DNA of 64,000 nucleotides. Source: Nocardioides marmoriginsengisoli (GTDB lineage Bacteria > Actinomycetota > Actinomycetes > Propionibacteriales > Nocardioidaceae). Under the pieces are notes generated by a model. That model was not told the DNA's origin and did not search any database. It saw only the letters and a list, made by a program, of their open reading frames with translations. The stretch is taken from NCBI RefSeq assembly GCF_003725695.1, contig NZ_RJSE01000009.1, forward strand, positions 62,001 through 126,000, given 5' to 3'. Below, in pieces: positions 1 to 64,000 of the stretch. Made by a program: the position numbers and the translations under genes. Every line of letters begins with the position of its first letter. Position 1 is the first letter of the stretch.

Positions 1-318
1 GGAGAACTGGCCGTCGACGGCCGCGACGAGCGCCTTCATCGGTCCGGTGAAGTCGGTGAGCCGGTACTGGTAGACCCCGGGCCGCTCCGCCTTCTTCAGG
101 GTCTCCAGGTTGCTGGTGCCGTCAGCGAGGACGACCGTGCGGGTCTGACCGACGGTCGCCCACGGTCCCTCCTGCCCGGTGCACTCCTTGATCGGCGGGA
201 TCACGCCGGCGCGGTGCGGGAAGAGCTCCTCCAGCGGAGCGTTCATGACGCCGTCGTAGGCCGCTTCGAGCGAGGCCGGTACGACGGTGGACGAGGAGAG
301 CAGGTACGGCGCGACCAT
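1..318 (-). CDS. SRPBCC (polyketide cyclase/START-like) family protein, 3' end outside window
   Basis: Only the N-terminal 106 residues are inside the window; the reading frame is still open at base 1. The start is ATG at 318 with AGGAG eight bases upstream. The protein opens with a beta strand, then the pattern V-x-A-S-L-E-A-A-Y leading into a helix, and later W-A-T-V-G-Q-T-R-T-V, which fits the first helix-grip elements of SRPBCC proteins that bind small hydrophobic ligands. The substrate cannot be read from the sequence. It is followed upstream by the convergently unrelated LCP gene on the same strand, about 57 bases away. The family call is from pattern only. Confidence 0.55.
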   Translation of the reverse strand, partial: MVAPYLLSSSTVVPASLEAAYDGVMNAPLEELFPHRAGVIPPIKECTGQEGPWATVGQTRTVVLADGTSNLETLKKAERPGVYQYRLTDFTGPMKALVAAVDGQFS

Positions 319-375
319 CGGATGCTCCTGGGGAGAGGGGATGCCGACCAGCCTAGGCGCTGCGTTCGGGCAGGA

Positions 376-1812
376 CTAGGAGACAGGTTGGTAGGCGCAG
401 TCGTCCTCGGCGTTGCTCGCCTTGCTCGGGGTCTCGTTCGACGACGGCGTGGACCCGTTGCCCGGGGTGCCGGTCGATCCCCCGGCGGACGGCTTCCGGA
501 CGGCGGGCTTCAGCGCGTTGGCGACCGCGGTCCGCATGAAGTCGAAGTCCGGGTTGTTCGGGTCGAACTCGGCGCTGCGCTCGAACCCGACGGCCTTGAT
601 CGGCTTGCTCTTCACCTTGCCGGCGAGGTCGACGAAGGCGGTCAGCAGCTTCTGCGGGATGTCGGTCCGGACGATCTCCTTGCTGGCCTTGGCCAGCCGG
701 GTGTAGCGCTTCAGCATCTTGGTCGGGCTGGCTTCCTTCGCGATCGCGTTGATCGCGCAGCGCTGCCGCTCCATCCGCTTGTAGTCGGTGGAGCCGTACC
801 GGCCACGGGTGAACCAGAGGGCGTTGAATCCGTTGAGGCGCTGGTTCGGGCCGGGCTCCAGGTAGGAATCCGGAGGGATGCCGGCGTCGGTGTTGCCGCC
901 GATCGGCACCCGCTCGTTGATGTTGACGGTGATCCCGCCGATCGCGTCGACGAGCTGGCGGAAGCCGGCGAGGTTGACCAGCACGTAGTAGTCGACCGGG
1001 ATGCCGAGGGCACCTGCGACGGCGAGCTTCACCGCGTCGGCGCCTTCGTTGGCGGTCTTGCCGAGCACTCCGGGGTGCACGGCAGGGACGTTGCGGTAGA
1101 CCGCGTTCAGGAAGTACTCGGCGTTGTCCGCCGTCCCGTTGGTGAAGCCGTTCGGGTACAGCGCGGCCAGCTTGGAGCCGGGCTTGAACGGCACGTCCTG
1201 CAGGTTGCGCGGCAGGCTGAACAGGACCGTCTTGCCGGTCCGGGTGTCGATGCTCGCCAGGATCACCGAGTCGGTGCGGACCCCCGGCCGGTGCACCGAC
1301 CCGTCACCGCCGAGGAGCAGCACGTTGACGCGCTTGCGGTTGCCCCACGGGTTCTCCTCGGTGGCGTCCTTCGGGGTGGTCGCACTCGAGTTCCCGCCGA
1401 AGACGGAATTGATCAGGTCCCGCTGGACGAGCGCGTACTGCGCTCCCTTGGCCATCGGCGCGGTGACCGCGAGGCACATCAGCATCACGCCGAGCGCTCC
1501 GGCGACCCGCATCCCCCGGGTGGCCGTGTGCGACCGGTTGAACGAGTAGACCCGCCAGATCAGCGCGATCCAGAGCACCCAGATTGCGGCCAGCACGACC
1601 ACGACCCAGAGCAGCGCGCTCGGGTTGAAGACCAGGTCCTTGATCGGCCCGGAGGCCACCTTGGCGAGCACGCCGCCGATCACACCGAGGATCAGGGCCG
1701 GGACCAGCGTCACCACGAGGGCACGCTTCAGCGCCGTACCGACCTGGTCGGGACGGGCCGCCTTGTGCCGCCCCTGACGGTGCGTCGGGGCGTGCCGAGA
1801 ACCCCTGGACAC
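376..1812 (-). CDS. LytR-CpsA-Psr (LCP) family cell-wall glycopolymer ligase
   Basis: A 478-residue membrane protein. The N-terminal part has a basic cytoplasmic tail and three hydrophobic segments (about residues 30-50, 62-85 and 102-122). The extracytoplasmic LCP domain follows, with the family hallmarks VNVLLLGGDG, an arginine/aspartate pair in RTDSVILASID, and FSLPRNLQD. LCP enzymes transfer undecaprenyl-linked glycopolymers (teichoic acid-like or arabinogalactan-like) onto peptidoglycan. The C-terminus is a Gly/Ser/Thr-rich tail of about 50 residues. The GTG start at 1812 has no Shine-Dalgarno sequence, but a TAGGCT hexamer ends seven bases before it, which suggests a leaderless mRNA. 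Family assignment is firm; the exact polymer is unknown. Confidence 0.9.
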   Translation of the reverse strand: MSRGSRHAPTHRQGRHKAARPDQVGTALKRALVVTLVPALILGVIGGVLAKVASGPIKDLVFNPSALLWVVVVLAAIWVLWIALIWRVYSFNRSHTATRGMRVAGALGVMLMCLAVTAPMAKGAQYALVQRDLINSVFGGNSSATTPKDATEENPWGNRKRVNVLLLGGDGSVHRPGVRTDSVILASIDTRTGKTVLFSLPRNLQDVPFKPGSKLAALYPNGFTNGTADNAEYFLNAVYRNVPAVHPGVLGKTANEGADAVKLAVAGALGIPVDYYVLVNLAGFRQLVDAIGGITVNINERVPIGGNTDAGIPPDSYLEPGPNQRLNGFNALWFTRGRYGSTDYKRMERQRCAINAIAKEASPTKMLKRYTRLAKASKEIVRTDIPQKLLTAFVDLAGKVKSKPIKAVGFERSAEFDPNNPDFDFMRTAVANALKPAVRKPSAGGSTGTPGNGSTPSSNETPSKASNAEDDCAYQPVS

Positions 1813-1819
1813 GCGCTAG

Positions 1820-1825
1820 AGCCTA
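1820..1825 (-). promoter_or_regulatory. -10 element TAGGCT of the LCP gene (leaderless type)
   Basis: On the minus strand TAGGCT is followed by seven bases and the GTG start at 1812. No ribosome binding site lies between them. The spacing places the transcription start at or next to the start codon. Confidence 0.5.
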
Positions 1826-1882
1826 GGCGCTCAGGCAAATCCGCTCAGCCGGTTCGGCGGAGACGGTCCGATTCCAGGCGGG

Positions 1883-3433
1883 TCAGTCGACCAGTTCGCG
1901 CTTCAGGATCTTCCCGGTGGCCGTCATCGGCAGCGCGTCGACGAACGCGACGATGCGCGGGTACTTGTACGCCGCCATCTGCTCCTTGCCCCACGCGACC
2001 AGCTCGTCCTCGGTGATCGCGGCGCCGGCGTTGCGGATCACGAACGCCTTCACCTCCTCGCCGTGCGACTCGTGCGGGATGCCGACGACGGCGGCCAGCG
2101 AGACGTCGGGGTGCGTCATCAGCACCTCTTCGATCTCGCGCGGGTACACGTTGTAGCCGCCGCGGATGATCATGTCCTTGGAGCGGTCGACGATGTAGTA
2201 GAAACCGTCCTCGTCACGACGGGCGAGGTCCCCGGAGCGGAACCAGCCGTCCTTCATCACCTCGGCGGTCGCCTCGGGCCGGTTGAGGTAGCCCTTCATG
2301 ATGTTGTGGCCGCGGATCGCGATCTCGCCGATCGCGTCGGCGCCCTCGACCTCGTTCCAGTCCTCGTCGATCAGCTTGCACTCGACGCCCCAGATCGGGA
2401 TCCCGATCGAGCCGGGACGCGGTTCGCGATCCGGGTCGGAGAAGGTGGCCACCGGCGAGGTCTCCGAGAGGCCGTAGCCCTCCAGGATGGTGACGCCCAG
2501 CGTCTCCTTGACGTTCTTGATGATCTCCACCGGCAGGCTGGCGCCGCCGGAGACGCCGATCCGCAGGTTCTTCGCGATCTTCGCGACGTCCACGCTCTCG
2601 TCGAAGGCGCCGAGCAGGCCCCACCACATCGTCGGAACCCCGGCGAAGAAGGTGACCTCCTCGGACTGGAGCAGGCTGATCGCGGGACCCGCCTCGAACC
2701 GCGGCAGCAGCACCAGGGTCGCTCCCATCGAGAAGCCGGCGTTCATCTGCACCGACGACCCGAACGAGTGGAACAGCGGCAGCGTCACCAGGTGCACGTC
2801 GCTCCCGGGCTTCGAGCCGAAGAGCCGGTTGCAGGTCAGCGCGTTCATCACCAGGTTGGTGTGCGAGAGCTCGGCTCCCTTCGGCTGCCCGGTCGTCCCC
2901 GAGGTGTAGAGGATCACCGCGGTGGCGGTCTCGTCACCGAGGACGGCCTCGAAGACCGGGGACTTGCCGGCGAGCGCCTCGGTGAGCGTCCGGGCGCCGG
3001 GGACCGGGGACGGCGCGGCAGGGTCGGCGGTGATCACGATGAACTCGGGACGGCTGGCGGCGCCCTCGACGCCGACGGCGCCCTCGGCACCCATCGGCAG
3101 GTCAGGGGTGCCCTGGAAGCAGAAGTAGACCTTCGCGTCGGAGTCGTCGAGGTAGTAGGTGACCTCGCGCCCCTTGTTCAGCACGTTCATCGGCACCACA
3201 ACGGCGCCGGCCTTGAGGATGCCGTAGTAGATGATCGGGAAGTACGGCAGGTTCGGGCAGGTCAGCGCGACCTTGTCGCCGGGCGCGACACCCAGCTCGA
3301 CCAGCAGGTTGGCGACCTGGTTGGCGGCACCGTTGACCTGGGCGTAGGTCAGCCGGGTCTCGCCGAGCACCAGGGCGTCCCGGTCGGGGTAGCGGCGGGC
3401 GGAGTCCTCGAGGAAGATCGACAGATTCAGCAT
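1883..3433 (-). CDS. Acyl-CoA synthetase (long-chain fatty-acid-CoA ligase type)
   Basis: A 516-residue member of the ANL superfamily. It activates a carboxylic acid to an acyl-adenylate and then to the CoA thioester. Visible motifs are the P-loop-like YTSGTTGQPKGAELSH (about 175-190), the YGLSETSP A5 motif (about 320), GWFRSGDLARRDEDG with the ribose-binding aspartate (about 396), the hinge D-R-S-K-D-M-I-I-R-G-G-Y-N-V-Y-P, and the catalytic lysine in TATGKILKREL near the C-terminus. The length is typical for FadD-like enzymes. The chain length or aromatic nature of the substrate is not evident. It starts with ATG at 3433 behind a TAGGTT hexamer, without a ribosome binding site. Confidence 0.88.
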   Translation of the reverse strand: MLNLSIFLEDSARRYPDRDALVLGETRLTYAQVNGAANQVANLLVELGVAPGDKVALTCPNLPYFPIIYYGILKAGAVVVPMNVLNKGREVTYYLDDSDAKVYFCFQGTPDLPMGAEGAVGVEGAASRPEFIVITADPAAPSPVPGARTLTEALAGKSPVFEAVLGDETATAVILYTSGTTGQPKGAELSHTNLVMNALTCNRLFGSKPGSDVHLVTLPLFHSFGSSVQMNAGFSMGATLVLLPRFEAGPAISLLQSEEVTFFAGVPTMWWGLLGAFDESVDVAKIAKNLRIGVSGGASLPVEIIKNVKETLGVTILEGYGLSETSPVATFSDPDREPRPGSIGIPIWGVECKLIDEDWNEVEGADAIGEIAIRGHNIMKGYLNRPEATAEVMKDGWFRSGDLARRDEDGFYYIVDRSKDMIIRGGYNVYPREIEEVLMTHPDVSLAAVVGIPHESHGEEVKAFVIRNAGAAITEDELVAWGKEQMAAYKYPRIVAFVDALPMTATGKILKRELVD

Positions 3434-3439
3434 GGGGTA

Positions 3440-3445
3440 AACCTA
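3440..3445 (-). promoter_or_regulatory. -10 element TAGGTT of the acyl-CoA synthetase gene
   Basis: TAGGTT on the minus strand is separated from the ATG at 3433 by six bases (TACCCC). This fits a leaderless transcript. Confidence 0.5.
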
Positions 3446-3554
3446 GCCACCATCCTGGTCCGCGTCTTTGACAGGAGGCGACAACTTTCGGCGCGACCGT
3501 TGGACACCGGTCATCATCCTCACCATCAAGCCCGCGCGGGCCTGTGGAAAACCC

Positions 3555-4454
3555 TCAGAACTTCTCGCCGGTGAGGATCTCGTACGCCTCGACGTACCGG
3601 GCCCGGGTGTGCGCGATCACGCTCTCCGGCAGCGCCGGCGGCCGGTCCCCGGACGCGCGGTCCCACCCGCTCTCGGCGGAGGTCAGCCAGTCCCGCACGA
3701 TCTGCTTGTCGTACGACGCCTGCGCCCGGCCGGGCTCCCACTCCGCCGCCGGCCAGAACCGGCTGGAGTCCGGGGTGAGCACCTCGTCGGCGAGCACGAT
3801 GGTCGTGTCGCTGCGGGCACCGAACTCGAACTTGGTGTCGGCCAGGATGATTCCCTGCTCGCGGGCGATCTCCTCGGCGCGGCCGTAGATCGTGAGGGTG
3901 AGCTCGCGCAGCGCCGCCGCGGTCTCCGCACCGACGGCGCCGACCACCGCGTCGTAGGAGACGTTCTCGTCGTGGTCGCCGACGGCAGCCTTGCTCGCCG
4001 GGGTGAAGATCGGTGCCGGCAGGCGGCTGCCGTCCTCGAGCCCGGCCGGAAGGGAGATCCCGCAGACCTCGCCGGTGGCGCGGTAGTCCAGCAGCCCCGA
4101 CCCGGTCAGGTATCCCCGGGCGACGCACTCGACCGGGAACATCGCGAGCTCCTCGCAGAGCACCGCGCGACCGGCGACCGCCGCCGGGACGTCGGTCGAG
4201 ACGACGTGGTGGGGCACCGTCGAGGCCAGCTGGTCGAACCACCACAGCGACATCCGGGTGAGGATGGCGCCCTTGTCCGGGATGGTGCTGTCCAGCACGA
4301 AGTCGTACGCCGAGATCCGGTCGCTGGCCACCATCAGCAGCCGCCCGGCGTGCTCCCCGGAGACCATCCGGTAGAGGTCGCGGACCTTCCCGGAGTGCAG
4401 GTGCTCGGCACCTTCGATGACGGGTGCGTCAGGGATGTTCAGATCGCCACTCAC
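3555..4454 (-). CDS. purC: Phosphoribosylaminoimidazole-succinocarboxamide synthase (SAICAR synthase)
   Basis: A 299-residue enzyme of de novo purine synthesis. It joins CAIR and aspartate with ATP to give SAICAR. The N-terminal lobe shows GKVRDLYR, the nucleotide-binding strand, and the signature SDRISAYDFVLDSTIPDKG. Further on come SGLLDYRATGEVCG and a conserved core ending ARYVEAYEILTGEKF. The length matches the long actinobacterial form. The product feeds PurB, encoded at 14.2-15.6 kb. Translation starts at GTG 4454 without a Shine-Dalgarno sequence; the promoter and start region lies in a 23-base direct repeat (see separate entry). Confidence 0.95.
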   Translation of the reverse strand: MSGDLNIPDAPVIEGAEHLHSGKVRDLYRMVSGEHAGRLLMVASDRISAYDFVLDSTIPDKGAILTRMSLWWFDQLASTVPHHVVSTDVPAAVAGRAVLCEELAMFPVECVARGYLTGSGLLDYRATGEVCGISLPAGLEDGSRLPAPIFTPASKAAVGDHDENVSYDAVVGAVGAETAAALRELTLTIYGRAEEIAREQGIILADTKFEFGARSDTTIVLADEVLTPDSSRFWPAAEWEPGRAQASYDKQIVRDWLTSAESGWDRASGDRPPALPESVIAHTRARYVEAYEILTGEKF

Positions 4455-4506
4455 GCGTGGAGCCTATCTAGCGCAGCGAGGACCACGCGTGGAGCCTATC
4501 GAGCGC
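4452..4506 (-). repeat. Direct repeat duplicating the purC -10/start region
   Basis: Two 23-base copies, 4452-4474 and 4484-4506, differ at one base and are offset by 32 bases. On the minus strand each copy reads GATAGGCTCCACGCGTG. It holds a TAGGCT hexamer (4461-4466 and 4493-4498) six bases before a GTG. The GTG of the inner copy is the purC start codon. The outer copy therefore looks like a second, duplicated leaderless promoter. Confidence 0.75.
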
Positions 4507-4512
4507 CCGAGA

Positions 4513-5001
4513 TCAGTCCCCCACCTGCCCGACCTGGTAACCGAGCACGCATCCGTCCCGACCGTCCGCCTCGGCCTCGACGATGACGGCGTACCCGGGC
4601 TTGGTGAGCTGCGCCTGCCGCGTCCCTCCGGCCGCCGTCTCGCCCTGCTTGGTCCAGCCCTCCTCGACCAGCTTCACGATCGCCTCCTCGAAGCAGCCGG
4701 CGACGGCCTGGCGGACCGTCACGTGGAAGCTCCAGCCCTTGCGCCCCTCCTCGCCGCTGCTGGACCGATCGGTCACCGTGCCCGCGACCACCGGGAACGC
4801 GGCCGGCAGGTCGCTGGGCAGCCCGGGGCGGAGCGTTCCGGCCGAGGTCGGGGACGCCGTCGGCGTACCGGTCCCGCTCGGTGCGCTGCTGGGAGCCGGC
4901 TCCGGCGACGCCTTCCGGTTCTCGTCACCGCCGCAGCCGACGACGCCGAAGGCGAGGGCGAGCACGAGCGCGCCGATCGCGCGACCGCGGGTTCGAGGCA
5001 T
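4513..5001 (-). CDS. Secreted lipoprotein of unknown function
   Basis: A 162-residue protein. A short basic start and hydrophobic core end in the lipobox V-V-G-C, so Cys at about residue 23 should be lipidated and the protein anchored outside the membrane. A Ser/Pro/Thr-rich linker of about 35 residues follows, then a compact domain of about 100 residues with KGWSFHVTVRQAVAGCFEEA and a second cysteine pair (one in the helix, one in DGCVLGYQVG). No family is recognised. ATG at 5001 follows TACGCT by six bases, so the mRNA is probably leaderless. The promoter abuts the stop codon of the MFS gene. Confidence 0.75.
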   Translation of the reverse strand: MPRTRGRAIGALVLALAFGVVGCGGDENRKASPEPAPSSAPSGTGTPTASPTSAGTLRPGLPSDLPAAFPVVAGTVTDRSSSGEEGRKGWSFHVTVRQAVAGCFEEAIVKLVEEGWTKQGETAAGGTRQAQLTKPGYAVIVEAEADGRDGCVLGYQVGQVGD

Positions 5002-5007
5002 GGCTGG

Positions 5008-5013
5008 AGCGTA
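5008..5013 (-). promoter_or_regulatory. -10 element TACGCT of the lipoprotein gene
   Basis: TACGCT lies six bases before the ATG at 5001 on the minus strand. It sits between that gene and the MFS stop codon at 5015-5017. Confidence 0.45.
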
Positions 5014-5014
5014 C

Positions 5015-6313
5015 TCAGATCAGCCCGGACTGAGCCGCCCATTCGTCCGGGTCGTCGACGCGCAGCCGCGCCCGGGCCTTGATCCGGTAGCGCACGATCT
5101 GGACCAGGCCGATCGCCCAGAGCAGGTACTGGAAGCTCATCGCCCAGCGGAACGCGTCGGGCGAGTAGTCGGTCGACGCTCCCGGCGTCCGCCAGTCGAG
5201 GATCAGGCCGATCGCGATCACCAGGATCAGGCTGGCGAAGAAGCCCGCCTGGTTGATGATCCCGGTGGCGCTGGCCAGGCGGTGCGGCGGGTTCGAGGTC
5301 CGGCCCAGGTCGAACCCGATCACCGAGGCCGGGCCGCCGATCCCGGTGACCACCACCAGCACCACCAGCACCGGTAGCGGCGCCTCCCCCGGCCACGCCA
5401 GGACCACGGTCCAGACCGCGACGATCGCTACCAGGATCGAGAGCACCAGGGTCGAGCGGTGCCAGGGCAGCAGCGTGATCCGCCAGCCGATCAGCGGGCC
5501 GGCGGCCATCATCGCGACCACCATCACGGTCAGCAGGAGGCCGGCGGCGTGCTCGCTGAGACCCTCGCCCTTGACCAGGAACGGGAACCCCCAGAGCAGG
5601 CCGAGCACGGTCGCGCTGAACTGGGTGCTGAAGTGCATCCAGAACCCGAGCCGGGTGCCGGGATGGCTCCAGGAGTCGGCGAGGCTGCGCCGGATCGCGG
5701 CCGGCCGCATCGCCGGACCGCGGAGGTTGCGCGCGTCGGGAGCGTCGTGGACGACCAGCAGCAGTGCCGCGGTCATCACGATGCCGAGCGACGCGGCGAC
5801 CAGGTACGACTTGGTCCACCCCAGGTTGCTCAGCGCCCAGGTCATCGGCACCGCGGCGGTGATCGCGCCGAGCTGGCCGATCAGGCCGGTGACCTGGATC
5901 ATCACCGGGATCCGCCGCGGGGCGAACCAGGTGCTCACCAGCCGGAGCACGCAGATGAACGTCATCGCGTCGCCGAGACCGACGAAGAGCCGCGCCAGCA
6001 GCGCCAGCGGGTAGGTGTCGGCGAAGGCGAACCCGGCCTGGGCGCCGGTGAGCAGGACCGCGCCCGAGGCCAGCACCGCCCGGGAGCCGAACCGGTCGAC
6101 GAGCAGGCCGACGGGGATCTGCATCAGTGCGTAGACCAGCAGCTGGAGCATCGTGAAGGTCGCGAGCTGGGACGCCGAGATGTCGAACCGCTCGGTCGCC
6201 GCCAGGCCCGCGACGGCCAGCGAGGACCGGTGGAACACGGCCAGCATGTAGACGCCGACCGCGACCACCCAGATGGCGCCGGCGCGGTCTGCTGCCGGCG
6301 GTCGGGAGGTCAC
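5015..6313 (-). CDS. Major facilitator superfamily (MFS) transporter
   Basis: A 432-residue integral membrane protein with about twelve hydrophobic segments. The first half shows the MFS loop motif as GLLVDRFGSRAVL after TM2. The central cytoplasmic loop is short, and the C-terminus is basic (RYRIKARARLR). The chosen start is GTG at 6313 (VTSRPPAADRAGAIW). A longer frame reaches 6457 but would add 48 residues of atypical Arg/Cys-rich sequence and overlap the divergent sigma-factor gene. The substrate is not evident. It is the first gene left of the divergent junction at 6314-6429. Confidence 0.8.
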   Translation of the reverse strand: MTSRPPAADRAGAIWVVAVGVYMLAVFHRSSLAVAGLAATERFDISASQLATFTMLQLLVYALMQIPVGLLVDRFGSRAVLASGAVLLTGAQAGFAFADTYPLALLARLFVGLGDAMTFICVLRLVSTWFAPRRIPVMIQVTGLIGQLGAITAAVPMTWALSNLGWTKSYLVAASLGIVMTAALLLVVHDAPDARNLRGPAMRPAAIRRSLADSWSHPGTRLGFWMHFSTQFSATVLGLLWGFPFLVKGEGLSEHAAGLLLTVMVVAMMAAGPLIGWRITLLPWHRSTLVLSILVAIVAVWTVVLAWPGEAPLPVLVVLVVVTGIGGPASVIGFDLGRTSNPPHRLASATGIINQAGFFASLILVIAIGLILDWRTPGASTDYSPDAFRWAMSFQYLLWAIGLVQIVRYRIKARARLRVDDPDEWAAQSGLI

Positions 6314-6429
6314 GGGTCCATCGTCCCAGAGCGCGCGCCGAGGGCGAAAACAGGCAATTCGGCGCATCCGCGGGGCCGCTGCGTCGGCGCACGCTGGACG
6401 GGCACCAGTCCCGACGAGACAGAGCCCGT

Positions 6430-7293
6430 ATGACGATCCTGCCCGCTGCACCCGCACCCATCGACCTGCACGACCTCACCGACCCCGAGTGCCTGGACCT
6501 GGTCCGCTCCGGCGACCTGGACGCCTTCACCGAGCTGTACCGGCGGCACCACTCCGCCGTGCTCCGCATCGCCGCCGCGATCGCCGGTCCCGGTCAGGCC
6601 GCCGACCTGACCGCCGAGGCCTTCACCCGCGCCTTCGCACTGCTGCGCCGCGGCCGGGGCCCCGAGCTCGCGCTGCGCTCCTACCTCGTCACCACGATCC
6701 GCAACTCGTACTACGACGCTTCGGCCAAGGGCCGCCGGTTGCTCCTGGTCGACGACCTCGCCGGTCTCGACCGGCTCGCCCCGGCCCACGAACCGTGGGA
6801 CGACCTGATCGAGGACCAGCTCGTCGCCGACGCCTTCGCCTCCCTTCCGGACCGGTGGCGCCGGGCGCTGTGGCTGACCGCGGTCGAGGGCCGCAGCACC
6901 GCCGAGGCTGCCGAGATCATCGGGATCAGTCCGTCCGCCGTCGCCCAGCTCACCTTCCGGGCCCGCGAGGCGCTGCGGGTCGCGTACCTCGCGCAGCACA
7001 CGAACGCCCGCGCCGCGGACGGCTGCCGTCGGATCGCCGGCCTGCTCCCCGGCTACGTGCGCGGGTCAGAGGCCCGGCGCGGCCTGGTCGAGGCACACCT
7101 GGTCGGCTGCGCGACCTGCGCCGCGACCGTCGCGGAGCTGCGGAGCATCGGCGCCGGGATGGTTTCTGGGAGACGATGCCCGCATGTGGAACGACATGAT
7201 GAACCTGGACCTTCCGGTGGCCGAGAAGGTGATCCGCACGATCGCGGTCTACCTGGTGCTCGCCGTCCTGATCCGGCTGGCCGGCAAGCGTGA
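6430..7293 (+). CDS. ECF-type RNA polymerase sigma factor with C-terminal zinc-finger (anti-sigma-like) tail
   Basis: A 287-residue protein. Region 2 is at about residues 25-95 (DLDAFTELYRRHHSAVLRIA) and region 4 at about 138-190 (LPDRWRRALWLTAVEG, then helix-turn-helix STAEAAEIIGISPSAVAQL). After region 4 comes a cysteine-containing segment with H223-x3-C227-x2-C230, the signature of zinc-binding anti-sigma domains (zf-HC2). In many actinobacterial fusions this finger is followed by a membrane helix. Here it is followed only by a Pro/Arg/Gly-rich tail of about 45 residues. The last 36 of those lie on the coding region of the next gene in another frame. This suggests a C-terminal truncation or a natural out-of-frame overlap. 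Confidence 0.82.
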   Translation: MTILPAAPAPIDLHDLTDPECLDLVRSGDLDAFTELYRRHHSAVLRIAAAIAGPGQAADLTAEAFTRAFALLRRGRGPELALRSYLVTTIRNSYYDASAKGRRLLLVDDLAGLDRLAPAHEPWDDLIEDQLVADAFASLPDRWRRALWLTAVEGRSTAEAAEIIGISPSAVAQLTFRAREALRVAYLAQHTNARAADGCRRIAGLLPGYVRGSEARRGLVEAHLVGCATCAATVAELRSIGAGMVSGRRCPHVERHDEPGPSGGREGDPHDRGLPGARRPDPAGRQA

Positions 7294-7735
7294 CCTGGCC
7301 CAGCTCAACGCTTTCGACCTGGTCGTGATGCTGCTGGTCAGCAACGTCGTCCAGAACGCGATCATCGGCCCGGACAACACCCTCCTCGGGGGTGTCATCG
7401 GCGCGGTCGTCCTGATCGGCTTCAACGCCGTCGTGGTCCGGCTGACCCGGCGCAGCGATGCCGTCGCCCGGGTGGTGGAGGGCACCCCGACCGTGATCGC
7501 CGAGAACGGCAGCTGGGATCTCGACGCGCTCCGGCACGAGGGCCTGCGCCAGGCGGATGCGGACGCGGCACTGCGACGGCAGAACGCGAACGGCGTCGCC
7601 GACGTGGAGCTGGCCACGATCGAACCGGGCGGTGCGATCGTCGCGACCCTGCGCGCCGATCTGCAGTCGGCGACCCGCGCCGACGTGGCCCGGCTCGAGG
7701 CCAAGCTGGACCGGCTGCTGGCCGCGGGGACCTGA
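7184..7735 (+). CDS. DUF421 (YetF-like) membrane protein
   Basis: A 183-residue protein with an N-terminal set of about three hydrophobic segments (residues 14-32, 43-60 and 65-80), containing RLAGKRDLAQLNAFDLVVML. A soluble YetF domain follows (GTPTVIAENGSWDLDAL and ATIEPGGAIVATL) and a short C-terminal helix. Family members are membrane proteins of poorly known role. The start at 7184 (ATG) lies 110 bases inside the sigma-factor reading frame. Another Met four codons later would barely reduce the overlap. A strong hairpin at 7832-7859 follows the gene. Confidence 0.82.
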   Translation: MWNDMMNLDLPVAEKVIRTIAVYLVLAVLIRLAGKRDLAQLNAFDLVVMLLVSNVVQNAIIGPDNTLLGGVIGAVVLIGFNAVVVRLTRRSDAVARVVEGTPTVIAENGSWDLDALRHEGLRQADADAALRRQNANGVADVELATIEPGGAIVATLRADLQSATRADVARLEAKLDRLLAAGT

Positions 7736-7831
7736 GCCCGGCCGGACTCTGGCGGAGCGGTCGGTTGCTCGGGCCGGTGCCCGGTCCGACCAGGTCCGGC
7801 CCCGCTGACCTGACCGGTGACGAGCCCGTCA

Positions 7832-7859
7832 TCGGGGTGCCCGGGCACGGGCACCCCGA
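7832..7859. terminator. Bidirectional terminator hairpin between convergent genes
   Basis: A perfect 11-base inverted repeat, TCGGGGTGCCC at 7832-7842 and GGGCACCCCGA at 7849-7859, with a six-base loop. It sits six bases beyond the stop of the minus-strand secreted protein and about 100 bases after the DUF421 gene. There is no U-tract, as is common in actinobacteria. Confidence 0.75.
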
Positions 7860-7864
7860 CGATC

Positions 7865-9115
7865 TCAGGGGCAGAGAAGCGGCAGCGGGATCAGGCCGCA
7901 GACGATCGGGAGCACCCCACCGCCTCCGGTCAGCGAGGTCAGCAGACTCGTGACCGTGGTGACCAGGTTCGTCAGCGTGGTCAGGTCGAGCACGCCCGGG
8001 AGGGCCAGCCCGCCGGCGCCGGCGGTGGCCACCTGCGCCATCACCTGGGCGATCACGGTGCCGAGCAGCGCCTGGCCCGCCGTACCGGAGATGACCGACT
8101 GGAGCTGCGTGATCGAGAACTGCCCGCCGAGCAGGTTGCTCAGCGTGCCCGCGCTCAGTCCGCCGCCGTTGAGGGCGCCGAGCATCGAGGTGAGCTGACC
8201 GGCGTCGAACTGGTCGCTCGCGCCCGGGATCAGCGAGTCCAGCAGGCTGGTCAGCTGGCCGAGGTCGAACGTGGTCGCGCCGGAGCCGAGCGCACCGGTG
8301 ACCAGCTGGAGCAACGAGCCCAGCTGGGCCGGACCGAGGCCGCCGAACATGCCGGCGAAGGTCTGGAACAGGCCGGTCGGGTCGAATCCGCCCGGGATCG
8401 GGAAGCTGCCGGCGAGCCCGCTGAGCTGGCCGACGAGGTGCTCGGCCAGGTCGGTGAGCAGCTCCGGCGAGGCGGTGCCCTCGAGCAGCGCGAGGATCTG
8501 GCTCGGCGAGAACACCCCGCTGAGGAGCGCGAGCGCGTCGGTGGCGTCGAGGTCGTTGCCCGCGTTGAACCCGCTGAGCAGAGCGGTCAGCCGGCCGGCG
8601 TCGAGGTTCGTGGTCACCCCGGGCAGCAGCTGGTTGAGCAGGCTGGTCAGCTGCGAGGCGTCGATCGCGCCGAGGTCCAGACCGCTACCGAGGCCGAGCA
8701 GGCTCAGCTGCTTGCCGATCCCGTTCGCCCGGGCCGCCGACGTCGGGGCCGCGCAGGCCTGGCCGACCCGGGACTGCCGCTTCGTCACGGCGTTGCTCCA
8801 GGTGTTGTAGCGCGCGTTGGACCGCGCCAGCGCCTTCTTGGCCTTGCGGACCTTCGCCGGCCGGTGGGTGTGCTTCGCCTTCTTCACGGCCTTGCGGGCC
8901 TTCAGGACGCTGGCCTTGGCCGCCTTCTGCTGGCGCTTCGCCTGGGTGAGCGCGTTCTTCGCCGAGGTGCACGCGGCGCTGACCGCGGAGCTCCGGTTGC
9001 TGCTGGCATCCGCGGACACCAGCAGCGACGGCGCCACCGTGAGTCCGACGGTCACTGCGAGGACGCAGAGTGCCGCCTGGGCGCGGGTCGTCGCCGATCG
9101 GGGATTGAGTTGCAT
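7865..9115 (-). CDS. Secreted repeat protein, coiled-coil plus duplicated Leu-rich module
   Basis: A 416-residue protein with no recognised family. Residues 1-35 form a signal peptide. Residues 45-120 are a Lys/Ala-rich helical region with frequent K-A and K-A-K-K-A patterns, likely a coiled coil, bounded by Cys49 and Cys121. The rest is low-charge and rich in Leu, Gly, Ser and Gln. It contains two related modules of about 95 residues (about 151-245 and 283-377), each beginning D-x-x-Q-L-T-S-L-L and continuing L-x-x-x-x-P-G and D-A-G-x-L-T. A third partial copy is at 377-395. The C-terminus carries Cys406 and Cys415. RBS-like AAGGAAG precedes the ATG. An exported structural or surface role is likely. 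Confidence 0.7.
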   Translation of the reverse strand: MQLNPRSATTRAQAALCVLAVTVGLTVAPSLLVSADASSNRSSAVSAACTSAKNALTQAKRQQKAAKASVLKARKAVKKAKHTHRPAKVRKAKKALARSNARYNTWSNAVTKRQSRVGQACAAPTSAARANGIGKQLSLLGLGSGLDLGAIDASQLTSLLNQLLPGVTTNLDAGRLTALLSGFNAGNDLDATDALALLSGVFSPSQILALLEGTASPELLTDLAEHLVGQLSGLAGSFPIPGGFDPTGLFQTFAGMFGGLGPAQLGSLLQLVTGALGSGATTFDLGQLTSLLDSLIPGASDQFDAGQLTSMLGALNGGGLSAGTLSNLLGGQFSITQLQSVISGTAGQALLGTVIAQVMAQVATAGAGGLALPGVLDLTTLTNLVTTVTSLLTSLTGGGGVLPIVCGLIPLPLLCP

Positions 9116-9230
9116 GGGGCTTCCTTTCCCTGACGCGCCCCGTCCTGGGGTGCACGTGGTGCCGCCCCTATCGGCATCCGATCCGCGTGGTTGAGGGATA
9201 TCGCCCCGCCCGCCCGTCGCCGGACATGCA

Positions 9231-9281
9231 AATGTCGCTGGTGGGGCCGATGGGGCGTCCCACCGTCACACCAGCGACATT
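9231..9281. terminator. Inverted repeat, probable terminator or regulatory palindrome
   Basis: A perfect 13-base inverted repeat, AATGTCGCTGGTG at 9231-9243 and CACCAGCGACATT at 9269-9281, with 25 bases between. A second, competing stem (GGTGGG at 9240-9245 with CCCACC at 9259-9264) overlaps the first. It lies 20 bases after the stop of the minus-strand lipocalin-like gene and about 115 bases upstream of the secreted repeat protein. It may therefore end one transcript or control the next. Confidence 0.5.
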
Positions 9282-9300
9282 CGCAGGTTCCCGTACGACG

Positions 9301-10419
9301 TCAGCGGCGGTCGTTGCTCCAGTCGATGAACCCGCTGGGGTCGTGCCGGCCGAAGGTGCCGTGCTCGAAGAGGCCGTGCCCGACCTCGCCGTCGCAGGTG
9401 GCGCGGGCGCAGTGGTCGATCACGCCGAACGGGATCATCCCGGCCAGCGCCGGGTCGGTCAGGTCGTAGGAGACCCGCTCGCTGAAGTTGTCACCCTTCC
9501 ACTGTCCGTGGGTCCACTGCGGGTCGCCGCCGTACCCGCCGCCGAGGTGCAGGACGACGTGCGTGCGGGGCTCCACCTCGACCACGACCGGGCTGCCGTC
9601 CGGCGCGGTGCAGGACAGGGTCGCGTGCGTCGGCATCCGGGTGCCCGGTGCGTAGGTGATGTCGATCCGCGGCCAGCCGAGCTGCTCGACCCGGCCGTCC
9701 TTCCAGACCCGGGTGACGTCGTTGAGGGTACGGAAGCCGTTGGCCTGCTCCTGCACGATGATCACGATCGAGAACGTCTCGAAGCGCAGCGGCACGTAGA
9801 GCCAGTAGAAGCCCTCCATCGGCGGGTCCTGCGGACGTCCGGCGGGTTCGGCCTCCCCGACCGGCCGGATCCCCCAGGACCGATCCCGGCTGCCCATCCA
9901 GGTCTCCGGGTCGATCGTCGTCTCGACGCCGTCGACCGACAGCGTGCCGCTCCACGAGCCGAGCTGCGCGAAGCGCTGGGCATCCAGGGTCGGCCGGGTG
10001 TCGCTCGCCAGCATCAGGTGCGGCATCTCCTGGACGACGTCGCAGGAGCCGTCCCAGGTCAGGTCCATCGCCATCCCCTCGGTCTCCTCGAGGACCAGCC
10101 GGATCTTCTGCAGCGGCTCGACGACCTCCAGGGCGTACTTGCCGACCCGCTGGTCGAGGCGGTTCTGGTCGATCGCGTCGGAGAGGTGCACCGCCGTCTG
10201 GGTGGTGCCGCGGCGCAGCAGCAGGTAGGCGTCCTTGACCCCGAGGTTCGGGTAGTAGCCGAGACCGGTGATCAGCATCATGCGCTCGGCACCGGCGTCG
10301 TCGGAGGTGTCCATCGCGTTGAAGTAGCAGCGGTCGTAGAAGTTCCGGTCGCTGCTCGCCGGCCGATTCATCGGCAGCGGAGCCTGGTGGATCGGGTACT
10401 CGTCCAGCGGGCCGATCAT
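9301..10419 (-). CDS. CrtC/AttH-like lipocalin-fold protein (DUF7064/DUF7065-like)
   Basis: A 372-residue soluble protein without a signal peptide. Two halves rich in beta strands carry Trp/Tyr/Arg clusters: FYDRCYFNAMD near the N-terminus, WSGTLSVDGVETTIDPETWMGSRDRSWGIRPVG split across the middle, and GGYGGDP near the C-terminus. The W-x-G-S-R-D-R-S-W-G-I-R core is typical of the hydroxyneurosporene synthase-like (CrtC/AttH) fold, which acts on or binds polyene or terpenoid-type ligands. The gene overlaps the upstream phosphotransferase gene by ATGA (10416-10419), so the two are translationally coupled. The chosen ATG at 10419 starts MIGPLDEYPIHQ. The reaction is unknown. Confidence 0.6.
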   Translation of the reverse strand: MIGPLDEYPIHQAPLPMNRPASSDRNFYDRCYFNAMDTSDDAGAERMMLITGLGYYPNLGVKDAYLLLRRGTTQTAVHLSDAIDQNRLDQRVGKYALEVVEPLQKIRLVLEETEGMAMDLTWDGSCDVVQEMPHLMLASDTRPTLDAQRFAQLGSWSGTLSVDGVETTIDPETWMGSRDRSWGIRPVGEAEPAGRPQDPPMEGFYWLYVPLRFETFSIVIIVQEQANGFRTLNDVTRVWKDGRVEQLGWPRIDITYAPGTRMPTHATLSCTAPDGSPVVVEVEPRTHVVLHLGGGYGGDPQWTHGQWKGDNFSERVSYDLTDPALAGMIPFGVIDHCARATCDGEVGHGLFEHGTFGRHDPSGFIDWSNDRR

Positions 10420-11558
10420 GCGGTTGCCTCCTTGAGCAGAGCGCGCATCAGCGGCGCGTGGTGGAAGAGGGTGTCGACGTCCTCGGGGAGGCCGTCCAGC
10501 TCGCCGAAGTGGACCTGGCGGGCGCCGGTGCGCATGAAGACCACGCCCCAGATCACGGCCGAGTAGATCTCGAACCAGCGCAGGTCGCCGACCTCCACCC
10601 CGGTCGACTCGGCGTACGTCGCGCGGACGTCCTCGGCGCGCAGCACGTCGGGCAGGCCCGGCATCTCGAAGACGTCGGTGATCGACTGGAACACCTTGTG
10701 CGCGAAGACGATCCAGCCGAGGTCGAGCTCGCGGGGACCGATGCCGGCCATCTCCCAGTCGAGGACCGCGACCGGCTCGAAGTCGACGTACAGGCAGTTG
10801 CCGATCCGCGAGTCGCCCCAGGAGAGCACCACGTTGTCGGACCGGTCCGCCTCCGGCCAGTTGGCCTCCAGCCAGGCGAGCGCCTCGTCGATCAGCGGCG
10901 ACGGCGCGAGCTCGGCGGCGGCCCACTGGTACCAGGACCGGACCTTCTCGAAGAGCCGGCGCAACGGGGTCTCGCCGGGCAGCGAGCGGTCGTCGAGGAA
11001 CCCGAACGTCGTGGCGGCATCGGCGATCGAGTGCAGACCGGCGATCACCCGGACGGTGCTGTCCTGCAGCCGGCGCCGGTCGGCCTCGGCGGCGTCGAAG
11101 AACCAGTTGTCCCCGAAGGTGTACGGCATCACGTCCGGCGGCACGATGCCGTCGATCCGCTCCATGAAGAAGAACGGCTGCCCGAGCACCTCGCCGGTCG
11201 GCTCCAGCCACCGCGGCGTCGGAACCGGTACGCCGGACAGCTCGCCGACCAGGCGGATCGCCTCGTACTGGTGGTCGAGGCGGTAGGTCTGGAACACCGG
11301 CACGTCCTGGGGCGCCGGCGCCATCCGGATCACGAAGCCGTGCGTGGTCCGGGTCGCGCCCGCGGTCCAGGTGACGTCGGCCAAGATCGTCTCGCTGGAC
11401 ATCCCGTTGGAGTCGGAAGCCCCGGAGAGGGCGATCTCCACGTCGGCGCCGTCGGGGAGCTGGCCGGCCAACCACCCGGTCAGGGTCCGCGCCATCGCGT
11501 CGGTGTCGCGGCTGCTCCGTTGCAGATGCATGTCTTGGGGCGGTTGCTCTGTGCTCAT
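10416..11558 (-). CDS. APH-type phosphotransferase family protein (ACAD10/11-like kinase)
   Basis: A 380-residue aminoglycoside phosphotransferase-fold protein. The N-lobe has GFVIRMAP (the ATP-binding lysine position is Arg-rich). The catalytic loop is VLSWGDSRIGNCL (about 244-256) with Asp249 and Asn254. The metal-binding motif is VLDWEMAG (Asp267). The usual His of H-G-D is Trp, as seen in many actinobacterial members next to acyl-CoA dehydrogenase or catabolic genes. Such kinases may phosphorylate hydroxylated acyl or steroid-like intermediates; the substrate here is unknown. It is the first gene of a two-gene operon, divergent from a TetR regulator 80 bases away, with an operator at 11570-11584. 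Confidence 0.75.
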   Translation of the reverse strand: MSTEQPPQDMHLQRSSRDTDAMARTLTGWLAGQLPDGADVEIALSGASDSNGMSSETILADVTWTAGATRTTHGFVIRMAPAPQDVPVFQTYRLDHQYEAIRLVGELSGVPVPTPRWLEPTGEVLGQPFFFMERIDGIVPPDVMPYTFGDNWFFDAAEADRRRLQDSTVRVIAGLHSIADAATTFGFLDDRSLPGETPLRRLFEKVRSWYQWAAAELAPSPLIDEALAWLEANWPEADRSDNVVLSWGDSRIGNCLYVDFEPVAVLDWEMAGIGPRELDLGWIVFAHKVFQSITDVFEMPGLPDVLRAEDVRATYAESTGVEVGDLRWFEIYSAVIWGVVFMRTGARQVHFGELDGLPEDVDTLFHHAPLMRALLKEATA

Positions 11559-11569
11559 CCGGCTACAGA

Positions 11570-11584
11570 ACTAGAACACGTTCC
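11570..11584 (-). promoter_or_regulatory. Palindromic operator GGAAC-N2-GTTCTAGT upstream of the phosphotransferase operon
   Basis: On the minus strand GGAACGTGTTCTAGT ends eleven bases before the phosphotransferase ATG. It is identical, apart from the two central bases, to the site at 49622-49636 in front of the LLM oxidoreductase gene. The core resembles the KstR-type consensus TnnAACnnGTTnnA known from steroid-catabolism regulators. The adjacent TetR gene is the obvious candidate for the binding protein. Confidence 0.65.
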
Positions 11585-11626
11585 TGCCTGTCAAGGGTTC
11601 CGGAGCCATTTTCTGATGCGCTTCAG

Positions 11627-11632
11627 TATTAT
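11627..11632 (+). promoter_or_regulatory. -10 element TATTAT of the TetR gene
   Basis: TATTAT, close to the consensus -10, is separated by six bases from the ATG at 11639. No Shine-Dalgarno sequence is present, so a leaderless mRNA is likely. Confidence 0.5.
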
Positions 11633-11638
11633 CTCGGC

Positions 11639-12304
11639 ATGGATCTTCCCCAGCAGCGCCGCCGCGGCCGACCGCAACGGATCTCGCGGGAGCAGATCGT
11701 CTCCGCCGCGGTCGCGCTCGGCACCGTGCAGGATCCCGGGGACCTCCGGATGACCGATGTCGCGAAGGCGCTCGACGTCGGCACCGCCGCGCTCTACAAC
11801 CACGTCCGCGACCGCGACGAGCTGCTCGCCCTGGTCGCCGCACGGATCCTCGACGAGACCGAGTACGACGACTTCGAGCCCCCCGAGGGCGCCACCTGGC
11901 AGGAGTGGATCACCGCCTTCGCCCGGGCGACCCGCGCTGCCGTCGTCGCGAACCCGCAGCTGCTCCAGTACGTGCGGCTGACCAGCGCGCCCACCGGCCC
12001 GCGGCTGGACCGGATCGAGCACCTGGCCGCGGTGATGGTCGCCGCCGGCTTCAGCACCGCCGAGGTCCAGCACTGCGTGCAGCACGTCTACACGCTGGCC
12101 CTCGGCGAGGCCTGGCAGCAGGCGCTCGCGGCAGACGGCGAGGACCCGCAGTTCGCCGAGTTCGGCCGGGGCGTCGGCCTGCGCTCGGCCGACCTCCCCC
12201 ACCTGGCGGACATGGTCGCCGCCCGCCCGGACCCGGACGCCCAGTTCACCTTCGCCCTGGACTGCCTGCTCGTCGGCCTGGAGCAACGCCACCCCGCCGA
12301 CTAG
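11639..12304 (+). CDS. TetR/AcrR family transcriptional regulator
   Basis: A 221-residue regulator. The basic arm R-R-R-G-R-P-Q-R is followed by a TetR helix-turn-helix at about residues 35-60 (MTDVAKALDVGTAALYNHVRDRDELL). The C-terminal ligand domain of about 150 residues is all-helical. The gene is divergent from the phosphotransferase/lipocalin pair and probably controls it, and perhaps the 49-53 kb cluster, through the shared GGAAC-N2-GTTC operator. The gene ends at a tandem repeat array and a strong hairpin. Confidence 0.88.
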   Translation: MDLPQQRRRGRPQRISREQIVSAAVALGTVQDPGDLRMTDVAKALDVGTAALYNHVRDRDELLALVAARILDETEYDDFEPPEGATWQEWITAFARATRAAVVANPQLLQYVRLTSAPTGPRLDRIEHLAAVMVAAGFSTAEVQHCVQHVYTLALGEAWQQALAADGEDPQFAEFGRGVGLRSADLPHLADMVAARPDPDAQFTFALDCLLVGLEQRHPAD

Positions 12305-12387
12305 GCCCGTGTATCCGTCGAGTGGGCCCGTGTATCCGTCGAGGGGCCCGTCTGGTTCGTTGACCAGGCCCGTCTGGTCCGTCGAGG
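12304..12387. repeat. Four imperfect tandem copies of a 20-22 base GGCCCGT unit
   Basis: Copies begin at 12304, 12325, 12345 and 12367. The first two share GGCCCGTGTATCCGTCGAG exactly. The third and fourth read GGCCCGTCTGGTTCGTTGA and GGCCCGTCTGGTCCGTCGA. The array lies between the stop of the TetR gene and a strong terminator hairpin, in a convergent junction. I know of no named element with this unit. Confidence 0.7.
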
Positions 12388-12420
12388 TGGAGGTCCCGGC
12401 GCGCGGGACCCCCACCTCGA
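12382..12420. terminator. Bidirectional terminator hairpin
   Basis: The stem pairs TCGAGGTGG (12382-12390) with CCACCTCGA (12412-12420). It continues after one A/C mismatch with GGTCCC (12392-12397) and GGGACC (12405-12410) around a seven-base loop. It lies between the convergent TetR gene and the anti-sigma-like gene ending at 12427. Confidence 0.8.
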
Positions 12421-12426
12421 CCGGGT

Positions 12427-13569
12427 TCAGTTGCCGGGGCAGCCGAGTCCGCTGCGGTACCCGGCCGGCGCCGCGCCGCTGGCGATCCGGTCGGCGTAGC
12501 CCCAGACCACCTCGGGGTAGTCGCCCTCGACGTCCATGTCGCGCAGCACCTTCCAGTCGCGACTGGTCCCCATCGCGTCGACCGCGCGCTGCTGGGCCTC
12601 GGCGTCGCCGGCCGCACGCGCCCGGGTCCACTCGTCCAGCCAGCCGCAGGCGACCGCGCCGGCGACCTTCGCACCGAACTGGTACGGGTCCAGCGCGACC
12701 CCGGTGCCGAGGCCCTTGGTCACGAAGCCGGGAGGCAGCGGTACGCCGTCGAGGACCGTCGCGACGGCGGTGGCCTCGTTGCGCACGGTCACCACCGACG
12801 CCGGCATCGCCTGGAGCCACTCCTTGACACCGACCTTGGCGAGGTCGTTCTGCAGGAAGTCCAGGAACGCCGCGCGATCCCCGAGCCGGCCGCGCAGCTC
12901 CAGGAACACCTTGCCCTCGGGCGGCAGCATCACGGCGTGGTCCCCGGCGGCGTAGCTGACCACCTGGGCGTCCTGCCCGAGCACGTGCTCCTGCCGGACG
13001 TCGTTGCCCTTCTCCGCACGACTCTGCAGGTAGCCGTCGTACTGCGAGGCCGGGTACCAGGAGACGCTGAGCTGCGGGGCCTCGTTGGTACGCGACGAAC
13101 CCGAGGCCAGCTCCTCTTCGACCCACTTGTCCGGCCCGAGCTGGAAGGTCATCTGGCCGGCCGTCGGATCAAAGCCCTCGACGCTGCGCACCTTCCAGCC
13201 GCCCTCGGTCACCAGGATCCGCGGGTTCGCCCGGGCGACCTTGACGACCGCCGCGGCGTACCGGATCGGCGTGACCACCGTCGGGTCGTCGTCGACCGGG
13301 TCGGCGCTGGGAGCCGTGGTGCCGGGACCGGCCGGGTCCGGGTCGTTCGCCACCAGTGTCGGCACCGCCACCAGCGCGGTGACGACGGCTGCGGCCGCGC
13401 CGGCCTGGACCAGCCGGCTGCGCAGCGAGCGCTGCTTCGGACGCCAGTCAGCGAGCCGGGCGTCCGGCGTCACGATGATCTCGTCGAGCAGGGCGAGGTC
13501 GGCACCGGCCAGGTCGGCGACGGCGTCGGCGTCGTACGGGTCGGCCTGCTTCAGGCGGAAGTCGTTCAT
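12427..13569 (-). CDS. Membrane-anchored protein, probable sigma-factor partner (CU044_5270-like)
   Basis: A 380-residue protein. About 60 cytoplasmic residues are rich in Asp and Ala (ADPYDADAVADLAGADLALLDEI), followed by one membrane helix (about 62-80, AGAAAAVVTALVAVPTLV) and an extracytoplasmic domain of about 300 residues with a Pro/Asp/Thr linker. This layout is typical of actinobacterial proteins encoded directly behind ECF sigma factors and thought to act as anti-sigma or sensor proteins. The gene overlaps the sigma gene by ATGA (13566-13569). No zinc-finger motif is visible, so sigma binding is inferred from context only. Confidence 0.65.
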   Translation of the reverse strand: MNDFRLKQADPYDADAVADLAGADLALLDEIIVTPDARLADWRPKQRSLRSRLVQAGAAAAVVTALVAVPTLVANDPDPAGPGTTAPSADPVDDDPTVVTPIRYAAAVVKVARANPRILVTEGGWKVRSVEGFDPTAGQMTFQLGPDKWVEEELASGSSRTNEAPQLSVSWYPASQYDGYLQSRAEKGNDVRQEHVLGQDAQVVSYAAGDHAVMLPPEGKVFLELRGRLGDRAAFLDFLQNDLAKVGVKEWLQAMPASVVTVRNEATAVATVLDGVPLPPGFVTKGLGTGVALDPYQFGAKVAGAVACGWLDEWTRARAAGDAEAQQRAVDAMGTSRDWKVLRDMDVEGDYPEVVWGYADRIASGAAPAGYRSGLGCPGN

Positions 13570-14162
13570 CGGTTCTCCTCGGGGACGAGCACGGGACGGA
13601 CAGAAGCTCTCGGTGTTTCGAGTGCTACATGTCCGGGCGGCCCGGGATCGTCACCGGCAAGAGCTCGCAATCGCGTGCGCGCCCGGGAGAGCCGTTGCCG
13701 CACCGTGGCCGCGGGCAGGCGCAGCACCTCGGCGATCTCACGGGGCTCGAGGCCTTCCCAGACCGTCAGGGTCAGCACCTCGCGATCGAGGTCGGGCAAC
13801 CGCGACAGGGCATCCCGTACGGCGTCCCGCTCGGCGAGCTCGTGGCCGGGATCGGGGAAGGTGGTCTCCGCGAGGCGCTCGCGCAGCCGCTGGCCGAGCC
13901 GATCCCGGCGCCGACCCCCGCGGTGGTGGTTGGCGAGGGCCTTGCGCGCGACGCCGTACAGCCAGAGGCGGCCCTCGTCCCCCGCCGGCAGCGTCGCCCG
14001 GCGGCGCCAGGCGACCAGGAAGGAGTCGGCCACCACGTCCGCCGCGTCGGCGGGTTGCTCGACCCGTCGTACGGCGTAGGCGAGCAGCGCCTCGAAGTGC
14101 GCCGTGTAGAAGGTACGGAACCGGTCTTCGGCGTCGCTGTCGCTACGGGTCACGTCACGCAC
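13566..14162 (-). CDS. ECF-type RNA polymerase sigma factor
   Basis: A 198-residue protein. Region 2 spans about residues 12-80 (FRTFYTAHFEALLAYAVRRV, DAADVVADSFLVAWRR). Region 4 spans about 120-175 (LPDLDREVLTLTVWEGLEPREIAEVLRLPAATVRQRLSRART, given in parts), a standard SigE-like DNA-binding domain. A proline-rich tail follows. AGGAGGA lies just upstream of GTG 14162; a second GTG at 14153 is an alternative start. It is co-transcribed with the membrane-anchored partner downstream. Confidence 0.85.
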   Translation of the reverse strand: MRDVTRSDSDAEDRFRTFYTAHFEALLAYAVRRVEQPADAADVVADSFLVAWRRRATLPAGDEGRLWLYGVARKALANHHRGGRRRDRLGQRLRERLAETTFPDPGHELAERDAVRDALSRLPDLDREVLTLTVWEGLEPREIAEVLRLPAATVRQRLSRARTRLRALAGDDPGPPGHVALETPRASVRPVLVPEENR

Positions 14163-14221
14163 ATGTCCTCCTCGCACCTGATCGTGACAGGCGAGGCGGC
14201 TCGAGTCCCGAGCTAGACGGG

Positions 14222-15640
14222 CTAGAGGATCGCTCCCGGCGAGTACGCCGCGGCAGCAGGATCGGCGGCGACGACCTTCTCGATCTGCCGTACGACGGCC
14301 TGGACCTGCGCGACCGCCGCACCGGTGAACTCGATCGGATCGGCCACCAGGGCCGCGATCTGCTCGCGAGTGAGGCCGAGCCGGGTGTCCGCGGCGAGCC
14401 GGTCGAAGAGGTCGTTGACCGCGAGGCCCTGACGCATTTCCAGCGCGACCCCGACGGCGTGCTCCTTGATCGCCTCGTGCGCCTCCTCGCGGCCGACACC
14501 GTTGCGCACCGCGGTCATCAGCACCTTGGTCGAGGTGAGGAACGGCAGGTAGCGGTCGAGCTCGCGCTGGATCACCGCCGGGAAGGCACCGAATTCGTCG
14601 AGCACGGTCAGGAAGGTCTGGAAGAGGCCGTCGGTGGCGAAGAACGCGTCCGGCAGCGCGACCCGGCGGACCACGGAGCAGGAGACGTCGCCCTCGTTCC
14701 ACTGGTCGCCGGCGAGCTCGCCGACCATCGAGAGCTGCCCGCGCAGGATCACCGCGAGGCCGTTGACCCGCTCGCAGGACCGGGTGTTCATCTTGTGCGG
14801 CATCGCCGAGGAACCGACCTGGCCCTCCTTGAAGCCCTCGGTGACCAGCTCGATGCCGGCCATCAGCCGGATCGTGGTGGCCAGGTTCGAGGGACCGGCG
14901 ACGATCTGCACCAGGGCGGACACGACGTCGAAGTCGAGCGAACGCGGGTAGACCTGACCGACGCTGGTGAGGACGTGCTCGAAGCCGAGGTGCGCTGCTA
15001 CGCGCTGCTCCAGGTCGGCGAGCTTCTCCTCGTCACCGTCGAGCAGGTCGAGCATGTCCTGGGCGGTGCCCATCGGACCCTTGATCCCGCGCAGCGGGTA
15101 GCGCGCGACCAGGTCGTCGAGCCGGGCCAGGGCGACCAGCATCTCGTCGGCGATGGTGGCGAACCGCTTGCCCAGCGTGGTCGCCTGCGCGGCGACGTTG
15201 TGCGACCGGCCGGCCATCACCCGGGCCTCGTGCTCGGTCGCCAGCCGGCCGAGCCGGGCCAGGGTCGCGACGACGCGCTGGCGGACCAGGCCGAGCGACG
15301 CCAGGATCTGCAGCTGCTCGACGTTCTCGGTCAGGTCGCGGGAGGTCATCCCCTTGTGGATGTGCTCGTGCCCCGCGAGCGCCCCGAACTCCTCGATGCG
15401 GGCCTTCACGTCGTGCCGGGTGATCCGCTCCCGAGCCGCGATCGAGTCCAGGTCGACCCGGTCGATCACGGCCTCATAGGCCTCGACGACACCGTCGGGC
15501 ACCTCGATGCCGAGGTCCTTCTGGGCTTTGAGGACGGCGATCCAGAGCTGTCGCTCCAGCACGATCTTGTGCTCGGGGGACCAGATCGCGGCGAGGTCGG
15601 CTCCGGCGTACCGGGTGGCGAGGACGTTGGGGACGGTCAC
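14222..15640 (-). CDS. purB: Adenylosuccinate lyase
   Basis: A 472-residue member of the fumarase/aspartase superfamily. It cleaves SAICAR to AICAR and adenylosuccinate to AMP, so it acts after PurC and after PurA. The signature loop GSSAMPHKMNTRSCERV (about 270-285) carries the catalytic Ser and the MPxKxN motif. GMTSRDLTENVEQLQ and AGRSHNVAAQATTLGKR are the other two conserved regions. Length is normal. The start is GTG 15640, seven bases after a GAGAAT hexamer, without a ribosome binding site. Confidence 0.95.
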   Translation of the reverse strand: MTVPNVLATRYAGADLAAIWSPEHKIVLERQLWIAVLKAQKDLGIEVPDGVVEAYEAVIDRVDLDSIAARERITRHDVKARIEEFGALAGHEHIHKGMTSRDLTENVEQLQILASLGLVRQRVVATLARLGRLATEHEARVMAGRSHNVAAQATTLGKRFATIADEMLVALARLDDLVARYPLRGIKGPMGTAQDMLDLLDGDEEKLADLEQRVAAHLGFEHVLTSVGQVYPRSLDFDVVSALVQIVAGPSNLATTIRLMAGIELVTEGFKEGQVGSSAMPHKMNTRSCERVNGLAVILRGQLSMVGELAGDQWNEGDVSCSVVRRVALPDAFFATDGLFQTFLTVLDEFGAFPAVIQRELDRYLPFLTSTKVLMTAVRNGVGREEAHEAIKEHAVGVALEMRQGLAVNDLFDRLAADTRLGLTREQIAALVADPIEFTGAAVAQVQAVVRQIEKVVAADPAAAAYSPGAIL

Positions 15641-15663
15641 GTCCCTGATTCTCCCACGAGATC

Positions 15664-16209
15664 TCAGCGCAGCAGGTCGCGCAGGTCCAGCTGGACGGTG
15701 CCGTGGTCACCGACGACGACGTCACCTACCGGATCGTCGTCATCGAGGTGGAGGAGCAGGTCCCACCCGCCGTCTCGGTTGACGTAGACATCGAGGGCTC
15801 GCAGGTCGGGGTCGAGCATCCAGTACTGGCCGACGCGACCTTCGGCGTACTCGGCGGACTTGCGGACAGTGTCTTCGGAACGCGTCGACGGCGAAAGCAC
15901 TTCGACGACGAGGACCGGCGCGAGCGTGACCCATTTCTGCTCGGGCCAGCGATCCAGCACCATGAGGTCGGGCGCCCGGAGCCGATTGCGCGGGAGACGC
16001 ACACCCACCTCGGTCACCACGGAGAGGCTAGGAAGGGCGGATCGAAGTACGGAACCCAGTCCCAGCACCGCGTACCCGTGATCGGCCGAGACCGGCGGCG
16101 TCACCACGACCTCGCCATCGACCCACTCAGCCTTGGGCTTCTCGGGGAGATCGAGGTACTCCTCCCACGACATCCGGAACCGCTGCAGCGCAGGCTCGGC
16201 GACCGGCAT
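15664..16209 (-). CDS. Uma2 family (DUF820) restriction-endonuclease-fold protein
   Basis: A 181-residue protein with the PD-(D/E)xK layout of Uma2: WEEYLDLPEKPKAEWVDGEVV near the N-terminus (in parts), then R-A-P-D-L-M-V-L-D, V-L-V-V-E-V-L-S-P-S-T, and a downstream lysine in T-V-R-K-S-A-E-Y. These would supply the metal-binding Asp and Glu and the catalytic Lys. The ATG at 16209 is preferred because GGAGG lies six bases upstream; a longer frame to 16236 is possible. Members occur in many copies in actinobacteria and cyanobacteria, and their biological role is unclear. It sits alone between purB and purD. Confidence 0.8.
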   Translation of the reverse strand: MPVAEPALQRFRMSWEEYLDLPEKPKAEWVDGEVVVTPPVSADHGYAVLGLGSVLRSALPSLSVVTEVGVRLPRNRLRAPDLMVLDRWPEQKWVTLAPVLVVEVLSPSTRSEDTVRKSAEYAEGRVGQYWMLDPDLRALDVYVNRDGGWDLLLHLDDDDPVGDVVVGDHGTVQLDLRDLLR

Positions 16210-16325
16210 GGCAACCTCCCTCGGTACGACAGACACATCCAGGCTCCTCCCATTCTCACCCCGGATCGGGCAAGCGGAAAGTCTGGCAGCGAACGGCGCG
16301 TTCCCGCTCGATCAATCCACAGGCC

Positions 16326-17549
16326 TCAGATGCCGGCAGCGATGTCCGTCCGGTGCTGCGCACCGTCGAACCTGACCGCGGCGACACCGCGGTACGCCTT
16401 GGCCCGGGCGTCGGCGACGTCGTCGCCGACCGCGGTGACCGCCAGCACCCGGCCGCCCGCGGTGACCAGGTCACCGTCGACGAGCGCGGTGCCGGCGTGG
16501 ATCACGTCGCACGGGTTGTCGGAGACGCCGGTGATCACGTCACCGGAGCGCGAGGACTCCGGGTAGCCGGCGCTGGCCATCACCACGGCGACCGCGGCCC
16601 CGGACTTCCACCGCGGCGGCTCGGTCTGGTGCAACGTCCCGTCGGCGGCCGCCTTGAGCAGGACGCCGAGCGGCGAGTCGAGGAGCGCCATCAGCGGCTG
16701 CGTCTCGGGGTCGCCGAAGCGGGCGTTGAACTCGATCACCTTGGTGCCGCGCTTGGTCAGCGCGAGGCCGGCGTACAGGAGTCCGGAGAAGGTCGCGCCG
16801 CGGCGGGCGAGCTCGTCGACGGTCGGTTGCAGCACCCGCTCGAGCACCTCGTCGACGAGACCGTCCGGCGCCCACGGCAGCGGGGTGTACGCACCCATGC
16901 CGCCGGTGTTCGGACCGGCGTCGCCGTCGCCGATCCGCTTGAAGTCCTGGGCCGGCTGCAGCGGGAAGACGGTGGTGCCGTCGGTGATCGCGAACAACGA
17001 GACCTCGGGGCCGTCGAGGAACTCCTCGATCACGACGCGCTCGCAGGCCAGCGCGTGCGCCAGTGCGACCTCGCGGTCCTCGGTGACGACGACGCCCTTG
17101 CCTGCGGCCAGGCCGTCGTCCTTCACCACGTACGGCGCCCCGAACGCGTCCAGTGCCGCTTCGATCTCGTCCTGGGTGGTGCAGACGTGCGCCATCGCGG
17201 TGGGCACCTCGGCCGCGGCCATCACGTCCTTGGCGAACGCCTTCGACCCCTCGAGCTGGGCCGCTTCGGCGGACGGCCCGAAGCAGGAGATGCCGCGCTC
17301 GCGGACCGCGTCGGCGACGCCGGCAACCAGCGGAGCTTCGGGGCCGACAACGACCAGGTCGACGTCGAGGGCGGCGGCGAGGTCGGCCACGGCCGCCGGG
17401 TTCATCGGGTCCACGTCGTGGAGCGTCGCCACGCCGGCGATGCCCGGGTTGCCGGGGGCGGCGTGCACCTCGGTCACCGACGGGTCCCGCGCGAGCGCGA
17501 GGGCGAGGGCGTGCTCGCGGCCACCGGTACCGATCACGAGTGTCTTCAC
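16326..17549 (-). CDS. purD: Phosphoribosylamine-glycine ligase (GAR synthetase)
   Basis: A 407-residue ATP-grasp enzyme that makes glycinamide ribonucleotide, the second step of purine synthesis. The N-terminus KTLVIGTGGREHALALALA is the dinucleotide-like PurD start (shown in part). The ATP-grasp core includes YVVKDDGLAAGKGVVV and FNARFGDPETQ, the latter a PurD signature, and the C-domain shows GRVLAVTAVGDDVADA. GTG 17549 is chosen because the family begins at this K-T-L-V-I-G strand. The open frame to 17573 adds residues that do not belong to the family. Confidence 0.95.
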   Translation of the reverse strand: MKTLVIGTGGREHALALALARDPSVTEVHAAPGNPGIAGVATLHDVDPMNPAAVADLAAALDVDLVVVGPEAPLVAGVADAVRERGISCFGPSAEAAQLEGSKAFAKDVMAAAEVPTAMAHVCTTQDEIEAALDAFGAPYVVKDDGLAAGKGVVVTEDREVALAHALACERVVIEEFLDGPEVSLFAITDGTTVFPLQPAQDFKRIGDGDAGPNTGGMGAYTPLPWAPDGLVDEVLERVLQPTVDELARRGATFSGLLYAGLALTKRGTKVIEFNARFGDPETQPLMALLDSPLGVLLKAAADGTLHQTEPPRWKSGAAVAVVMASAGYPESSRSGDVITGVSDNPCDVIHAGTALVDGDLVTAGGRVLAVTAVGDDVADARAKAYRGVAAVRFDGAQHRTDIAAGI

Positions 17550-17577
17550 GTGCACTGACCTTAGTCGGTGCACGACG

Positions 17578-17615
17578 ACGGGCCGCGCCGGCTACGAACA
17601 CCGGACGCGGCCCGT
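17578..17615. terminator. Terminator hairpin after the alpha/beta hydrolase gene
   Basis: The stem pairs ACGGGCCGCG (17578-17587) with CGCGGCCCGT (17606-17615), and CCGG (17588-17591) with CCGG (17601-17604) beyond a one-base bulge. It lies 20 bases after the stop of the minus-strand hydrolase gene at 17635 and just upstream of purD. Confidence 0.75.
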
Positions 17616-17634
17616 GGGTCGGGTTCACGGCCGA

Positions 17635-18489
17635 TCACTCGGCGGTGACCCCCTGCCGGGCCAGGAAGTCGAGCGCGGTGTCGGCGACCGTCGCCCAGCC
17701 GGAGTCGATGATCAGCGAGTGCCCGACGCCGGGGATCTCGACGATCTCGGTGACGCCGGCGTTCTTGCGCTGCTTCTTGTACGCCGCGTTGGCCATCGCG
17801 AACGGGACGATGTGGTCGTTCTCGCCGGTCACGACGAGCATCGGGCCGCGGTCGGGGTTCTTCTTGTTCGCCTTGGTCTTCGCCCACGGGTTGACGTTGG
17901 CGGTGGCGGCCTGGAACAGCGGGCGGCCGGGGGCCGGGGTGTGCACGGTGTCGTAGAGGTGCCGCGCCTCCTCCTCGCTGACCGCGTTGGCGAACCCGTA
18001 GCGGAACTCGTCGAAGGTCAGCGTCACGGTCCTGGAGTAGTTCAGCGGGTTGCCCAGGACCGGGAAGGCGGCCTTCAGGCTGGAGAACGGCAGCGGCAGC
18101 ACGCCCTTGCTGGGTGCCGGGTCGATGGTGATGGTGGCGGCGGCGATCCCGCGGCCGGCGATGATCTGGACGAGCAGTCCGCCGAAGCTGTGCCCGACGA
18201 CGACCGGCTTGCGGTCGAGACCGGCGATCACGTCGGCGACGTGGTCGGCCACGTCGGCGACCGACGTACCGGCCAGCGAGTCGGCGTTGGCGTGCGCCTC
18301 GGCGAAGGACCCCTGGTCCTCGGGCCAGTCGACGGCGACCGTGCTGTAGCCCTGCGCCTCGAAGTGGTCGCGCCACGGCTTCCAGCTCTCGGCCAGCAGC
18401 CACAGTCCGTGGACGAAGACGACCGGCTGCTTGCCGGACTCGTTGGCGGCGCGTACTTCCTGTGCTTCGCGGGTGGTGATCGTGTTCAT
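17635..18489 (-). CDS. Alpha/beta hydrolase
   Basis: A 284-residue soluble hydrolase. It has the oxyanion strand VVFVHGLW (about 23-30), the nucleophile elbow V-V-G-H-S-F-G-G with Ser101, a later acid in TGENDHIVP, and the catalytic His in PGVGHSLIID. No signal peptide is present. It most resembles esterase/lipase-like hydrolases of cytosolic small molecules. It is transcribed divergently from a TetR gene, with a 20-base palindrome at 18521-18540 between them, so it is probably the target of that repressor. Confidence 0.85.
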   Translation of the reverse strand: MNTITTREAQEVRAANESGKQPVVFVHGLWLLAESWKPWRDHFEAQGYSTVAVDWPEDQGSFAEAHANADSLAGTSVADVADHVADVIAGLDRKPVVVGHSFGGLLVQIIAGRGIAAATITIDPAPSKGVLPLPFSSLKAAFPVLGNPLNYSRTVTLTFDEFRYGFANAVSEEEARHLYDTVHTPAPGRPLFQAATANVNPWAKTKANKKNPDRGPMLVVTGENDHIVPFAMANAAYKKQRKNAGVTEIVEIPGVGHSLIIDSGWATVADTALDFLARQGVTAE

Positions 18490-18520
18490 CGTCGTGCTCC
18501 TTGTCGGTAGTGATGTTGTG

Positions 18521-18540
18521 TAGAAAGAACGTTCGTTCTA
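18521..18540. promoter_or_regulatory. TetR-type operator palindrome
   Basis: TAGAAAGAACGTTCGTTCTA is a 20-base palindrome with one mismatched pair. It lies 32 bases upstream of the hydrolase start and 53 bases upstream of the TetR start. A single site could control both divergent promoters. Confidence 0.75.
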
Positions 18541-18580
18541 CTATGGCTATTCCGAGGACCGGTTGTCAAGGGCCGGCCGC

Positions 18581-18586
18581 TAGTGT
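18581..18586 (+). promoter_or_regulatory. -10 element TAGTGT of the TetR gene
   Basis: TAGTGT is followed by six bases and the GTG start at 18593. This is the same leaderless layout as at many other genes here. Confidence 0.5.
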
Positions 18587-18592
18587 TCTGAG

Positions 18593-19171
18593 GTGACCGT
18601 GGCCACACCCATCCCGTCCGAGTCGAGCTCCCCGCGCGACCGCCTCCTCGAGACCGCCGCCGGGCTCTTCTACGCCGAGGGCATCAAGGGCGTCGGCGTC
18701 GACCGGATCCTGTCCGAGGCCGGCACCACCCGCGCGACGATGTACCGGCACTTCCCCGGCAAGGAGGCCCTGGTCGCCGCCTACCTGGAGCGCGAGGACG
18801 CGATCATCCGCGGCTACTTCGCCGCAGCGGCCGAGGCCGGCGGGTCACCGACCGAGCTGGTCGCGGCGGTCATCGAGGGGATCGCCGAGGACGCGACCCG
18901 CTACCACCGCCGGGGCTGCCCGTTCATCAACGCCGCCGCCGAGTACCCGGACGCCGACGGCGAGATCCGGCAGATCATCGAACGGCACCGGACCTGGTTC
19001 CGCAGCACGCTCGCCGCGGTCCTCGACGCCGCCTCCGTGGCCGATGCCGAGCGGGTGGCGGCGAGCCTGGTGCTCCTGCGCGACGCGGCGCTGGTCGGGG
19101 TCTACCTGGACGGCGATACCGTCTCGGCCGACTTCCGCCGGACGGCGCGGTCGGTGGTCGGGCTCGGCTGA
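18593..19171 (+). CDS. TetR/AcrR family transcriptional regulator
   Basis: A 192-residue repressor. The helix-turn-helix is at about residues 35-60 (GVGVDRILSEAGTTRATMYRHFPGKEALV, in parts). The ligand domain begins with a helix carrying YLEREDAIIRGY and contains RRGCPFINAAAEYPD, a pattern seen in YcdC/AcrR-type regulators of hydrolases and oxidoreductases. It is divergent from the alpha/beta hydrolase gene. Its last 70 bases overlap, on the opposite strand, the 3' end of the membrane-protein gene at 19102. Confidence 0.87.
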   Translation: MTVATPIPSESSSPRDRLLETAAGLFYAEGIKGVGVDRILSEAGTTRATMYRHFPGKEALVAAYLEREDAIIRGYFAAAAEAGGSPTELVAAVIEGIAEDATRYHRRGCPFINAAAEYPDADGEIRQIIERHRTWFRSTLAAVLDAASVADAERVAASLVLLRDAALVGVYLDGDTVSADFRRTARSVVGLG

Positions 19172-20655
19172 AGATCGTCCTCGTCGTCCGGGTCGTGCTG
19201 CGGGAGCGCCGACTCGAGCACGAACGACCCGACGCCGCGGGAGGGCACCGAGTCCCGCTGGCGTGCGAGACCGTGCGCCTCGTGGACCTGGAAGAAGTAC
19301 CGGTTGATCGAGGACGCCAGGTACGCCGCCGCGAAGGTCGTCACGGCGTACACGACGGTGACGACGTCGTACGTCCTGGTCTCCTCGCCGAACTTGAAGA
19401 ACCCGAGCGCCAGGTTCAGCCAGATCACCACCACGCACAGGGCTCCTTGGAGCCGGTAGCGGTAGACGAGCGAGCGCCGGACCTCGCTCTCGTCCGGCCG
19501 GAACAGCCAACCGACGAGCAGCGCGGGCAGGAAGAGCAGCAGGCTGATCGAGCCGTCGAGCTGACCGAGGAAGCGCGAGCCCGGTGCGTCCGGCCACCTC
19601 ATGAACAGGAAGCTCGCGGTGACCCCGAAGGTGTACCAGCCGACGAGCTGGAGCGGCCGCAGGTATCCCGCAGGATCCGGCCAGAGGGTCGCCAGCAGGG
19701 TCACCGACCGCGGCCGCGGGATCGAGCGGCGACGGATGTAGAAGGTGGACGACGAGCGGGCCGACACCGAACGGTGCCGCAGCAGGTTCGCCTCCTCCTT
19801 GATCCGCTGCAGTCCGGAGAACCCCAGGAAGGTCCCGGCGGGCGCGTGCAGGTGGACGAAGTGGCTCCGGGCTCGCCCGACCTCGTTGACCCGGAAGGCG
19901 ACCGGGCGCCACGGCATCTTCAGCATGCCGAGCTCGCGGACCAGGGCTTCCGGCCCGCCGCTGCCGCTGGGCTCGGCGTACTCGATCGTGAACTCGGCCG
20001 CCTCCGCCGTGACCGGCACCGGGAACCGCGGCGTCAGCAGGAAGTTGTCCTCGTAGCCGGCCAGGAGGCGCGACCACCCGGGGATCGCGCTGGCCCGGCG
20101 CAACCAGACGCGGTCGGCGGACGAGTTCAGCCGGTTCAGGTGGCGGGCGGCCCGGTTCCGGAACTTGGCCTCGTCACCCTCGAACTGCTCCGGGAACCGG
20201 CCGACGCACTCGCCGAGGTACTTCCAGAGATCGACCGACGGCGGCTGCAGCTCCGGATCGGCATCGACCGCGTAGGCCACCAGGTGGCACTGCGCGATCC
20301 GCGCGTTCTCCCGCCGGGTCACCATCGGCACGTTCAGGCCGTCGCTCCCGGTGAAGCGCTGGTGGTGGAAGAGCAGCTTCGGGACCAGCGCGATCGGGGT
20401 GATGTCGACGGCGACCCGCATCTCCTTGGCCACCTTCTGCAGACGGACCGGCCGGAGCTGGAACTCGGTACGACGCTGGTTGAACGTCAGCGACTGGATC
20501 TCGATGTGCTCGGTGGCTCGGTCGAGGAAGCCGAGCTCAGGATCGAGGATCCTGATGATCACCCTGCCGGCGTACAGGCGGTCGGCGTAGTCGTCGCTGT
20601 CGATGAGGCTGCGCAGCGACCGTTGCTCACGCCTCCGTAGCGTCGTCGGGCGCAT
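19102..20655 (-). CDS. Unrecognised protein with N-terminal soluble region and four C-terminal membrane helices
   Basis: A 517-residue protein that I cannot place in a family. Residues 1-340 are soluble and mixed alpha/beta, with many Arg residues (for example DRLYAGRVIIRILDPELGF and HFVHLHAPAGTFLGFSGL). Four hydrophobic segments follow at about 352-372, 385-405, 418-438 and 452-474, then a polar tail of about 45 residues. The N-terminal end overlaps the stop of the small upstream gene by 29 bases, which suggests coupling. The final 70 bases overlap the convergent TetR gene; the tail they encode is low-complexity. Confidence 0.6.
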   Translation of the reverse strand: MRPTTLRRREQRSLRSLIDSDDYADRLYAGRVIIRILDPELGFLDRATEHIEIQSLTFNQRRTEFQLRPVRLQKVAKEMRVAVDITPIALVPKLLFHHQRFTGSDGLNVPMVTRRENARIAQCHLVAYAVDADPELQPPSVDLWKYLGECVGRFPEQFEGDEAKFRNRAARHLNRLNSSADRVWLRRASAIPGWSRLLAGYEDNFLLTPRFPVPVTAEAAEFTIEYAEPSGSGGPEALVRELGMLKMPWRPVAFRVNEVGRARSHFVHLHAPAGTFLGFSGLQRIKEEANLLRHRSVSARSSSTFYIRRRSIPRPRSVTLLATLWPDPAGYLRPLQLVGWYTFGVTASFLFMRWPDAPGSRFLGQLDGSISLLLFLPALLVGWLFRPDESEVRRSLVYRYRLQGALCVVVIWLNLALGFFKFGEETRTYDVVTVVYAVTTFAAAYLASSINRYFFQVHEAHGLARQRDSVPSRGVGSFVLESALPQHDPDDEDDLQPSPTTDRAVRRKSAETVSPSR

Positions 20656-20902
20656 CGTCGGAAACGTTGCCGGCGTAGTAGAGCGGACCGATCTCGTCGG
20701 AGCGCTTCGCGTAGAACGCCTGGATCAGGCGGAGGTCGGCGACGGTGAACTCGTCCAGGTCCGTCGGGTCCGGGAAGCGGAGCCCCGGCGCGACCATGAG
20801 CTTCGACCGGCGCTCCCGCTCGAGCCGGAGCTCGGCCAGCTTGCGGGACGGCCAGCTCCAGTCGATCCCGAAGGTGTGCTGCTCGTGGGCGTGCTCGCTC
20901 AT
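20627..20902 (-). CDS. Small hypothetical protein upstream of the membrane protein
   Basis: A 91-residue soluble protein, charged and without a membrane segment. It contains LAELRLERERRSKLMVAPG and FTVADLRLIQAFYAKRSD. ATG 20902 is chosen because GGAGG lies seven bases upstream; an upstream frame to 20998 lacks such a signal. It overlaps the next gene by 29 bases and is probably its partner. No family is recognised. Confidence 0.6.
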   Translation of the reverse strand: MSEHAHEQHTFGIDWSWPSRKLAELRLERERRSKLMVAPGLRFPDPTDLDEFTVADLRLIQAFYAKRSDEIGPLYYAGNVSDDAPDDATEA

Positions 20903-21105
20903 GGCAGCCTCCGGATCCGGCACGGCACGGGGTGCGGCGTCATCTCGGAGTTCCTCCCACGGGGGGCGCCAGGTTAGCAGCGGAGCGTTGACAGCCATGC
21001 TGCCAGTCTGGACGGCGGCTGCGGCTGATTGACGTTATCCACAGGCCGACTTCTCCGCGAGCGGTTTCCGGGAAATCTTCGGACCCGTCGGGATCCGGCG
21101 AGGAG

Positions 21106-22488
<1,383 letters not shown>

Positions 22489-22531
22489 TTACCAGAATTC
22501 GGCCTCTGCCGGCCCGCTCGGGTCCGCCGCG

Positions 22532-22537
22532 TACGGT
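22532..22537 (+). promoter_or_regulatory. -10 element TACGGT of the lipid kinase gene
   Basis: TACGGT is followed by seven bases and the GTG start at 22545, with no ribosome binding site. Confidence 0.45.
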
Positions 22538-22544
22538 GTTCGGC

Positions 22545-23468
22545 GTGGAACCCCTCTTGCTGATCACGCACGCCGACGCCGGCCACGCCGACGATCTCGG
22601 GACGGCGCTGGAGGTGCTCCGCACCCGGGCCTCGGTGGAGGTCTGCGAGACCAGCAACCCGGGCGAGCTGGACGGCATCCTGCACCGCGCCGGCAGCCGG
22701 CCGATCGTGGTCGCCGGCGGCGACGGCAGCCTGCACGCGGTGGTCGCGACCCTGCACCGGCGCAACGACCTGGGCGGCAAGACCCTCGGCCTGCTGCCCC
22801 TCGGCACCGGCAACGACTTCGCCCGTGCCCTCGACATCCCGCTCGACCCGGCCGAGGCCGCCGAGGCCCTGCTGAGCGCCACGCCCCGGCCGATGGACAT
22901 CCTGGTCGACGAGCTCGGCGAGGTCGTCGTCAACAACGTCCATGCCGGCGCGAGCGCCCGCGCCAGTCGTACCGGCGCCACCTGGAAGGAGCGGCTCGGA
23001 CCGTTCGGCCTGGGCGTGGTCGGCTACCCGATCGGAGCCGTGCTGACCGCGATCCGGCCGCCGTACGTGCGGCTCCGGATCGAGGTCGACGGCGAGGTCG
23101 TGGCCGACATGGACCGGCACGTGCTGATGGTCGCGATCGGCAACGGCAGCAGCGTCGGCGGCGGAGCGGAGATCACCCCCGGCGCCGACCCCGGCAGCGG
23201 GATGCTGGACGTGATGATCTCGTACGCCGCCGATCCGCTCGCCCGGGTCGGCTACGCGCTCGACGTGCTCCGGCGGACGCACCCGGAGCGCGACGACGTC
23301 GTCACCCTGACCGGGAAGCAGGTCTCGATCTCGGGCGAGGACTTCTGGATCAGCGCCGACGGCGAGATCAGCGGCCCGGAGCGCCGGCGTACCTGGCACG
23401 TCGAGCCGGCGGCGTACACGATGCTGGCGCCGACCCAGACCAGGACTCAGCCCAGCAGCGCGTCGTAG
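22545..23468 (+). CDS. Diacylglycerol/sphingosine kinase-like lipid kinase (YegS/DgkB type)
   Basis: A 307-residue kinase. The glycine-rich signature VVAGGDGSLHAVVATL (about 60-75) and LLPLGTGNDFARALDIP (about 87-103) define the DAGK catalytic domain. The C-terminal beta domain includes AIGNGSSVGGGAEITPGADP, the conserved metal and substrate region. It probably phosphorylates a membrane lipid. GTG 22545 is chosen over an ATG at 22440 because the family begins at the LLLITHADAG strand and the upstream stretch is the hairpin leader of purA. Confidence 0.88.
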   Translation: MEPLLLITHADAGHADDLGTALEVLRTRASVEVCETSNPGELDGILHRAGSRPIVVAGGDGSLHAVVATLHRRNDLGGKTLGLLPLGTGNDFARALDIPLDPAEAAEALLSATPRPMDILVDELGEVVVNNVHAGASARASRTGATWKERLGPFGLGVVGYPIGAVLTAIRPPYVRLRIEVDGEVVADMDRHVLMVAIGNGSSVGGGAEITPGADPGSGMLDVMISYAADPLARVGYALDVLRRTHPERDDVVTLTGKQVSISGEDFWISADGEISGPERRRTWHVEPAAYTMLAPTQTRTQPSSAS

Positions 23469-23860
23469 CCTTCCGGGCTGGAGTCGCGCAGGAACTCGCC
23501 GCAGCGCTGCTCCTCCGCGGTCTCACCGATCGCGCCCGCCGCCTTGGTGAGGGCGGCCAGCGCCCGCAGGAAGCCCCGGTTGGGCACGTGGTCCCACGGC
23601 ACCGGGCCGTGGCCCTTCCAGCCGTTGCGGCGGAGCTGGTCGAGGCTGCGGTGGTAGCCGACCCGCGCGAAGGCGTACCCGACGACGTCGTCGCTGCCGT
23701 CGGCCAGGGCCTGCTCGGCCAGGACGGCCCAGGCCAGCGGGGACTCCGGGTGCTGCCGGACGACGGCACGGGGCTCGTCGCCGGCGGCCAGGGCGGCGGC
23801 GGCCGGGTCCTCGGGAAGGCGGGTCGGGGGCGGGCCGGACATCAGGTCGGGAAAACTCAT
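23447..23860 (-). CDS. DUF3151 domain protein (Rv0360c-like)
   Basis: A 137-residue soluble protein that begins MSFPDLMSGPPPTRLPED, a typical DUF3151 opening. It continues with PESPLAWAVLAEQAL and GYHRSLDQLRRNGWKGHGPVPW. The function of the family is not known. It is conserved across actinobacteria next to purA and fba, including Rv0360c in Mycobacterium tuberculosis. The 3' end overlaps the convergent lipid kinase gene by 22 bases. The start lies 36 bases from the divergent MFS gene. Confidence 0.85.
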   Translation of the reverse strand: MSFPDLMSGPPPTRLPEDPAAAALAAGDEPRAVVRQHPESPLAWAVLAEQALADGSDDVVGYAFARVGYHRSLDQLRRNGWKGHGPVPWDHVPNRGFLRALAALTKAAGAIGETAEEQRCGEFLRDSSPEGYDALLG

Positions 23861-23896
23861 GGAGTAATTGTCCCTCCTAGGGTGTTGAGTTGTCCC

Positions 23897-25387
23897 GTGA
23901 CCCCAACCTCTCCCGCGCCGACCACCGAGCGCGACCCCTGGCCGGCGCTGATCGCGCTGTGCATCGGCTTCTTCATGATCCTGCTCGACACGACGATCGT
24001 GACGGTCGCGACGCCGGCGATCATCGAGGACCTGGACGCGGACGTGAACTCCGTCGTCTGGGTGACGAGCGCCTACCTGCTCGCGTACGCCGTCCCGGTC
24101 CTGATCACCGGCCGGCTCGGCGACCGGTTCGGGCCGAAGAACCTCTACCTGACCGGTCTCGCCCTCTTCACCGCGGCGTCGCTGTGGTGCGGTCTCACCG
24201 GCAGCATCGAGGGCCTGATCATCGCCCGGGTGTTCCAGGGCTTCGGCGCGTCGATGATGACGCCGCAGACGATGGCGATCATCACCCGGATCTTCGCGGT
24301 CGAGCGCCGCGGCAGCGCGATGGCGCTGTGGGGAGCGACGGCCGGCGTCGCGACCCTGGTCGGCCCGGTCCTCGGCGGCGTGCTGACCGACGGTCTCGGC
24401 TGGGAGTGGATCTTCTTCATCAACGTGCCAGTCGGCCTGGTCGCGTTCGCCCTGGCCTACCGCCTGGTGCCGCGCCTGGAGACCCACAAGCACAAGTTCG
24501 ACTGGCTCGGCGTCGCCCTCAGCGGCGTCGGCATGTTCCTGCTGGTCTTCGGCATCCAGGAGGGCAAGCAGCAGCACTGGTCCCCGACGATCTGGACGAT
24601 GATCGCCGGGGGCATCGTCGTGATCGCCGTCTTCGTCCTCGTCCAGTCGCGCAACACCGGTGAGCCGCTGATGCCGCTGAAGGTGTTCGCGGACCGCAAC
24701 TTCTCCATCTCCAACCTCGGCATCGCCGCGGTGAGCTTCAGCTTCACCGCGATGGGCTTCCCGCTGATGCTCTGGGCGCAGGTCGTCCGCGGCTACTCCC
24801 CGACCGAGGCCGGCTGCCTGCTGATCCCGATGGCGGTGATGTCGATCGTGCTGGCGCCGATGGTGGGCAAGCTCAGCGACAAGGTGCACCCGCGGATCCT
24901 CACCGGCTTCGGCTTCCTGGTCCTGATCGGCGCGATGCTGCTCTCGGCACTCCTGCTCAAGACCGACACCCCGCTGTGGCAGCTGCTGGTAGCGATGGGC
25001 CTGATCGGTGTCGGCAGCTCGTTCCTCTGGGCCGTCCTCACCGCGACCGCGACCCGGAACCTGCCGATCACCCTGGCCGGTGCCGGCTCCGGGGTCTACA
25101 ACGCGCTGCGCCAGGTGGGTGCGGTGCTGGGCTCCGCGGGCATCGCCGTGCTGATCGACAGCCGGCTGGCCGCGCACGGGCTCGAGAAGCTGCAGAGCCA
25201 CGAGGCCGGAGGCGGCGGGCCGCTGCCGCCGGGCGTCGCGGACAAGTTCAGCGAGGCGATGTCGCAGTCGCTCCTCCTGGTCCCGGCCGTGCTGGTCCTC
25301 GGCTTCCTCGCGGTGCTGCTCTACGAGCGCCCGAGCCACTTCGCGCCGGTCGCGAGCACCAAGGCGGTCCCGGCAAACGCCGAGTGA
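23897..25387 (+). CDS. DHA2-family MFS drug exporter (EmrB/QacA type)
   Basis: A 496-residue transporter with about fourteen hydrophobic segments. The first helix contains FFMILLDTTIVTVATPAI, the DHA2 hallmark with D and T in TM1. The loop after TM2 is TGRLGDRFGPKNLYLTG, the MFS motif A. Motif C-like glycines appear in GATAGVATLVGPVLGGVLTD. Proton-driven export of toxic compounds is likely. GTG 23897 is the chosen start; an in-frame TTG lies 12 bases upstream. Confidence 0.9.
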   Translation: MTPTSPAPTTERDPWPALIALCIGFFMILLDTTIVTVATPAIIEDLDADVNSVVWVTSAYLLAYAVPVLITGRLGDRFGPKNLYLTGLALFTAASLWCGLTGSIEGLIIARVFQGFGASMMTPQTMAIITRIFAVERRGSAMALWGATAGVATLVGPVLGGVLTDGLGWEWIFFINVPVGLVAFALAYRLVPRLETHKHKFDWLGVALSGVGMFLLVFGIQEGKQQHWSPTIWTMIAGGIVVIAVFVLVQSRNTGEPLMPLKVFADRNFSISNLGIAAVSFSFTAMGFPLMLWAQVVRGYSPTEAGCLLIPMAVMSIVLAPMVGKLSDKVHPRILTGFGFLVLIGAMLLSALLLKTDTPLWQLLVAMGLIGVGSSFLWAVLTATATRNLPITLAGAGSGVYNALRQVGAVLGSAGIAVLIDSRLAAHGLEKLQSHEAGGGGPLPPGVADKFSEAMSQSLLLVPAVLVLGFLAVLLYERPSHFAPVASTKAVPANAE

Positions 25388-25442
25388 GGCTGAGCGCGAC
25401 GTTCTCCGGACGCGCAGCAGGTTCCGTGGAAGGCTGCGCGCC

Positions 25443-26510
25443 ATGGAGTACAGGCCCGAGCTCGACGGCATCCGCGCGTTCGCCGTGCTGGCCGTCATCG
25501 CGTTCCACGCCGCCCTCAAGCCGGCCACCGGCGGGTGGCTCGGGGTGGACATCTTCTTCGTCCTCTCCGGCTACCTGATCACCCTGGTCCTGGTCCGCGA
25601 GCACGACCGCTCGGGAGCGGTGAGCCTGCGCGACTTCTGGGTGCGCCGACTGCTCCGGCTCTACCCGGCACTGCTGGTGATGCTGGTGCTCGGCGCCTTC
25701 TTCTACGGCACCCTCGGCGACGGCGGCACCTTCGTCGGCTACCTCAAGACGGCCGCGGGAGCCGGGCTGTACGTCGAGAACCTCCTCTGGGGCCTCGGCG
25801 GTAGCGAGCTCGGCCACCTCGGGCACACCTGGAGCCTGGCGGTCGAGATGCAGTTCTACCTGGTCTGGCCGCTGGTGGTCGGCTGGCTGCTGCTCCGGCG
25901 CTCGCGGGCCACCGCCTGGGTGGTCGGAGGGATCCTGGTCAGCTACGCGCTGTTCGTGCTGCAATCGGCCCCCGAGGCGGACCGCTTCCCGATGGCCTAC
26001 TACGTGCCCTGGACCCGCGCCTTCGAGCTGCTGCTCGGCGCGCTGGTCGCGCTGGTGCTCGCCGCCCGGCCGGCGCGCGATCCGGACGCTCCCGCCGTAC
26101 GACGCTGGACCGGCTGGCTGATAGGCGGCGCCTTCGGGGTGCTGCTGCTCGCCGGCTGGACCTTCTCGATCTACACCGACCAGCGCTCGATCATCTGGCA
26201 GTCACCGGCGGCCGCGCTGCTCACCGTCGCCCTGCTCGTGCACCTGGACGGCGTCCGCACCAGCGGTGTCGGGGCGCTGCTCTCCTGGGCGCCGCTGGTC
26301 TGGATCGGCAAGGTCTCGTACGGCGCCTACCTGTTCCACTACCCGGTGATCATGGTGCTGATGAAGCACACCGACCTGGGCGCGCGGCTGCTGTTCGTGG
26401 TCGGGACCGCGATCACGCTGGCGATCTCGGCTCTCTCCTGGCAGTACGTCGAACGGCCCGCGCTCCGGCTGAAGAGCCGATTCGCGGGCCGGGTCTCGAC
26501 GGCTGCCTAG
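25443..26510 (+). CDS. Acyltransferase 3 family membrane protein (OafA/YrhL-like)
   Basis: A 355-residue protein with ten or so hydrophobic segments. It begins YRPELDGIRAFAVLAVIAFH, with the family's catalytic His in the first helix, followed by GGWLGVDIFFVLSGYLIT and the conserved R/E positions in FWVRRLLRLYPAL. The C-terminus has ISYGAYLFHYP-like GKVSYGAYLFHYPVI. These enzymes transfer acyl groups to sugars or cell-envelope molecules; there is no C-terminal SGNH domain here. It stands alone after the exporter gene. Confidence 0.88.
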   Translation: MEYRPELDGIRAFAVLAVIAFHAALKPATGGWLGVDIFFVLSGYLITLVLVREHDRSGAVSLRDFWVRRLLRLYPALLVMLVLGAFFYGTLGDGGTFVGYLKTAAGAGLYVENLLWGLGGSELGHLGHTWSLAVEMQFYLVWPLVVGWLLLRRSRATAWVVGGILVSYALFVLQSAPEADRFPMAYYVPWTRAFELLLGALVALVLAARPARDPDAPAVRRWTGWLIGGAFGVLLLAGWTFSIYTDQRSIIWQSPAAALLTVALLVHLDGVRTSGVGALLSWAPLVWIGKVSYGAYLFHYPVIMVLMKHTDLGARLLFVVGTAITLAISALSWQYVERPALRLKSRFAGRVSTAA

Positions 26511-26530
26511 TCTGCGGGCACGTCACCACA

Positions 26531-26597
26531 TCTCGACAAGCTCGATGACCGAGCTGGGCTCGATGACCGACTGGGCTCGATGACCGAGCTGGTCGAG
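26531..26597. repeat. Intergenic palindromic repeat cluster (TCTCGACAAGCTCGA / CTCGATGACCGAGC units)
   Basis: TCTCGACAAGCTCGA at 26531 is followed by three tandem copies of CTCGATGACCGAGCTGG (26541, 26559, 26576); the middle copy lacks one base. Each copy can fold as GCTCG-ATGAC-CGAGC. It ends GGTCGAG. The cluster lies between the convergent acyltransferase and fba genes. It resembles the 43.4 and 52.5 kb repeats and may also end transcription. Confidence 0.7.
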
Positions 26598-26616
26598 TCC
26601 GCTGGCGCGGCCTTGA

Positions 26617-27648
26617 TCAGTTGATCGACTTGCCGACGCTGCTCAGGTTCTCGCAGGCCTCGACGACGCGGGCGGCCATGCCGGCCTCGGCGGCCTTGCC
26701 CCAGGCGCGCGGGTCGTAGGCCTTCTTGTTGCCGACCTCGCCGTCGACCTTGAGGACGCCGTCGTAGTTGCTGAACATGTGCGCGGCGGCAGGCCGGGTG
26801 AACGCGTACTGGGTGTCGGTGTCGACGTTCATCTTGATCACGCCGTAGCTGACCGCGGCCGCGATCTCCTCCGGGGTCGAACCGGACCCGCCGTGGAAGA
26901 CCAGGTCGAACGGCTTCGAGCCGGCGGCGAGGCCGAGCTTCGCGACGACGGCCTCCTGGGCGTTCTTGAGGATCTCGGGACGCAGGTGCACCCCGCCCGG
27001 CTTGTAGACGCCGTGCACGTTGCCGAAGGTCAGCGCGGTCATGTAGCGGCCGTTCTCACCGGTGCCGAGTGCGGCGACGGTGGCCAGGGCGTCCTCGGGG
27101 GTGGTGTACAGCTTCTCGTCGATCGCCCCGACGACACCGTCCTCCTCGCCGCCGACAACGCCGATCTCGACCTCGAGGATGATCTTGGCGGCGGCGCACT
27201 GGGCGAGCAGCTCCTCGGCGATCTGCAGGTTCTCGTCCACCGCGACCGCGGACCCGTCCCACATGTGCGACTGGAACAGCGGCGCCTCACCTCGGGCGAC
27301 CCGCTCGGCGGAGATCGCGACCAGCGGGCGGACGAAGCCGTCGAGCTTGTCCTTGGGGCAGTGGTCGGTGTGCAGCGCGATGTTGACCGGGAAGTTCTTG
27401 GCGACCTCGGCGGCGTACGCGGCGAAGGCGACCGAGCCGGTGACCATGTTCTTCACGCTCGGGCCGGAGAGGTACTCCGCACCGCCCGTCGAGACCTGGA
27501 TGATGCCGTCGCTGCCGGCGTCCGCGAAGCCCTGGAGGGCGGCGTTCAGGGTCTGCGACGAGGAGACGTTGATGGCAGGGAAGGCGAACGAGTTCGCCTT
27601 GGCTGCATCGAGCATCTCGGCGTACTTCTCAGGGGTGGCGATGGGCAT
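26617..27648 (-). CDS. fba: Class II fructose-bisphosphate aldolase
   Basis: A 343-residue zinc aldolase of glycolysis and gluconeogenesis. NIALHTDHCPKD (about 90-101) carries the catalytic Asp and the zinc His. Further zinc and substrate motifs are GGEEDGV with LEVEIGVVGG, TFGNVHGVYKPG, and FHGGSGSTPEEI; NVDTDTQYA completes the dihydroxyacetone phosphate site. Length and sequence match the class IIa form of actinobacteria. GAGGAG precedes the ATG. Confidence 0.96.
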   Translation of the reverse strand: MPIATPEKYAEMLDAAKANSFAFPAINVSSSQTLNAALQGFADAGSDGIIQVSTGGAEYLSGPSVKNMVTGSVAFAAYAAEVAKNFPVNIALHTDHCPKDKLDGFVRPLVAISAERVARGEAPLFQSHMWDGSAVAVDENLQIAEELLAQCAAAKIILEVEIGVVGGEEDGVVGAIDEKLYTTPEDALATVAALGTGENGRYMTALTFGNVHGVYKPGGVHLRPEILKNAQEAVVAKLGLAAGSKPFDLVFHGGSGSTPEEIAAAVSYGVIKMNVDTDTQYAFTRPAAAHMFSNYDGVLKVDGEVGNKKAYDPRAWGKAAEAGMAARVVEACENLSSVGKSIN

Positions 27649-27707
27649 GCGAAAAAACTCCTCGGGAAACCGGTCCGGATGTGGCCAACCCTAGACGAGA
27701 GCGCCGC

Positions 27708-27713
27708 TAGCGT
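27708..27713 (+). promoter_or_regulatory. -10 element TAGCGT of the small membrane protein gene
   Basis: TAGCGT is followed by seven bases and the ATG at 27721; no ribosome binding site is visible. Confidence 0.45.
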
Positions 27714-27720
27714 CGGGCGC

Positions 27721-28080
27721 ATGGTCACACTCACCCCCCAGGCCCGCGCCATCGCCGCTTTCACGCTCGCGGTGCTGCTGCTCCTCGGCAGCCTGAACCG
27801 GATCTCCGTCACGTTCATCGCCCTCTTCGGGGACTCGTTCCCGATGGGTCGCGGCGGCGCCTTCCTCGCCGGCATGGTCGCCACACTCGTCGCCGGTGCC
27901 GTGCTCGCCCTGGCGATGGCGGCGGCGAACGGGCTGACCTCCGGTTGGGAACTGAGCCTGGCCCAGACTGCCCGGGTCCTGGCGCTCATCGGGTTCGTGC
28001 TCGCGGTGGTCAACCTGGTCACCGCGGTCGCGCACCAGATCCCCTACGGCTTCTACGGCATCCCGGGCACGATCGGCTAA
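27721..28080 (+). CDS. Small membrane protein of unknown function
   Basis: A 119-residue protein with three hydrophobic segments at about residues 10-30, 46-68 and 82-104. The C-terminus is HQIPYGFYGIPGTIG. No family is recognised. It overlaps the convergent methyltransferase gene by four bases at its stop codon. Confidence 0.65.
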   Translation: MVTLTPQARAIAAFTLAVLLLLGSLNRISVTFIALFGDSFPMGRGGAFLAGMVATLVAGAVLALAMAAANGLTSGWELSLAQTARVLALIGFVLAVVNLVTAVAHQIPYGFYGIPGTIG

Positions 28081-28781
28081 CCCCGCCAGGCCACCTCGTC
28101 GCCGAGGTCGGCGTACTCTCGCACCCAGGAGTGCATCGCGATCGCAGCAGCAGCCGAGGCATTGATCGAGCGCGTCGAGCCGAACTGGGCGATCGAGAAC
28201 GTCCCGTCGCAGGCCTCGCGGGCACCCTCCGACAACCCGGGTCCCTCCTGGCCGAAGAGGAAGCACACCCGGCGCGGCAGCTCCATCGTCTCCAGGTGCT
28301 CCGAGCCCGGCAGGTTGTCGATGCCGAGCAGCCGGACCGGTCCCCCGTCAGCGTCGCGCAGGTACGCCGCCAGCGCCTCGGCATCGGCGTGGTGCCGGAC
28401 GTGCTGGTAGCGGTCGGTGACCATCGCGCCGCGCCGGTTCCAGCGCCGGTTCCCGACGATGTGCACCTCGGCGGCGAGGAACGCGTTCGCCGACCGGACG
28501 ATGGTGCCGATGTTGAAGTCGTGCTGCCAGTTCTCGATGGCCACGTGGAAGTCGTGCCGCCGTAAGTCGAGGTCCGCGACGATCGCCGCCATCGTCCAGT
28601 ACCGGTAGCGATCGACCACGTTGCGCCGGTCCCCGTGGGCCAGCAGCTCGGCGTCGTACTGGTCCCCGGTCGGTAGCGGTCCCTCCCAGGGACCGACCCC
28701 GACCTCGGCCGGACCGTTCGGCATCGGGTCGTAGGGAGCCCGCTGCTCGATGAATTCTTGGGGCTCCTCGGGCGCGGTCAC
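28077..28781 (-). CDS. SpoU/TrmH family RNA 2'-O-methyltransferase
   Basis: A 234-residue SPOUT methyltransferase. Motif 1 is ENWQHDFNIGTIVRSANAF with the catalytic Asn/Arg. Motif 2 is VCFLFGQEGPGLSEGA. Motif 3 is GSTRSINASAAAAIAMH, the knot that binds S-adenosylmethionine. An N-terminal extension of about 60 residues precedes the domain. Target RNA (tRNA or rRNA) cannot be told from sequence; an orthologue-like gene lies near pyrE in mycobacteria (Rv0380c). GTG 28781 is preferred because TAGGGT stands seven bases before it. Confidence 0.85.
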   Translation of the reverse strand: MTAPEEPQEFIEQRAPYDPMPNGPAEVGVGPWEGPLPTGDQYDAELLAHGDRRNVVDRYRYWTMAAIVADLDLRRHDFHVAIENWQHDFNIGTIVRSANAFLAAEVHIVGNRRWNRRGAMVTDRYQHVRHHADAEALAAYLRDADGGPVRLLGIDNLPGSEHLETMELPRRVCFLFGQEGPGLSEGAREACDGTFSIAQFGSTRSINASAAAAIAMHSWVREYADLGDEVAWRG

Positions 28782-28788
28782 GCGGACA

Positions 28789-28794
28789 ACCCTA
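28789..28794 (-). promoter_or_regulatory. -10 element TAGGGT of the methyltransferase gene
   Basis: On the minus strand TAGGGT is followed by seven bases and the GTG start at 28781. Confidence 0.45.
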
Positions 28795-28847
28795 CGAGCC
28801 GGACGCACGGTGCGTGGAACGTCAGGTCAGGTTCAGGTCGGGCCAGA

Positions 28848-28853
28848 TACGCT
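28848..28853 (+). promoter_or_regulatory. -10 element TACGCT of the dedA-like gene
   Basis: TACGCT is followed by CAGCGC and the GTG start at 28860. No ribosome binding site is present. Confidence 0.5.
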
Positions 28854-28859
28854 CAGCGC

Positions 28860-29573
28860 GTGATCGTCGACGTCGTGCAGATCCTTGGGATCAAGTGGAT
28901 GGACCCGAACTGGTGGCTTGCCGAGTTCGGTCAGGAGTTCTTCTGGATCAGCGTCGCGATGATCTTCGTCGAGTGCGGGCTGCTCTTCCCGTTCCTGCCC
29001 GGCGACACGCTGCTGTTCGCGATGGGCCTCTTCTTCGCGACCGACCGGATCGACGTCCTGGTCGACAACAACGGGCTGAGCCTCCTCTTCGGGATGCTGA
29101 TCTTCGGAGCCGCGGCCGTGCTGGGCAACGTCGCCGGCTACGAGATAGGCCGGGCGATCGGACCGCCGCTGACCCAGCGGGACGGCCGGATCCTGAAGAA
29201 GAAGTACTTCGACAAGACCACCGAGTTCTTCGACAAGCACGGGAACAAGGCCCTGGTGATCGGCCGCTTCGTGCCGTTCGTGCGGACCTACGTCACCGTC
29301 GTCGCCGGTGTCGCGTCGATGGAGCGGCGACGCTTCCTGACCTGGAGCGCGGTCGGCGCGGCGTTCTGGGTCCTCAGCATCACGATGCTCGGCTACTTCC
29401 TCGGCAACGTGCCGAAGGTCGGCCCGTTCCTCTCCGACAACATCGACTTCGCGATCCTCGCGATCCTGCTGTTCTCGGTGATCCCGGTGGCCTACGAGTG
29501 GCTCAAGCACCGGCGCGAGGCGGCCGCCCGCACGGCGGCCCCGACGGCGTCCGGGTCAGATGTCGAGATCTGA
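28860..29573 (+). CDS. DedA family membrane protein
   Basis: A 237-residue protein of the DedA/SNARE-associated family, which includes undecaprenyl-phosphate and phospholipid flippases. The N-terminal re-entrant region is FVECGLLFPFLPGDTLLFAMG, with the conserved Glu and P-G-D. The second hallmark is GRFVPFVRTYVTVVAGVASM. Five or so membrane segments are present and the tail is basic. GTG 28860 follows the TACGCT hexamer. The stop overlaps the convergent pyrE gene by 18 bases. A DedA gene also lies beside fba in mycobacteria (Rv0364c). Confidence 0.9.
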   Translation: MIVDVVQILGIKWMDPNWWLAEFGQEFFWISVAMIFVECGLLFPFLPGDTLLFAMGLFFATDRIDVLVDNNGLSLLFGMLIFGAAAVLGNVAGYEIGRAIGPPLTQRDGRILKKKYFDKTTEFFDKHGNKALVIGRFVPFVRTYVTVVAGVASMERRRFLTWSAVGAAFWVLSITMLGYFLGNVPKVGPFLSDNIDFAILAILLFSVIPVAYEWLKHRREAAARTAAPTASGSDVEI

Positions 29574-30095
29574 GATGCCCACCGCGTAGCGGTACTCGAG
29601 TCCCTCGGCCTCGACCGCCTCGCGGGCACCGGTGTCCCGGTCCACGACGACCGCGACCCCGACCACGGTCGCGCCCGCGGCCCGCAGCGCGGCGACCGCT
29701 TCGAGCACCGATCCCCCGGTGGTCGAGGTGTCCTCCACGGCGAGCACCCGGCGGCCGGCGACGTCCGGGCCCTCGATCAGCTTCTGCAGCCCGTGCACCT
29801 TCTGGGACTTGCGGATCACGAACGCGTCGAGGCGGCGGCCGGCGGCAGCGGCCTGGTGCATCATCGCGACCGCGATCGGGTCGGCACCCAGGGTCAGGCC
29901 GCCGACCGCGTCGTACTCCCAGTCCTCGGTGAGCGCCAGCACGGTGCGGCCAATCGCCGGGGCTGCGTCGGCGTCGAGGGTGACCCGGCGCATGTCGACG
30001 TAGTAGTCGGCCTCGCGGCCGGAGGCCAGCGTGACCTTGCCGCGCACGACGGCCTTGGTGTTGACCTGGTCCAGGAGTACATCGCGATCAGCCAT
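29556..30095 (-). CDS. pyrE: Orotate phosphoribosyltransferase
   Basis: A 179-residue enzyme that joins orotate and PRPP to give OMP in pyrimidine synthesis. The PRPP-binding motif is RVLAVEDTSTTGGSVLEAV, with the acidic pair E-D and the T-S-T-T-G-G loop. YYVDMRRVTLD and the flexible-loop lysines in FVIRKSQKVHG are also typical. It is the short bacterial form. The start ATG 30095 follows TAACCT by seven bases. Confidence 0.95.
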   Translation of the reverse strand: MADRDVLLDQVNTKAVVRGKVTLASGREADYYVDMRRVTLDADAAPAIGRTVLALTEDWEYDAVGGLTLGADPIAVAMMHQAAAAGRRLDAFVIRKSQKVHGLQKLIEGPDVAGRRVLAVEDTSTTGGSVLEAVAALRAAGATVVGVAVVVDRDTGAREAVEAEGLEYRYAVGISDLDI

Positions 30096-30102
30096 GGGGG
30101 TG

Positions 30103-30108
30103 AGGTTA
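30103..30108 (-). promoter_or_regulatory. -10 element TAACCT of pyrE
   Basis: TAACCT on the minus strand is followed by seven bases (TCACCCCC without the first T) and the ATG at 30095. Confidence 0.45.
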
Positions 30109-30120
30109 CGCGAACCGGAA

Positions 30121-30867
30121 CTACGGGTTGACCGGCGCCAGCTTCGTCTTGCGGACGGTGTCGACCAGGTGCCCGAACGCGATCATCCGGTTGTCGGTGT
30201 GGAAGATCTCCGAGCAGGTCGTCAGCGTGATCAGCTTCTGCCCCTTCACCTGCTTCGGCTGCGGCCCGCCGTCCGGGTTGCGCGGAATCGCGTCCAGCAC
30301 CCAGGTCCCGGTGAAGGGGATCACCAGCTTGTTCGGGTCGGTGTCGAGCACGTAGGTGTAGGTGAACTTCCGCGTCTCCACGATCACCTTGTCCCCGGGA
30401 CGCAGCTCCGGCATCCGCCGCAGCGGCTCACCGTGGGTGACCCGGTGGGCGGCGAGCGCGTAGTTGCCGACCTGTCCGGCCGCGGCGGTGTCCTCGAAGT
30501 GGCCGTAGCCGCGGGCGAGGATGTCCTGGGACGTGCCCTCGATGACCGGGACGACGTACTTCTGGCCGAACTTGGGGATCCGGATCAGCGCGGACGCCTT
30601 GCCGTGCGGGCAGTAGGTGTCGCACCCCTCACCGGCCGCCCAGTCCTCCTGCAGGTTCGTGGTGATCTCGCGCTGGTGCCGCTTCGAGACCCAGTTGGTC
30701 CCCCAGAGCTGCCACGCGACGTAGCCGAGCAGCCCTAGCCCGGCCAGGATCAGCCCGATGCCGACCAGGAAGGTGATCCGGCGTGCCGTCGACCGCTTCG
30801 GCTTCTCGGGGGTCCGCCCGGGAGCCGGAGAATCCGTCTCCGGGATCAGGTCGTCATCAACGGTCAC
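30121..30867 (-). CDS. Class E sortase
   Basis: A 248-residue membrane-anchored transpeptidase. A Pro/Lys-rich cytoplasmic tail is followed by one membrane helix (about 31-55). The sortase domain holds His141 (YALAAHRVTH), Cys218 (LITLTTCSEIF) and Arg227 (TDNRMIAFGH). It would attach surface proteins with an LAXTG-like signal to the cell wall. No substrate protein with such a tail is obvious in the window. Cys82 and Cys86 (GCDTYC) are extra. GTG 30867 is chosen from the CACAAT hexamer six bases upstream; GTG 30873 is an alternative. Confidence 0.88.
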   Translation of the reverse strand: MTVDDDLIPETDSPAPGRTPEKPKRSTARRITFLVGIGLILAGLGLLGYVAWQLWGTNWVSKRHQREITTNLQEDWAAGEGCDTYCPHGKASALIRIPKFGQKYVVPVIEGTSQDILARGYGHFEDTAAAGQVGNYALAAHRVTHGEPLRRMPELRPGDKVIVETRKFTYTYVLDTDPNKLVIPFTGTWVLDAIPRNPDGGPQPKQVKGQKLITLTTCSEIFHTDNRMIAFGHLVDTVRKTKLAPVNP

Positions 30868-30873
30868 CTGCAC

Positions 30874-30891
30874 ATTGTGAACTACTACTGT
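30874..30891. promoter_or_regulatory. Back-to-back leaderless promoters of the sortase and aminotransferase genes
   Basis: On the minus strand CACAAT (30874-30879) lies six bases before the sortase GTG. On the plus strand TACTGT (30886-30891) lies six bases before the aminotransferase ATG. Only 30 bases separate the two start codons, so the two -35 regions must overlap the opposite gene. Confidence 0.45.
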
Positions 30892-30897
30892 CTGAAC

Positions 30898-32052
30898 ATG
30901 GGCATCGAAGCGCACCGGCTCGACGGCATCGGGACCACGATCTTCGCCGAGATGTCCGCCCTCGCGGTCCGTACCGGCTCGGTCAACCTGGGTCAGGGAT
31001 TCCCGGACGAGGACGGTCCGAGCGCGATGCTCGAGGCCGCCGTCGAGGCGCTGCGCGGCGGGCGCAACCAGTACCCGCCGGGCCACGGGACCCCGGAGCT
31101 GCTGGACGCGGTGATCGCCCACCAGCAGCGGCACTACGGCCTGACCCTCGACCGGCACCAGGTGGTCGCCACCACCGGTGCGACCGAGGCGATCGCCGGC
31201 GCCCTGCTCGGCCTGGTCGACCCCGGTGACGAGGTGGTGGTCCTGGAGCCGTACTACGACTCCTACGTGGCGATGATCCAGATGGCCGGCGGCGTACGAC
31301 GACCGGTGACCCTGCGCGCCCCCGACTTCCGGCTCGACCTCGACGAGCTGGCCGCGGCGATCACCCCGCGCACCCGGCTGATCCTGCTCAACACCCCGCA
31401 CAACCCGACCGGCACCGTGCTGACCCGGGCCGAGCTCGAGGGCGTCGCCGCGGTCGCGATCGAGCACGACCTGATCGTGGTCACCGACGAGGTCTACGAG
31501 CACCTCACGTTCGAGGAGCCGCACGTCCCGCTGGCGACGCTGCCCGGGATGTTCGAGCGGACACTGACCATCTCCAGCGCCGGCAAGACCTTCTCGGTCA
31601 CCGGCTGGAAGGTCGGCTGGGCCAGCGGTCCCGAGCACCTGGTCGCCGCGGTGGAAGGCGTCAAGAACTGGCTCAGCTATTCCTCCGGGGCTCCGTTGCA
31701 ACCGGCGGTCGCCGTCGGGCTGAACGAGCACGACGCCTTCCACGTCGCGCTGGCCGCCGACCTCCGGGCCAAGCGGGACGTCCTCTGCGACGGGCTGGCC
31801 GACCTCGGCCTGACCGTCCACCGGCCGGCCGGGACCTACTTCGTCACTACCGACGTGTCGTCCTACGGGTTCGCGGACGGGCGCGCCTTCTGCGCCGCCC
31901 TTCCGGAGAAGGCCGGGGTCGTCGCGATCCCGTCCCAGGTGTTCTACGACGATCTCGACGAGGGCCGGCACCTGGTGCGCTGGGCGTTCTGCAAGCGACT
32001 CGAGGTCATCGAGGAGGGGCTGGGCCGGCTGCGCGCGGGCCTCAAGAACTAA
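30898..32052 (+). CDS. PLP-dependent class I/II aminotransferase (DapC/KAT-like)
   Basis: A 384-residue fold-type I aminotransferase. Key residues are Asn169 (NTPHNPTG), Asp197 and Tyr200 (VTDEVYEHL), and the PLP lysine Lys230 in ISSAGKTFSVTGWKVGW. The N-terminal SVNLGQGFPDEDGP is typical of kynurenine/glutamine aminotransferase-like and succinyldiaminopimelate aminotransferase-like enzymes. The substrate is uncertain. The ATG at 30898 is preferred because of its -10 element. The stop overlaps the convergent membrane-protein gene by four bases. Confidence 0.88.
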   Translation: MGIEAHRLDGIGTTIFAEMSALAVRTGSVNLGQGFPDEDGPSAMLEAAVEALRGGRNQYPPGHGTPELLDAVIAHQQRHYGLTLDRHQVVATTGATEAIAGALLGLVDPGDEVVVLEPYYDSYVAMIQMAGGVRRPVTLRAPDFRLDLDELAAAITPRTRLILLNTPHNPTGTVLTRAELEGVAAVAIEHDLIVVTDEVYEHLTFEEPHVPLATLPGMFERTLTISSAGKTFSVTGWKVGWASGPEHLVAAVEGVKNWLSYSSGAPLQPAVAVGLNEHDAFHVALAADLRAKRDVLCDGLADLGLTVHRPAGTYFVTTDVSSYGFADGRAFCAALPEKAGVVAIPSQVFYDDLDEGRHLVRWAFCKRLEVIEEGLGRLRAGLKN

Positions 32053-33095
32053 CGCCCCGCGAACCAGTCCCGGCTCGGTTTCGTGACCAGCATCCCGGTG
32101 GTGAAGCTGGCGGCGACGAGGTGCACGAGCGAGACCGGGAAGGCGAGTGCGCTCACCAGCGCTGCCGCGCCGACGCAGACCGCGAGCAGGATCCAGGCGG
32201 CGTACGCGCGGCGCCAGACGAACACCGCCAGCACCGAGGCGGCCACGCACCAGAGCAGGAAGAACACGCTCGTCACCACCAAGGCGGTGGTGAGCACGTC
32301 GTCGTCGAAGCGCGCGTCCCACGTCGGGGTGTCCTTGACCGCCGTCAGCAGCGGCTCGGAGTCGACCGCGAGCACCACCAGGAACGCCACCCAGAGGAGG
32401 GCGGTGATGCCGGAGAAGATCCACGTCAGGAGGCAAGCGGTGCGGACCTGACGCGGCATCGCACTCGGCGCCGCCTGCTGGGGAGGCGGACCCGCCATCG
32501 GCACCGGACCGGGGGGCCCCGGGGCCGGCGGCGCCTGTCCCCAGCCGGGCATCGGCGGCGGCTGCTGCGCTCCGGGTGTCGGCGGGACCGGCGGCTGCCA
32601 GGGCGCGACGTCCGGCGGCGGGGTCGGAGCCGGCGGGGTGATCCGGGCCGCGGGCGGCGTCGGCGCCCGCCCGGCGAACCAGTCCCGGGCGGGGCGCGAC
32701 CAGAGCACCGCCGCTCCGGCACCGACGAACATGCCCAGGAAGCTTCCCGTGAGCGGCGCGGCCAGCACGATCGGCACCGCGGCGACGGTGAGTCCGATCC
32801 GGGCACCCTTGTTGCGCTGGAGCACGAAGAAGCCGAGGATCGCCGCTGCCGCGGCGGCGGCTCCGGTGACCAGGATCGCCCAGCGCATGATGCCGAGCGC
32901 GTCGTCGACGGTGATCCCGAGGTCTTGGAACGACTTCCCGGAGACCGCCTCCGTGAGCCGGTCCCGGGTCGCCAGCGAGTTCAGCCCCGACATCGCGTCG
33001 AACACGGCCAGGACCAGCAGAACCGACGCGATCACGGCGGCCCATCCGGCGAGGGTGACCTGGCTCGGGCGTGCGTTCGCGTCCGGGGAAGTCAT
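32049..33095 (-). CDS. Membrane protein with an internal duplication around a proline-rich linker
   Basis: A 348-residue protein of unknown function. The N-terminal half (1-143) has four hydrophobic segments and ends SRPARDWFAGR. The C-terminal half (about 214-348) has the same layout and ends KPSRDWFAGR at the stop codon. A linker of about 70 residues, rich in Pro, Gly and Gln, joins them. In both halves helix 1 is followed by a short acidic loop (ITVDDALGI, FDDDVLTTA). ATG 33095 follows TTGAAT by six bases; a TTG at 33107 is the alternative. Confidence 0.65.
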   Translation of the reverse strand: MTSPDANARPSQVTLAGWAAVIASVLLVLAVFDAMSGLNSLATRDRLTEAVSGKSFQDLGITVDDALGIMRWAILVTGAAAAAAAILGFFVLQRNKGARIGLTVAAVPIVLAAPLTGSFLGMFVGAGAAVLWSRPARDWFAGRAPTPPAARITPPAPTPPPDVAPWQPPVPPTPGAQQPPPMPGWGQAPPAPGPPGPVPMAGPPPQQAAPSAMPRQVRTACLLTWIFSGITALLWVAFLVVLAVDSEPLLTAVKDTPTWDARFDDDVLTTALVVTSVFFLLWCVAASVLAVFVWRRAYAAWILLAVCVGAAALVSALAFPVSLVHLVAASFTTGMLVTKPSRDWFAGR

Positions 33096-33128
33096 GCGCC
33101 CATTCAACCAAGGTCACCCTGACCGCTG

Positions 33129-33146
33129 GCGACCGCGTGCGGTCGC
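33129..33146 (-). terminator. Terminator hairpin after the lipoprotein gene
   Basis: GCGACCGC (33129-33136) pairs perfectly with GCGGTCGC (33139-33146) around a two-base gap, so the real loop is slightly larger. It lies eleven bases after the stop at 33157. Confidence 0.6.
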
Positions 33147-33156
33147 GCGCTCGCGG

Positions 33157-33825
33157 TCAGCTGGACTTGAAGAGGTACTGGAACGGCGAGCCCTCGACGC
33201 TCAGGTTCATCGTCGCGCCCGAGCAGTCGTAGGTCATCGGGTGGTCGCCGATGCTGCCGGCCGGCATCGAGAACGGCGCCTCGGCGGCGCGGCCGTTGAT
33301 GGTGACCTTGGTGTTGCCGCGGATCCGACCGGTCCAGCCGTACCCGACCAGCTTGCCGGTGGAGGCACGCAGCCGGCCCGACGACTGACCGCGGTGCTTC
33401 TGCACCATCACCATCGTCAGCCCGTTGCCCATGGCGACCTTGACCGTGGTGGTCGTGTTGTCGGCGAAGGTCGCCCGCAGGTCGGCACCGACCGTCAGCG
33501 TCTGGTTGCCGGCGATCCGGGTGCTGGTGACGTTGATGCCGCGCATCACGCCCGCGAACTGGCTGGCGAGGTCCGTCGTACTGACCCGCCAGGGACTGCC
33601 CGCGATCAGGCAGTCCAGGTCGCCGTCCCCGGTCGGGGACGCTCCGTCGCTCGGGGCAGGGTCGGTCGACGATCCCGTGGACGGCCCGGAGGACGGGCCG
33701 GTCGAGGCCGGGGTGGTCGGTGCCGTCGTGGAGCCGGGGTCCGGCTCGGCAGCGGGATCGTCGCTGCCGCAGGCACCGAGGAACAGGGAAGCGGCCAGGA
33801 CCGAGACACCGAGAAGGTTCTTCAC
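33157..33825 (-). CDS. Secreted lipoprotein, LpqH-like
   Basis: A 222-residue protein with a signal peptide ending in the lipobox L-G-A-C (Cys19). A Ser/Thr/Pro/Asp linker of about 45 residues leads to a beta-rich domain of about 150 residues. This contains a Cys pair (LDCLIAG and TYDCSGATMNL), the latter pattern seen in actinobacterial lipoproteins with an LpqH-type or lipocalin-like domain. The function is unknown. GTG 33825 follows TAGCGT by seven bases. A hairpin follows the stop. Confidence 0.72.
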   Translation of the reverse strand: MKNLLGVSVLAASLFLGACGSDDPAAEPDPGSTTAPTTPASTGPSSGPSTGSSTDPAPSDGASPTGDGDLDCLIAGSPWRVSTTDLASQFAGVMRGINVTSTRIAGNQTLTVGADLRATFADNTTTTVKVAMGNGLTMVMVQKHRGQSSGRLRASTGKLVGYGWTGRIRGNTKVTINGRAAEAPFSMPAGSIGDHPMTYDCSGATMNLSVEGSPFQYLFKSS

Positions 33826-33832
33826 CCTCGCG

Positions 33833-33838
33833 ACGCTA
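33833..33838 (-). promoter_or_regulatory. -10 element TAGCGT of the lipoprotein gene
   Basis: TAGCGT on the minus strand is followed by seven bases and the GTG at 33825. Confidence 0.45.
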
Positions 33839-33843
33839 CTGGC

Positions 33844-33873
33844 CCGAACGGGCCTGGTCAGTAGCCCGTTCGG
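33844..33873 (-). terminator. Terminator hairpin after clpB
   Basis: CCGAACGGGC (33844-33853) pairs perfectly with GCCCGTTCGG (33864-33873) around a ten-base loop. It starts 18 bases after the clpB stop codon. Confidence 0.75.
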
Positions 33874-33890
33874 ACCATCCGCGTCCGAGG

Positions 33891-36470
<2,580 letters not shown>

Positions 36471-36547
36471 GAACTCCCCCTCCAGGGCTCCGTGTGCTCC
36501 ATCGTGACGGACTTCGATCCGCCCGTCACCAGTGCAACGCAACCAAA

Positions 36548-36568
36548 GTTGAGTCCATTCCCCTCAAC
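36548..36568. promoter_or_regulatory. HAIR operator for HspR upstream of clpB
   Basis: GTTGAGT-CCATTCC-CCTCAAC matches the HspR inverted repeat CTTGAGT-N7-ACTCAAG. The palindrome extends to AAAGTTGAG (36545-36553) and CTCAACTTT (36563-36571). It lies about 78 bases upstream of the clpB start. Confidence 0.85.
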
Positions 36569-36627
36569 TTTCCCCGTTGAATCGGCCCAATTGGTCCGTT
36601 CAAGAGGCCCGATCCGAGGGGACGGAC

Positions 36628-38052
36628 CTAGGCCGGGGTACGGCGGGGAATGGCGAGCGTGAGCGCCAGGGCGACGGCCGAGGCAGCGAGCGAGATCAGG
36701 ACCACGATCGTGAACCCCCGCTCGGAGGGAAGCTCGATCGCGCCGAGCCGGACGGTCTGGTGAGCCAGCACGGTGCCGACGACCGCGGCGGAGAGCGAGG
36801 TCCCGACCGAGCGCATCAGCGCGTTGAGTCCATTGGCCGCCGCGGTCTCGTGGACCGGCACCGCGCCCATGATCAGCGCCGGCATCGCGGCGTACGCGAC
36901 ACCGACCCCGGCGCTCGTGATCGCACCGGCGATCGAGATCTGCCACCACTCGGCGCGCAGGAAGAGCAGCACGACGTAGCCGACGGCGATGATCGCCACG
37001 CCGGTCATCAGGGCCGCGCGCGGACCGCGAGCGGCGGTGATCCGGGCGCCGATGCCGGAGAAGAGGTACATCATCAGGCCGCCGGGCATCAGCACCAGGC
37101 CCGCCTGGATCAGGGTGAGGCCGGATCCGTAGCCGGTCGCCTCCGGGGCGAGCAGCAGCTGGATCGGCACCAGCGACATCCCGTACATCGCGAAGCCGGC
37201 GCCGATCGAGGCGACGTTGGTGAAGAGCACCTGCGGCCGCGCCGTCGTACGGAGGTCCACCAGCGGTGCCGCGACGCGCAGCTCCCACGAGGTCCAGATC
37301 GCGAACACCACGAGCGAGCCGAGGAGCAGGCCGAGGGTGAGGTGGTCGCCCCAGCCCCAGTCGCCGCCCTTGCTGATCGCGAGCAGGAGCATCACCAGAC
37401 CGGAGGCCAGGCCGATCGCGCCGAGGACGTCGAACCGTGCGGGGGTGCGCACCGGGGACTCCGGGACGACGGCGAGGACGGCGATCAGGCAGAGCGCGCC
37501 GAGCCCGGCAGCGATCCAGAACAGTGCGTGCCAGTTGGCCTTCTCGACGATGACCGCGGCGACCGGGAGCCCGATCGCACCGCCGACGCCGAGGGTGGCG
37601 CTCATCCGGGCCACGGCGGGGCCGACCCGGTCCGCCGGGAGCTCGTCGCGCATGATGCTGATCCCGAGGGCGATCGCCCCCATCGAGACGCCCTGGAGAC
37701 CGCGCCCCACGACCATCGGCAGCAGGCTGTCCGAGAGTGCGCAGAGCACCGAGCCGATCACCAGCGCCGCCAGGCTGAGCACCAGCATCAGCCGCTTGCC
37801 GACCATGTCGCCGAGGCGACCGGAGATCGGCATCATCACCGCCGCGGTGAGCAGCGTCGCCGTCACCGCCCAGGAGGCGTTCGCGGCCGAGGTGTGCAGC
37901 AGGCTCGGGAGCAGCGGGACCAGCGGGACGATCATCGTCTGGGTCAGGGCGACGACGATGCCGCAGAAGCACCCGATCGCGACGATCGCGGTGGGGTGCG
38001 CGACCTTCCGGTCCGGGTCGAGTCCGATCGGGGCGGACGCGGTCTGCGTCAT
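36628..38052 (-). CDS. DHA2-family MFS exporter
   Basis: A 474-residue transporter with about fourteen hydrophobic segments. It contains VALTQTMIVPLVPLLP in helix 1 and the loop motif SGRLGDMVGKRLMLVLS after helix 2, typical of drug-resistance exporters. The first 200 codons of a longer frame lie on the MarR gene in antisense and are not part of it; ATG 38052 is the start. It is divergent from a MarR regulator, with two operator-like palindromes at 38102-38136, so it is the probable target. Confidence 0.87.
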   Translation of the reverse strand: MTQTASAPIGLDPDRKVAHPTAIVAIGCFCGIVVALTQTMIVPLVPLLPSLLHTSAANASWAVTATLLTAAVMMPISGRLGDMVGKRLMLVLSLAALVIGSVLCALSDSLLPMVVGRGLQGVSMGAIALGISIMRDELPADRVGPAVARMSATLGVGGAIGLPVAAVIVEKANWHALFWIAAGLGALCLIAVLAVVPESPVRTPARFDVLGAIGLASGLVMLLLAISKGGDWGWGDHLTLGLLLGSLVVFAIWTSWELRVAAPLVDLRTTARPQVLFTNVASIGAGFAMYGMSLVPIQLLLAPEATGYGSGLTLIQAGLVLMPGGLMMYLFSGIGARITAARGPRAALMTGVAIIAVGYVVLLFLRAEWWQISIAGAITSAGVGVAYAAMPALIMGAVPVHETAAANGLNALMRSVGTSLSAAVVGTVLAHQTVRLGAIELPSERGFTIVVLISLAASAVALALTLAIPRRTPA

Positions 38053-38101
38053 CAGGGTCCTTCCAAGCAGCGGAGGCACCGCGGCTGAGCGCGCCGTACC
38101 G

Positions 38102-38136
38102 ATGTGTATCGTACACATCGTGTGTACTATGCACAT
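38102..38136. promoter_or_regulatory. Tandem MarR-type operators
   Basis: ATGTGTA-TCG-TACACAT (38102-38118) is a perfect 17-base palindrome. A second imperfect copy, GTGTGTA-CTA-TGCACAT (38120-38136), follows 18 bases further on, about two turns of the helix centre to centre. Both lie in the junction between the exporter and MarR genes. Confidence 0.8.
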
Positions 38137-38163
38137 CCAGGTGCCCACGAGAGGAGCGTCACA

Positions 38164-38628
38164 GTGCCGACCACGACCGACATCGCCTCGACGGTCCGCG
38201 TCCTCGAGCTGGAGCTCACCCTGCTGGCGCGCCACCAGCTGAGCTCGGCCCAGCACGCCCCCGACCTGGGCCTGGACCGATCCGGCTACCAGCTGCTCTG
38301 CCGCCTGGAGGTCGGGGCGATGACGCTCAAGCAGCTGGCCGAGGCGTTCCGCCTGGACATCTCCACGGTGAACCGGCAGATCGCCGCGCTGCGCCACAAG
38401 GGCCTCGTCGAACGGGTCGCGGATCCGGCGGGCGGAGTCGCCCAGCTGCTGCAGCCGACCAGGACCGGTCTCGAGCTGCTGGAACGCGACCGGAACGTCA
38501 AGCGCGGCCACATCAGCCAGCTGCTCGCCACCTGGGACCCGGACGACGTCGATCAGCTGCACCGCCTGCTGGCGAAGCTGAACACCTCGATCGAGGACCG
38601 CGAAGGCAGGCCCTGGCCCCGTCCCTGA
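38164..38628 (+). CDS. MarR family transcriptional regulator
   Basis: A 154-residue winged-helix regulator. The recognition region is LKQLAEAFRLDISTVNRQIAALRHKGLVER (in parts), followed by the wing VADPAGGVAQLLQPTRTG. Long helices at both ends form the dimer interface. GTG 38164 is chosen because GAGGAG lies eight bases upstream; an earlier in-frame GTG at 38104 falls inside the operator. It probably represses the divergent DHA2 exporter and itself. Confidence 0.87.
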   Translation: MPTTTDIASTVRVLELELTLLARHQLSSAQHAPDLGLDRSGYQLLCRLEVGAMTLKQLAEAFRLDISTVNRQIAALRHKGLVERVADPAGGVAQLLQPTRTGLELLERDRNVKRGHISQLLATWDPDDVDQLHRLLAKLNTSIEDREGRPWPRP

Positions 38629-38720
38629 TCCGCTGACGAACGAGCGGAAACCCGACTGTTGCGCGCGGTGGCCCCCGATCACGATGGAGAGTCCGCCCCA
38701 CCAACAAGATCGGGACTCCC

Positions 38721-39401
38721 ATGCGCTCCAAGCTCACGACCCTGCTCACCGTGATCGGCGCGGTCACCGTGCTGGTCCTCGCCGCCAACACCGTCGCACT
38801 CGCCACCACCGGCAAGGCGATCCTGGCCGGCAAGATCAACACCGCCTCCAAGATGACCTCGATCACCCGCACCACCCCGGGCACCGGCCTCCAGGTCAAG
38901 ACCAAGTCCACCGCCAACGCGCCCCTCGCCGTCAACGGCAAGGGGAAGGTCGTCAACCTCAACGCCGACCGGGTCGACGGCCTCGACTCGTCACAGCTCA
39001 AGACGACGTCCTGGGTCTGGACCACGGCGATCGACAGCGCGACGTCGTCGACCAACATCGCCATCCCGCTGCCCGCCGGCAACTACCTCCTCGACTACTC
39101 GGCGTACCTGGCCGGAACCTCGAGCGGCTACGCGGCCTGCTACTTCTTCCGCAACACCGGCAGCGGCACGACGTACTTCGCGGAGAACCGGGTCGCGCCC
39201 GGCTCCGTGTCCGCCGGTCTCACCGGGAGCGGGATCGTCCGGCTGCCGGCCGGCACCACGGTGGCCCTGCACTGCGAGGCGACGAACAACTTCTCGACGC
39301 TGCCCTCCGAGCCGATCCAGATCGCCGCGACCCGGATCGACACGCTGAACCCGGCTGCGACCCTGCCGCACACCCGGCTCGCCGGCCGCAGCAGCAAGTA
39401 G
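38721..39401 (+). CDS. Secreted protein with NADxVDGLDS motif
   Basis: A 226-residue exported protein. Residues 1-30 form a signal peptide or anchor (LLTVIGAVTVLVLAANTVAL). Then comes a Thr/Lys-rich stretch and LNADRVDGLDSSQL, a short motif found in many actinobacterial surface proteins before a beta-sandwich domain. The C-terminal 130 residues are beta-rich with a Cys pair (YAACYFF, VALHCEA). The role is unknown. A terminator hairpin follows at 39416-39441. Confidence 0.68.
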   Translation: MRSKLTTLLTVIGAVTVLVLAANTVALATTGKAILAGKINTASKMTSITRTTPGTGLQVKTKSTANAPLAVNGKGKVVNLNADRVDGLDSSQLKTTSWVWTTAIDSATSSTNIAIPLPAGNYLLDYSAYLAGTSSGYAACYFFRNTGSGTTYFAENRVAPGSVSAGLTGSGIVRLPAGTTVALHCEATNNFSTLPSEPIQIAATRIDTLNPAATLPHTRLAGRSSK

Positions 39402-39415
39402 CCCTGCCTCGACGC

Positions 39416-39441
39416 ACGGCCGCTCCCTCGGGGGCGGCCGT
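39416..39441. terminator. Bidirectional terminator hairpin
   Basis: ACGGCCGC (39416-39423) pairs with GCGGCCGT (39434-39441) around a ten-base loop. It separates the convergent secreted-protein and Abi-alpha-like genes, 15 bases and 4 bases from their stop codons. Confidence 0.7.
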
Positions 39442-39444
39442 TCG

Positions 39445-40323
39445 TCAGTCCTCCGGGACCTCGTGCTCGGGCAGGTCCTTGGTCTCCTCGGCGTCGACCA
39501 GGCAGGTCTTGCAGAAATCGGTCCCGAACGGCGTCAGGTGGATCGAGCGCCGGATCACCTTCGCGAACCGGACCGAGTGCATCGCCTCGAGCACGTCGGG
39601 CTGCGCCTCCACGACCTGGTACTCCAGGGGGTCCTCGAGCTGCTCGCGGGAGAACCAGATCAGGCCGAGCCGGAAAAGGTTGTTCAGGTAGGCCGGCACC
39701 TCGTCGAGGTAGCGGACGCCGGCGCGCGGGCCGATCATCGTCAGGCCGGCGGAGAGCAGCGACGAGCTGACCATCCCGACCGGCCCGCCGGTGCGGACGT
39801 CGACCGAGGGCTGCGGGCCGCCGCGGAGCAACAGCATCAGGATCCGGGCCTCGTCGGGAGCGACCTCGTCGAGGATCCGTCCGTACGCCGGGTGCGCCAC
39901 GTCCTCGCTCCACACGTCCCGCGAGCGCCGCAGCAGGTCCTCGCCGCGCTCGCGCAACGACAGCTCGCGCTGGCGCTCCGGCTCCTCGGGCGTCATCACC
40001 GACGTCAGCGTCACGCTGGCCTCGAACAACGCCATCGGGATCGGTACGCCGCTGGAGACCTTGGCGGCCACCGTGGAGATCGCCCGGGTGGCGTCGGCGA
40101 GATCGGTGGCGACACCGCGGACCAGCTCGCCGGCCGCGGTGGGATCCGTCAACGCGCGCGCGAGGTTGCGCGCCGAGCGGGCGCTGGAGCCGGCCGCCCA
40201 GGACGCGGACCGCAGCCACGCCGTACCGGCGATCCGGGCCACCCCGGGCAGCGCGTCGGCCGCGCCCTCCCAGACGGCGGGCGCGCGATCTCGTTCCGTG
40301 CGGTCGTTCCCGTTGGTGTTCAC
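39445..40323 (-). CDS. Abi-alpha (DUF4393) family protein
   Basis: A 292-residue soluble protein. The C-terminal half carries the DUF4393 pattern: ILDEVAPDEARILMLLLRGGP, then a variable part, YLNNLFRLGLIWFSRE, and a final LTPFGTDFCKTCL. DUF4393 was named after abortive-infection loci, but most actinobacterial members have no tested role. GTG 40323 overlaps the stop of the DUF445 gene (GTGA), so the two are translationally coupled. The N-terminal 120 residues are helical and Ala/Arg-rich. The family call is from pattern only. Confidence 0.6.
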   Translation of the reverse strand: MNTNGNDRTERDRAPAVWEGAADALPGVARIAGTAWLRSASWAAGSSARSARNLARALTDPTAAGELVRGVATDLADATRAISTVAAKVSSGVPIPMALFEASVTLTSVMTPEEPERQRELSLRERGEDLLRRSRDVWSEDVAHPAYGRILDEVAPDEARILMLLLRGGPQPSVDVRTGGPVGMVSSSLLSAGLTMIGPRAGVRYLDEVPAYLNNLFRLGLIWFSREQLEDPLEYQVVEAQPDVLEAMHSVRFAKVIRRSIHLTPFGTDFCKTCLVDAEETKDLPEHEVPED

Positions 40324-41639
40324 TTTCCCCCTACCCCGAAGAGCGCCAGGTGGATGACCCCACCGGCGAATCCCATGATCGCGCCATGGGCGTAGAGCAT
40401 CCACTCGTCCTCTTTGATCGCCGAGCGCATCATGTCGACGAAGTCGCGCGGCGGCAGCTCCTTGGTCCGGGCCGCGACCAGCGTCCGGATCTTGTCGGCC
40501 TGGCGCTTGCTGAACTCGGGATCGCGGAACGGCGTGATGGTCCGGTCGACGGCTTCGGCAGCGACGGCGTCCCGGATGTTGTCGAAGCGCTTCGAGCCGA
40601 TCGCGATCCGTACGGCGCCGCGCACCGGCCCGGCCGCCTGGTCGATCGCCGGCAGCATCGCGGTGGCGATCATCTGCCGGGTGCGGTCGCCGCGCGGCCC
40701 GTCGAGCAGGAAGTCACCGATCCGCTCCAGGGTGATCACGTCGTCCGCGATGATCTGCGCGTAGACCTCGGCGGCCTCGTCCTGGCGCCGCAGGAAGAGG
40801 CCGTGCCAGGTGATCCCGAGGATCCGCTTCGGCTCGGGCGGCTCGAAGATCAGCCACATGCCGAGCGCGTTGGTCACCCAGCCGACGATGATGCCGAGGA
40901 TCGGCAGCAGCCACCAGAGTCCGAACCAGTGGTCGACCATGGCCACCGGGATGCCGAGCAGGAAGCCGAAGATGAACCCGAAGGCCACCATCAGGTTCAG
41001 CTCCTTCTGACCGAAGTCCCGGAAGATCCGGACGACGAGCGCCGGGTTCGCCTCGAAGTGGTCGATCACCATGATCTTCGGATCGAGGAGCTGGTCGATG
41101 TGCACGCCGATCTCGTCGGTGATGCCGTGCACCACCGTCGGCATCTGCAGCTGGACCCGGGCGATGATCGCCTGCCGGGCCGGCCGCGGGAGGTCGCGCC
41201 AGAGGTTCGGGTGCTCGCGGGCCATGATGTCCTCGATCATCCGCGGCATGTCGGGCTCGAAGACGCTGACGATGTGCTCGGCGATCTGGTCCGGCTCGAG
41301 CTGCTGGTAGAACTCACCGGGCGTGCCCAGCTTGGTGATCGCCTTGTCGACCGCGATGCTGCCCATCTTCGCCGCACGCGCCGGGACGATGCCCTGCCAG
41401 CCGACCCCGCCCTGCAGGATGCCGGGAACCTCCTGCAGCTTCCGCGGCAGGACTCGCGCCAGCTGCTTGAGCCCGGGGACCGAGAAGCCGTAGAACCGCA
41501 CCGGCGAGAACAGCATGATCAGGCCGGTCCAGTTGATCAGGAAACCGATCACGCCGGTGAACACCGGAATCGTCGCGATGTGGATCCAGCCGTGCAGGTC
41601 CACGTCACGGAAGAACCAGTCAGTCTCCAACGCCGCCAC
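40320..41639 (-). CDS. DUF445 family membrane protein
   Basis: A 439-residue protein. The N-terminal membrane helix (about 18-45) holds TGVIGFLINWTGLIMLFSPV, the DUF445 hallmark with N in the membrane. Amphipathic helices with GGVGWQGIVPARAAKMG follow, and two or three more hydrophobic segments lie in the middle (about 205-265, with IIVGWVTNALGMWLIF). The C-terminal helix is hydrophobic. DUF445 proteins are membrane proteins of unknown role. It leads the two-gene operon with the Abi-alpha-like gene. GTG 41639 is used; a TTG at 41651 is possible. Confidence 0.78.
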   Translation of the reverse strand: MAALETDWFFRDVDLHGWIHIATIPVFTGVIGFLINWTGLIMLFSPVRFYGFSVPGLKQLARVLPRKLQEVPGILQGGVGWQGIVPARAAKMGSIAVDKAITKLGTPGEFYQQLEPDQIAEHIVSVFEPDMPRMIEDIMAREHPNLWRDLPRPARQAIIARVQLQMPTVVHGITDEIGVHIDQLLDPKIMVIDHFEANPALVVRIFRDFGQKELNLMVAFGFIFGFLLGIPVAMVDHWFGLWWLLPILGIIVGWVTNALGMWLIFEPPEPKRILGITWHGLFLRRQDEAAEVYAQIIADDVITLERIGDFLLDGPRGDRTRQMIATAMLPAIDQAAGPVRGAVRIAIGSKRFDNIRDAVAAEAVDRTITPFRDPEFSKRQADKIRTLVAARTKELPPRDFVDMMRSAIKEDEWMLYAHGAIMGFAGGVIHLALFGVGGK

Positions 41640-41833
41640 TGTTCCCCGCAATCGTCGCGTTCGGTCCCTTACGAGATAGTCGCTGACACTAACGGCTTGG
41701 AGCAGGTTCAGTCACTGCTCGCCAGCCAACGGACCGATTCGGGGTCCCAATGCGCCGATTTGGTCCGAAAACGGTCCCGGAGCAGCGGAACGGGGCCACC
41801 CCGAGCAGGGCGGAGGAGCCTGGGCCGCGCGCC

Positions 41834-42256
41834 CTACAGCAACCGGTGCAACGTCCCCGGCGGTCGAATCGCCGGAAGGTTGGGTCGGCGCTCGGCCAGC
41901 GCCGCGGCGGTCTGGTCGAGCGCTGCCTGCAACGCGCGGGCCCGCTCGAGCAGCTCGGCGTTGCGCGCGCGCAGCGCCAGCACCTGGTTCTCCAGGTCGA
42001 TGATCCGGCGTACGCCTTCGAGGCCGATGCCGGCGGCCGTCAGCTCGGCGACGACCCGGAGCGCCTCGATGTCGTTGAGCGAGTAGCGCCGACCGCCGCC
42101 CCCGGTCCGCCCGGGCGAGACCAGGCCGATCCGGTCGTACTGGCGCAGGGTCTGCGGGTGCAGGCCGGTGAGCTCGGCCGCGACGCTGATCACGTAGACC
42201 GGCGTCGCCGGGCCGGGGCCTCGGCCACCCGGGGTTGCTCCCGATCGCGGCATCAT
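41834..42256 (-). CDS. hspR: Heat-shock repressor HspR (MerR family)
   Basis: A 140-residue MerR-type repressor. The helix-turn-helix is VYVISVAAELTGLHPQTLRQYDRIGLV with the wing GRTGGGGRRYS (in parts), followed by a coiled-coil helix LENQVLALRARNAELLERA. HspR binds HAIR sequences together with DnaK, and both genes are in this operon. The start overlaps the dnaJ stop (ATGATGA). The product should repress dnaK and clpB, which both carry HAIR sites in this window. Confidence 0.93.
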   Translation of the reverse strand: MMPRSGATPGGRGPGPATPVYVISVAAELTGLHPQTLRQYDRIGLVSPGRTGGGGRRYSLNDIEALRVVAELTAAGIGLEGVRRIIDLENQVLALRARNAELLERARALQAALDQTAAALAERRPNLPAIRPPGTLHRLL

Positions 42257-43389
42257 CAGCTCCCGTCCACCAGGCCCGCGCGCGGGTCGTCTCCGCTGGT
42301 GGCTTCACGATAGGCCAGCAGCGCTTCCCGGGCGGCGGCGTTGAGCTCGCTCGGCACCTGCACCTCGACGGTCACCAGCAGGTCGCCCTTGACCCCGCCC
42401 TTGCCGGTGACGCCCCGGCCGCGGACGCGGAGCACCCGCCCGGTCGGCGTGCCCGGCGCGATCCGCAGCGTCACCGGGGTGCCGCCGAGCACCGGCACCG
42501 TGATCTGCGCACCGAGCGCGGCCTCGTCGAACGACACCGGCGCGGTCAGCGTCAGGCTGTCGCCCTTGCGCCCGAAGATCGGGTGGGCGGCGACGCGGAC
42601 GCTGACGAAGAGGTCGCCGGCCGGACCGCCGGACTCCCCGGGCGCACCCTTGCCCTTGAGCCTGATCCGCTGGCCGTCCTTGACGCCGGCGGGCAGCCGC
42701 GCCTGGATCGTCCTGCTGGAGGTGCCCCGGCCCGACCCGCGGCACGTGGGGCACGCCTCGTCGTAGACGACCTGGTGGCCGTGGCACTCGGGGCAGGTCT
42801 CGTTCATGGCGAAACCACCGCCCATGTTGTTCACGACCATGCCGGCGCCGCCACAGGTCGGGCAGACGTGCGGCTTGGTCCCCGGCTTGCCACCGGTCCC
42901 CCGGCAGGTCTCGCAGGCGGACTCCGCGGAGAGCCGCAACGAGATGGTGGTGCCGTCGAGCGCATCGGTGAAGGAGATCGTGGCCTCGGTCTCGAGGTCG
43001 GACCCTCGCGTCGCCCGGCGCTGGTTGCGCGGCGCACCACCGCCACCACCGCCGAAGAACCCGCCGAGGAGGTCGGAGATGTCGAAGCCGCCCTGCCCCC
43101 CGAAGTTCCCGCCCGGCTGGCCGCCGAAGTTCGGGTGCCCGCCGAAACCGCCCGCGTACAGCGCGCGCATCTCGTCGTACTCCTTGCGCTTGCCGGCGTC
43201 GCCGACGACGTCGTACGCCTCGGCGACCTGCTTGAAGCGGTCCTCCGCGACGCTGTCCCCCGGCTTGGAGTCGGGGTGGTTCTCGCGGGCGAGCTTGCGG
43301 TAGGCCTTCTTGATCACGCCCTGGTCGGCGTCCTTGTCGACACCGAGGACCTTGTAGAAGTCCTTGTTCGCCCAGTCAGCGTTGCTCAT
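42256..43389 (-). CDS. dnaJ: Co-chaperone DnaJ
   Basis: A 377-residue type I J-protein. The J-domain (1-70) has the HPD motif in ARENHPDSKPGD. A Gly/Phe region (about 95-135, GGFGGHPNFGGQPGGNFGG) follows, then four zinc repeats: CETCRGTG, CPTCGGAG, CPECHGHQ and CPTCRGSG. In the third, Gln replaces the last Gly. The C-terminal substrate domains follow. It stimulates the DnaK ATPase and delivers substrates. It overlaps hspR by one codon. Confidence 0.95.
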   Translation of the reverse strand: MSNADWANKDFYKVLGVDKDADQGVIKKAYRKLARENHPDSKPGDSVAEDRFKQVAEAYDVVGDAGKRKEYDEMRALYAGGFGGHPNFGGQPGGNFGGQGGFDISDLLGGFFGGGGGGAPRNQRRATRGSDLETEATISFTDALDGTTISLRLSAESACETCRGTGGKPGTKPHVCPTCGGAGMVVNNMGGGFAMNETCPECHGHQVVYDEACPTCRGSGRGTSSRTIQARLPAGVKDGQRIRLKGKGAPGESGGPAGDLFVSVRVAAHPIFGRKGDSLTLTAPVSFDEAALGAQITVPVLGGTPVTLRIAPGTPTGRVLRVRGRGVTGKGGVKGDLLVTVEVQVPSELNAAAREALLAYREATSGDDPRAGLVDGS

Positions 43390-43411
43390 CCACCCCTCCT
43401 CTCGGGGTCAT

Positions 43412-43471
43412 CCGGACATCGAGCCTGTCGAGATGCACTTTCGCACCGCGTCTCGACAGGCTCGACGTCCG
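43412..43471. repeat. Intergenic REP-like inverted repeat, CCGGACAT-CGAGCCTGTCGAGA unit
   Basis: CCGGACATCGAGCCTGTCGAGA (43412-43433) is inversely repeated as TCTCGACAGGCTCGACGTCCG (43451-43471) with one mismatch. It lies between dnaJ and grpE inside the operon. The same two arms occur at 52541-52614 in the reverse order. Confidence 0.75.
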
Positions 43472-43472
43472 A

Positions 43473-44069
43473 TCAGTTCTCGTTCTCCGGGTCGACGACC
43501 AGCACCTGCGCTGCTCGCACCACCCGGTCGCCCATCCGGTAGCCGGCCTTGGCGATGTGCTTGGCCGTCGCGACCTCGACCTCGGGGTCCGTGCCGACGT
43601 GCGACAGGGCCTCGTGCAGGGTCGGGTCGAAGGCGTCGCCCGGCTCGCCGAACCGGGTCAGGCCGAGGCCGGCCACGATCCGCTCGAGGTGCTCGGCAAC
43701 GCCCTTGAAACCACCTTCGAGCTCGCCGGCCTCGCGAGCCCGGTCGATGTTGTCGAGCACGTCGAGCATCGGCACCAGCACCGCGAAGACGGCGTTCTCG
43801 CGCACCAGGTCGCGGTCCCGGTCGACCCGGCGCTTGTAGTTGAGGAACTCCGCCTGGAGCCGCTGCAGGTCCGCGGTCCGCTCGGCCGCCTCCTGCTGAG
43901 CAGCCTCGAGCGGGTCCAGGACCACGCCCTCGACGTCGGCGATGTCCTGCGGCTCCAACGGCCCGCCCTCCTCGAGCAGGTTGTCGATGCCGGAGATGTC
44001 GTCGGGGACCTCGACGTGGGGAGCCGGCTCGGCCGGCTCCCCACCCTCGAAGGGGACGTCCGAGGTCAC
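43473..44069 (-). CDS. grpE: Nucleotide exchange factor GrpE
   Basis: A 198-residue co-chaperone that releases ADP from DnaK. An acidic disordered N-terminus (about 60 residues) is followed by the long coiled coil ([25 protein letters not shown], in parts) and the four-helix/beta domain with [20 protein letters not shown] and [19 protein letters not shown] 44069 overlaps the dnaK stop (GTGA at 44066-44069), so translation is coupled. Confidence 0.95.
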
Positions 44070-45925
44070 TTGGACTCGTCCTCGGCGCCCTCGACCGGCT
44101 CGTCCACGATCTCGGCGTCGACGACGTCGTCGTCCTCGCCCGCGGCGTCGGCCGACTCGGCGCTCTCGGCACCCTCGGCCTCGGAGGCCGCGTAGAGAGC
44201 CGCGCCCATCTTCTGGCTCGACTCGCCCAGCTTGGTGATGGCCGCGTTCAGCGCGTCCGCCTCGGCGTTCTCGTCCTCGAGCAGCGCCTTCAGGGCGTCG
44301 ACGTCGGCCTGGACCTCGGTCTTGACCTCCTCGGGCAGCTTCTCGTCGTTCTCGGAGAGGAACTTCTCGGTCGAGTAGACGAGGCTGTCGGCCTGGTTGC
44401 GGACCTCGACGGCCTCGCGACGCTTGGCGTCCTCCTCGGCATACTGCTCGGCGTCGGCCACCATCCGCTGGATGTCGTCCTTCGACAGCGCACTGCCGCC
44501 GGAGATCGTCATCGACTGCTCCTTGCCGGTGCCCTGGTCCTTGGCCGTGACGTGCACGATGCCGTCGGCGTCGATGTCGAACGTGACCTCGACCTTCGGG
44601 ACGCCACGCGGGGCCGGCGGCAGGCCGGTCAGCTCGAAGTTGCCGAGCGCCTGGTTCTGCGCCCACATCTGGCGCTCGCCCTGGGCGACCTTGATCTCCA
44701 CCGACGGCTGGTTGTCGTCGGCGGTGGTGAAGATCTCCGAGCGCTTCGTCGGGATCGTGGTGTTCCGCTCGATCAGGGTGGTCATCACGCCGCCCTTGGT
44801 CTCGATGCCGAGGCTCAGCGGGGTGACGTCGAGGAGCAGCACGTCCTTGACCTCGCCCTTGAGCACGCCGGCCTGGAGCGCGGCGCCGACGGCGACGACC
44901 TCGTCCGGGTTGACGCCCTTGTTGGGCTCCTTGCCGCCGAGCAGCTCCTTGACGACATCGGTGACCGCGGGCATCCGGGTCGAGCCGCCGACGAGGACCA
45001 CGTGGTCGATGTTGGAGACCGCGACGCCGCCGTCCTTGAGGACCTGCTGGAACGGCTTCTTGGTGCGCTCGAGCAGGTCCGAGGTCAGCTTCTGGAACTC
45101 GGCGCGGGTGAGCTTCTCCTCGAAGTGCAGCGGGCCGGACTCGCCGTGGGTGATGTACGGCAGGTGGATGGTGGTCTCGGCCGAGCTGGAGAGCTCGATC
45201 TTGGCCTTCTCCGCGGCCTCCTGGAGTCGCTGCAGGGCGATCTTGTCGGCGGCCAGGTCGACGCCGTTGTTGTCCTTGAACTTCTTGGTCATCCACTCGA
45301 CGACCTTCTGGTCCCAGTCGTCACCACCGAGGTGGTTGTCACCGCTGGTGGCCTTCACCTCGACGACGCCCTCGCCGATCTCGAGCAGGGAGACGTCGAA
45401 CGTGCCGCCACCGAGGTCGAAGACCAGGATCGTCTGGTCGGAGTCGCCCTTGTCCAGGCCGTAGGCGAGCGCCGCGGCGGTCGGCTCGTTGACGATCCGG
45501 CTGACGTTCAGGCCGGCGATCTCGCCGGCCTCCTTGGTCGCCTGGCGCTGCGCGTCGGAGAAGTACGCCGGCACGGTGATCACCGCGTCGGTGACGGTCT
45601 CGCCCAGGTAGGCCTCGGCGTCGCGCTTCAGCTTCTGCAGCACGAAGGCGCTGATCTGCTGCGGCGTGAAGTCCTTGCCGTCGATGTCGACCTTCCAGTC
45701 GGTGCCCATGTGGCGCTTGACCGAGCGGATCGTGCGGTCGACGTTGGTGACCGCCTGACGCTTGGCGACCTCGCCGACGAGGACCTCTCCGGACTTGGCG
45801 AAGGCGACGACAGACGGCGTCGTACGGGCTCCTTCGGCGTTTGCGATGACGGTGGGTTCGCCACCCTCGAGGACCGAGACGACGGAGTTCGTCGTCCCGA
45901 GGTCGATGCCGACCGCACGTGCCAT
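44066..45925 (-). CDS. dnaK: Hsp70 chaperone DnaK
   Basis: A 619-residue Hsp70. The nucleotide-binding domain opens with [19 protein letters not shown] and includes [34 protein letters not shown] and [12 protein letters not shown]. The substrate-binding domain and lid follow, and the acidic C-terminus ends [10 protein letters not shown]. It is the first gene of dnaK-grpE-dnaJ-hspR. A HAIR operator lies about 100 bases upstream and a hairpin in the leader; GGAGG precedes the ATG. Confidence 0.97.
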
Positions 45926-45986
45926 GTTGTTCTACCTCCGTGAGTGGCCCGGGAAGTCCGGGCGCTTTCTTCTGATGAAGTCTGTT

Positions 45987-46005
45987 GCGGACCATGGTGG
46001 TCCGC
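45987..46005 (-). promoter_or_regulatory. Perfect hairpin in the dnaK leader
   Basis: GCGGACCA (45987-45994) pairs with TGGTCCGC (45998-46005) around three bases. It lies between the HAIR operator and the dnaK start on the transcript strand. A second palindrome, CCCGG-N5-CCGGG, lies closer to the start. Structure in the leader may influence heat-shock translation. Confidence 0.35.
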
Positions 46006-46026
46006 GGTGCAGAGTCTGACAAATAA

Positions 46027-46047
46027 CTTGAGTCTGATCAACTCAAC
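46027..46047. promoter_or_regulatory. HAIR operator for HspR upstream of dnaK
   Basis: CTTGAGT-CTGATCA-ACTCAAC differs from the HAIR consensus only in the last base. It lies about 100 bases upstream of the dnaK ATG. The spacer CTGATCA is itself nearly palindromic. Confidence 0.88.
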
Positions 46048-46118
46048 TCTTGTCACAGGGCTCAACGCAGCACCGAGCGCGGATTGTTCCCCGATCCGGC
46101 CACGAACTTCGCGGAGCC

Positions 46119-46616
46119 CTACTCCAGCGAGACCAGCAGCTTGCGCAGCAGACCCGCGAGCTGGTCGCGTTCGGCGACCGTGAGCCCGGCCAGGAGGCGC
46201 TCCTCGTTGGCCCAGTGCCGCGCGACCAGCCGGTCGGTGACCTCGAGGCCCAGCGGCGTCAGCTCGATCAGCCGACCACGGCCGTCGTGCTCGGCGACGC
46301 TCCGGGAGACCAGGCCGGCGGCGACCAGGCGGTCCACCCGCTTGGTCACCGCACCGGAAGTGACCACCATCGTGGCGCTGAGCCCGGTCGCGCTCAGCCG
46401 GTACGGCGCCCCGGCCCGGCGCAGCGAGGCGAGCACGTCGAAGTCGCCGTGACTGAGGCCCTCGGCGGCGAACGGGGGGCGCAGGCCGATGTCGAGCAGG
46501 TCGGCCGCCCGGTGCACCCGGGCCACGACGCCCATCGGGGACGCGTCCAGCTCCGGGCGCTCGACGGCCCACTGGCCGATGATCCGGTCGATGCCGTCCT
46601 GAAGTTCTGCGCTCAT
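46119..46616 (-). CDS. MarR family transcriptional regulator
   Basis: A 165-residue winged-helix protein. It includes GLSHGDFDVLASLRRAGAP, the recognition helix in MVVTSGAVTKRVDRLVAAGLV (in parts), and the wing VAEHDGRGRLIELTPLG. It is divergent from the EamA transporter gene 40 bases away. The palindromes between them (46637-46662) are its likely operator. Confidence 0.87.
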   Translation of the reverse strand: MSAELQDGIDRIIGQWAVERPELDASPMGVVARVHRAADLLDIGLRPPFAAEGLSHGDFDVLASLRRAGAPYRLSATGLSATMVVTSGAVTKRVDRLVAAGLVSRSVAEHDGRGRLIELTPLGLEVTDRLVARHWANEERLLAGLTVAERDQLAGLLRKLLVSLE

Positions 46617-46636
46617 GCCTTGATCTTATCTTCCTC

Positions 46637-46662
46637 GGAAACTATTATTGTTTCCATGGAAA
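46637..46662. promoter_or_regulatory. MarR-type operator overlapping the EamA start codon
   Basis: GGAAAC-TATTATT-GTTTCC (46637-46655) is a perfect palindrome ending one base before the EamA ATG. TTTCCATGGAAA (46651-46662) is a second palindrome that contains the ATG. The three half-sites share GGAAA(C). A bound repressor would block the start of transcription and translation. Confidence 0.7.
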
Positions 46663-47609
46663 CTAAGTCCTCCGGATCGGCCGGCATCGGCACCGTCCTG
46701 CTCACCGCGGTCGCACCGCTGGCCTGGGGCACGACGTACATCGTGACCGAGAACTTCCTGCCCCCGGACCGGCCGCTGTTCGCGGCGACGGTCCGTGCGC
46801 TCCCCGCCGGCCTGATCCTGCTCGCCTTCCGGCGCCAGCTGCCGCACGGCGACTGGTGGTGGAAGGCGATCGTGCTGGGCCTGTGCAACATCGGGCTGTT
46901 CTTCCCGCTGATCTTCCTGGCGGCGTACCACCTGCCCGGCGGGCTGGCCGCCACCCTGCAGGCCACCTCGCCGCTCGCGGTGATGGCGATCGCCTGGCCG
47001 GTGATCGGCGAGCGCCCGCCCGCGATCCGGATCGGAGCCGCCCTGGTCGGCCTCGCCGGAGTCGCCCTGCTGGTGCTGCGCAGCACCGGGAACGTCGACG
47101 CGGTCGGCCTGCTCGCCGCGGCCGGTTCGGTGCTGGTCTCGGCCGTCGGGTTCGTGCTGATCAAGCGCTGGCCGGCTCCGACGACGGCGCACTCCGTCGG
47201 CGGTCGGCCCGACATGCTGACCCTGGTCTCCTGGCAGCTCGTCGTCGGCGGCCTGGCCCTGCTCCCGGTCGGCCTGCTGGTCGAGGGCGCCCCGCCGGCG
47301 CTCGACGGCCGCGCCGTCCTCGGCTTCACCTGGCTCGGCATCGCCGGCACCGCGCTCGCCTACTACTGCTGGTTCCGCGACCTCTCCCGGATGCCGGCCG
47401 GGGCCGCCTCGCTGATCGGACTCGTGAACCCGGTCGTCGGCACCCTGCTCGGCGTGGTCTTCGCGGCGGAGGTGTTCGGGGTGGCTCAGGCATTCGGGAT
47501 GGCCCTGGTGCTCGGCGGCGTGGTCGCCGGCCAGCGGCTCACCCGCCGTACTCCCCCGGTCGCCGTGGCCGTCCGGGAATACCCGGAGCCGCGCCCTTGT
47601 CATGCCTGA
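46656..47609 (+). CDS. EamA-family (DMT superfamily) transporter
   Basis: A 317-residue membrane protein with about ten hydrophobic segments in two EamA repeats, each with the family pattern near the start: PLAWGTTYIVTENFL and GVVFAAEVFG. EamA proteins export amino acids, nucleosides or drugs, mostly untested. ATG 46656 is the only start compatible with the divergent MarR operator. The stop overlaps the aldo/keto reductase start by eight bases, so the two may form an operon. Confidence 0.87.
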   Translation: METKSSGSAGIGTVLLTAVAPLAWGTTYIVTENFLPPDRPLFAATVRALPAGLILLAFRRQLPHGDWWWKAIVLGLCNIGLFFPLIFLAAYHLPGGLAATLQATSPLAVMAIAWPVIGERPPAIRIGAALVGLAGVALLVLRSTGNVDAVGLLAAAGSVLVSAVGFVLIKRWPAPTTAHSVGGRPDMLTLVSWQLVVGGLALLPVGLLVEGAPPALDGRAVLGFTWLGIAGTALAYYCWFRDLSRMPAGAASLIGLVNPVVGTLLGVVFAAEVFGVAQAFGMALVLGGVVAGQRLTRRTPPVAVAVREYPEPRPCHA

Positions 47610-48462
47610 CATGACTTCCATCGACGTCCCGAACCTGACCCTCAACGACGGCAGCACGATCCCGCAGCTCGGGTTCGGGGTCTACCAGGTCCCGCCGGCC
47701 GACACCGCCCAGGTCACCTCCGACGCGTTCGGGGCCGGCTACCGGCACATCGACACCGCGCAGATGTACCGCAACGAGAAGGGTGTCGGCGAGGCGTTCC
47801 GGGCCTCGGGACTGGCCCGCGACGAGGTCTACCTGACCACCAAGCTCAACAACGGCTTCCACCGCCCGGACGACGCCCGCCGCGCCTTCGACCAGTCCCT
47901 GACCGACCTCGGCACCGACCACGTCGACCTGTTCCTGATCCACTGGCCGCTGCCGACGAGGTACGACGGCGACTACGTCTCGACCTGGAACACCCTGATC
48001 GAGTTCGCCGCGGACGGCCGGGCCCGCTCGATCGGCGTCTCCAACTTCCAGGTCGACCACCTGGCCCGGCTCGCCGCCGAGACCTCCGTCGTACCGGCGG
48101 TGAACCAGATCGAGGTGCACCCGTACTTCGGCAACGAGGAGGTCCGCGCTGCCGACGCCGCGGCCGGCATCCTCACCGAGGCCTGGTCGCCGATCGCGCA
48201 GGGCGCCGTCCTCGACGACCCGATCGTCGTCGCGATCGCCGAGCGCCTCGGCCGGACGCCGTCGCAGGTGACGCTGCGCTGGCACGTCCAGCGCGGCGAC
48301 GTCGTCTTCCCCAAGACGCTCTCGCCGGCCCGGATGCGCGAGAACGCGGCGATCTTCGACTTCGAGCTCGGCGCCGACGACCTGGCAGCGATCACCGCCC
48401 TGGACCGGGGCGAGTCCGGCCGCCGGGGACCGAACCCGTCGACCTTCGACTGGATCCCCTGA
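47602..48462 (+). CDS. Aldo/keto reductase
   Basis: A 286-residue NADPH-dependent reductase of the 2,5-diketo-D-gluconate reductase type. The catalytic tetrad is visible: Asp and Tyr in YRHIDTAQMYRNE, Lys in VYLTTKLNNG, His in LFLIHWPLP. LGFGVYQVP opens the barrel, and the NADP site lies in the C-terminal VVFPKTLSPARMRENAAIFDFEL (in parts). It reduces aldehydes or ketones; the substrate is unknown. It overlaps the EamA gene by eight bases; an internal ATG at 47611 is an alternative start. Confidence 0.92.
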   Translation: MPDMTSIDVPNLTLNDGSTIPQLGFGVYQVPPADTAQVTSDAFGAGYRHIDTAQMYRNEKGVGEAFRASGLARDEVYLTTKLNNGFHRPDDARRAFDQSLTDLGTDHVDLFLIHWPLPTRYDGDYVSTWNTLIEFAADGRARSIGVSNFQVDHLARLAAETSVVPAVNQIEVHPYFGNEEVRAADAAAGILTEAWSPIAQGAVLDDPIVVAIAERLGRTPSQVTLRWHVQRGDVVFPKTLSPARMRENAAIFDFELGADDLAAITALDRGESGRRGPNPSTFDWIP

Positions 48463-48480
48463 CCGTCGCCGCGTCGCGGG

Positions 48481-49041
48481 TCAGTCGCCGACGGTGACGG
48501 AGACGGCGTTCGAGGCGGTCTCGGTCTCGGGGTCGAAGACGCGGAACTTGTTGTCGCCCTCGCGACCGGTCAGCACGTAGGTGTCGAACGTCCCGACCGT
48601 CACCTGGACCTGGACGCCGAAGTTGACCCACTCGCCGTCCTCGAACCGCTGCACCAGCAGCGGCACCGCATCGCGGCCGGGCCACTGGCCGGTGAGGTTG
48701 ATCCGCTGCATCGGGTCGACGAAGAGCGGGGACGCGCTCAGCAGGAGCTTCTCGTCACCGGGGCTGCTGGTGAAGCTCGGCTCGGACGGCGACTCGGTCT
48801 CGGTCGGGTCGCTGCTCTGCGTCGGGTCCGGCAGGGCGGTGGTCGGCAGCGCCGACGGCGTGATCGGGTCGACCTGGATCGGCTGGCCGGTGGTGTCGGT
48901 GCTGTCGAGGCCGAGCGCCTTGACCAGGATCCAGGTACCCAGGCCGATCGCCAGGCCGATGGCGAGCGCGACGCCGACGACTTTGACGACGGCAGCGATG
49001 ATCTGCTGCTGTCGGTCCTGGTCCGGTTCGCTCTCGCTCAC
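48481..49041 (-). CDS. Single-pass membrane protein of unknown function
   Basis: A 186-residue protein. A cytoplasmic acidic/Gln start (ESEPDQDRQQQ), one membrane helix (about residues 13-40, GVALAIGLAIGLGTWILV), then a Thr/Pro/Ser linker of about 45 residues and an extracytoplasmic beta-rich domain of about 100 residues ending NAVSVTVGD, like an Ig-type fold. GTG 49041 follows TATCCT by six bases. Confidence 0.68.
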   Translation of the reverse strand: MSESEPDQDRQQQIIAAVVKVVGVALAIGLAIGLGTWILVKALGLDSTDTTGQPIQVDPITPSALPTTALPDPTQSSDPTETESPSEPSFTSSPGDEKLLLSASPLFVDPMQRINLTGQWPGRDAVPLLVQRFEDGEWVNFGVQVQVTVGTFDTYVLTGREGDNKFRVFDPETETASNAVSVTVGD

Positions 49042-49047
49042 GCGCCA

Positions 49048-49053
49048 AGGATA
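49048..49053 (-). promoter_or_regulatory. -10 element TATCCT of the single-pass membrane protein gene
   Basis: TATCCT on the minus strand is followed by TGGCGC and the GTG at 49041. Confidence 0.5.
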
Positions 49054-49102
49054 GGGGCCGGTCAAGCCCGGGGCAGCCGATCGTGGGCCGCCGTCCCCGC
49101 CG

Positions 49103-49540
49103 CTACATCCCGAGCGCTTCGAACCCGCGGCGCCAGAGCACGGTCTCGTGCAGCTTCCGCGAGCGCCAGCCGTCCGCCGTACGGGTGAAGGTGTGCCGGT
49201 AGATCCCGGTCACCTCGACCGGGAACTTCTGCTCGCCGAAGTCGAAGGTCATCGGGTTGTGGAAGTAGGCGTTCGCCTGGATCTCACCGTCCGGCAAGGC
49301 CTCGTAGTCGATCTGCCCGATCATGTGCACCCGGCTCGGCGCCACCGCGAGGTTCTCGATCAGCCAGGGCTTGATCTCGGCGAAGCCGGCCTCGATGCCG
49401 CCGGACTCGACGTAGTTGATCGCCGCGTCCGGGGTGAAGACCCGGTCGAGGCGGTCCCACTCGGCGAGGTCGATCCCGAAGGTGTAGTCGGTGATGGCGT
49501 CGCGGATCGCGGTCCGGTCGAGGATGTCCTGCAGGTCCAT
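49103..49540 (-). CDS. SnoaL-like (NTF2 superfamily) protein
   Basis: A 145-residue protein of the scytalone dehydratase/SnoaL-like group. The cone-shaped fold begins with two helices, RTAIRDAITDYTFGIDLAEWDRLDRVF (in parts), then strands such as IQANAYFHNPMTF and VTGIYRHTFTRTADGWRS. It likely acts on or binds a small hydrophobic ligand. It is divergent from the LLM oxidoreductase gene, and GGAGG precedes the ATG. The shared intergenic operator at 49622-49636 may control both. Confidence 0.8.
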   Translation of the reverse strand: MDLQDILDRTAIRDAITDYTFGIDLAEWDRLDRVFTPDAAINYVESGGIEAGFAEIKPWLIENLAVAPSRVHMIGQIDYEALPDGEIQANAYFHNPMTFDFGEQKFPVEVTGIYRHTFTRTADGWRSRKLHETVLWRRGFEALGM

Positions 49541-49621
49541 CGGGTCCTCCTGAGCGTGCGGATAGAGGCGCCTTCAGAAAAAAGGTGCACTTGGCTACCG
49601 AATCACTCTAGTCCCGAAACT

Positions 49622-49636
49622 GGAACACGTTCTAGT
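49622..49636 (+). promoter_or_regulatory. Palindromic operator GGAAC-N2-GTTCTAGT overlapping the LLM gene promoter
   Basis: GGAACACGTTCTAGT ends eight bases before the LLM oxidoreductase ATG. It overlaps TAGTAT (49633-49638), a -10-like hexamer placed six bases before the start codon. TGGAACACGTTCTA (49621-49634) fits TnnAACnnGTTnnA. It matches the site at 11570-11584 except for the two central bases. Confidence 0.75.
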
Positions 49637-49644
49637 ATCGGCGC

Positions 49645-50523
49645 ATGCGATTCTCCTTTGCCGAAGGTATGACCAAGACCGAGTACTGGGCTCCGATGGC
49701 GCAGGCCTGCGAGGCCGCCGGCTACACGTCGATGACCATCCCGGACTCGTTGATCTTCCCGGAGGAGTCCGACTCGAAGTACCCCTACACCGACACCGGC
49801 GACCGGCACTTCCTGGAGGGCAAGGAGTTCATCGAGACGATGATCCTCTGCGCTCACATCTTCGCGGTGACCGAGACGCTGCGCCTGACGCCGTTCGTGC
49901 TCAAGATGCCGATCCGGCCGCCGGTGCTCACCGCCAAGCAGGCCTCGTCCCTGGCGTTCCTCTCGAACAACCGGCTCGGTCTCGGCGTCGGCATCTCGCC
50001 GTGGCCCGAGGACTTCGACGCCCTGGGCGTGCCCTGGGAGCGGCGCGGCAAGCGCCTCGACGAGTGCATCGACGTCCTGCGCGGCCTGACCACCGGCGAG
50101 TTCTTCGAGTACCACGGCGAGTTCTACGACATCCAGTCCCTCAAGCAGTGCCCCGCGCCGACCGAGAAGATTCCGGTCCTGGTCGGCGGCCACGCGGACG
50201 CCGCGCTGCGCCGGGCGGTCCTCAAGGGCGACGGCTGGATGCACGCCGGCGGCGACGGCGAGGAGCTCGACCGCCTGCTGGTCCGGCTCGCCGAGATCCG
50301 CAAGGAGGAGGGCGACACCCGCGACGACTTCGAGATCCACGTGATCTCGTACGACGCCTACACCCTGGACGGCGTGAAGCGCCTCGAGGACAAGGGCGTC
50401 ACCGACGCGATCGTCGGCTTCCGGGTGCCCTACATCATGGGACCGGACACCGAGCCGCTGCAGACCAAGATCGACAACATCAACCGGTACGCCGAGGACA
50501 TCATCAGCAAGGTCTCGCTGTGA
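49645..50523 (+). CDS. LLM class flavin/F420-dependent oxidoreductase
   Basis: A 292-residue TIM-barrel oxidoreductase of the luciferase-like family, of the F420-dependent subtype common in actinobacteria. It begins with the barrel strand MRFSFAEG and contains TPFVLKMPIRPPVLTAKQASSLAFLS (in parts) and RLGLGVGISPWPEDFDALG. The substrate is unknown. It leads a four-gene run on the plus strand: its stop overlaps the DUF1214 start (GTGA), and the next two genes are equally tight. ATG 49645 is the start behind a leaderless-type promoter and operator. Confidence 0.85.
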   Translation: MRFSFAEGMTKTEYWAPMAQACEAAGYTSMTIPDSLIFPEESDSKYPYTDTGDRHFLEGKEFIETMILCAHIFAVTETLRLTPFVLKMPIRPPVLTAKQASSLAFLSNNRLGLGVGISPWPEDFDALGVPWERRGKRLDECIDVLRGLTTGEFFEYHGEFYDIQSLKQCPAPTEKIPVLVGGHADAALRRAVLKGDGWMHAGGDGEELDRLLVRLAEIRKEEGDTRDDFEIHVISYDAYTLDGVKRLEDKGVTDAIVGFRVPYIMGPDTEPLQTKIDNINRYAEDIISKVSL

Positions 50524-51686
50524 CCTCGGAGATTGAGCCCGTCGAAATCACGAAGGTCTTCAGCGACGCCGTCGCCGAGGCCGAGGCACTGATCGCGAAC
50601 CCGCCGTTCGAGATCAGCGAGCAGGAGCGCGCCGAGGGGTACGACTACCTGGCAGGCTCGATCCGCAGCTCGCTCCAGATGGCGTTCGACTACGACCTGG
50701 TGCACCCGGTCCTGGTCAACCCCACGCACCAGTACGCCCGCCAGGGGCTCGACAACCCGGACGCGATCTACTTCAACGCCTACCTGACCGAAGGGGCGTC
50801 GTACGAGCTCTCCGGCGTCCGCGGCACCGCGGCCGACCTGTCCTTCCAGATCATGGACGGCAACTACTCCCCCGAGGGTGCGCCGACCAGCGTCGCCGCG
50901 TTCGACGACCGGGAGCTGGACATCGCGGCGGACGGCTCGTTCTCCTGGAGGTTCGGCCCCGAGCTCGGCCTGAAGAAGGGCGCCACGCTGATCATCCGCG
51001 AGGTGTTCAACGACTGGAACACCGAGACCCGCGGAACCCTTCGGCTGCAGCGGCTCGACACCGCCGGCATCCCGCGGGAGCCGTTCGCGATGGACAACGT
51101 CGCCAAGCGGTACGGCGTCGCCGCCAAGATGCTGCTCGGCAAGATCAAGACCTGGTTCGCGTTCCCCGAGTGGTTCACCTACAAGGAGCCGGTCAACACG
51201 CTCACGGTGCCGAAGTCGACGCCGGGCGGGCTCGCCTCGCAGTTCTCCTCGCTGGGGCACTACGACCTGACCGACGACCAGGCTCTGGTCATCACCGTGC
51301 CGGTGCCGCACTGCGACTACTACGCGATCCAGATCGGCTCGAAGTGGTACGTCTCCACCGACTACGAGCACTACCAGTCGTCGCTGACGAAGGCGCAGTC
51401 GCAGGCCGACCCGGACGGCAAGTTCCGGTACGTCGTGAGCACCAGGAACCCCGGCATCGCCAACTGGCTCGACACCACCGATCACCCGAAGGGCGTGATG
51501 ATGCTGCGCTGGCAGCGCATCGAGCACGAGCTCACCGAGGCCGACGGCCCGACGGTCGAGCTGGTCGCCTTCGACGAGGTCGAGCAGCACCTCCCGTACT
51601 ACGCGACCAACCAGGTCACACCTGAGCAGTACTCCACCCGAATCGCCGACCGCCAGGTCGGCATTGCCCGAAGGATGATCTCTTGA
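50520..51686 (+). CDS. DUF1214-domain protein
   Basis: A 388-residue protein with no signal peptide. The C-terminal half carries ALVITVPVPHCDYYAIQIGSKWY and a later YVVSTRNPGIANWLDTTDHP, consistent with DUF1214. The N-terminal half includes NPTHQYARQGLDNPDAIYFNAYL. Members occur near steroid, terpene or aromatic catabolism genes, and their reaction is not established. GTG 50520 overlaps the LLM stop codon, and TTGA overlaps the SDR start, so this is the middle gene of an operon. Confidence 0.72.
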   Translation: MTSEIEPVEITKVFSDAVAEAEALIANPPFEISEQERAEGYDYLAGSIRSSLQMAFDYDLVHPVLVNPTHQYARQGLDNPDAIYFNAYLTEGASYELSGVRGTAADLSFQIMDGNYSPEGAPTSVAAFDDRELDIAADGSFSWRFGPELGLKKGATLIIREVFNDWNTETRGTLRLQRLDTAGIPREPFAMDNVAKRYGVAAKMLLGKIKTWFAFPEWFTYKEPVNTLTVPKSTPGGLASQFSSLGHYDLTDDQALVITVPVPHCDYYAIQIGSKWYVSTDYEHYQSSLTKAQSQADPDGKFRYVVSTRNPGIANWLDTTDHPKGVMMLRWQRIEHELTEADGPTVELVAFDEVEQHLPYYATNQVTPEQYSTRIADRQVGIARRMIS

Positions 51687-52525
51687 GCACCGAACTCGGT
51701 TACGCCGAAGCCCACGACACCTCGATCGAGGAGCGCTACACCCCCGCGCCCCTGCTGAAGGGCAAGGTCATCGTGATCTCGGGCATCGGCCCCGGCCTCG
51801 GCAAGTCGCTGGCCGAGGAAGCCGCCAAGATGGGCGCCGACCTGGTCATCGCCAGCCGTACCGAGGCCCGCCTCGACGAGATCGCTACGCTCTGCGAGGG
51901 GTACGGCGTCAAGGTCGCCAAGGTCGTCACCGACGTCCGCGACGAGGACTCCCGCGCCAACCTGCGCGACAAGACCCTGGAGGCGTTCGGCCGGGTCGAC
52001 TGCGTGATCAACAACGCCTTCACGATCCCGCCGATGGACCCGATCACCCAGATCAAGCCGGAGGCGCTGGCCAAGGTCAACGAGACGAACGTCTTCGCGC
52101 CGCTGCGGCTCTCGGCCCTCTTCGCCGACGCGCTGGCCGAGTCCAAGGGCTCGATCATCATGCTCAACTCGTGCGTCTCGTTCTCCAGCCAGCCCGAGTA
52201 CGCCGGCTACAAGCTCAGCAAGGGCGCGTTGGAGCACCTGGCCTCCTCGCTGGCCACCGAGCTCGGCCCGCGCGGGATCCGGGTGAACAGCGTGGCGCCG
52301 TCGTACATCTACGAGGACGTCAACCGCGGCTACTTCGACTTCCTCGGCGCGGTCGAGAACAAGACCCACGAGCAGGTGTACGCCGAGAAGGCGGCCCCGA
52401 CCGACCTCCAGCGCCTGGCCTCCTCCGAGGAGGTCGCCCGGGCGACGCTGTTCCTCGCGAGCGACCTCGCCTCCGCCGTCACCGGTCAGATGCTGACCGT
52501 CGACTGCGGCGAGTTCCACGACTGA
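51683..52525 (+). CDS. Short-chain dehydrogenase/reductase (SDR)
   Basis: A 280-residue NAD(P)-dependent oxidoreductase of the classical type. Cofactor motif VISGIGPGLGKSLAEE, then CVINNAF, the catalytic Ser in LNSCVSFSS and Tyr-x3-Lys in GYKLSKGALEHLA. The C-terminal LASDLASAVTGQMLTVDCG is typical. A steroid- or terpenoid-like alcohol would fit the context but is an inference. The start is TTG 51683, which overlaps the stop of the DUF1214 gene by four bases. Confidence 0.9.
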   Translation: MSTELGYAEAHDTSIEERYTPAPLLKGKVIVISGIGPGLGKSLAEEAAKMGADLVIASRTEARLDEIATLCEGYGVKVAKVVTDVRDEDSRANLRDKTLEAFGRVDCVINNAFTIPPMDPITQIKPEALAKVNETNVFAPLRLSALFADALAESKGSIIMLNSCVSFSSQPEYAGYKLSKGALEHLASSLATELGPRGIRVNSVAPSYIYEDVNRGYFDFLGAVENKTHEQVYAEKAAPTDLQRLASSEEVARATLFLASDLASAVTGQMLTVDCGEFHD

Positions 52526-52540
52526 GCGCACCTCACCACG

Positions 52541-52614
52541 TCTCGACAGGCTCGACGTCCGGACGCTCGCACCAGGCGTCTCGACACTTGCACCGGACAT
52601 CGAGCCTGTCGAGA
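52541..52614. repeat. REP-like inverted repeat, arms in reverse order to the 43.4 kb copy
   Basis: TCTCGACAGGCTCGACGTCCGG (52541-52562) is inversely repeated as CCGGACATCGAGCCTGTCGAGA (52593-52614) with one mismatch. It fills the gap between the SDR and sulfotransferase genes. A half copy, GTCTCGACACTTG, lies between the arms. Confidence 0.75.
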
Positions 52615-52636
52615 TGCCGCTAGGGAAGAAGCAGAT

Positions 52637-53794
52637 ATGAACGACAACATCATGACCCGGGAGCGCCCGGACGTCGGCAGCTACGAGGACATCGCGGCGG
52701 CCGCCGTCCGGACCACGGGCATGTCGGACTTCGGTGACGGGATCCACGAGGAAGGGCTCCGGGTCCTCGTCGACGACCTGGCCTCCCCCGAAGCCGGCCT
52801 GACCCCGCGCGGCAACTACTTCCAGCGCTCGGAGGTGAAGAGCGCCCTGGTCGGCGTGCTGCTCACCCAGGCGCAGTTCGCCGCACACCCGGAGCACGCG
52901 GACGTGAAGATCGAACGGCCGATCTTCCTGACCGGACTCCCCCGCACCGGCACCACGATCCTGCACCGGCTGCTGCACGCAGACCCGGCCAGCCAGGGCC
53001 TGGAGATGTGGCTGACCCAGTACCCGCAGCCGCGACCGCCGCGGGAGACCTGGGAGTCCGACCCGATCTTCAACGCGATGCAGCAGGGTTTCGCCGCACA
53101 CCACGTCGAGAACCCCGAGTTCATGGGCATCCACTACATGGACGCGACCACGGTCGAGGAGTGCTGGCGGCTGCTGCGCCAGACCGGCAAGTCGAACTCG
53201 TACGAGGCGCTGGCCAACCTGCCGCGCTACACCGAGTGGCTGAAGAACCAGGACTGGACCGACGCCTACGCCCGGCACAAGCAGAACCTGCAGCTGGTCG
53301 GGCTCAACGACCAGGACAAGCGCTGGGTGTTGAAGAACCCGTCGCACATGAGCGGGCTCGACGCGCTGATGACGGCCTACCCGGACGCGCTGGTCGTCTA
53401 CACCCACCGTGAGCCGATCACCTGCATCGCGTCGTCCTGCTCATTGTCGGCGGAGACCACCGTCGGCCAGTCCGACACCTACGTCGGCGGCGTCATCGGG
53501 CACACCCAGCTGGACCTGTGGTCGCGGGCGTTCCATACCTTCCACGACGCCCGGGCCAAGTACGACCAGGACCAGTTCATCGACATCGCGTTCGGCGACC
53601 TGGTCAAGGACCAGGTCGGCGTGACCCGCCGGGTCTACGAGCAGTTCGGGCTCGACTGGACGCCGGAGGCGCAGGCCGCCGTCGAGGCGATCGACCGCGA
53701 GGCCAAGGAGGGCAAGGCGGCGCCGAAGCACTCCTACGACCTCAAGGACTACGGCCTCACCGAGAAGCAGGTCCTGGACGCGTTCGACAGGTAA
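52637..53794 (+). CDS. Sulfotransferase family protein
   Basis: A 385-residue protein. The PAPS-binding 5' loop is FLTGLPRTGTTILHRLL (about 93-109), and the 3'-phosphate motif is ALVVYTHREPITCIASS. The acceptor is likely an alcohol or steroid-type compound, as in the Stf-like enzymes of actinobacteria; this is an inference. Near-perfect -10 signals are not seen: the gene lies 110 bases after the SDR stop, behind the REP-like repeat, and may be co-transcribed. Confidence 0.85.
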   Translation: MNDNIMTRERPDVGSYEDIAAAAVRTTGMSDFGDGIHEEGLRVLVDDLASPEAGLTPRGNYFQRSEVKSALVGVLLTQAQFAAHPEHADVKIERPIFLTGLPRTGTTILHRLLHADPASQGLEMWLTQYPQPRPPRETWESDPIFNAMQQGFAAHHVENPEFMGIHYMDATTVEECWRLLRQTGKSNSYEALANLPRYTEWLKNQDWTDAYARHKQNLQLVGLNDQDKRWVLKNPSHMSGLDALMTAYPDALVVYTHREPITCIASSCSLSAETTVGQSDTYVGGVIGHTQLDLWSRAFHTFHDARAKYDQDQFIDIAFGDLVKDQVGVTRRVYEQFGLDWTPEAQAAVEAIDREAKEGKAAPKHSYDLKDYGLTEKQVLDAFDR

Positions 53795-53806
53795 TTCCGC
53801 GCTTCC

Positions 53807-53833
53807 TGTCACAACCTCGCCGCGGGCGGCGTC
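53807..53833 (+). promoter_or_regulatory. ECF41-type promoter TGTCACA-N16-CGTC
   Basis: TGTCACA (53807-53813) and CGTC (53830-53833), 16 bases apart, match the promoter reported for ECF41 sigma factors. It lies about 33 bases upstream of the carboxymuconolactone decarboxylase-like gene, whose operon includes the ECF41-like sigma gene. Confidence 0.75.
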
Positions 53834-53865
53834 TTCATGTCGTACCCACGACACAGGAGGACGAC

Positions 53866-54450
53866 ATGACTGGAACGACCCGCATCCCCGTGGCCGAGAT
53901 CACCGGCTTCAAGGGCGCCCTGATCAAGCGGTTCGCGCGGAAGAACCTGGGCCAGGTGCCGACGTCGCTCGGCGTCTACTGGCACAACCAGAAGGTGCTC
54001 ATGGGCATGGCCGGCGTCGGCGGCAAGGTCCAGAAGTGGGACGCCTGCGACGAGCAGCTGAAGTCGTTCGCGCACATGGCGGTCGCCTCCCAGGTCGGCT
54101 GCACCTGGTGCCTGGACTTCAACTACTTCGAGGCCAACAACAAGAAGCTGGACATGGCCAAGGCCCGCGAGATCCCGCGCTGGCACGAGTCGGAGCTGTT
54201 CTCGCCGCTCGAGCGCGAGGTGCTCGCGTACTCGGAGGCGATGACCGTGACCGAGCCGACCGTCACCGACGAGATGGTGGCCTCGCTGCGCACCCAGCTC
54301 GGCGACGCGGCCCTGATCGAGCTGACCGCGGTGATCGCCTTCGCCAACTTCACCACCCGGCCGAACGTCGCGCTGGGCATCGAGTCCGACGGCTTCGCCG
54401 CTGCGTGCGGACTCAAGCCGCTCGCGCAGCCCACCGCCGTAAGGTCGTGA
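53866..54450 (+). CDS. Carboxymuconolactone decarboxylase/AhpD-like protein
   Basis: A 194-residue all-helical protein. ASQVGCTWCLDFNYFEANN carries the redox C-x2-C of AhpD-type peroxidase proteins. Later helices include FSPLEREVLAYSEAMTV and TAVIAFANFTTRPNVALG. It probably acts in oxidative or hydroperoxide defence. AGGAGG stands five bases before the ATG. It is the classic partner of ECF41 sigma factors, and the sigma gene overlaps it by four bases. Confidence 0.9.
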   Translation: MTGTTRIPVAEITGFKGALIKRFARKNLGQVPTSLGVYWHNQKVLMGMAGVGGKVQKWDACDEQLKSFAHMAVASQVGCTWCLDFNYFEANNKKLDMAKAREIPRWHESELFSPLEREVLAYSEAMTVTEPTVTDEMVASLRTQLGDAALIELTAVIAFANFTTRPNVALGIESDGFAAACGLKPLAQPTAVRS

Positions 54451-55352
54451 GGGTGACCGTGCCCGACACCGCCCCCGGAGATCCGTTCGTCGCCCATCGC
54501 GGGCTGCTCTTCACGGTCTCCTACGAGATGCTCGGCTCGGCCGCGGACGCGGAGGACGTCGTCCAGGAGACCTGGCTGCGCTGGGACGGGATCGGCGCGG
54601 ACGCCCGGGCCGAGGTGCGCGACCCGCGCGCCTACCTGGTCCGGATGGTGACCCGCAAGGCGTTGGACCGGCTGCGGTCCAACGCCCGGCGGCGCGAGGA
54701 CTACGTCGGCGAGTGGCTCCCCGAACCGCTGCTCACCGCACCGGATGTCGCCGAGGACGTCGAGCTCGCCGAGAGCGTCTCGTTCGCGATGCTGACCGTG
54801 CTCGAGACGCTGACCCCGACCGAGCGCGCCGTCTTCGTCCTGCGCGAGGTCTTCGATCTCCCGTACGACGAGATCGCCCGGGCCGTGGAGAAGTCGCAGG
54901 CCGCCGTACGGCAGATCGGGCACCGGGCGCGCGAGCACGTCGCCGCCCGCCGGCCGCGGGTCGAGGTCAGTCGCGACGAGCAGCAGCAGGTCGTGGAACT
55001 GTTCCTGGCCGCTGTGACCGGGGGCGACCTCCAGGGCCTGCTGGACGTGCTCGCGCCCGACGTGGTGCTGGTCGCGGACGGCGGCGGCATCGCTCAGGCG
55101 GTGGTCAACCCGGTGCTGGGCGCGAAGAAGGTCGCGAACCTGCTGCGCTCCTTCCCGAAGTTCGGGGCGGGCGCCCAGGTGCTGCCGGTCCAGCTCAACG
55201 GCGCACCGGGAGCGCGGATCGTCGGCGTCGACGACGGCTTCGACACGGCGATCAGCTTCCTCGTCGAGAACGGCCGGATCGCCAGGATCTTCGCCGTCCG
55301 CAATCCCGCCAAGCTCGGCGGGATCGACGTCGAGTCCACGATCAGCCGGTAG
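54447..55352 (+). CDS. ECF41-type sigma factor with C-terminal SnoaL-like domain
   Basis: A 301-residue sigma factor. Region 2 (about 10-80) has YEMLGSAADAEDVVQETWLRW, region 4 (about 120-180) LTPTERAVFVLREVFDLPYDEIARAVE, then a C-terminal SnoaL-type domain. Two marks of the ECF41 extension are seen: DGGG (VADGGGIAQ) and N-P-x-K-L (VRNPAKLGG). The extension acts as built-in anti-sigma. It should recognise TGTCACA-N16-CGTC, found before its partner gene. GTG 54447 overlaps the stop of that gene; GTG 54453 is an alternative. The stop is five bases from the convergent gene. Confidence 0.88.
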   Translation: MRVTVPDTAPGDPFVAHRGLLFTVSYEMLGSAADAEDVVQETWLRWDGIGADARAEVRDPRAYLVRMVTRKALDRLRSNARRREDYVGEWLPEPLLTAPDVAEDVELAESVSFAMLTVLETLTPTERAVFVLREVFDLPYDEIARAVEKSQAAVRQIGHRAREHVAARRPRVEVSRDEQQQVVELFLAAVTGGDLQGLLDVLAPDVVLVADGGGIAQAVVNPVLGAKKVANLLRSFPKFGAGAQVLPVQLNGAPGARIVGVDDGFDTAISFLVENGRIARIFAVRNPAKLGGIDVESTISR

Positions 55353-55357
55353 TCACC

Positions 55358-56923
55358 TCAGCGCTTGGGGATCTTGACCGCGACCCGCCCGGTGGCCGCC
55401 AGCACGGTCGAGGTCCCCGAGTAGAGGAGCGTGTACGTGTGCCGGCCCGGCTTCGGCTTGAGCACGGTGATCACGGCCGTGCCGTTGCGGACGGCGACGC
55501 GTGCCTTGACGGTGCGGGCGCCCTCCTTCACGGTGACCGTCCCGCCGGGGTTCGAGAGCCCCGTGACCCGGACCGTCAGCAGCAACCGCTTCTTCGCGCG
55601 CACGTACGCTGCCCTGCCGGACACGGCGGACACCCACTTCACCGTCGCCGTCGGCGACGAGGTGGCGATGCCCGACCGGTCGAACGACCGCGCAGTGACC
55701 CGCACGCTCAGGGTCTTGCCGGCGTCGGCCGCGACCGGACGGTACGTCTTCGCGGTGCCGACCACGGCTGCCCCGCGCAGCCACGCGTAGGAGTACTCGG
55801 TCGTCGTGGTCAGGCTCCACGACCCGGGCGATGCGGTCAGGGTGGAGCCCACCACCGGTCGGCCGGAGATGGTCGGTTTGCGGAAGGCGGTGAGCTGGGT
55901 GCTGAGCACCTGGTTGACGCCGGTCCTGAACTGGCCGCTCTTCACGACCACCGGCGTGGCGTCCGCGATCGAGGCCGCGCCGGGCCAGAAGGTCCGGACG
56001 AAGGTGCTCCCGCCGCCGTCGGGCGAGGAGAAGCGCAGGACATAGCTGCCGGGACGCAGGGTCGTGAACGAGTAGGCCCCGCCGGGACCGGTCGCCTTGG
56101 GGGCGCCGACCTGATCGCCGTCGGCGTCGTACACGGTCACGGAGCCGGCGGTCATGGGCACCGTGCCGGTGAGCGTGCCGGAGATGCCCCCCACCTGGGT
56201 CACGGTCACGTCCGGGACGGTCCGGAGCGTGTTGTCGACGGTGACCGTCGTGGCCCGCGCCCAGGTGGGTTGGTCGCCGGAGTAGCGAACGCCGTAGCGG
56301 AACGTCTCCTCGACGATCTCATCGTCCCTGAAGTACAGCTTGTAGGTGCCCGGACCAGGTCCACCGCCCGCCTGCGGAAGGAACTGGTACCGCCCGGTCC
56401 GGTCGGTCGTGGCGTTCATGGGTCCGTCGAACCCGGGCTGCGTCGGCGCCGGGGCGAACGCCACCACCCGGATGCCGCGCACCGGCTTCCCGGCGGTGTC
56501 GCGCACGATGCCCGTCAGCGGGGTCAGCGGCGAGATGTCGTCGAAGTAGTTGAGCTCGATGTCGCCGAGGTTCTTGGTCTCTCCGTCCACCACGGTCACC
56601 GCGACGGTTCCAGCCAGGTAGTTGCCGAACGGGTCGAGAGGATTGACGGTGTAGGACCCGGCCGTGACCCCGGTGAACGTGAAGGTCCCGTCGATGCCGG
56701 AGGTGTCGCTGTCGACGTTGCTGCCTCCCTGGACCAGGGACGCCTTGATCGCGTCGACCGGCTGGCCGTCCTCGGTCACGAACCGGCCGGTGACGGTGGC
56801 GCCGGCTGCCGACGCGGGCTGGGCCAGCGCGACCAGGCCGGTCAGCGCCACCAGCAGCGCGACGAGCGCGCTGACGACACGGGGAGCGCGCGGCGCGGGA
56901 CTGGGCAGGGTAACTGGGGACAC
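55358..56923 (-). CDS. Secreted carboxypeptidase-regulatory/Ig-like beta-domain protein
   Basis: A 521-residue exported protein. The signal peptide is about 1-40 (ALVALLVALTGLVALAQPASA). Three successive beta-sandwich modules of the CarboxypepD_reg/CnaB type follow, with YTVNPLDPFGNYLAG, TYKLYFRDDEIVEETFRYGVRYSG (in parts) and SYVLRFSSPDGGGSTFVRTFWPGA. Then come an Ig-like module (EYSYAWLRGAAVVG) and a last Ig-like domain ending RVAVKIPKR. No anchor is seen. A role in surface adhesion or sensing is possible. GTG 56923 has GGAGG six bases upstream; the open frame reaches 56950. Confidence 0.72.
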   Translation of the reverse strand: MSPVTLPSPAPRAPRVVSALVALLVALTGLVALAQPASAAGATVTGRFVTEDGQPVDAIKASLVQGGSNVDSDTSGIDGTFTFTGVTAGSYTVNPLDPFGNYLAGTVAVTVVDGETKNLGDIELNYFDDISPLTPLTGIVRDTAGKPVRGIRVVAFAPAPTQPGFDGPMNATTDRTGRYQFLPQAGGGPGPGTYKLYFRDDEIVEETFRYGVRYSGDQPTWARATTVTVDNTLRTVPDVTVTQVGGISGTLTGTVPMTAGSVTVYDADGDQVGAPKATGPGGAYSFTTLRPGSYVLRFSSPDGGGSTFVRTFWPGAASIADATPVVVKSGQFRTGVNQVLSTQLTAFRKPTISGRPVVGSTLTASPGSWSLTTTTEYSYAWLRGAAVVGTAKTYRPVAADAGKTLSVRVTARSFDRSGIATSSPTATVKWVSAVSGRAAYVRAKKRLLLTVRVTGLSNPGGTVTVKEGARTVKARVAVRNGTAVITVLKPKPGRHTYTLLYSGTSTVLAATGRVAVKIPKR

Positions 56924-57040
56924 AGGTGACCTCCGAGAGACGGGGCCCACGTTGCTCCGGGAGGGGAGAGGACCGTGTCGCCACCCTAGTCACGGTTTCC
57001 CTCCCGCACCCTCCAAATCTGGATAGTCCCCGACCTCCGC

Positions 57041-59452
57041 TCAGTCCGCCGCCAGCCCCTCCGCAGGCGCCGTCCGGGCGGCCCGCCGCGCCGGCAGCAC
57101 GCAGGCGGCCAGTCCGGCCACGCCCGCGACCAGGACCACGATCGCGAGCTGGTCCCACGGGATCCGCAGGCCGCCGCCGACCGCCGGGCGGATCAGGGTC
57201 AGGTCGCCGACCCAGGCGTAGCCGACGCCCAGCACGGTGCCGAGCACGGTCGCCACCACCGAGAGCAGCACGGCCTCGGCGGCGAGCGTCGCCCGCAGCT
57301 GCCGCCGGGTCAGGCCGAGGGCCCGGAGCAGGGCATGCTCGCGGCGGCGTTCGAGGACCGAGAGCCCGAGCGTGTTCCCGATCCCGACCAGCGCGATCAC
57401 CACGGCGACGCCGAGCAGGCCGACGACGGCCCCGGTCAGGATGGTCAGCTGCCGGGTGACGTAGGCCCGCTGCTGCAGACCGCTCTCCACGTCCGCCGCG
57501 ACCGGGCCGGCCAGGGCGTCCAGGTCACCGCCGAGATCCTCCGGGTCGGCGTCGTCGTCGGCACGCACCCAGACCGCCCGGGTCCCGTCCGACCCGAGTG
57601 CACGGAGCGTCTCCGGGGCGACCAGCCCGGCAGTGCCGAACCCCTCCGACGTGCGCACCTTCAGCCGGACCTTGCGATCACCGACCAGCACCGTCACCCG
57701 ACCGGCATCCGGCGCCACGTCGTACGGGAGCACCAGCTCGCGCGGGCCGGGACGCGGCAGGGCGGCGCGCTCCACGACGCGCGCATCACCAGGCGGGGCG
57801 AGCAGGGTCAGCGAGCCGACCCCGTTCGAGACCTTCGCCAGCACCCCCGGGACGGCGGCCGCGTCCTGGACGCCGTCGGCCCCGCGGACGTCGGCGAGCA
57901 GGTCGCCGGGGAGCGGCGTCGCCGTGCTGCCGGTCAGGGTCACGTCGACCGGGTGCTCGGACTTCATCTCGTCGTCGAGCGAGGTCCGGGCGCCGGCGAG
58001 ACCGGTGAGCACGGCCGTGGTGAGGGTGACCCCGATCAGCAGCGACGCCGTGGTCGCCGCGGTACGACGCGGCTGACGGACGGCGTTCCCGGTCGCCAGC
58101 CGCATGGCGGGTCCGCCGAAGCGACCGGCCGCGCCGCCGATCAGCCGGACCAGCGCCGGCACCACGAGGGGTCCGAGCAGCAGCACGCCGATGAACGAGA
58201 GTCCGCCGCCGAGCACCATCGCCGGTGCACTCTCGGACGCGACCGCAACTCCCATTCCGGCCAGGCCGGCCGCCAGGGAACCGGCCGCCAGGACCAGCCG
58301 CATCCGACCGGCGGCGGCCGATACCTCGGCGACCTCCTCGGTGCGCAGCGCGACCAACGGGCTGACCTGGGACACCCGACGGGTCGGCAGCCAGGACGCG
58401 ACCAGGGTGACCAGCACCCCCAGCCCGTACGCCGACAGCAGCCACCGCGGGTCCAGCGAGACGGCGCCGAGCGGGGCTCGCGGGATCAGGGCCGCCACCA
58501 AAGCGACCACGCCGTAGCCGAGCGCCGCCCCGACGGCCAGTCCGAGCGCCGAGGCGAGCGCGCCGAGGACCAGCGCCTCCCGGCGCACCGACCGCAGGAG
58601 CTGGCCGCGGGTGCTGCCGACGCAGCGCAGCAACGCGAAGTCGCGGGTGCGCTGCGCGAAGAGGATCGAGAACGTGTTCGCGATGACCAGCACCGAGACG
58701 AACAGCGCGATCCCGGCGAAGAGCAGCAGCAGGTAGCCGAGCACGTCGACGCCCTGGGCCAGCTCCTGGGTCCGGTCGTCGACGAAGTCGTCCACCGACT
58801 GCACGGTGCCGTCGGTCGCGGCGCGCAACGCCGGGACCAGCCCGCCGGTGTTCCCGGCCGCCGCATAGGCGACCGAGTCGACGAAGAAGCGCGGCGTGAT
58901 CGCGGAGACCGCGTCCCAGGTCAGGTAGACCGACGAGGAGACGCTGGCGGACGGGCTGTCCACGGTGCCGACGACCTCGACCTCCGCGGCCCGCGCTCCC
59001 GAGCCCACCCGGATCACGTCGCCGACCGCGGCCTGCAACGACTTGGCGGCGTTGACGTCGACGACGGCCTCGCCGTCGGCCCGGGGCATCCGCCCGTCGA
59101 CGAGACGCTGCCACCGCATCCGGGAGTCGTCGGCGACGGCGCCGACGTCGACCTGGTCCGCGACGATCCCGTCGCCGCTGACCTGCTGCATGGTCCAGCC
59201 GAGGACCGCCGCGGAGTCGCCACGCTCCCGGGCCCGGTCGACCAGGGCGGCAGCCTGGCTGCCGTCGATGTCGGAGACCACCGCGTCGGCGTCCCGGTAG
59301 GGCAGGTCCACCCCGGCGACGATGCCGTCCCGCGCGGCCGAGGCGAGCGCGTTCGTGACCACGATGAACGCGACGCCGACGGCGATCGCGAGCGCCGCCG
59401 CCAGGTAGCGCCGGGTGTGCACCCGCAACGAGGCCAGCAGCACCGTCCTCAT
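57041..59452 (-). CDS. ABC transporter permease, FtsX/MacB-like
   Basis: An 803-residue permease with two FtsX-type four-helix parts, one after the N-terminal extracytoplasmic region (about 250-420) and one at the C-terminus (about 680-795), plus an N-terminal helix. Patterns such as LLFAQRTRDFALLRCVGSTRGQLLRSV and LSVLERRREHALLRALGLTRRQL (in parts) are the family's conserved loops. It exports a peptide, antibiotic or lipid-like substrate with its ATPase. It overlaps the ATPase gene by four bases (59449-59452). Confidence 0.9.
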   Translation of the reverse strand: MRTVLLASLRVHTRRYLAAALAIAVGVAFIVVTNALASAARDGIVAGVDLPYRDADAVVSDIDGSQAAALVDRARERGDSAAVLGWTMQQVSGDGIVADQVDVGAVADDSRMRWQRLVDGRMPRADGEAVVDVNAAKSLQAAVGDVIRVGSGARAAEVEVVGTVDSPSASVSSSVYLTWDAVSAITPRFFVDSVAYAAAGNTGGLVPALRAATDGTVQSVDDFVDDRTQELAQGVDVLGYLLLLFAGIALFVSVLVIANTFSILFAQRTRDFALLRCVGSTRGQLLRSVRREALVLGALASALGLAVGAALGYGVVALVAALIPRAPLGAVSLDPRWLLSAYGLGVLVTLVASWLPTRRVSQVSPLVALRTEEVAEVSAAAGRMRLVLAAGSLAAGLAGMGVAVASESAPAMVLGGGLSFIGVLLLGPLVVPALVRLIGGAAGRFGGPAMRLATGNAVRQPRRTAATTASLLIGVTLTTAVLTGLAGARTSLDDEMKSEHPVDVTLTGSTATPLPGDLLADVRGADGVQDAAAVPGVLAKVSNGVGSLTLLAPPGDARVVERAALPRPGPRELVLPYDVAPDAGRVTVLVGDRKVRLKVRTSEGFGTAGLVAPETLRALGSDGTRAVWVRADDDADPEDLGGDLDALAGPVAADVESGLQQRAYVTRQLTILTGAVVGLLGVAVVIALVGIGNTLGLSVLERRREHALLRALGLTRRQLRATLAAEAVLLSVVATVLGTVLGVGYAWVGDLTLIRPAVGGGLRIPWDQLAIVVLVAGVAGLAACVLPARRAARTAPAEGLAAD

Positions 59453-60207
59453 CGGCCGCCTCCCAGCGCCTGGACGAGAGCGTCCCGCGACGGGGCGACC
59501 AGGTGCTCGCGGACGGCACCGTCGACCAGCACCACCACGTCGTCCGCGTACGCCGCGGCGTCCAGCTCGTGAGTCACCATCACGACTGTCTGGCCCTGCT
59601 CCCGCACCGAGCGGCGCAGGTGGTCGAGCACCTCCGCCGAGGCCTTGCTGTCCAGGTTGCCGGTCGGCTCGTCGGCGAAGACCACCGCCGGCGCGTGCAC
59701 CAGCGCCCTGGCGATCGCGACGCGTTGCTGCTGGCCGCCGGAGAGCTCGCTGGGGCGGTGCCCGAGCCGGTCGGCCAGGCCGAGAGTGCCGACCAGCGCG
59801 TCGAACCGGGCCCGGTCGACCGACCGGCCGGCCAGCTCGAGCGGGAGCCGGATGTTCTCGGCGGCGGTCAGCATCGGCAGCAGGTTGAAGCCCTGGAAGA
59901 CGAAGCCGAGCCGCTCCCGCCGGAAGAGCGTCAACGCGTCGTCGTCGAGCTGCTCCAGCGCCTCGCCGGCCACCGTCACCGAGCCGGCCGTCGGCTGGTC
60001 GAGCCCGGCGAGGCAGTGCATCAGCGTGGACTTGCCGGAGCCGGAGGGCCCCATGATCGCGGTCAGCCGGCCCGCGGGCAGGTCGAGGTCGATACCGCGG
60101 AGGGCGTGCACCTCGGTGGCGCCGGTGCCGTAGCTGCGGGCCAGGCCGCGGGTGCGGGCCGCCGTACCGGTGGTCAGGTCGGGGGTGAGCTGCTGGGTCT
60201 GGGTCAT
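59449..60207 (-). CDS. ABC transporter ATP-binding protein (MacB/LolD-like)
   Basis: A 252-residue ATPase. Walker A GPSGSGKST, Q-loop region, ABC signature LSGGQQQRVAIARAL, Walker B AVVFADEPTGNLD and the H-loop in VMVTHELDAAAYAD are all present. It powers the FtsX-like permease encoded just downstream. The operon is preceded by a two-component system on the same strand, the usual layout for antimicrobial-peptide or envelope-stress sensing exporters. Confidence 0.95.
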   Translation of the reverse strand: MTQTQQLTPDLTTGTAARTRGLARSYGTGATEVHALRGIDLDLPAGRLTAIMGPSGSGKSTLMHCLAGLDQPTAGSVTVAGEALEQLDDDALTLFRRERLGFVFQGFNLLPMLTAAENIRLPLELAGRSVDRARFDALVGTLGLADRLGHRPSELSGGQQQRVAIARALVHAPAVVFADEPTGNLDSKASAEVLDHLRRSVREQGQTVVMVTHELDAAAYADDVVVLVDGAVREHLVAPSRDALVQALGGGR

Positions 60208-60315
60208 GCCGTCGAGTCTTCGCGAGATCCGGCGCCCGATCGTCGGCCCGCGGGGCGAACCGGAGTCAGCCCGGAGGTGGACCCGCGCGGCCGGCGTACG
60301 ACCTGGGGATGACGG

Positions 60316-60984
60316 TCAGCCGACCAGGCCGGCGCCGTAGGCCAGCACCACCAGCTGCACCCGGTCGCGGGAATCGGTCTTTGCCAGCAGCCGGCTGATG
60401 TGCGTCTTCACGGTCGCCTCGGCGACGACCAGGTCGGCGGCGATCTCGGTGTTGGAGAGCCCGCGACCGACCAGGACCAGCACCTCGCGCTCGCGTTCGG
60501 TGAGCAGCCGCAGCCGCGGTTCGGCCTCCGCCTCCGGAGTGCCGTCGGGGAGCGCGGCGGCGAAGTGCTCGAGCAGGCGACGGGTGGTGCTCGGGGCGAC
60601 CACCGCGTCGCCGGCGTGCACCGAGCGGATCGCGTTCAGCAGCTCCGGCGGGGTCGCGTCCTTGAGCAGGAACGCGGCGGCGCCGGCCTTGATCGCGGCG
60701 AAGGCGTACTCGTCGAGGTCGAACGTGGTCAGCACGATCACCCGGGGCGTCGGTCCCTGCGCGGAGAGCAGCCGGGTCGCCTCGACACCGTCCATCCGCG
60801 GCATCCGGACGTCCATCAGCACCACGTCGGTCGCGGTCACGGCGAGCTGCTGGACCGCCGCGGCACCGTCACCCGCCTCACCGACGACGACCAGGTCCGG
60901 CTGCGACTCCACCAGCATCCGGAACCCGGCGCGCACCATGTCCTGGTCGTCGACGAGGAAGACGCGGATCGGATCGGTGCTCAC
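60316..60984 (-). CDS. NarL/FixJ-type response regulator (LuxR HTH)
   Basis: A 222-residue regulator. The receiver domain has the phosphorylated Asp58 in VVLMDVRMPRMDG and acidic residues in FLVDDQD. The C-terminal LuxR helix-turn-helix reads LTEREREVLVLVGRGLSNTEIAADLVVAEATVKTHISR (in parts). It pairs with the histidine kinase gene, whose 3' end overlaps it by four bases (60981-60984), and likely controls the ABC exporter genes 109 bases downstream. The start is GTG 60984. Confidence 0.93.
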   Translation of the reverse strand: MSTDPIRVFLVDDQDMVRAGFRMLVESQPDLVVVGEAGDGAAAVQQLAVTATDVVLMDVRMPRMDGVEATRLLSAQGPTPRVIVLTTFDLDEYAFAAIKAGAAAFLLKDATPPELLNAIRSVHAGDAVVAPSTTRRLLEHFAAALPDGTPEAEAEPRLRLLTEREREVLVLVGRGLSNTEIAADLVVAEATVKTHISRLLAKTDSRDRVQLVVLAYGAGLVG

Positions 60985-62138
60985 CCCGGAATCCTCGCGC
61001 AGACCCGGTAGCCTCCCCCAGGCCGGGGGCCGGTCTCCAGCTCGCCGCCGTGCGCCAGCACCCGTTCCCGCATCCCGACCAGGCCGAGGCCGTGGCCGTC
61101 GTCGGCCACCGCGGCGCCGCGACCGTCGTCCAGCACCTCGACCACGACCTCGCGCCCCGGGAGGACCTGCACGTCGATCAGGGTGGTCGCCGTCGGCCCG
61201 GCGTGCTTGCGCACGTTGGAGAGCGCCTCCTGCACCACCCGGTACGCCGTCAGGGCCGTCCCCGGCGCGACCTCGGTTCCCAGCGCGGGCAGGCTCGAAC
61301 GCACGTCGCCACCGGCTCCCCGGGCGTCCTCGATCAGCAGCGCGAGGTCGTCGAGCCGCGGTTGCGGGCGGGTTCCGGTGTCTCCGTCGCGGAGCAGGCC
61401 GAGCAGCCTGCGCATCTCGTCGAGGGCCTCGCGGCCGGTGCCGGCGATCCGCTCCAGGGTGTCGACGGCCAGCTCCGGTTGCTGCTGCGCGGCATAGCGG
61501 GCACCGTCGGCCTGGACGACGATCACCGAGAGCCCGTGCGCGACCACGTCGTGCATCTCGCGCGCGATCCGGGCGCGCTCGGCCTGGGCGGCGAGCTCGA
61601 CCTCCTGGGCCGCCTCCCTCGCGATCCGCTCGCCGCGCTCGACCAGCGTGTCGACGTACGCCTGCCGGGTGCGGCCTAGGGTGCCGAGCGCCCAGGCGGC
61701 GACCTCGATGGTGGCGATGGTGACGAAGTACGGCGCGAACGTGCTCGGGGTGACCTCGCCGTCGTACCCGTTGATCCAGACCATCGTCGCCACCACCGCA
61801 CCGGCGAAGCCGACCGCGAGTGCGCCGAGGCTCGACCAGGTGCCGGCGTACCGGGCGACCGAGTAGGTCGCGATCGGGAACGCGACCTGGGTCCACATCG
61901 GGGTGTCCAGGAAGAGCGGCTGCACCGCGGACGCCGCCGCCACCGCCGCGAAGGCCGCCACCGGGTGGGTCCGCCGCCAGAGCAGCGGCACCGCCTGCAG
62001 CACGCCGAGCACAGTCCAGCTGGTGCCGAGCAGGAACGGGAAGGTGGCGACCGGGACCAGGATCGCCGCGACCAGCGCGCGGTCGAACCAGACCTGGCCG
62101 CGCGGGCCCAGCCGCCAGCGCTGCCCCGTCTGATCCAT
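60981..62138 (-). CDS. Sensor histidine kinase (HisKA_3/DesK-like)
   Basis: A 385-residue kinase. Four or five hydrophobic segments lie in the first 150 residues, with no large outer domain. The HisKA_3 phosphoacceptor is ARIAREMHDVVAHGLSVIV. The HATPase_c part has EALSNVRKHAG, VEVLDDGRG and GHGLGLVGMRERV. It signals to the response regulator beside it. The lack of an outer domain suggests it senses the membrane itself or its partner exporter. ATG 62138 follows TACGGT by six bases. Confidence 0.92.
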   Translation of the reverse strand: MDQTGQRWRLGPRGQVWFDRALVAAILVPVATFPFLLGTSWTVLGVLQAVPLLWRRTHPVAAFAAVAAASAVQPLFLDTPMWTQVAFPIATYSVARYAGTWSSLGALAVGFAGAVVATMVWINGYDGEVTPSTFAPYFVTIATIEVAAWALGTLGRTRQAYVDTLVERGERIAREAAQEVELAAQAERARIAREMHDVVAHGLSVIVVQADGARYAAQQQPELAVDTLERIAGTGREALDEMRRLLGLLRDGDTGTRPQPRLDDLALLIEDARGAGGDVRSSLPALGTEVAPGTALTAYRVVQEALSNVRKHAGPTATTLIDVQVLPGREVVVEVLDDGRGAAVADDGHGLGLVGMRERVLAHGGELETGPRPGGGYRVCARIPG

Positions 62139-62144
62139 GGCCCG

Positions 62145-62150
62145 ACCGTA
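62145..62150 (-). promoter_or_regulatory. -10 element TACGGT of the histidine kinase gene
   Basis: TACGGT on the minus strand is followed by CGGGCC and the ATG at 62138. Confidence 0.5.
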
Positions 62151-62202
62151 GCCGTCGGGGCGGCACCGGTCGTCAGACTGGGGGCTGATCTGCCCGGGTC
62201 GG

Positions 62203-62784
62203 CTAGCGGCGGGTCCGCTCCAGGTAGGCGAGACCGCGCGGCGAGAGCTCGTAGCCGACCGGGTGGCTGATCGTCAGACCCATCCCCTTCAGCTTGCGGA
62301 CGTCGATCTTGAACGGCGCAGTCTCCCGGCCCTCGATCTCGGCGAGGTCGGGAGCCCGCCGCTGCGGGTGCTGGCGGATCAGGTCCAGGGTGCGCATCGT
62401 CCAGGCGCCGTGGCTGCTGGCGCGGTCGAGCCGGTCCAGCTTGGCGTCGATCGCGGCCACGTCCTCGTCGGTCAGTTCGGCGCTCTCCCGCAGCGCGATC
62501 CGCGGGTCCGCTCCGGCGTACTCGAGCTCGATCCGGTACGTCGTCCAGTCCTCGTCCCCGGCCAGCCGCTTGCGCACCGAGTCCGGGTCGACGTGCCCGG
62601 CCCGGACCGCGTCCGCCTTGGTGATCTTCTCGGGACGCACCGCCCGGACCGACACCACCCGGATCACCCCGGCGATCGTCTTGAACTCCGACCCGGGCTT
62701 CACCGCCTGTTTCTTCCACCGCCGGAAGGCGACACTCATCGAGCCGTCGGCAACACCGTGGGCGACCTGGGGTGGGAGCAGCAC
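62203..62784 (-). CDS. ASCH-like (PUA-fold) protein with winged-helix-like C-terminus
   Basis: A 193-residue protein. The N-terminal part, with GSMSVAFRRWKKQAVKPGSEF and a following GVIRVVSVRAVRPEKITKAD (in parts), fits an ASCH/PUA RNA-binding fold. The C-terminal 90 residues are helical and end with ISHPVGYELSPRGLAYLER, like a winged helix. It starts two bases after the stop of the HicB-like gene, so the two form an operon. The call is tentative; the RNA or ligand is unknown. Confidence 0.5.
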   Translation of the reverse strand: MLLPPQVAHGVADGSMSVAFRRWKKQAVKPGSEFKTIAGVIRVVSVRAVRPEKITKADAVRAGHVDPDSVRKRLAGDEDWTTYRIELEYAGADPRIALRESAELTDEDVAAIDAKLDRLDRASSHGAWTMRTLDLIRQHPQRRAPDLAEIEGRETAPFKIDVRKLKGMGLTISHPVGYELSPRGLAYLERTRR

Positions 62785-62786
62785 GG

Positions 62787-63179
62787 CTACCTCTTCGCCT
62801 CGGCCGAGAGCAGCTGATGGACGCGCTGGTGCGAGACCGCGAGCACCGAACCGATGTCTCGGAGCGGAACGTCCGCCTTGGCGAGCGCCTTCGCCGTCCG
62901 CACCATCAAGGCGGCCGCTCGCTCCTCGGCCTCCTTCGCCTCAGCACGCAGGTTGAGGATCTCCGCCATCGTGGCGGCGAGGTCGCTGCCCTCGACCTCC
63001 ACCTGCGGATTCATGAGCTGGATCTGCGACGGCACCAGATCCTGGTCCACGGCGATGTACGACCTCGCCATGTCCTCGACATCGCTGAGTCGACGCGCCT
63101 GGGTGAGCCCGTCGATCTCGGGAATCTCGATCATCCACCACTTCCCGTCGCGGCGGACCTTCACCTCGAACGTCCTCAT
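62787..63179 (-). CDS. HicB-like protein with C-terminal helix-turn-helix
   Basis: A 130-residue protein. The first 60 residues (MRTFEVKVRRDGKWWMIEIPEIDG then a helix) match the partial RNase H fold of HicB antitoxins. A coiled coil (AEAKEAEERAAALM) leads to a helix-turn-helix end, VPLRDIGSVLAVSHQRVHQLLS, that could bind DNA. No HicA toxin gene is adjacent: instead a 26-residue frame (63185-63265) precedes it and an ASCH-like gene follows. An AAAGGA signal stands ten bases before the ATG at 63179. Confidence 0.65.
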   Translation of the reverse strand: MRTFEVKVRRDGKWWMIEIPEIDGLTQARRLSDVEDMARSYIAVDQDLVPSQIQLMNPQVEVEGSDLAATMAEILNLRAEAKEAEERAAALMVRTAKALAKADVPLRDIGSVLAVSHQRVHQLLSAEAKR

Positions 63180-63184
63180 GGCCG

Positions 63185-63265
63185 TCATCCTTTGCACTCA
63201 TCGATCGCTTTGCGGGCCTTGCGCACCACTCCCGGCGAGATGGCCCGGTGGCCATCACTCACCAT
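63185..63265 (-). CDS. Possible 26-residue leader ORF upstream of the HicB-like gene
   Basis: ATG at 63265 opens a 26-codon frame that begins MVSDGHRAI, has a basic middle (VVRKARKAI) and ends DECKG. Its stop lies five bases before the HicB-like ATG, with the AAAGGA signal at its end. The stretch upstream is AT-richer than the surroundings, with TAGCCT/TATTCT elements. It may be a leader peptide, a remnant of a toxin gene, or chance. Confidence 0.3.
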   Translation of the reverse strand: MVSDGHRAISPGVVRKARKAIDECKG

Positions 63266-63353
63266 CAGAATAGGCTAGTGAGATAGACAGATACAAGTCA
63301 AGGGGGCTAGACACATCTGTGGATTCCGGTCCGGATCGACCAGGTAGGACCGG

Positions 63354-64000
63354 CTAACGGTTGCGGCGACGCCAGAGCGCGTAGCCGATGCCGGCCGCGG
63401 CGAGCCCTCCGGCGATCAGACCCGGGGTGTTCCGGAGCTTCGCGTACTCCTCGGAGACGGTCGGCCAGAGCGTCTGGTCGAGGAGCATCCCGGCGTGCTC
63501 GGGCGAGGCCTGCAGGTCGGTGACCGGGATCGGCTCCCCGAACACGATCCGGACCTTGCGCGGCAGCGGCCACTTGCGCTTCTCGGTACCGGTCATCGCG
63601 GTCGGGATGATCACCGCGCCGGTCTCGATCGCCAGCCGGGTCGCGCCGCGCTTGGGGTTGCCGAGGCGCTCCGGGTCGGAGACCCGGGTGCCCTCCGGGA
63701 ACAGCGCCAGCACGTCGCCGCGCAGCAGGATCGCGCGCGAGGTCTCCAGCGCCTCCTGGTCGGAGGCGCCGCGCAGGACCGGGAACGCACCCAGCGCCAG
63801 GAAGAGCCGTCCGCGCCAGCCCCGGAACAGCTCGGCCTTGCCCATGAAGTGCAGCCGGCGCTTGACCACCGCCGCCAGGAAGAACGAGTCCCAGAAACTC
63901 TTGTGGTTCGGGGCGATCACGACCGGTCCGGTCTTCGGGATGTTCTCGACACCCTTCGCCTGGAGGCCGAAGAAGATCCGCAGCACCGGGACCAGGATCA
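63354..64000 (-). CDS. 1-acyl-sn-glycerol-3-phosphate acyltransferase (PlsC-like), 5' end outside window
   Basis: At least 215 residues are inside the window; the frame is open at the right edge and the usual start lies beyond it. It carries the acyltransferase blocks APNHKSFWDSFFL (HxxxxD-type with H and D), FPVLRGASDQEALETSRAIL with the substrate Arg, LALFPEGTRVSDPERL, and GAVIIPTAMTGTEK. The C-terminus ends in a membrane helix (GLIAGGLAAAGIGYALW) and a basic tail. It makes phosphatidic acid in phospholipid synthesis. Confidence 0.85.
   Translation of the reverse strand, partial: ILVPVLRIFFGLQAKGVENIPKTGPVVIAPNHKSFWDSFFLAAVVKRRLHFMGKAELFRGWRGRLFLALGAFPVLRGASDQEALETSRAILLRGDVLALFPEGTRVSDPERLGNPKRGATRLAIETGAVIIPTAMTGTEKRKWPLPRKVRIVFGEPIPVTDLQASPEHAGMLLDQTLWPTVSEEYAKLRNTPGLIAGGLAAAGIGYALWRRRNR

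What the first reader, a model, noticed from the sequence alone, without database searches (positions are those of the whole stretch)
11570..49636. One operator, GGAAC-N2-GTTCTAGT, in front of two catabolic-type clusters 38 kb apart
The site at 11570-11584 (minus strand) precedes the phosphotransferase/lipocalin operon. The site at 49622-49636 (plus strand) precedes the LLM/DUF1214/SDR operon. They are identical except for the two central bases, point the same way, and end 11 and 8 bases from the start codons. The core resembles the KstR box TnnAACnnGTTnnA. This links the two operons into one probable regulon, with the TetR gene at 11639 as the natural regulator.
Basis: partly seen in the sequence, partly recalled or inferred. 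Interest (0 to 1): 0.72.

Follow-up and report, generated by a model that had tools for sequence, protein, structure and literature searches.

The report
KstR boxes before two steroid operons
Two matching DNA switches in this actinobacterium are most likely docking sites for KstR, the known master repressor of cholesterol breakdown, and one of them controls a gene pair that looks like a steroid kinase and a phosphosteroid lyase, enzymes studied so far in an anaerobic sterol degrader.

Summary
In detail: GGAACNNGTTCTAGT occurs exactly twice in the window, 11 and 8 bases before start codons. "One regulon" is supported; the proposed regulator (TetR gene at 11639) is not. Both sites score within the range of published KstR boxes, and the genome has a KstR orthologue on another contig with similar boxes before HsaA, thiolase, EchA19 and other sterol genes. 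Counting the window's genome, the box precedes operon 1 in 14 of 14 KstR-bearing genomes of the family that have it, 6 of them without any homologue of the window TetR, and operon 2 in 18 of 18. Outside the family the box stands before the operon-1 pair in only 3 of 13 loci. The local TetR has its own candidate operator at 11613-11626. Operon 1's proteins match PDB 25-phosphosteroid lyase (E 1.9e-71) and a kinase-like protein that is probably 25-hydroxysteroid kinase. I read operon 1 as a KstR-controlled kinase/lyase tandem for steroid tertiary alcohols. Binding and enzyme activity are untested.

The parts
11570..11587 (-). KstR box 1 (18 bp; plus-strand reading ACTAGAACACGTTCCTGC), in the promoter of the phosphotransferase/Rv3169-family operon
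   Evidence: score 21.7; box present in 14 of 14 KstR-bearing genomes of the family that have the operon, the window's included
11589..11594 (-). TTGACA, candidate -35, directly upstream of the box; 18 bp separate it from a weak -10 candidate TTCTGT
   Evidence: read; TTGACA in that place in 12 of the 14 sequences printed (not G015, G020)
11565..11570 (-). TTCTGT, weak candidate -10, 6 bases before the ATG (leaderless spacing)
   Evidence: read; inference
11613..11626 (.). CTGATGCGCTTCAG, palindrome (12 of 14), candidate operator of the local TetR
   Evidence: CTGAN6TCAG or a variant (6-8 of 8 letters) at +25/+26 from the box in 8 of 8 TetR-bearing genomes; best matches in the 6 others are 4-6 of 8 at varying places
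11639..12304 (+). TetR-family regulator (TetR_C_1), divergent from operon 1; not the likely reader of the box
10416..11558 (-). APH-fold phosphotransferase, relative of 3ats (recalled as Rv3168) and of 9fsg (probably 25-hydroxysteroid kinase)
9301..10419 (-). Rv3169-family (DUF7064) protein, homologue of 25-phosphosteroid lyase; overlaps the phosphotransferase gene by 4 bases
49619..49636 (+). KstR box 2 (ACTGGAACACGTTCTAGT), in the promoter of the LLM/DUF1214/SDR operon
   Evidence: score 31.3; 18 of 18 genomes with the operon, the window's included
49633..49638 (+). TAGTAT, candidate -10 overlapping the right end of the box, 6 bases before the ATG
   Evidence: read; inference
49645..50523 (+). 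F420-dependent LLM-class oxidoreductase (TIGR03619, Rv2161c family)
50520..51686 (+). DUF1214-type protein (PDB 6ans relative, function unknown); the gene may start at 50511
   Evidence: no Pfam hit at E<=0.001, the name rests on annotated relatives
51683..52525 (+). short-chain dehydrogenase (PRK07890 type)
52637..53794 (+). sulfotransferase-family protein (Sulfotransfer_3)
53866..54450 (+). AhpD/peroxidase-related-like protein, possibly the end of operon 2
   Evidence: NCBIfam matches below cut-off, no Pfam hit
49103..49540 (-). SnoaL-like protein, divergent from box 2; a homologue lies beside the operon in 17 of 18 genomes

Best explanation
Both sites are operators of KstR, the TetR-family repressor of sterol catabolism, whose gene lies elsewhere in this genome (C14:19758-20369). 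A KstR dimer at site 1 would cover the spacer between TTGACA and the start region of the phosphotransferase/Rv3169-family operon; at site 2 it would cover the -10 of the LLM/DUF1214/SDR operon. In both cases it blocks RNA polymerase until a steroid-derived ligand releases it. Operon 1 most likely encodes a kinase plus phospho-lyase pair that dehydrates a tertiary alcohol of a steroid (ATP-dependent phosphorylation, then phosphate elimination), as 25-hydroxysteroid kinase and 25-phosphosteroid lyase do in Sterolibacterium. Operon 2 encodes redox enzymes of the same sterol regulon, exact step unknown. Shown here: the sites, their match to published KstR boxes, the KstR orthologue, co-occurrence, conservation, homology of the enzymes. 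Inferred: binding, repression, ligand release and the enzyme reactions. The confidence given is for the KstR part; for the enzyme part taken alone I give about 0.55.
For: Published-site matrix scores 21.7 and 31.3; the sites it was built from score 18.8-33.5. Site 1's odd end (GTTCCTG) is shared by the M. tuberculosis Rv3531c site, positive in EMSA. KstR orthologue: NF033703 272 bits, PDB KstR E 1.2e-58, 51 of 66 identical residues in the DNA-binding end, with a box (18.9) in front. Other boxes precede HsaA, a steroid 3-ketoacyl-CoA thiolase, EchA19, an Rv3520c-type reductase, acyl-CoA ligases and a MlaE permease. Box before operon 1 in 14 of 14 KstR-bearing genomes of the family, 6 of them without the window TetR. 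Box before operon 2 in 18 of 18, and in 0 of 7 distant paralogue loci. Operon 2's DUF1214 gene in 18 of 21 KstR-bearing and 0 of 16 KstR-less genomes of the family. Motif counts per genome in the family: median 17 with KstR, 2.5 without. Lyase homologue E 1.9e-71, RDRSWG aspartate kept.
Against: No binding or expression data. The KstR hit is 8 bits under NCBIfam's curated cut-off. Site 1 breaks the strict consensus at one base. A KstR paralogue (90 bits, C2:918687-919238) has a similar recognition helix and could share the box. Outside the family the box stands before the kinase/lyase pair in only 2 of 11 KstR-bearing loci that show both genes, and in none of 4 of genus g25; G109 has the box though no KstR was found in it. 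Three KstR-bearing relatives have only 2-3 motif places, and some KstR-less genomes of the order have 10-21, for instance G043 with 20 against 4 controls. This genome has a box-bearing P450 beside the thiolase, so C26 oxidation need not pass through a 25-alcohol. The kinase is closer to 3ats than to 9fsg.
Confidence: 0.82

Rival explanations
1. The divergent TetR at 11639 is the regulator of both sites.
For: It is adjacent and divergent, the usual layout for a TetR and its target; a homologue is found in 8 of 58 genomes, all of which have operon 1.
Against: The box persists before operon 1 in 6 genomes and before operon 2 in 10 genomes without this TetR. Genome-wide the motif is the KstR box. 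A separate palindrome goes with the TetR.
Confidence: 0.05
2. Operon 1 is doubly controlled: KstR at the box and the local TetR at CTGA-N6-TCAG, so that a sterol signal and a second ligand both matter. This is compatible with the best explanation.
For: Two conserved elements in one intergenic region; in G007 both arms of the second palindrome changed together (ATGA-N6-TCAT).
Against: The palindrome lies nearer the TetR start and may serve only autoregulation. I noticed it by eye before counting, and by letters alone G007 (6 of 8) is no better than G008 and G035 (6 of 8, at other places).
Confidence: 0.5
3. A KstR paralogue (C2:918687-919238, 90 bits to NF033703), not KstR, reads the boxes.
For: Similar recognition helix, ATLYRYFPSKVHL against GTLYRYFPSKIHL.
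Against: No box in the 7 kb around its gene (best score 2.0). G006, G015 and G020 keep the boxes, yet their second-best hits to the KstR model are only 43-52 bits.
Confidence: 0.07
4. The motif is a promoter-like coincidence and not an operator.
For: Its TAGT end overlaps a candidate -10 at site 2.
Against: 57 places against 8 controls; 43 matrix hits against 2 reversed (stretches chosen for the motif); 0 of 43 deep inside called genes; palindromic; counts follow KstR within the family.
Confidence: 0.02

Closest known systems
KstR regulon of Mycobacterium (Kendall 2007, PMC1995591) and of Nocardioides simplex (PMC7807495, PMC7593942)
   Same: Same 14-18 bp palindrome, box at or beside the -10, KstR orthologue with a box of its own, sterol genes such as HsaA, thiolase and EchA19.
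   Different: The two window operons are not named in the passages of those papers that I saw. In g25 genomes (Mycobacterium-like, by inference) 4 of 4 kinase/lyase operons have no box.
25-hydroxysteroid kinase and 25-phosphosteroid lyase of anaerobic sterol degradation (PMC8449060, PMC11061730; PDB 9fzn, 9g2i, 9g4c; 9fsg by inference)
   Same: Both proteins homologous over nearly full length (E 5.9e-75 to 9fsg, 1.9e-71 to the lyase), motif residues kept.
   Different: Here the two genes form one operon; PMC8449060 (passages) reports no lyase candidate near the kinase gene of Sterolibacterium. Here the genome carries oxygenase-type sterol genes.
Rv3167c-Rv3168-Rv3169 locus of M. tuberculosis (PMC5340868)
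   Same: Phosphotransferase and Rv3169-family genes beside a TetR gene, with a palindrome in the gap.
   Different: The window TetR is of another TetR subfamily, and the operon carries a KstR box.

Membership tests
KstR regulon | Operator matches the KstR motif | tested here: met
   Scores 21.7 and 31.3; the published sites used for the matrix score 18.8-33.5. Site 2 meets TnnAACnnGTTnnA; site 1 misses the last base, as the EMSA-positive Rv3531c site does.
KstR regulon | A KstR orthologue in the genome | tested here: met
   NF033703 272 bits, just under its cut-off of 280; PDB KstR E 1.2e-58.
KstR regulon | The same box before core sterol-catabolism genes and kstR | tested here: met
KstR regulon | KstR binds the sites and represses the genes | not testable with these tools
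   Needs EMSA and a kstR deletion.
25-hydroxysteroid kinase | Homology and kinase motif residues | tested here: met
   E 5.9e-75 to 9fsg, whose PDB name does not say 25-HSK. WGD-x-R-x-GN and DWEM present in 21 of the 22 phosphotransferase hits in 23 loci that I chose; the exception is G026, a remote paralogue.
25-hydroxysteroid kinase | ATP-dependent phosphorylation of C25 tertiary alcohols | not testable with these tools
   No enzyme assay.
25-phosphosteroid lyase | Homology, and the aspartate that reads N in PDB 9g4c | tested here: met
   E 1.9e-71; RDRSWG present in 23 of the 23 loci that I chose. That this aspartate is catalytic is inference.
25-phosphosteroid lyase | Phosphate elimination from a 25-phosphosteroid | not testable with these tools
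   No enzyme assay.
Rv3167c-type regulator (window TetR) | Sequence relationship to the TetR divergent from the same operon in Mycobacterium-like genomes | tested here: not met
   No tblastn hit of the window TetR at E<=1e-3 in 4 of 4 g25 loci, which carry another TetR-like frame there. That g25 is Mycobacterium and its TetR is Rv3167c is inference.

The most novel reading that the evidence does not exclude
Actinobacteria with the oxygen-dependent sterol pathway carry, as one KstR-controlled operon, a kinase/phospho-lyase tandem that removes tertiary hydroxyl groups from steroids by phosphorylation and elimination, chemistry so far studied in an anaerobic sterol degrader. The pair annotated as 'aminoglycoside phosphotransferase' and 'Rv3169 family' would then be steroid enzymes in this and other actinobacterial lineages, with the local regulator swapped between lineages.
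Probability: 0.45. Interest if true: 0.75.

Novelty: new member of a known kind. Interest (0 to 1): 0.55.

Why it matters
It places two unassigned operons in the sterol regulon by regulatory and co-occurrence evidence. It also gives a testable function to the pair annotated as aminoglycoside phosphotransferase and Rv3169 family, whose relative in M. tuberculosis has a solved kinase structure but, to my knowledge, no known substrate. If the tandem acts on steroids, ATP-driven dehydration of tertiary alcohols is not confined to anaerobes. The case also shows one operon that, within a family, keeps a global operator while its neighbouring local regulator differs or is missing.

Tried and rejected
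Local TetR as common regulator: rejected as above. Window TetR as Rv3167c orthologue: rejected. Near matches with 2-3 mismatches in the window: the 2-mismatch hit at 49619 is the other strand of site 2; the rest are not counted as boxes, the next best place by matrix being 58666 at 8.4. L063:5940-6518, tested as a possible KstR, has no PDB or NCBIfam match. Two literature searches for the kinase-like PDB entries gave nothing useful. No structure was predicted, since homology was already clear.

Results against generality. A survey of 296 genomes of the phylum listed 52 Rv3169-family matches in 34 genomes. I scored the 29 loci fetched by that call (L186-L214); the other matches were not scored, the window's own being scored elsewhere. 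Three of 29 have a box of 18 or more (G107, G292, G109), which is 3 of the 13 that also show the phosphotransferase, and 2 of the 11 of those 13 whose genome has KstR at E<=1e-45. G109 (82% complete) has the box although no KstR was found in it. A second Rv3169-family copy in G012 has neither the phosphotransferase nor a box in front.

Limits of the counts. The 43 matrix hits come from 52 stretches plus the window (480,344 of 4,457,833 bases), nearly all chosen for motif hits, so they are a lower bound and their control is biased; at least two (ATTTGAAC type) are probably another regulator's. Searches are the unbiased counts. One search printed only part of its 57 places. The matrix was not cross-validated. 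Related genomes are not independent, and the Fisher and rank tests do not correct for that. KstR-bearing means a best hit of at least 190 bits; the next best genome has 63 bits, and 1 of 58 passes the curated cut-off. Gene starts come from my own simple caller.
Full report
The observation. In the whole genome (G000, 4,457,833 bases, 16 contigs; the window is C4:62001-126000) the 15-mer occurs 6 times and its reversed control 0 times. The start codon of the phosphotransferase gene is backed by the seven other TetR-bearing genomes, which keep an ATG at the same distance from the box.

What the sites are. Table 3 of Kendall 2007 (PMC1995591; section 10 read in full, other passages) lists 47 operators. 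A palindromic matrix from their first 18 bases scores site 2 at 31.3 and site 1 at 21.7. The published sites themselves score 18.8-33.5, the next best place in the window 8.4, and the reversed window at most 9.2. Site 1 ends in GTTCCTG in place of GTTCTAG, and so does the Rv3531c site, which that table marks positive in EMSA. TNNAACNNGTTNNA occurs at 57 places in the genome against 8 for the reversed pattern. In the 52 stretches I took plus the window there are 43 places scoring at least 18 (2 in the reversed control). Of these 43, 36 lie within 60 bases of a called gene start and 0 deep inside a gene; 80% of random places are deep inside genes.

The regulator. NF033703 (KstR) hits C14:19794-20363 with 272 bits, 8 under the curated cut-off. 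The best PDB match is KstR itself (5cw8, E 1.2e-58), with 51 of 66 identical residues in the DNA-binding end. A box (18.9) lies 111 bases before this gene as I called it. Further boxes precede genes for HsaA (626 bits), EchA19 (424 bits), a steroid 3-ketoacyl-CoA thiolase (652 bits) with a divergent P450, an Rv3520c-type reductase, acyl-CoA ligases, a MlaE permease and a GMC oxidoreductase. The genome thus looks like that of a sterol degrader; the nearest named records are Marmoricola and Nocardioides. KstR boxes and regulons have been described in Nocardioides simplex, 27 induced operons being given as 38% of the putative KstR-regulated ones (PMC7807495 and PMC7593942, passages only).

Test between KstR and the neighbouring TetR. 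I searched 58 relatives for KstR, the Rv3169 family, the window TetR and the DUF1214 protein. In the window's family (37 genomes, the window's included) 21 have KstR at 190 bits or more and 16 do not. The Rv3169-family gene is in 14 of 21 and 1 of 16 (Fisher p 2.2e-4). The DUF1214 gene is in 18 of 21 and 0 of 16 (p 8.7e-8) (relatedness not corrected). The box stands before the phosphotransferase in 14 of 14 KstR-bearing genomes (21.7-30.7; second-best place in each 4-kb locus at most 9.0). It is absent in G026, the one without KstR, where the pair is also arranged differently. Six of the 14 (G006, G008, G015, G020, G028, G035) have no homologue of the window TetR at E<=1e-20 in the whole genome. 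The box stands before the LLM gene in 18 of 18 (21.9-31.3); the SDR gene is seen in 17 of these 18 loci (not G020). Seven distant DUF1214 paralogue loci have no box (best 5.8). Counts of TNGAACNNGTTCNA per genome in the family have median 17 with KstR and 2.5 without (Mann-Whitney p 9.8e-6). The counts are not uniform: G005, G013 and G022 have KstR but only 2-3 places, G030 has 10 without KstR, and larger genomes of the order without KstR reach 20 or 21 (G043: 20, control 4; G046: 21, control 27).

The local TetR. In the TetR-phosphotransferase gap of the 8 TetR-bearing genomes a second element stands 25-26 bases beyond the box: CTGA-N6-TCAG or a near variant (6-8 of 8 letters), with both arms changed together in G007. 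In the 6 genomes without the TetR the best matches are 4-6 of 8 at varying places. I noticed this element by eye before counting. It is the best candidate for the TetR's own operator. In 4 of 4 g25 genomes, which I take to be Mycobacterium, the same operon has another TetR-like frame beside it and no KstR box; in 2 of 2 g26 genomes the box is there. In M. tuberculosis Rv3167c is reported to repress Rv3168-Rv3169 and to bind a palindrome in that gap (PMC5340868, section 7 read in full, passages).

What the operons do. The phosphotransferase (380 aa) matches 3ats (E 1.4e-131; the PDB name is only 'putative uncharacterized protein', that it is Rv3168 is recalled) and the kinase-like protein 9fsg/9ft5/9fu5 (E 5.9e-75). 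The Rv3169-family protein matches 25-phosphosteroid lyase (9fzn/9g2i E 1.9e-71; 9g4c E 8.3e-71). In the aligned stretch 9g4c shows N for D in RDRSWG; the window protein and 22 of 22 other loci that I chose have D. That 9fsg is 25-hydroxysteroid kinase is my inference from its neighbouring PDB codes and its homology. 25-HSK phosphorylates tertiary C25 alcohols of steroids, and a lyase then removes phosphate (PMC8449060, abstract and passages; PMC11061730, passages). PMC8449060 already notes similarity to actinobacterial phosphotransferases (up to 46% identity); Rv3168 is not named in its main text. So operon 1 is best read as a steroid kinase/phospho-lyase tandem. What it acts on in an organism with the P450 route is open: 25-hydroxysterols, branched phytosterol intermediates or another tertiary alcohol. 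Operon 2 (F420-dependent LLM, DUF1214, SDR, sulfotransferase-like, AhpD-like) has no assigned step. Its restriction to KstR-bearing genomes of the family argues for a sterol role.

How repression would work. At site 1 the box lies in the 18 bases between TTGACA (11594-11589) and a weak TTCTGT, touching the latter by one base. At site 2 its end overlaps TAGTAT (49633-49638), 6 bases before the ATG, as in a leaderless promoter. Either position blocks polymerase, as Kendall 2007 proposed for the kstR promoter. The -35 and -10 calls are by eye; TTGACA beside the box is kept in 12 of 14 genomes. Release by a sterol-derived CoA thioester is recalled knowledge of KstR, not from a call.

In print. In the held library I found no paper joining KstR with DUF1214 or with sulfotransferase, luciferase-like and steroid together, and one unrelated cloning paper for KstR with aminoglycoside phosphotransferase. 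The main texts of the two Nocardioides papers hold none of the terms luciferase, DUF, sulfotransferase, lipocalin or aminoglycoside. Their supplementary tables were not readable here, so either operon may be listed there.

Noticed in passing
window 54453-55352 (+): Directly after the AhpD-like gene lies an ECF sigma-factor-like gene whose C-terminal part looks SnoaL-like; this resembles the ECF41 type often found beside such genes (recalled, not tested).
   Followed up: no
L149 (G026:C41) and L150 (G012:C6): Rv3169-family genes outside the kinase operon, without a box in front; in G026, which lacks KstR, the nearest phosphotransferase is only 25% identical.
   Followed up: partly
L147 (G028:C15) near 4447: Here a KstR box and a divergent frame that starts like the TetR of g25 genomes stand at the same operon, so different local regulators appear to have been recruited to it.
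   Followed up: partly
L169 (G028:C10) 564 and 3594: In this genome the SDR gene has a second KstR box (29.8) of its own, besides the one before the LLM gene (27.5).
   Followed up: no
G000:C4:399784 and 435524 (L105, L106): A different palindrome, ATTTGAACRTGTTCAAAT, passes the matrix threshold beside other genes (one a TetR-type regulator) and is probably another regulator's operator.
   Followed up: no
L223 (G000:C2:918687-919238): KstR paralogue (90 bits) with a similar recognition helix; hits of similar score (85-106 bits) occur in 11 other relatives, all with KstR.
   Followed up: partly
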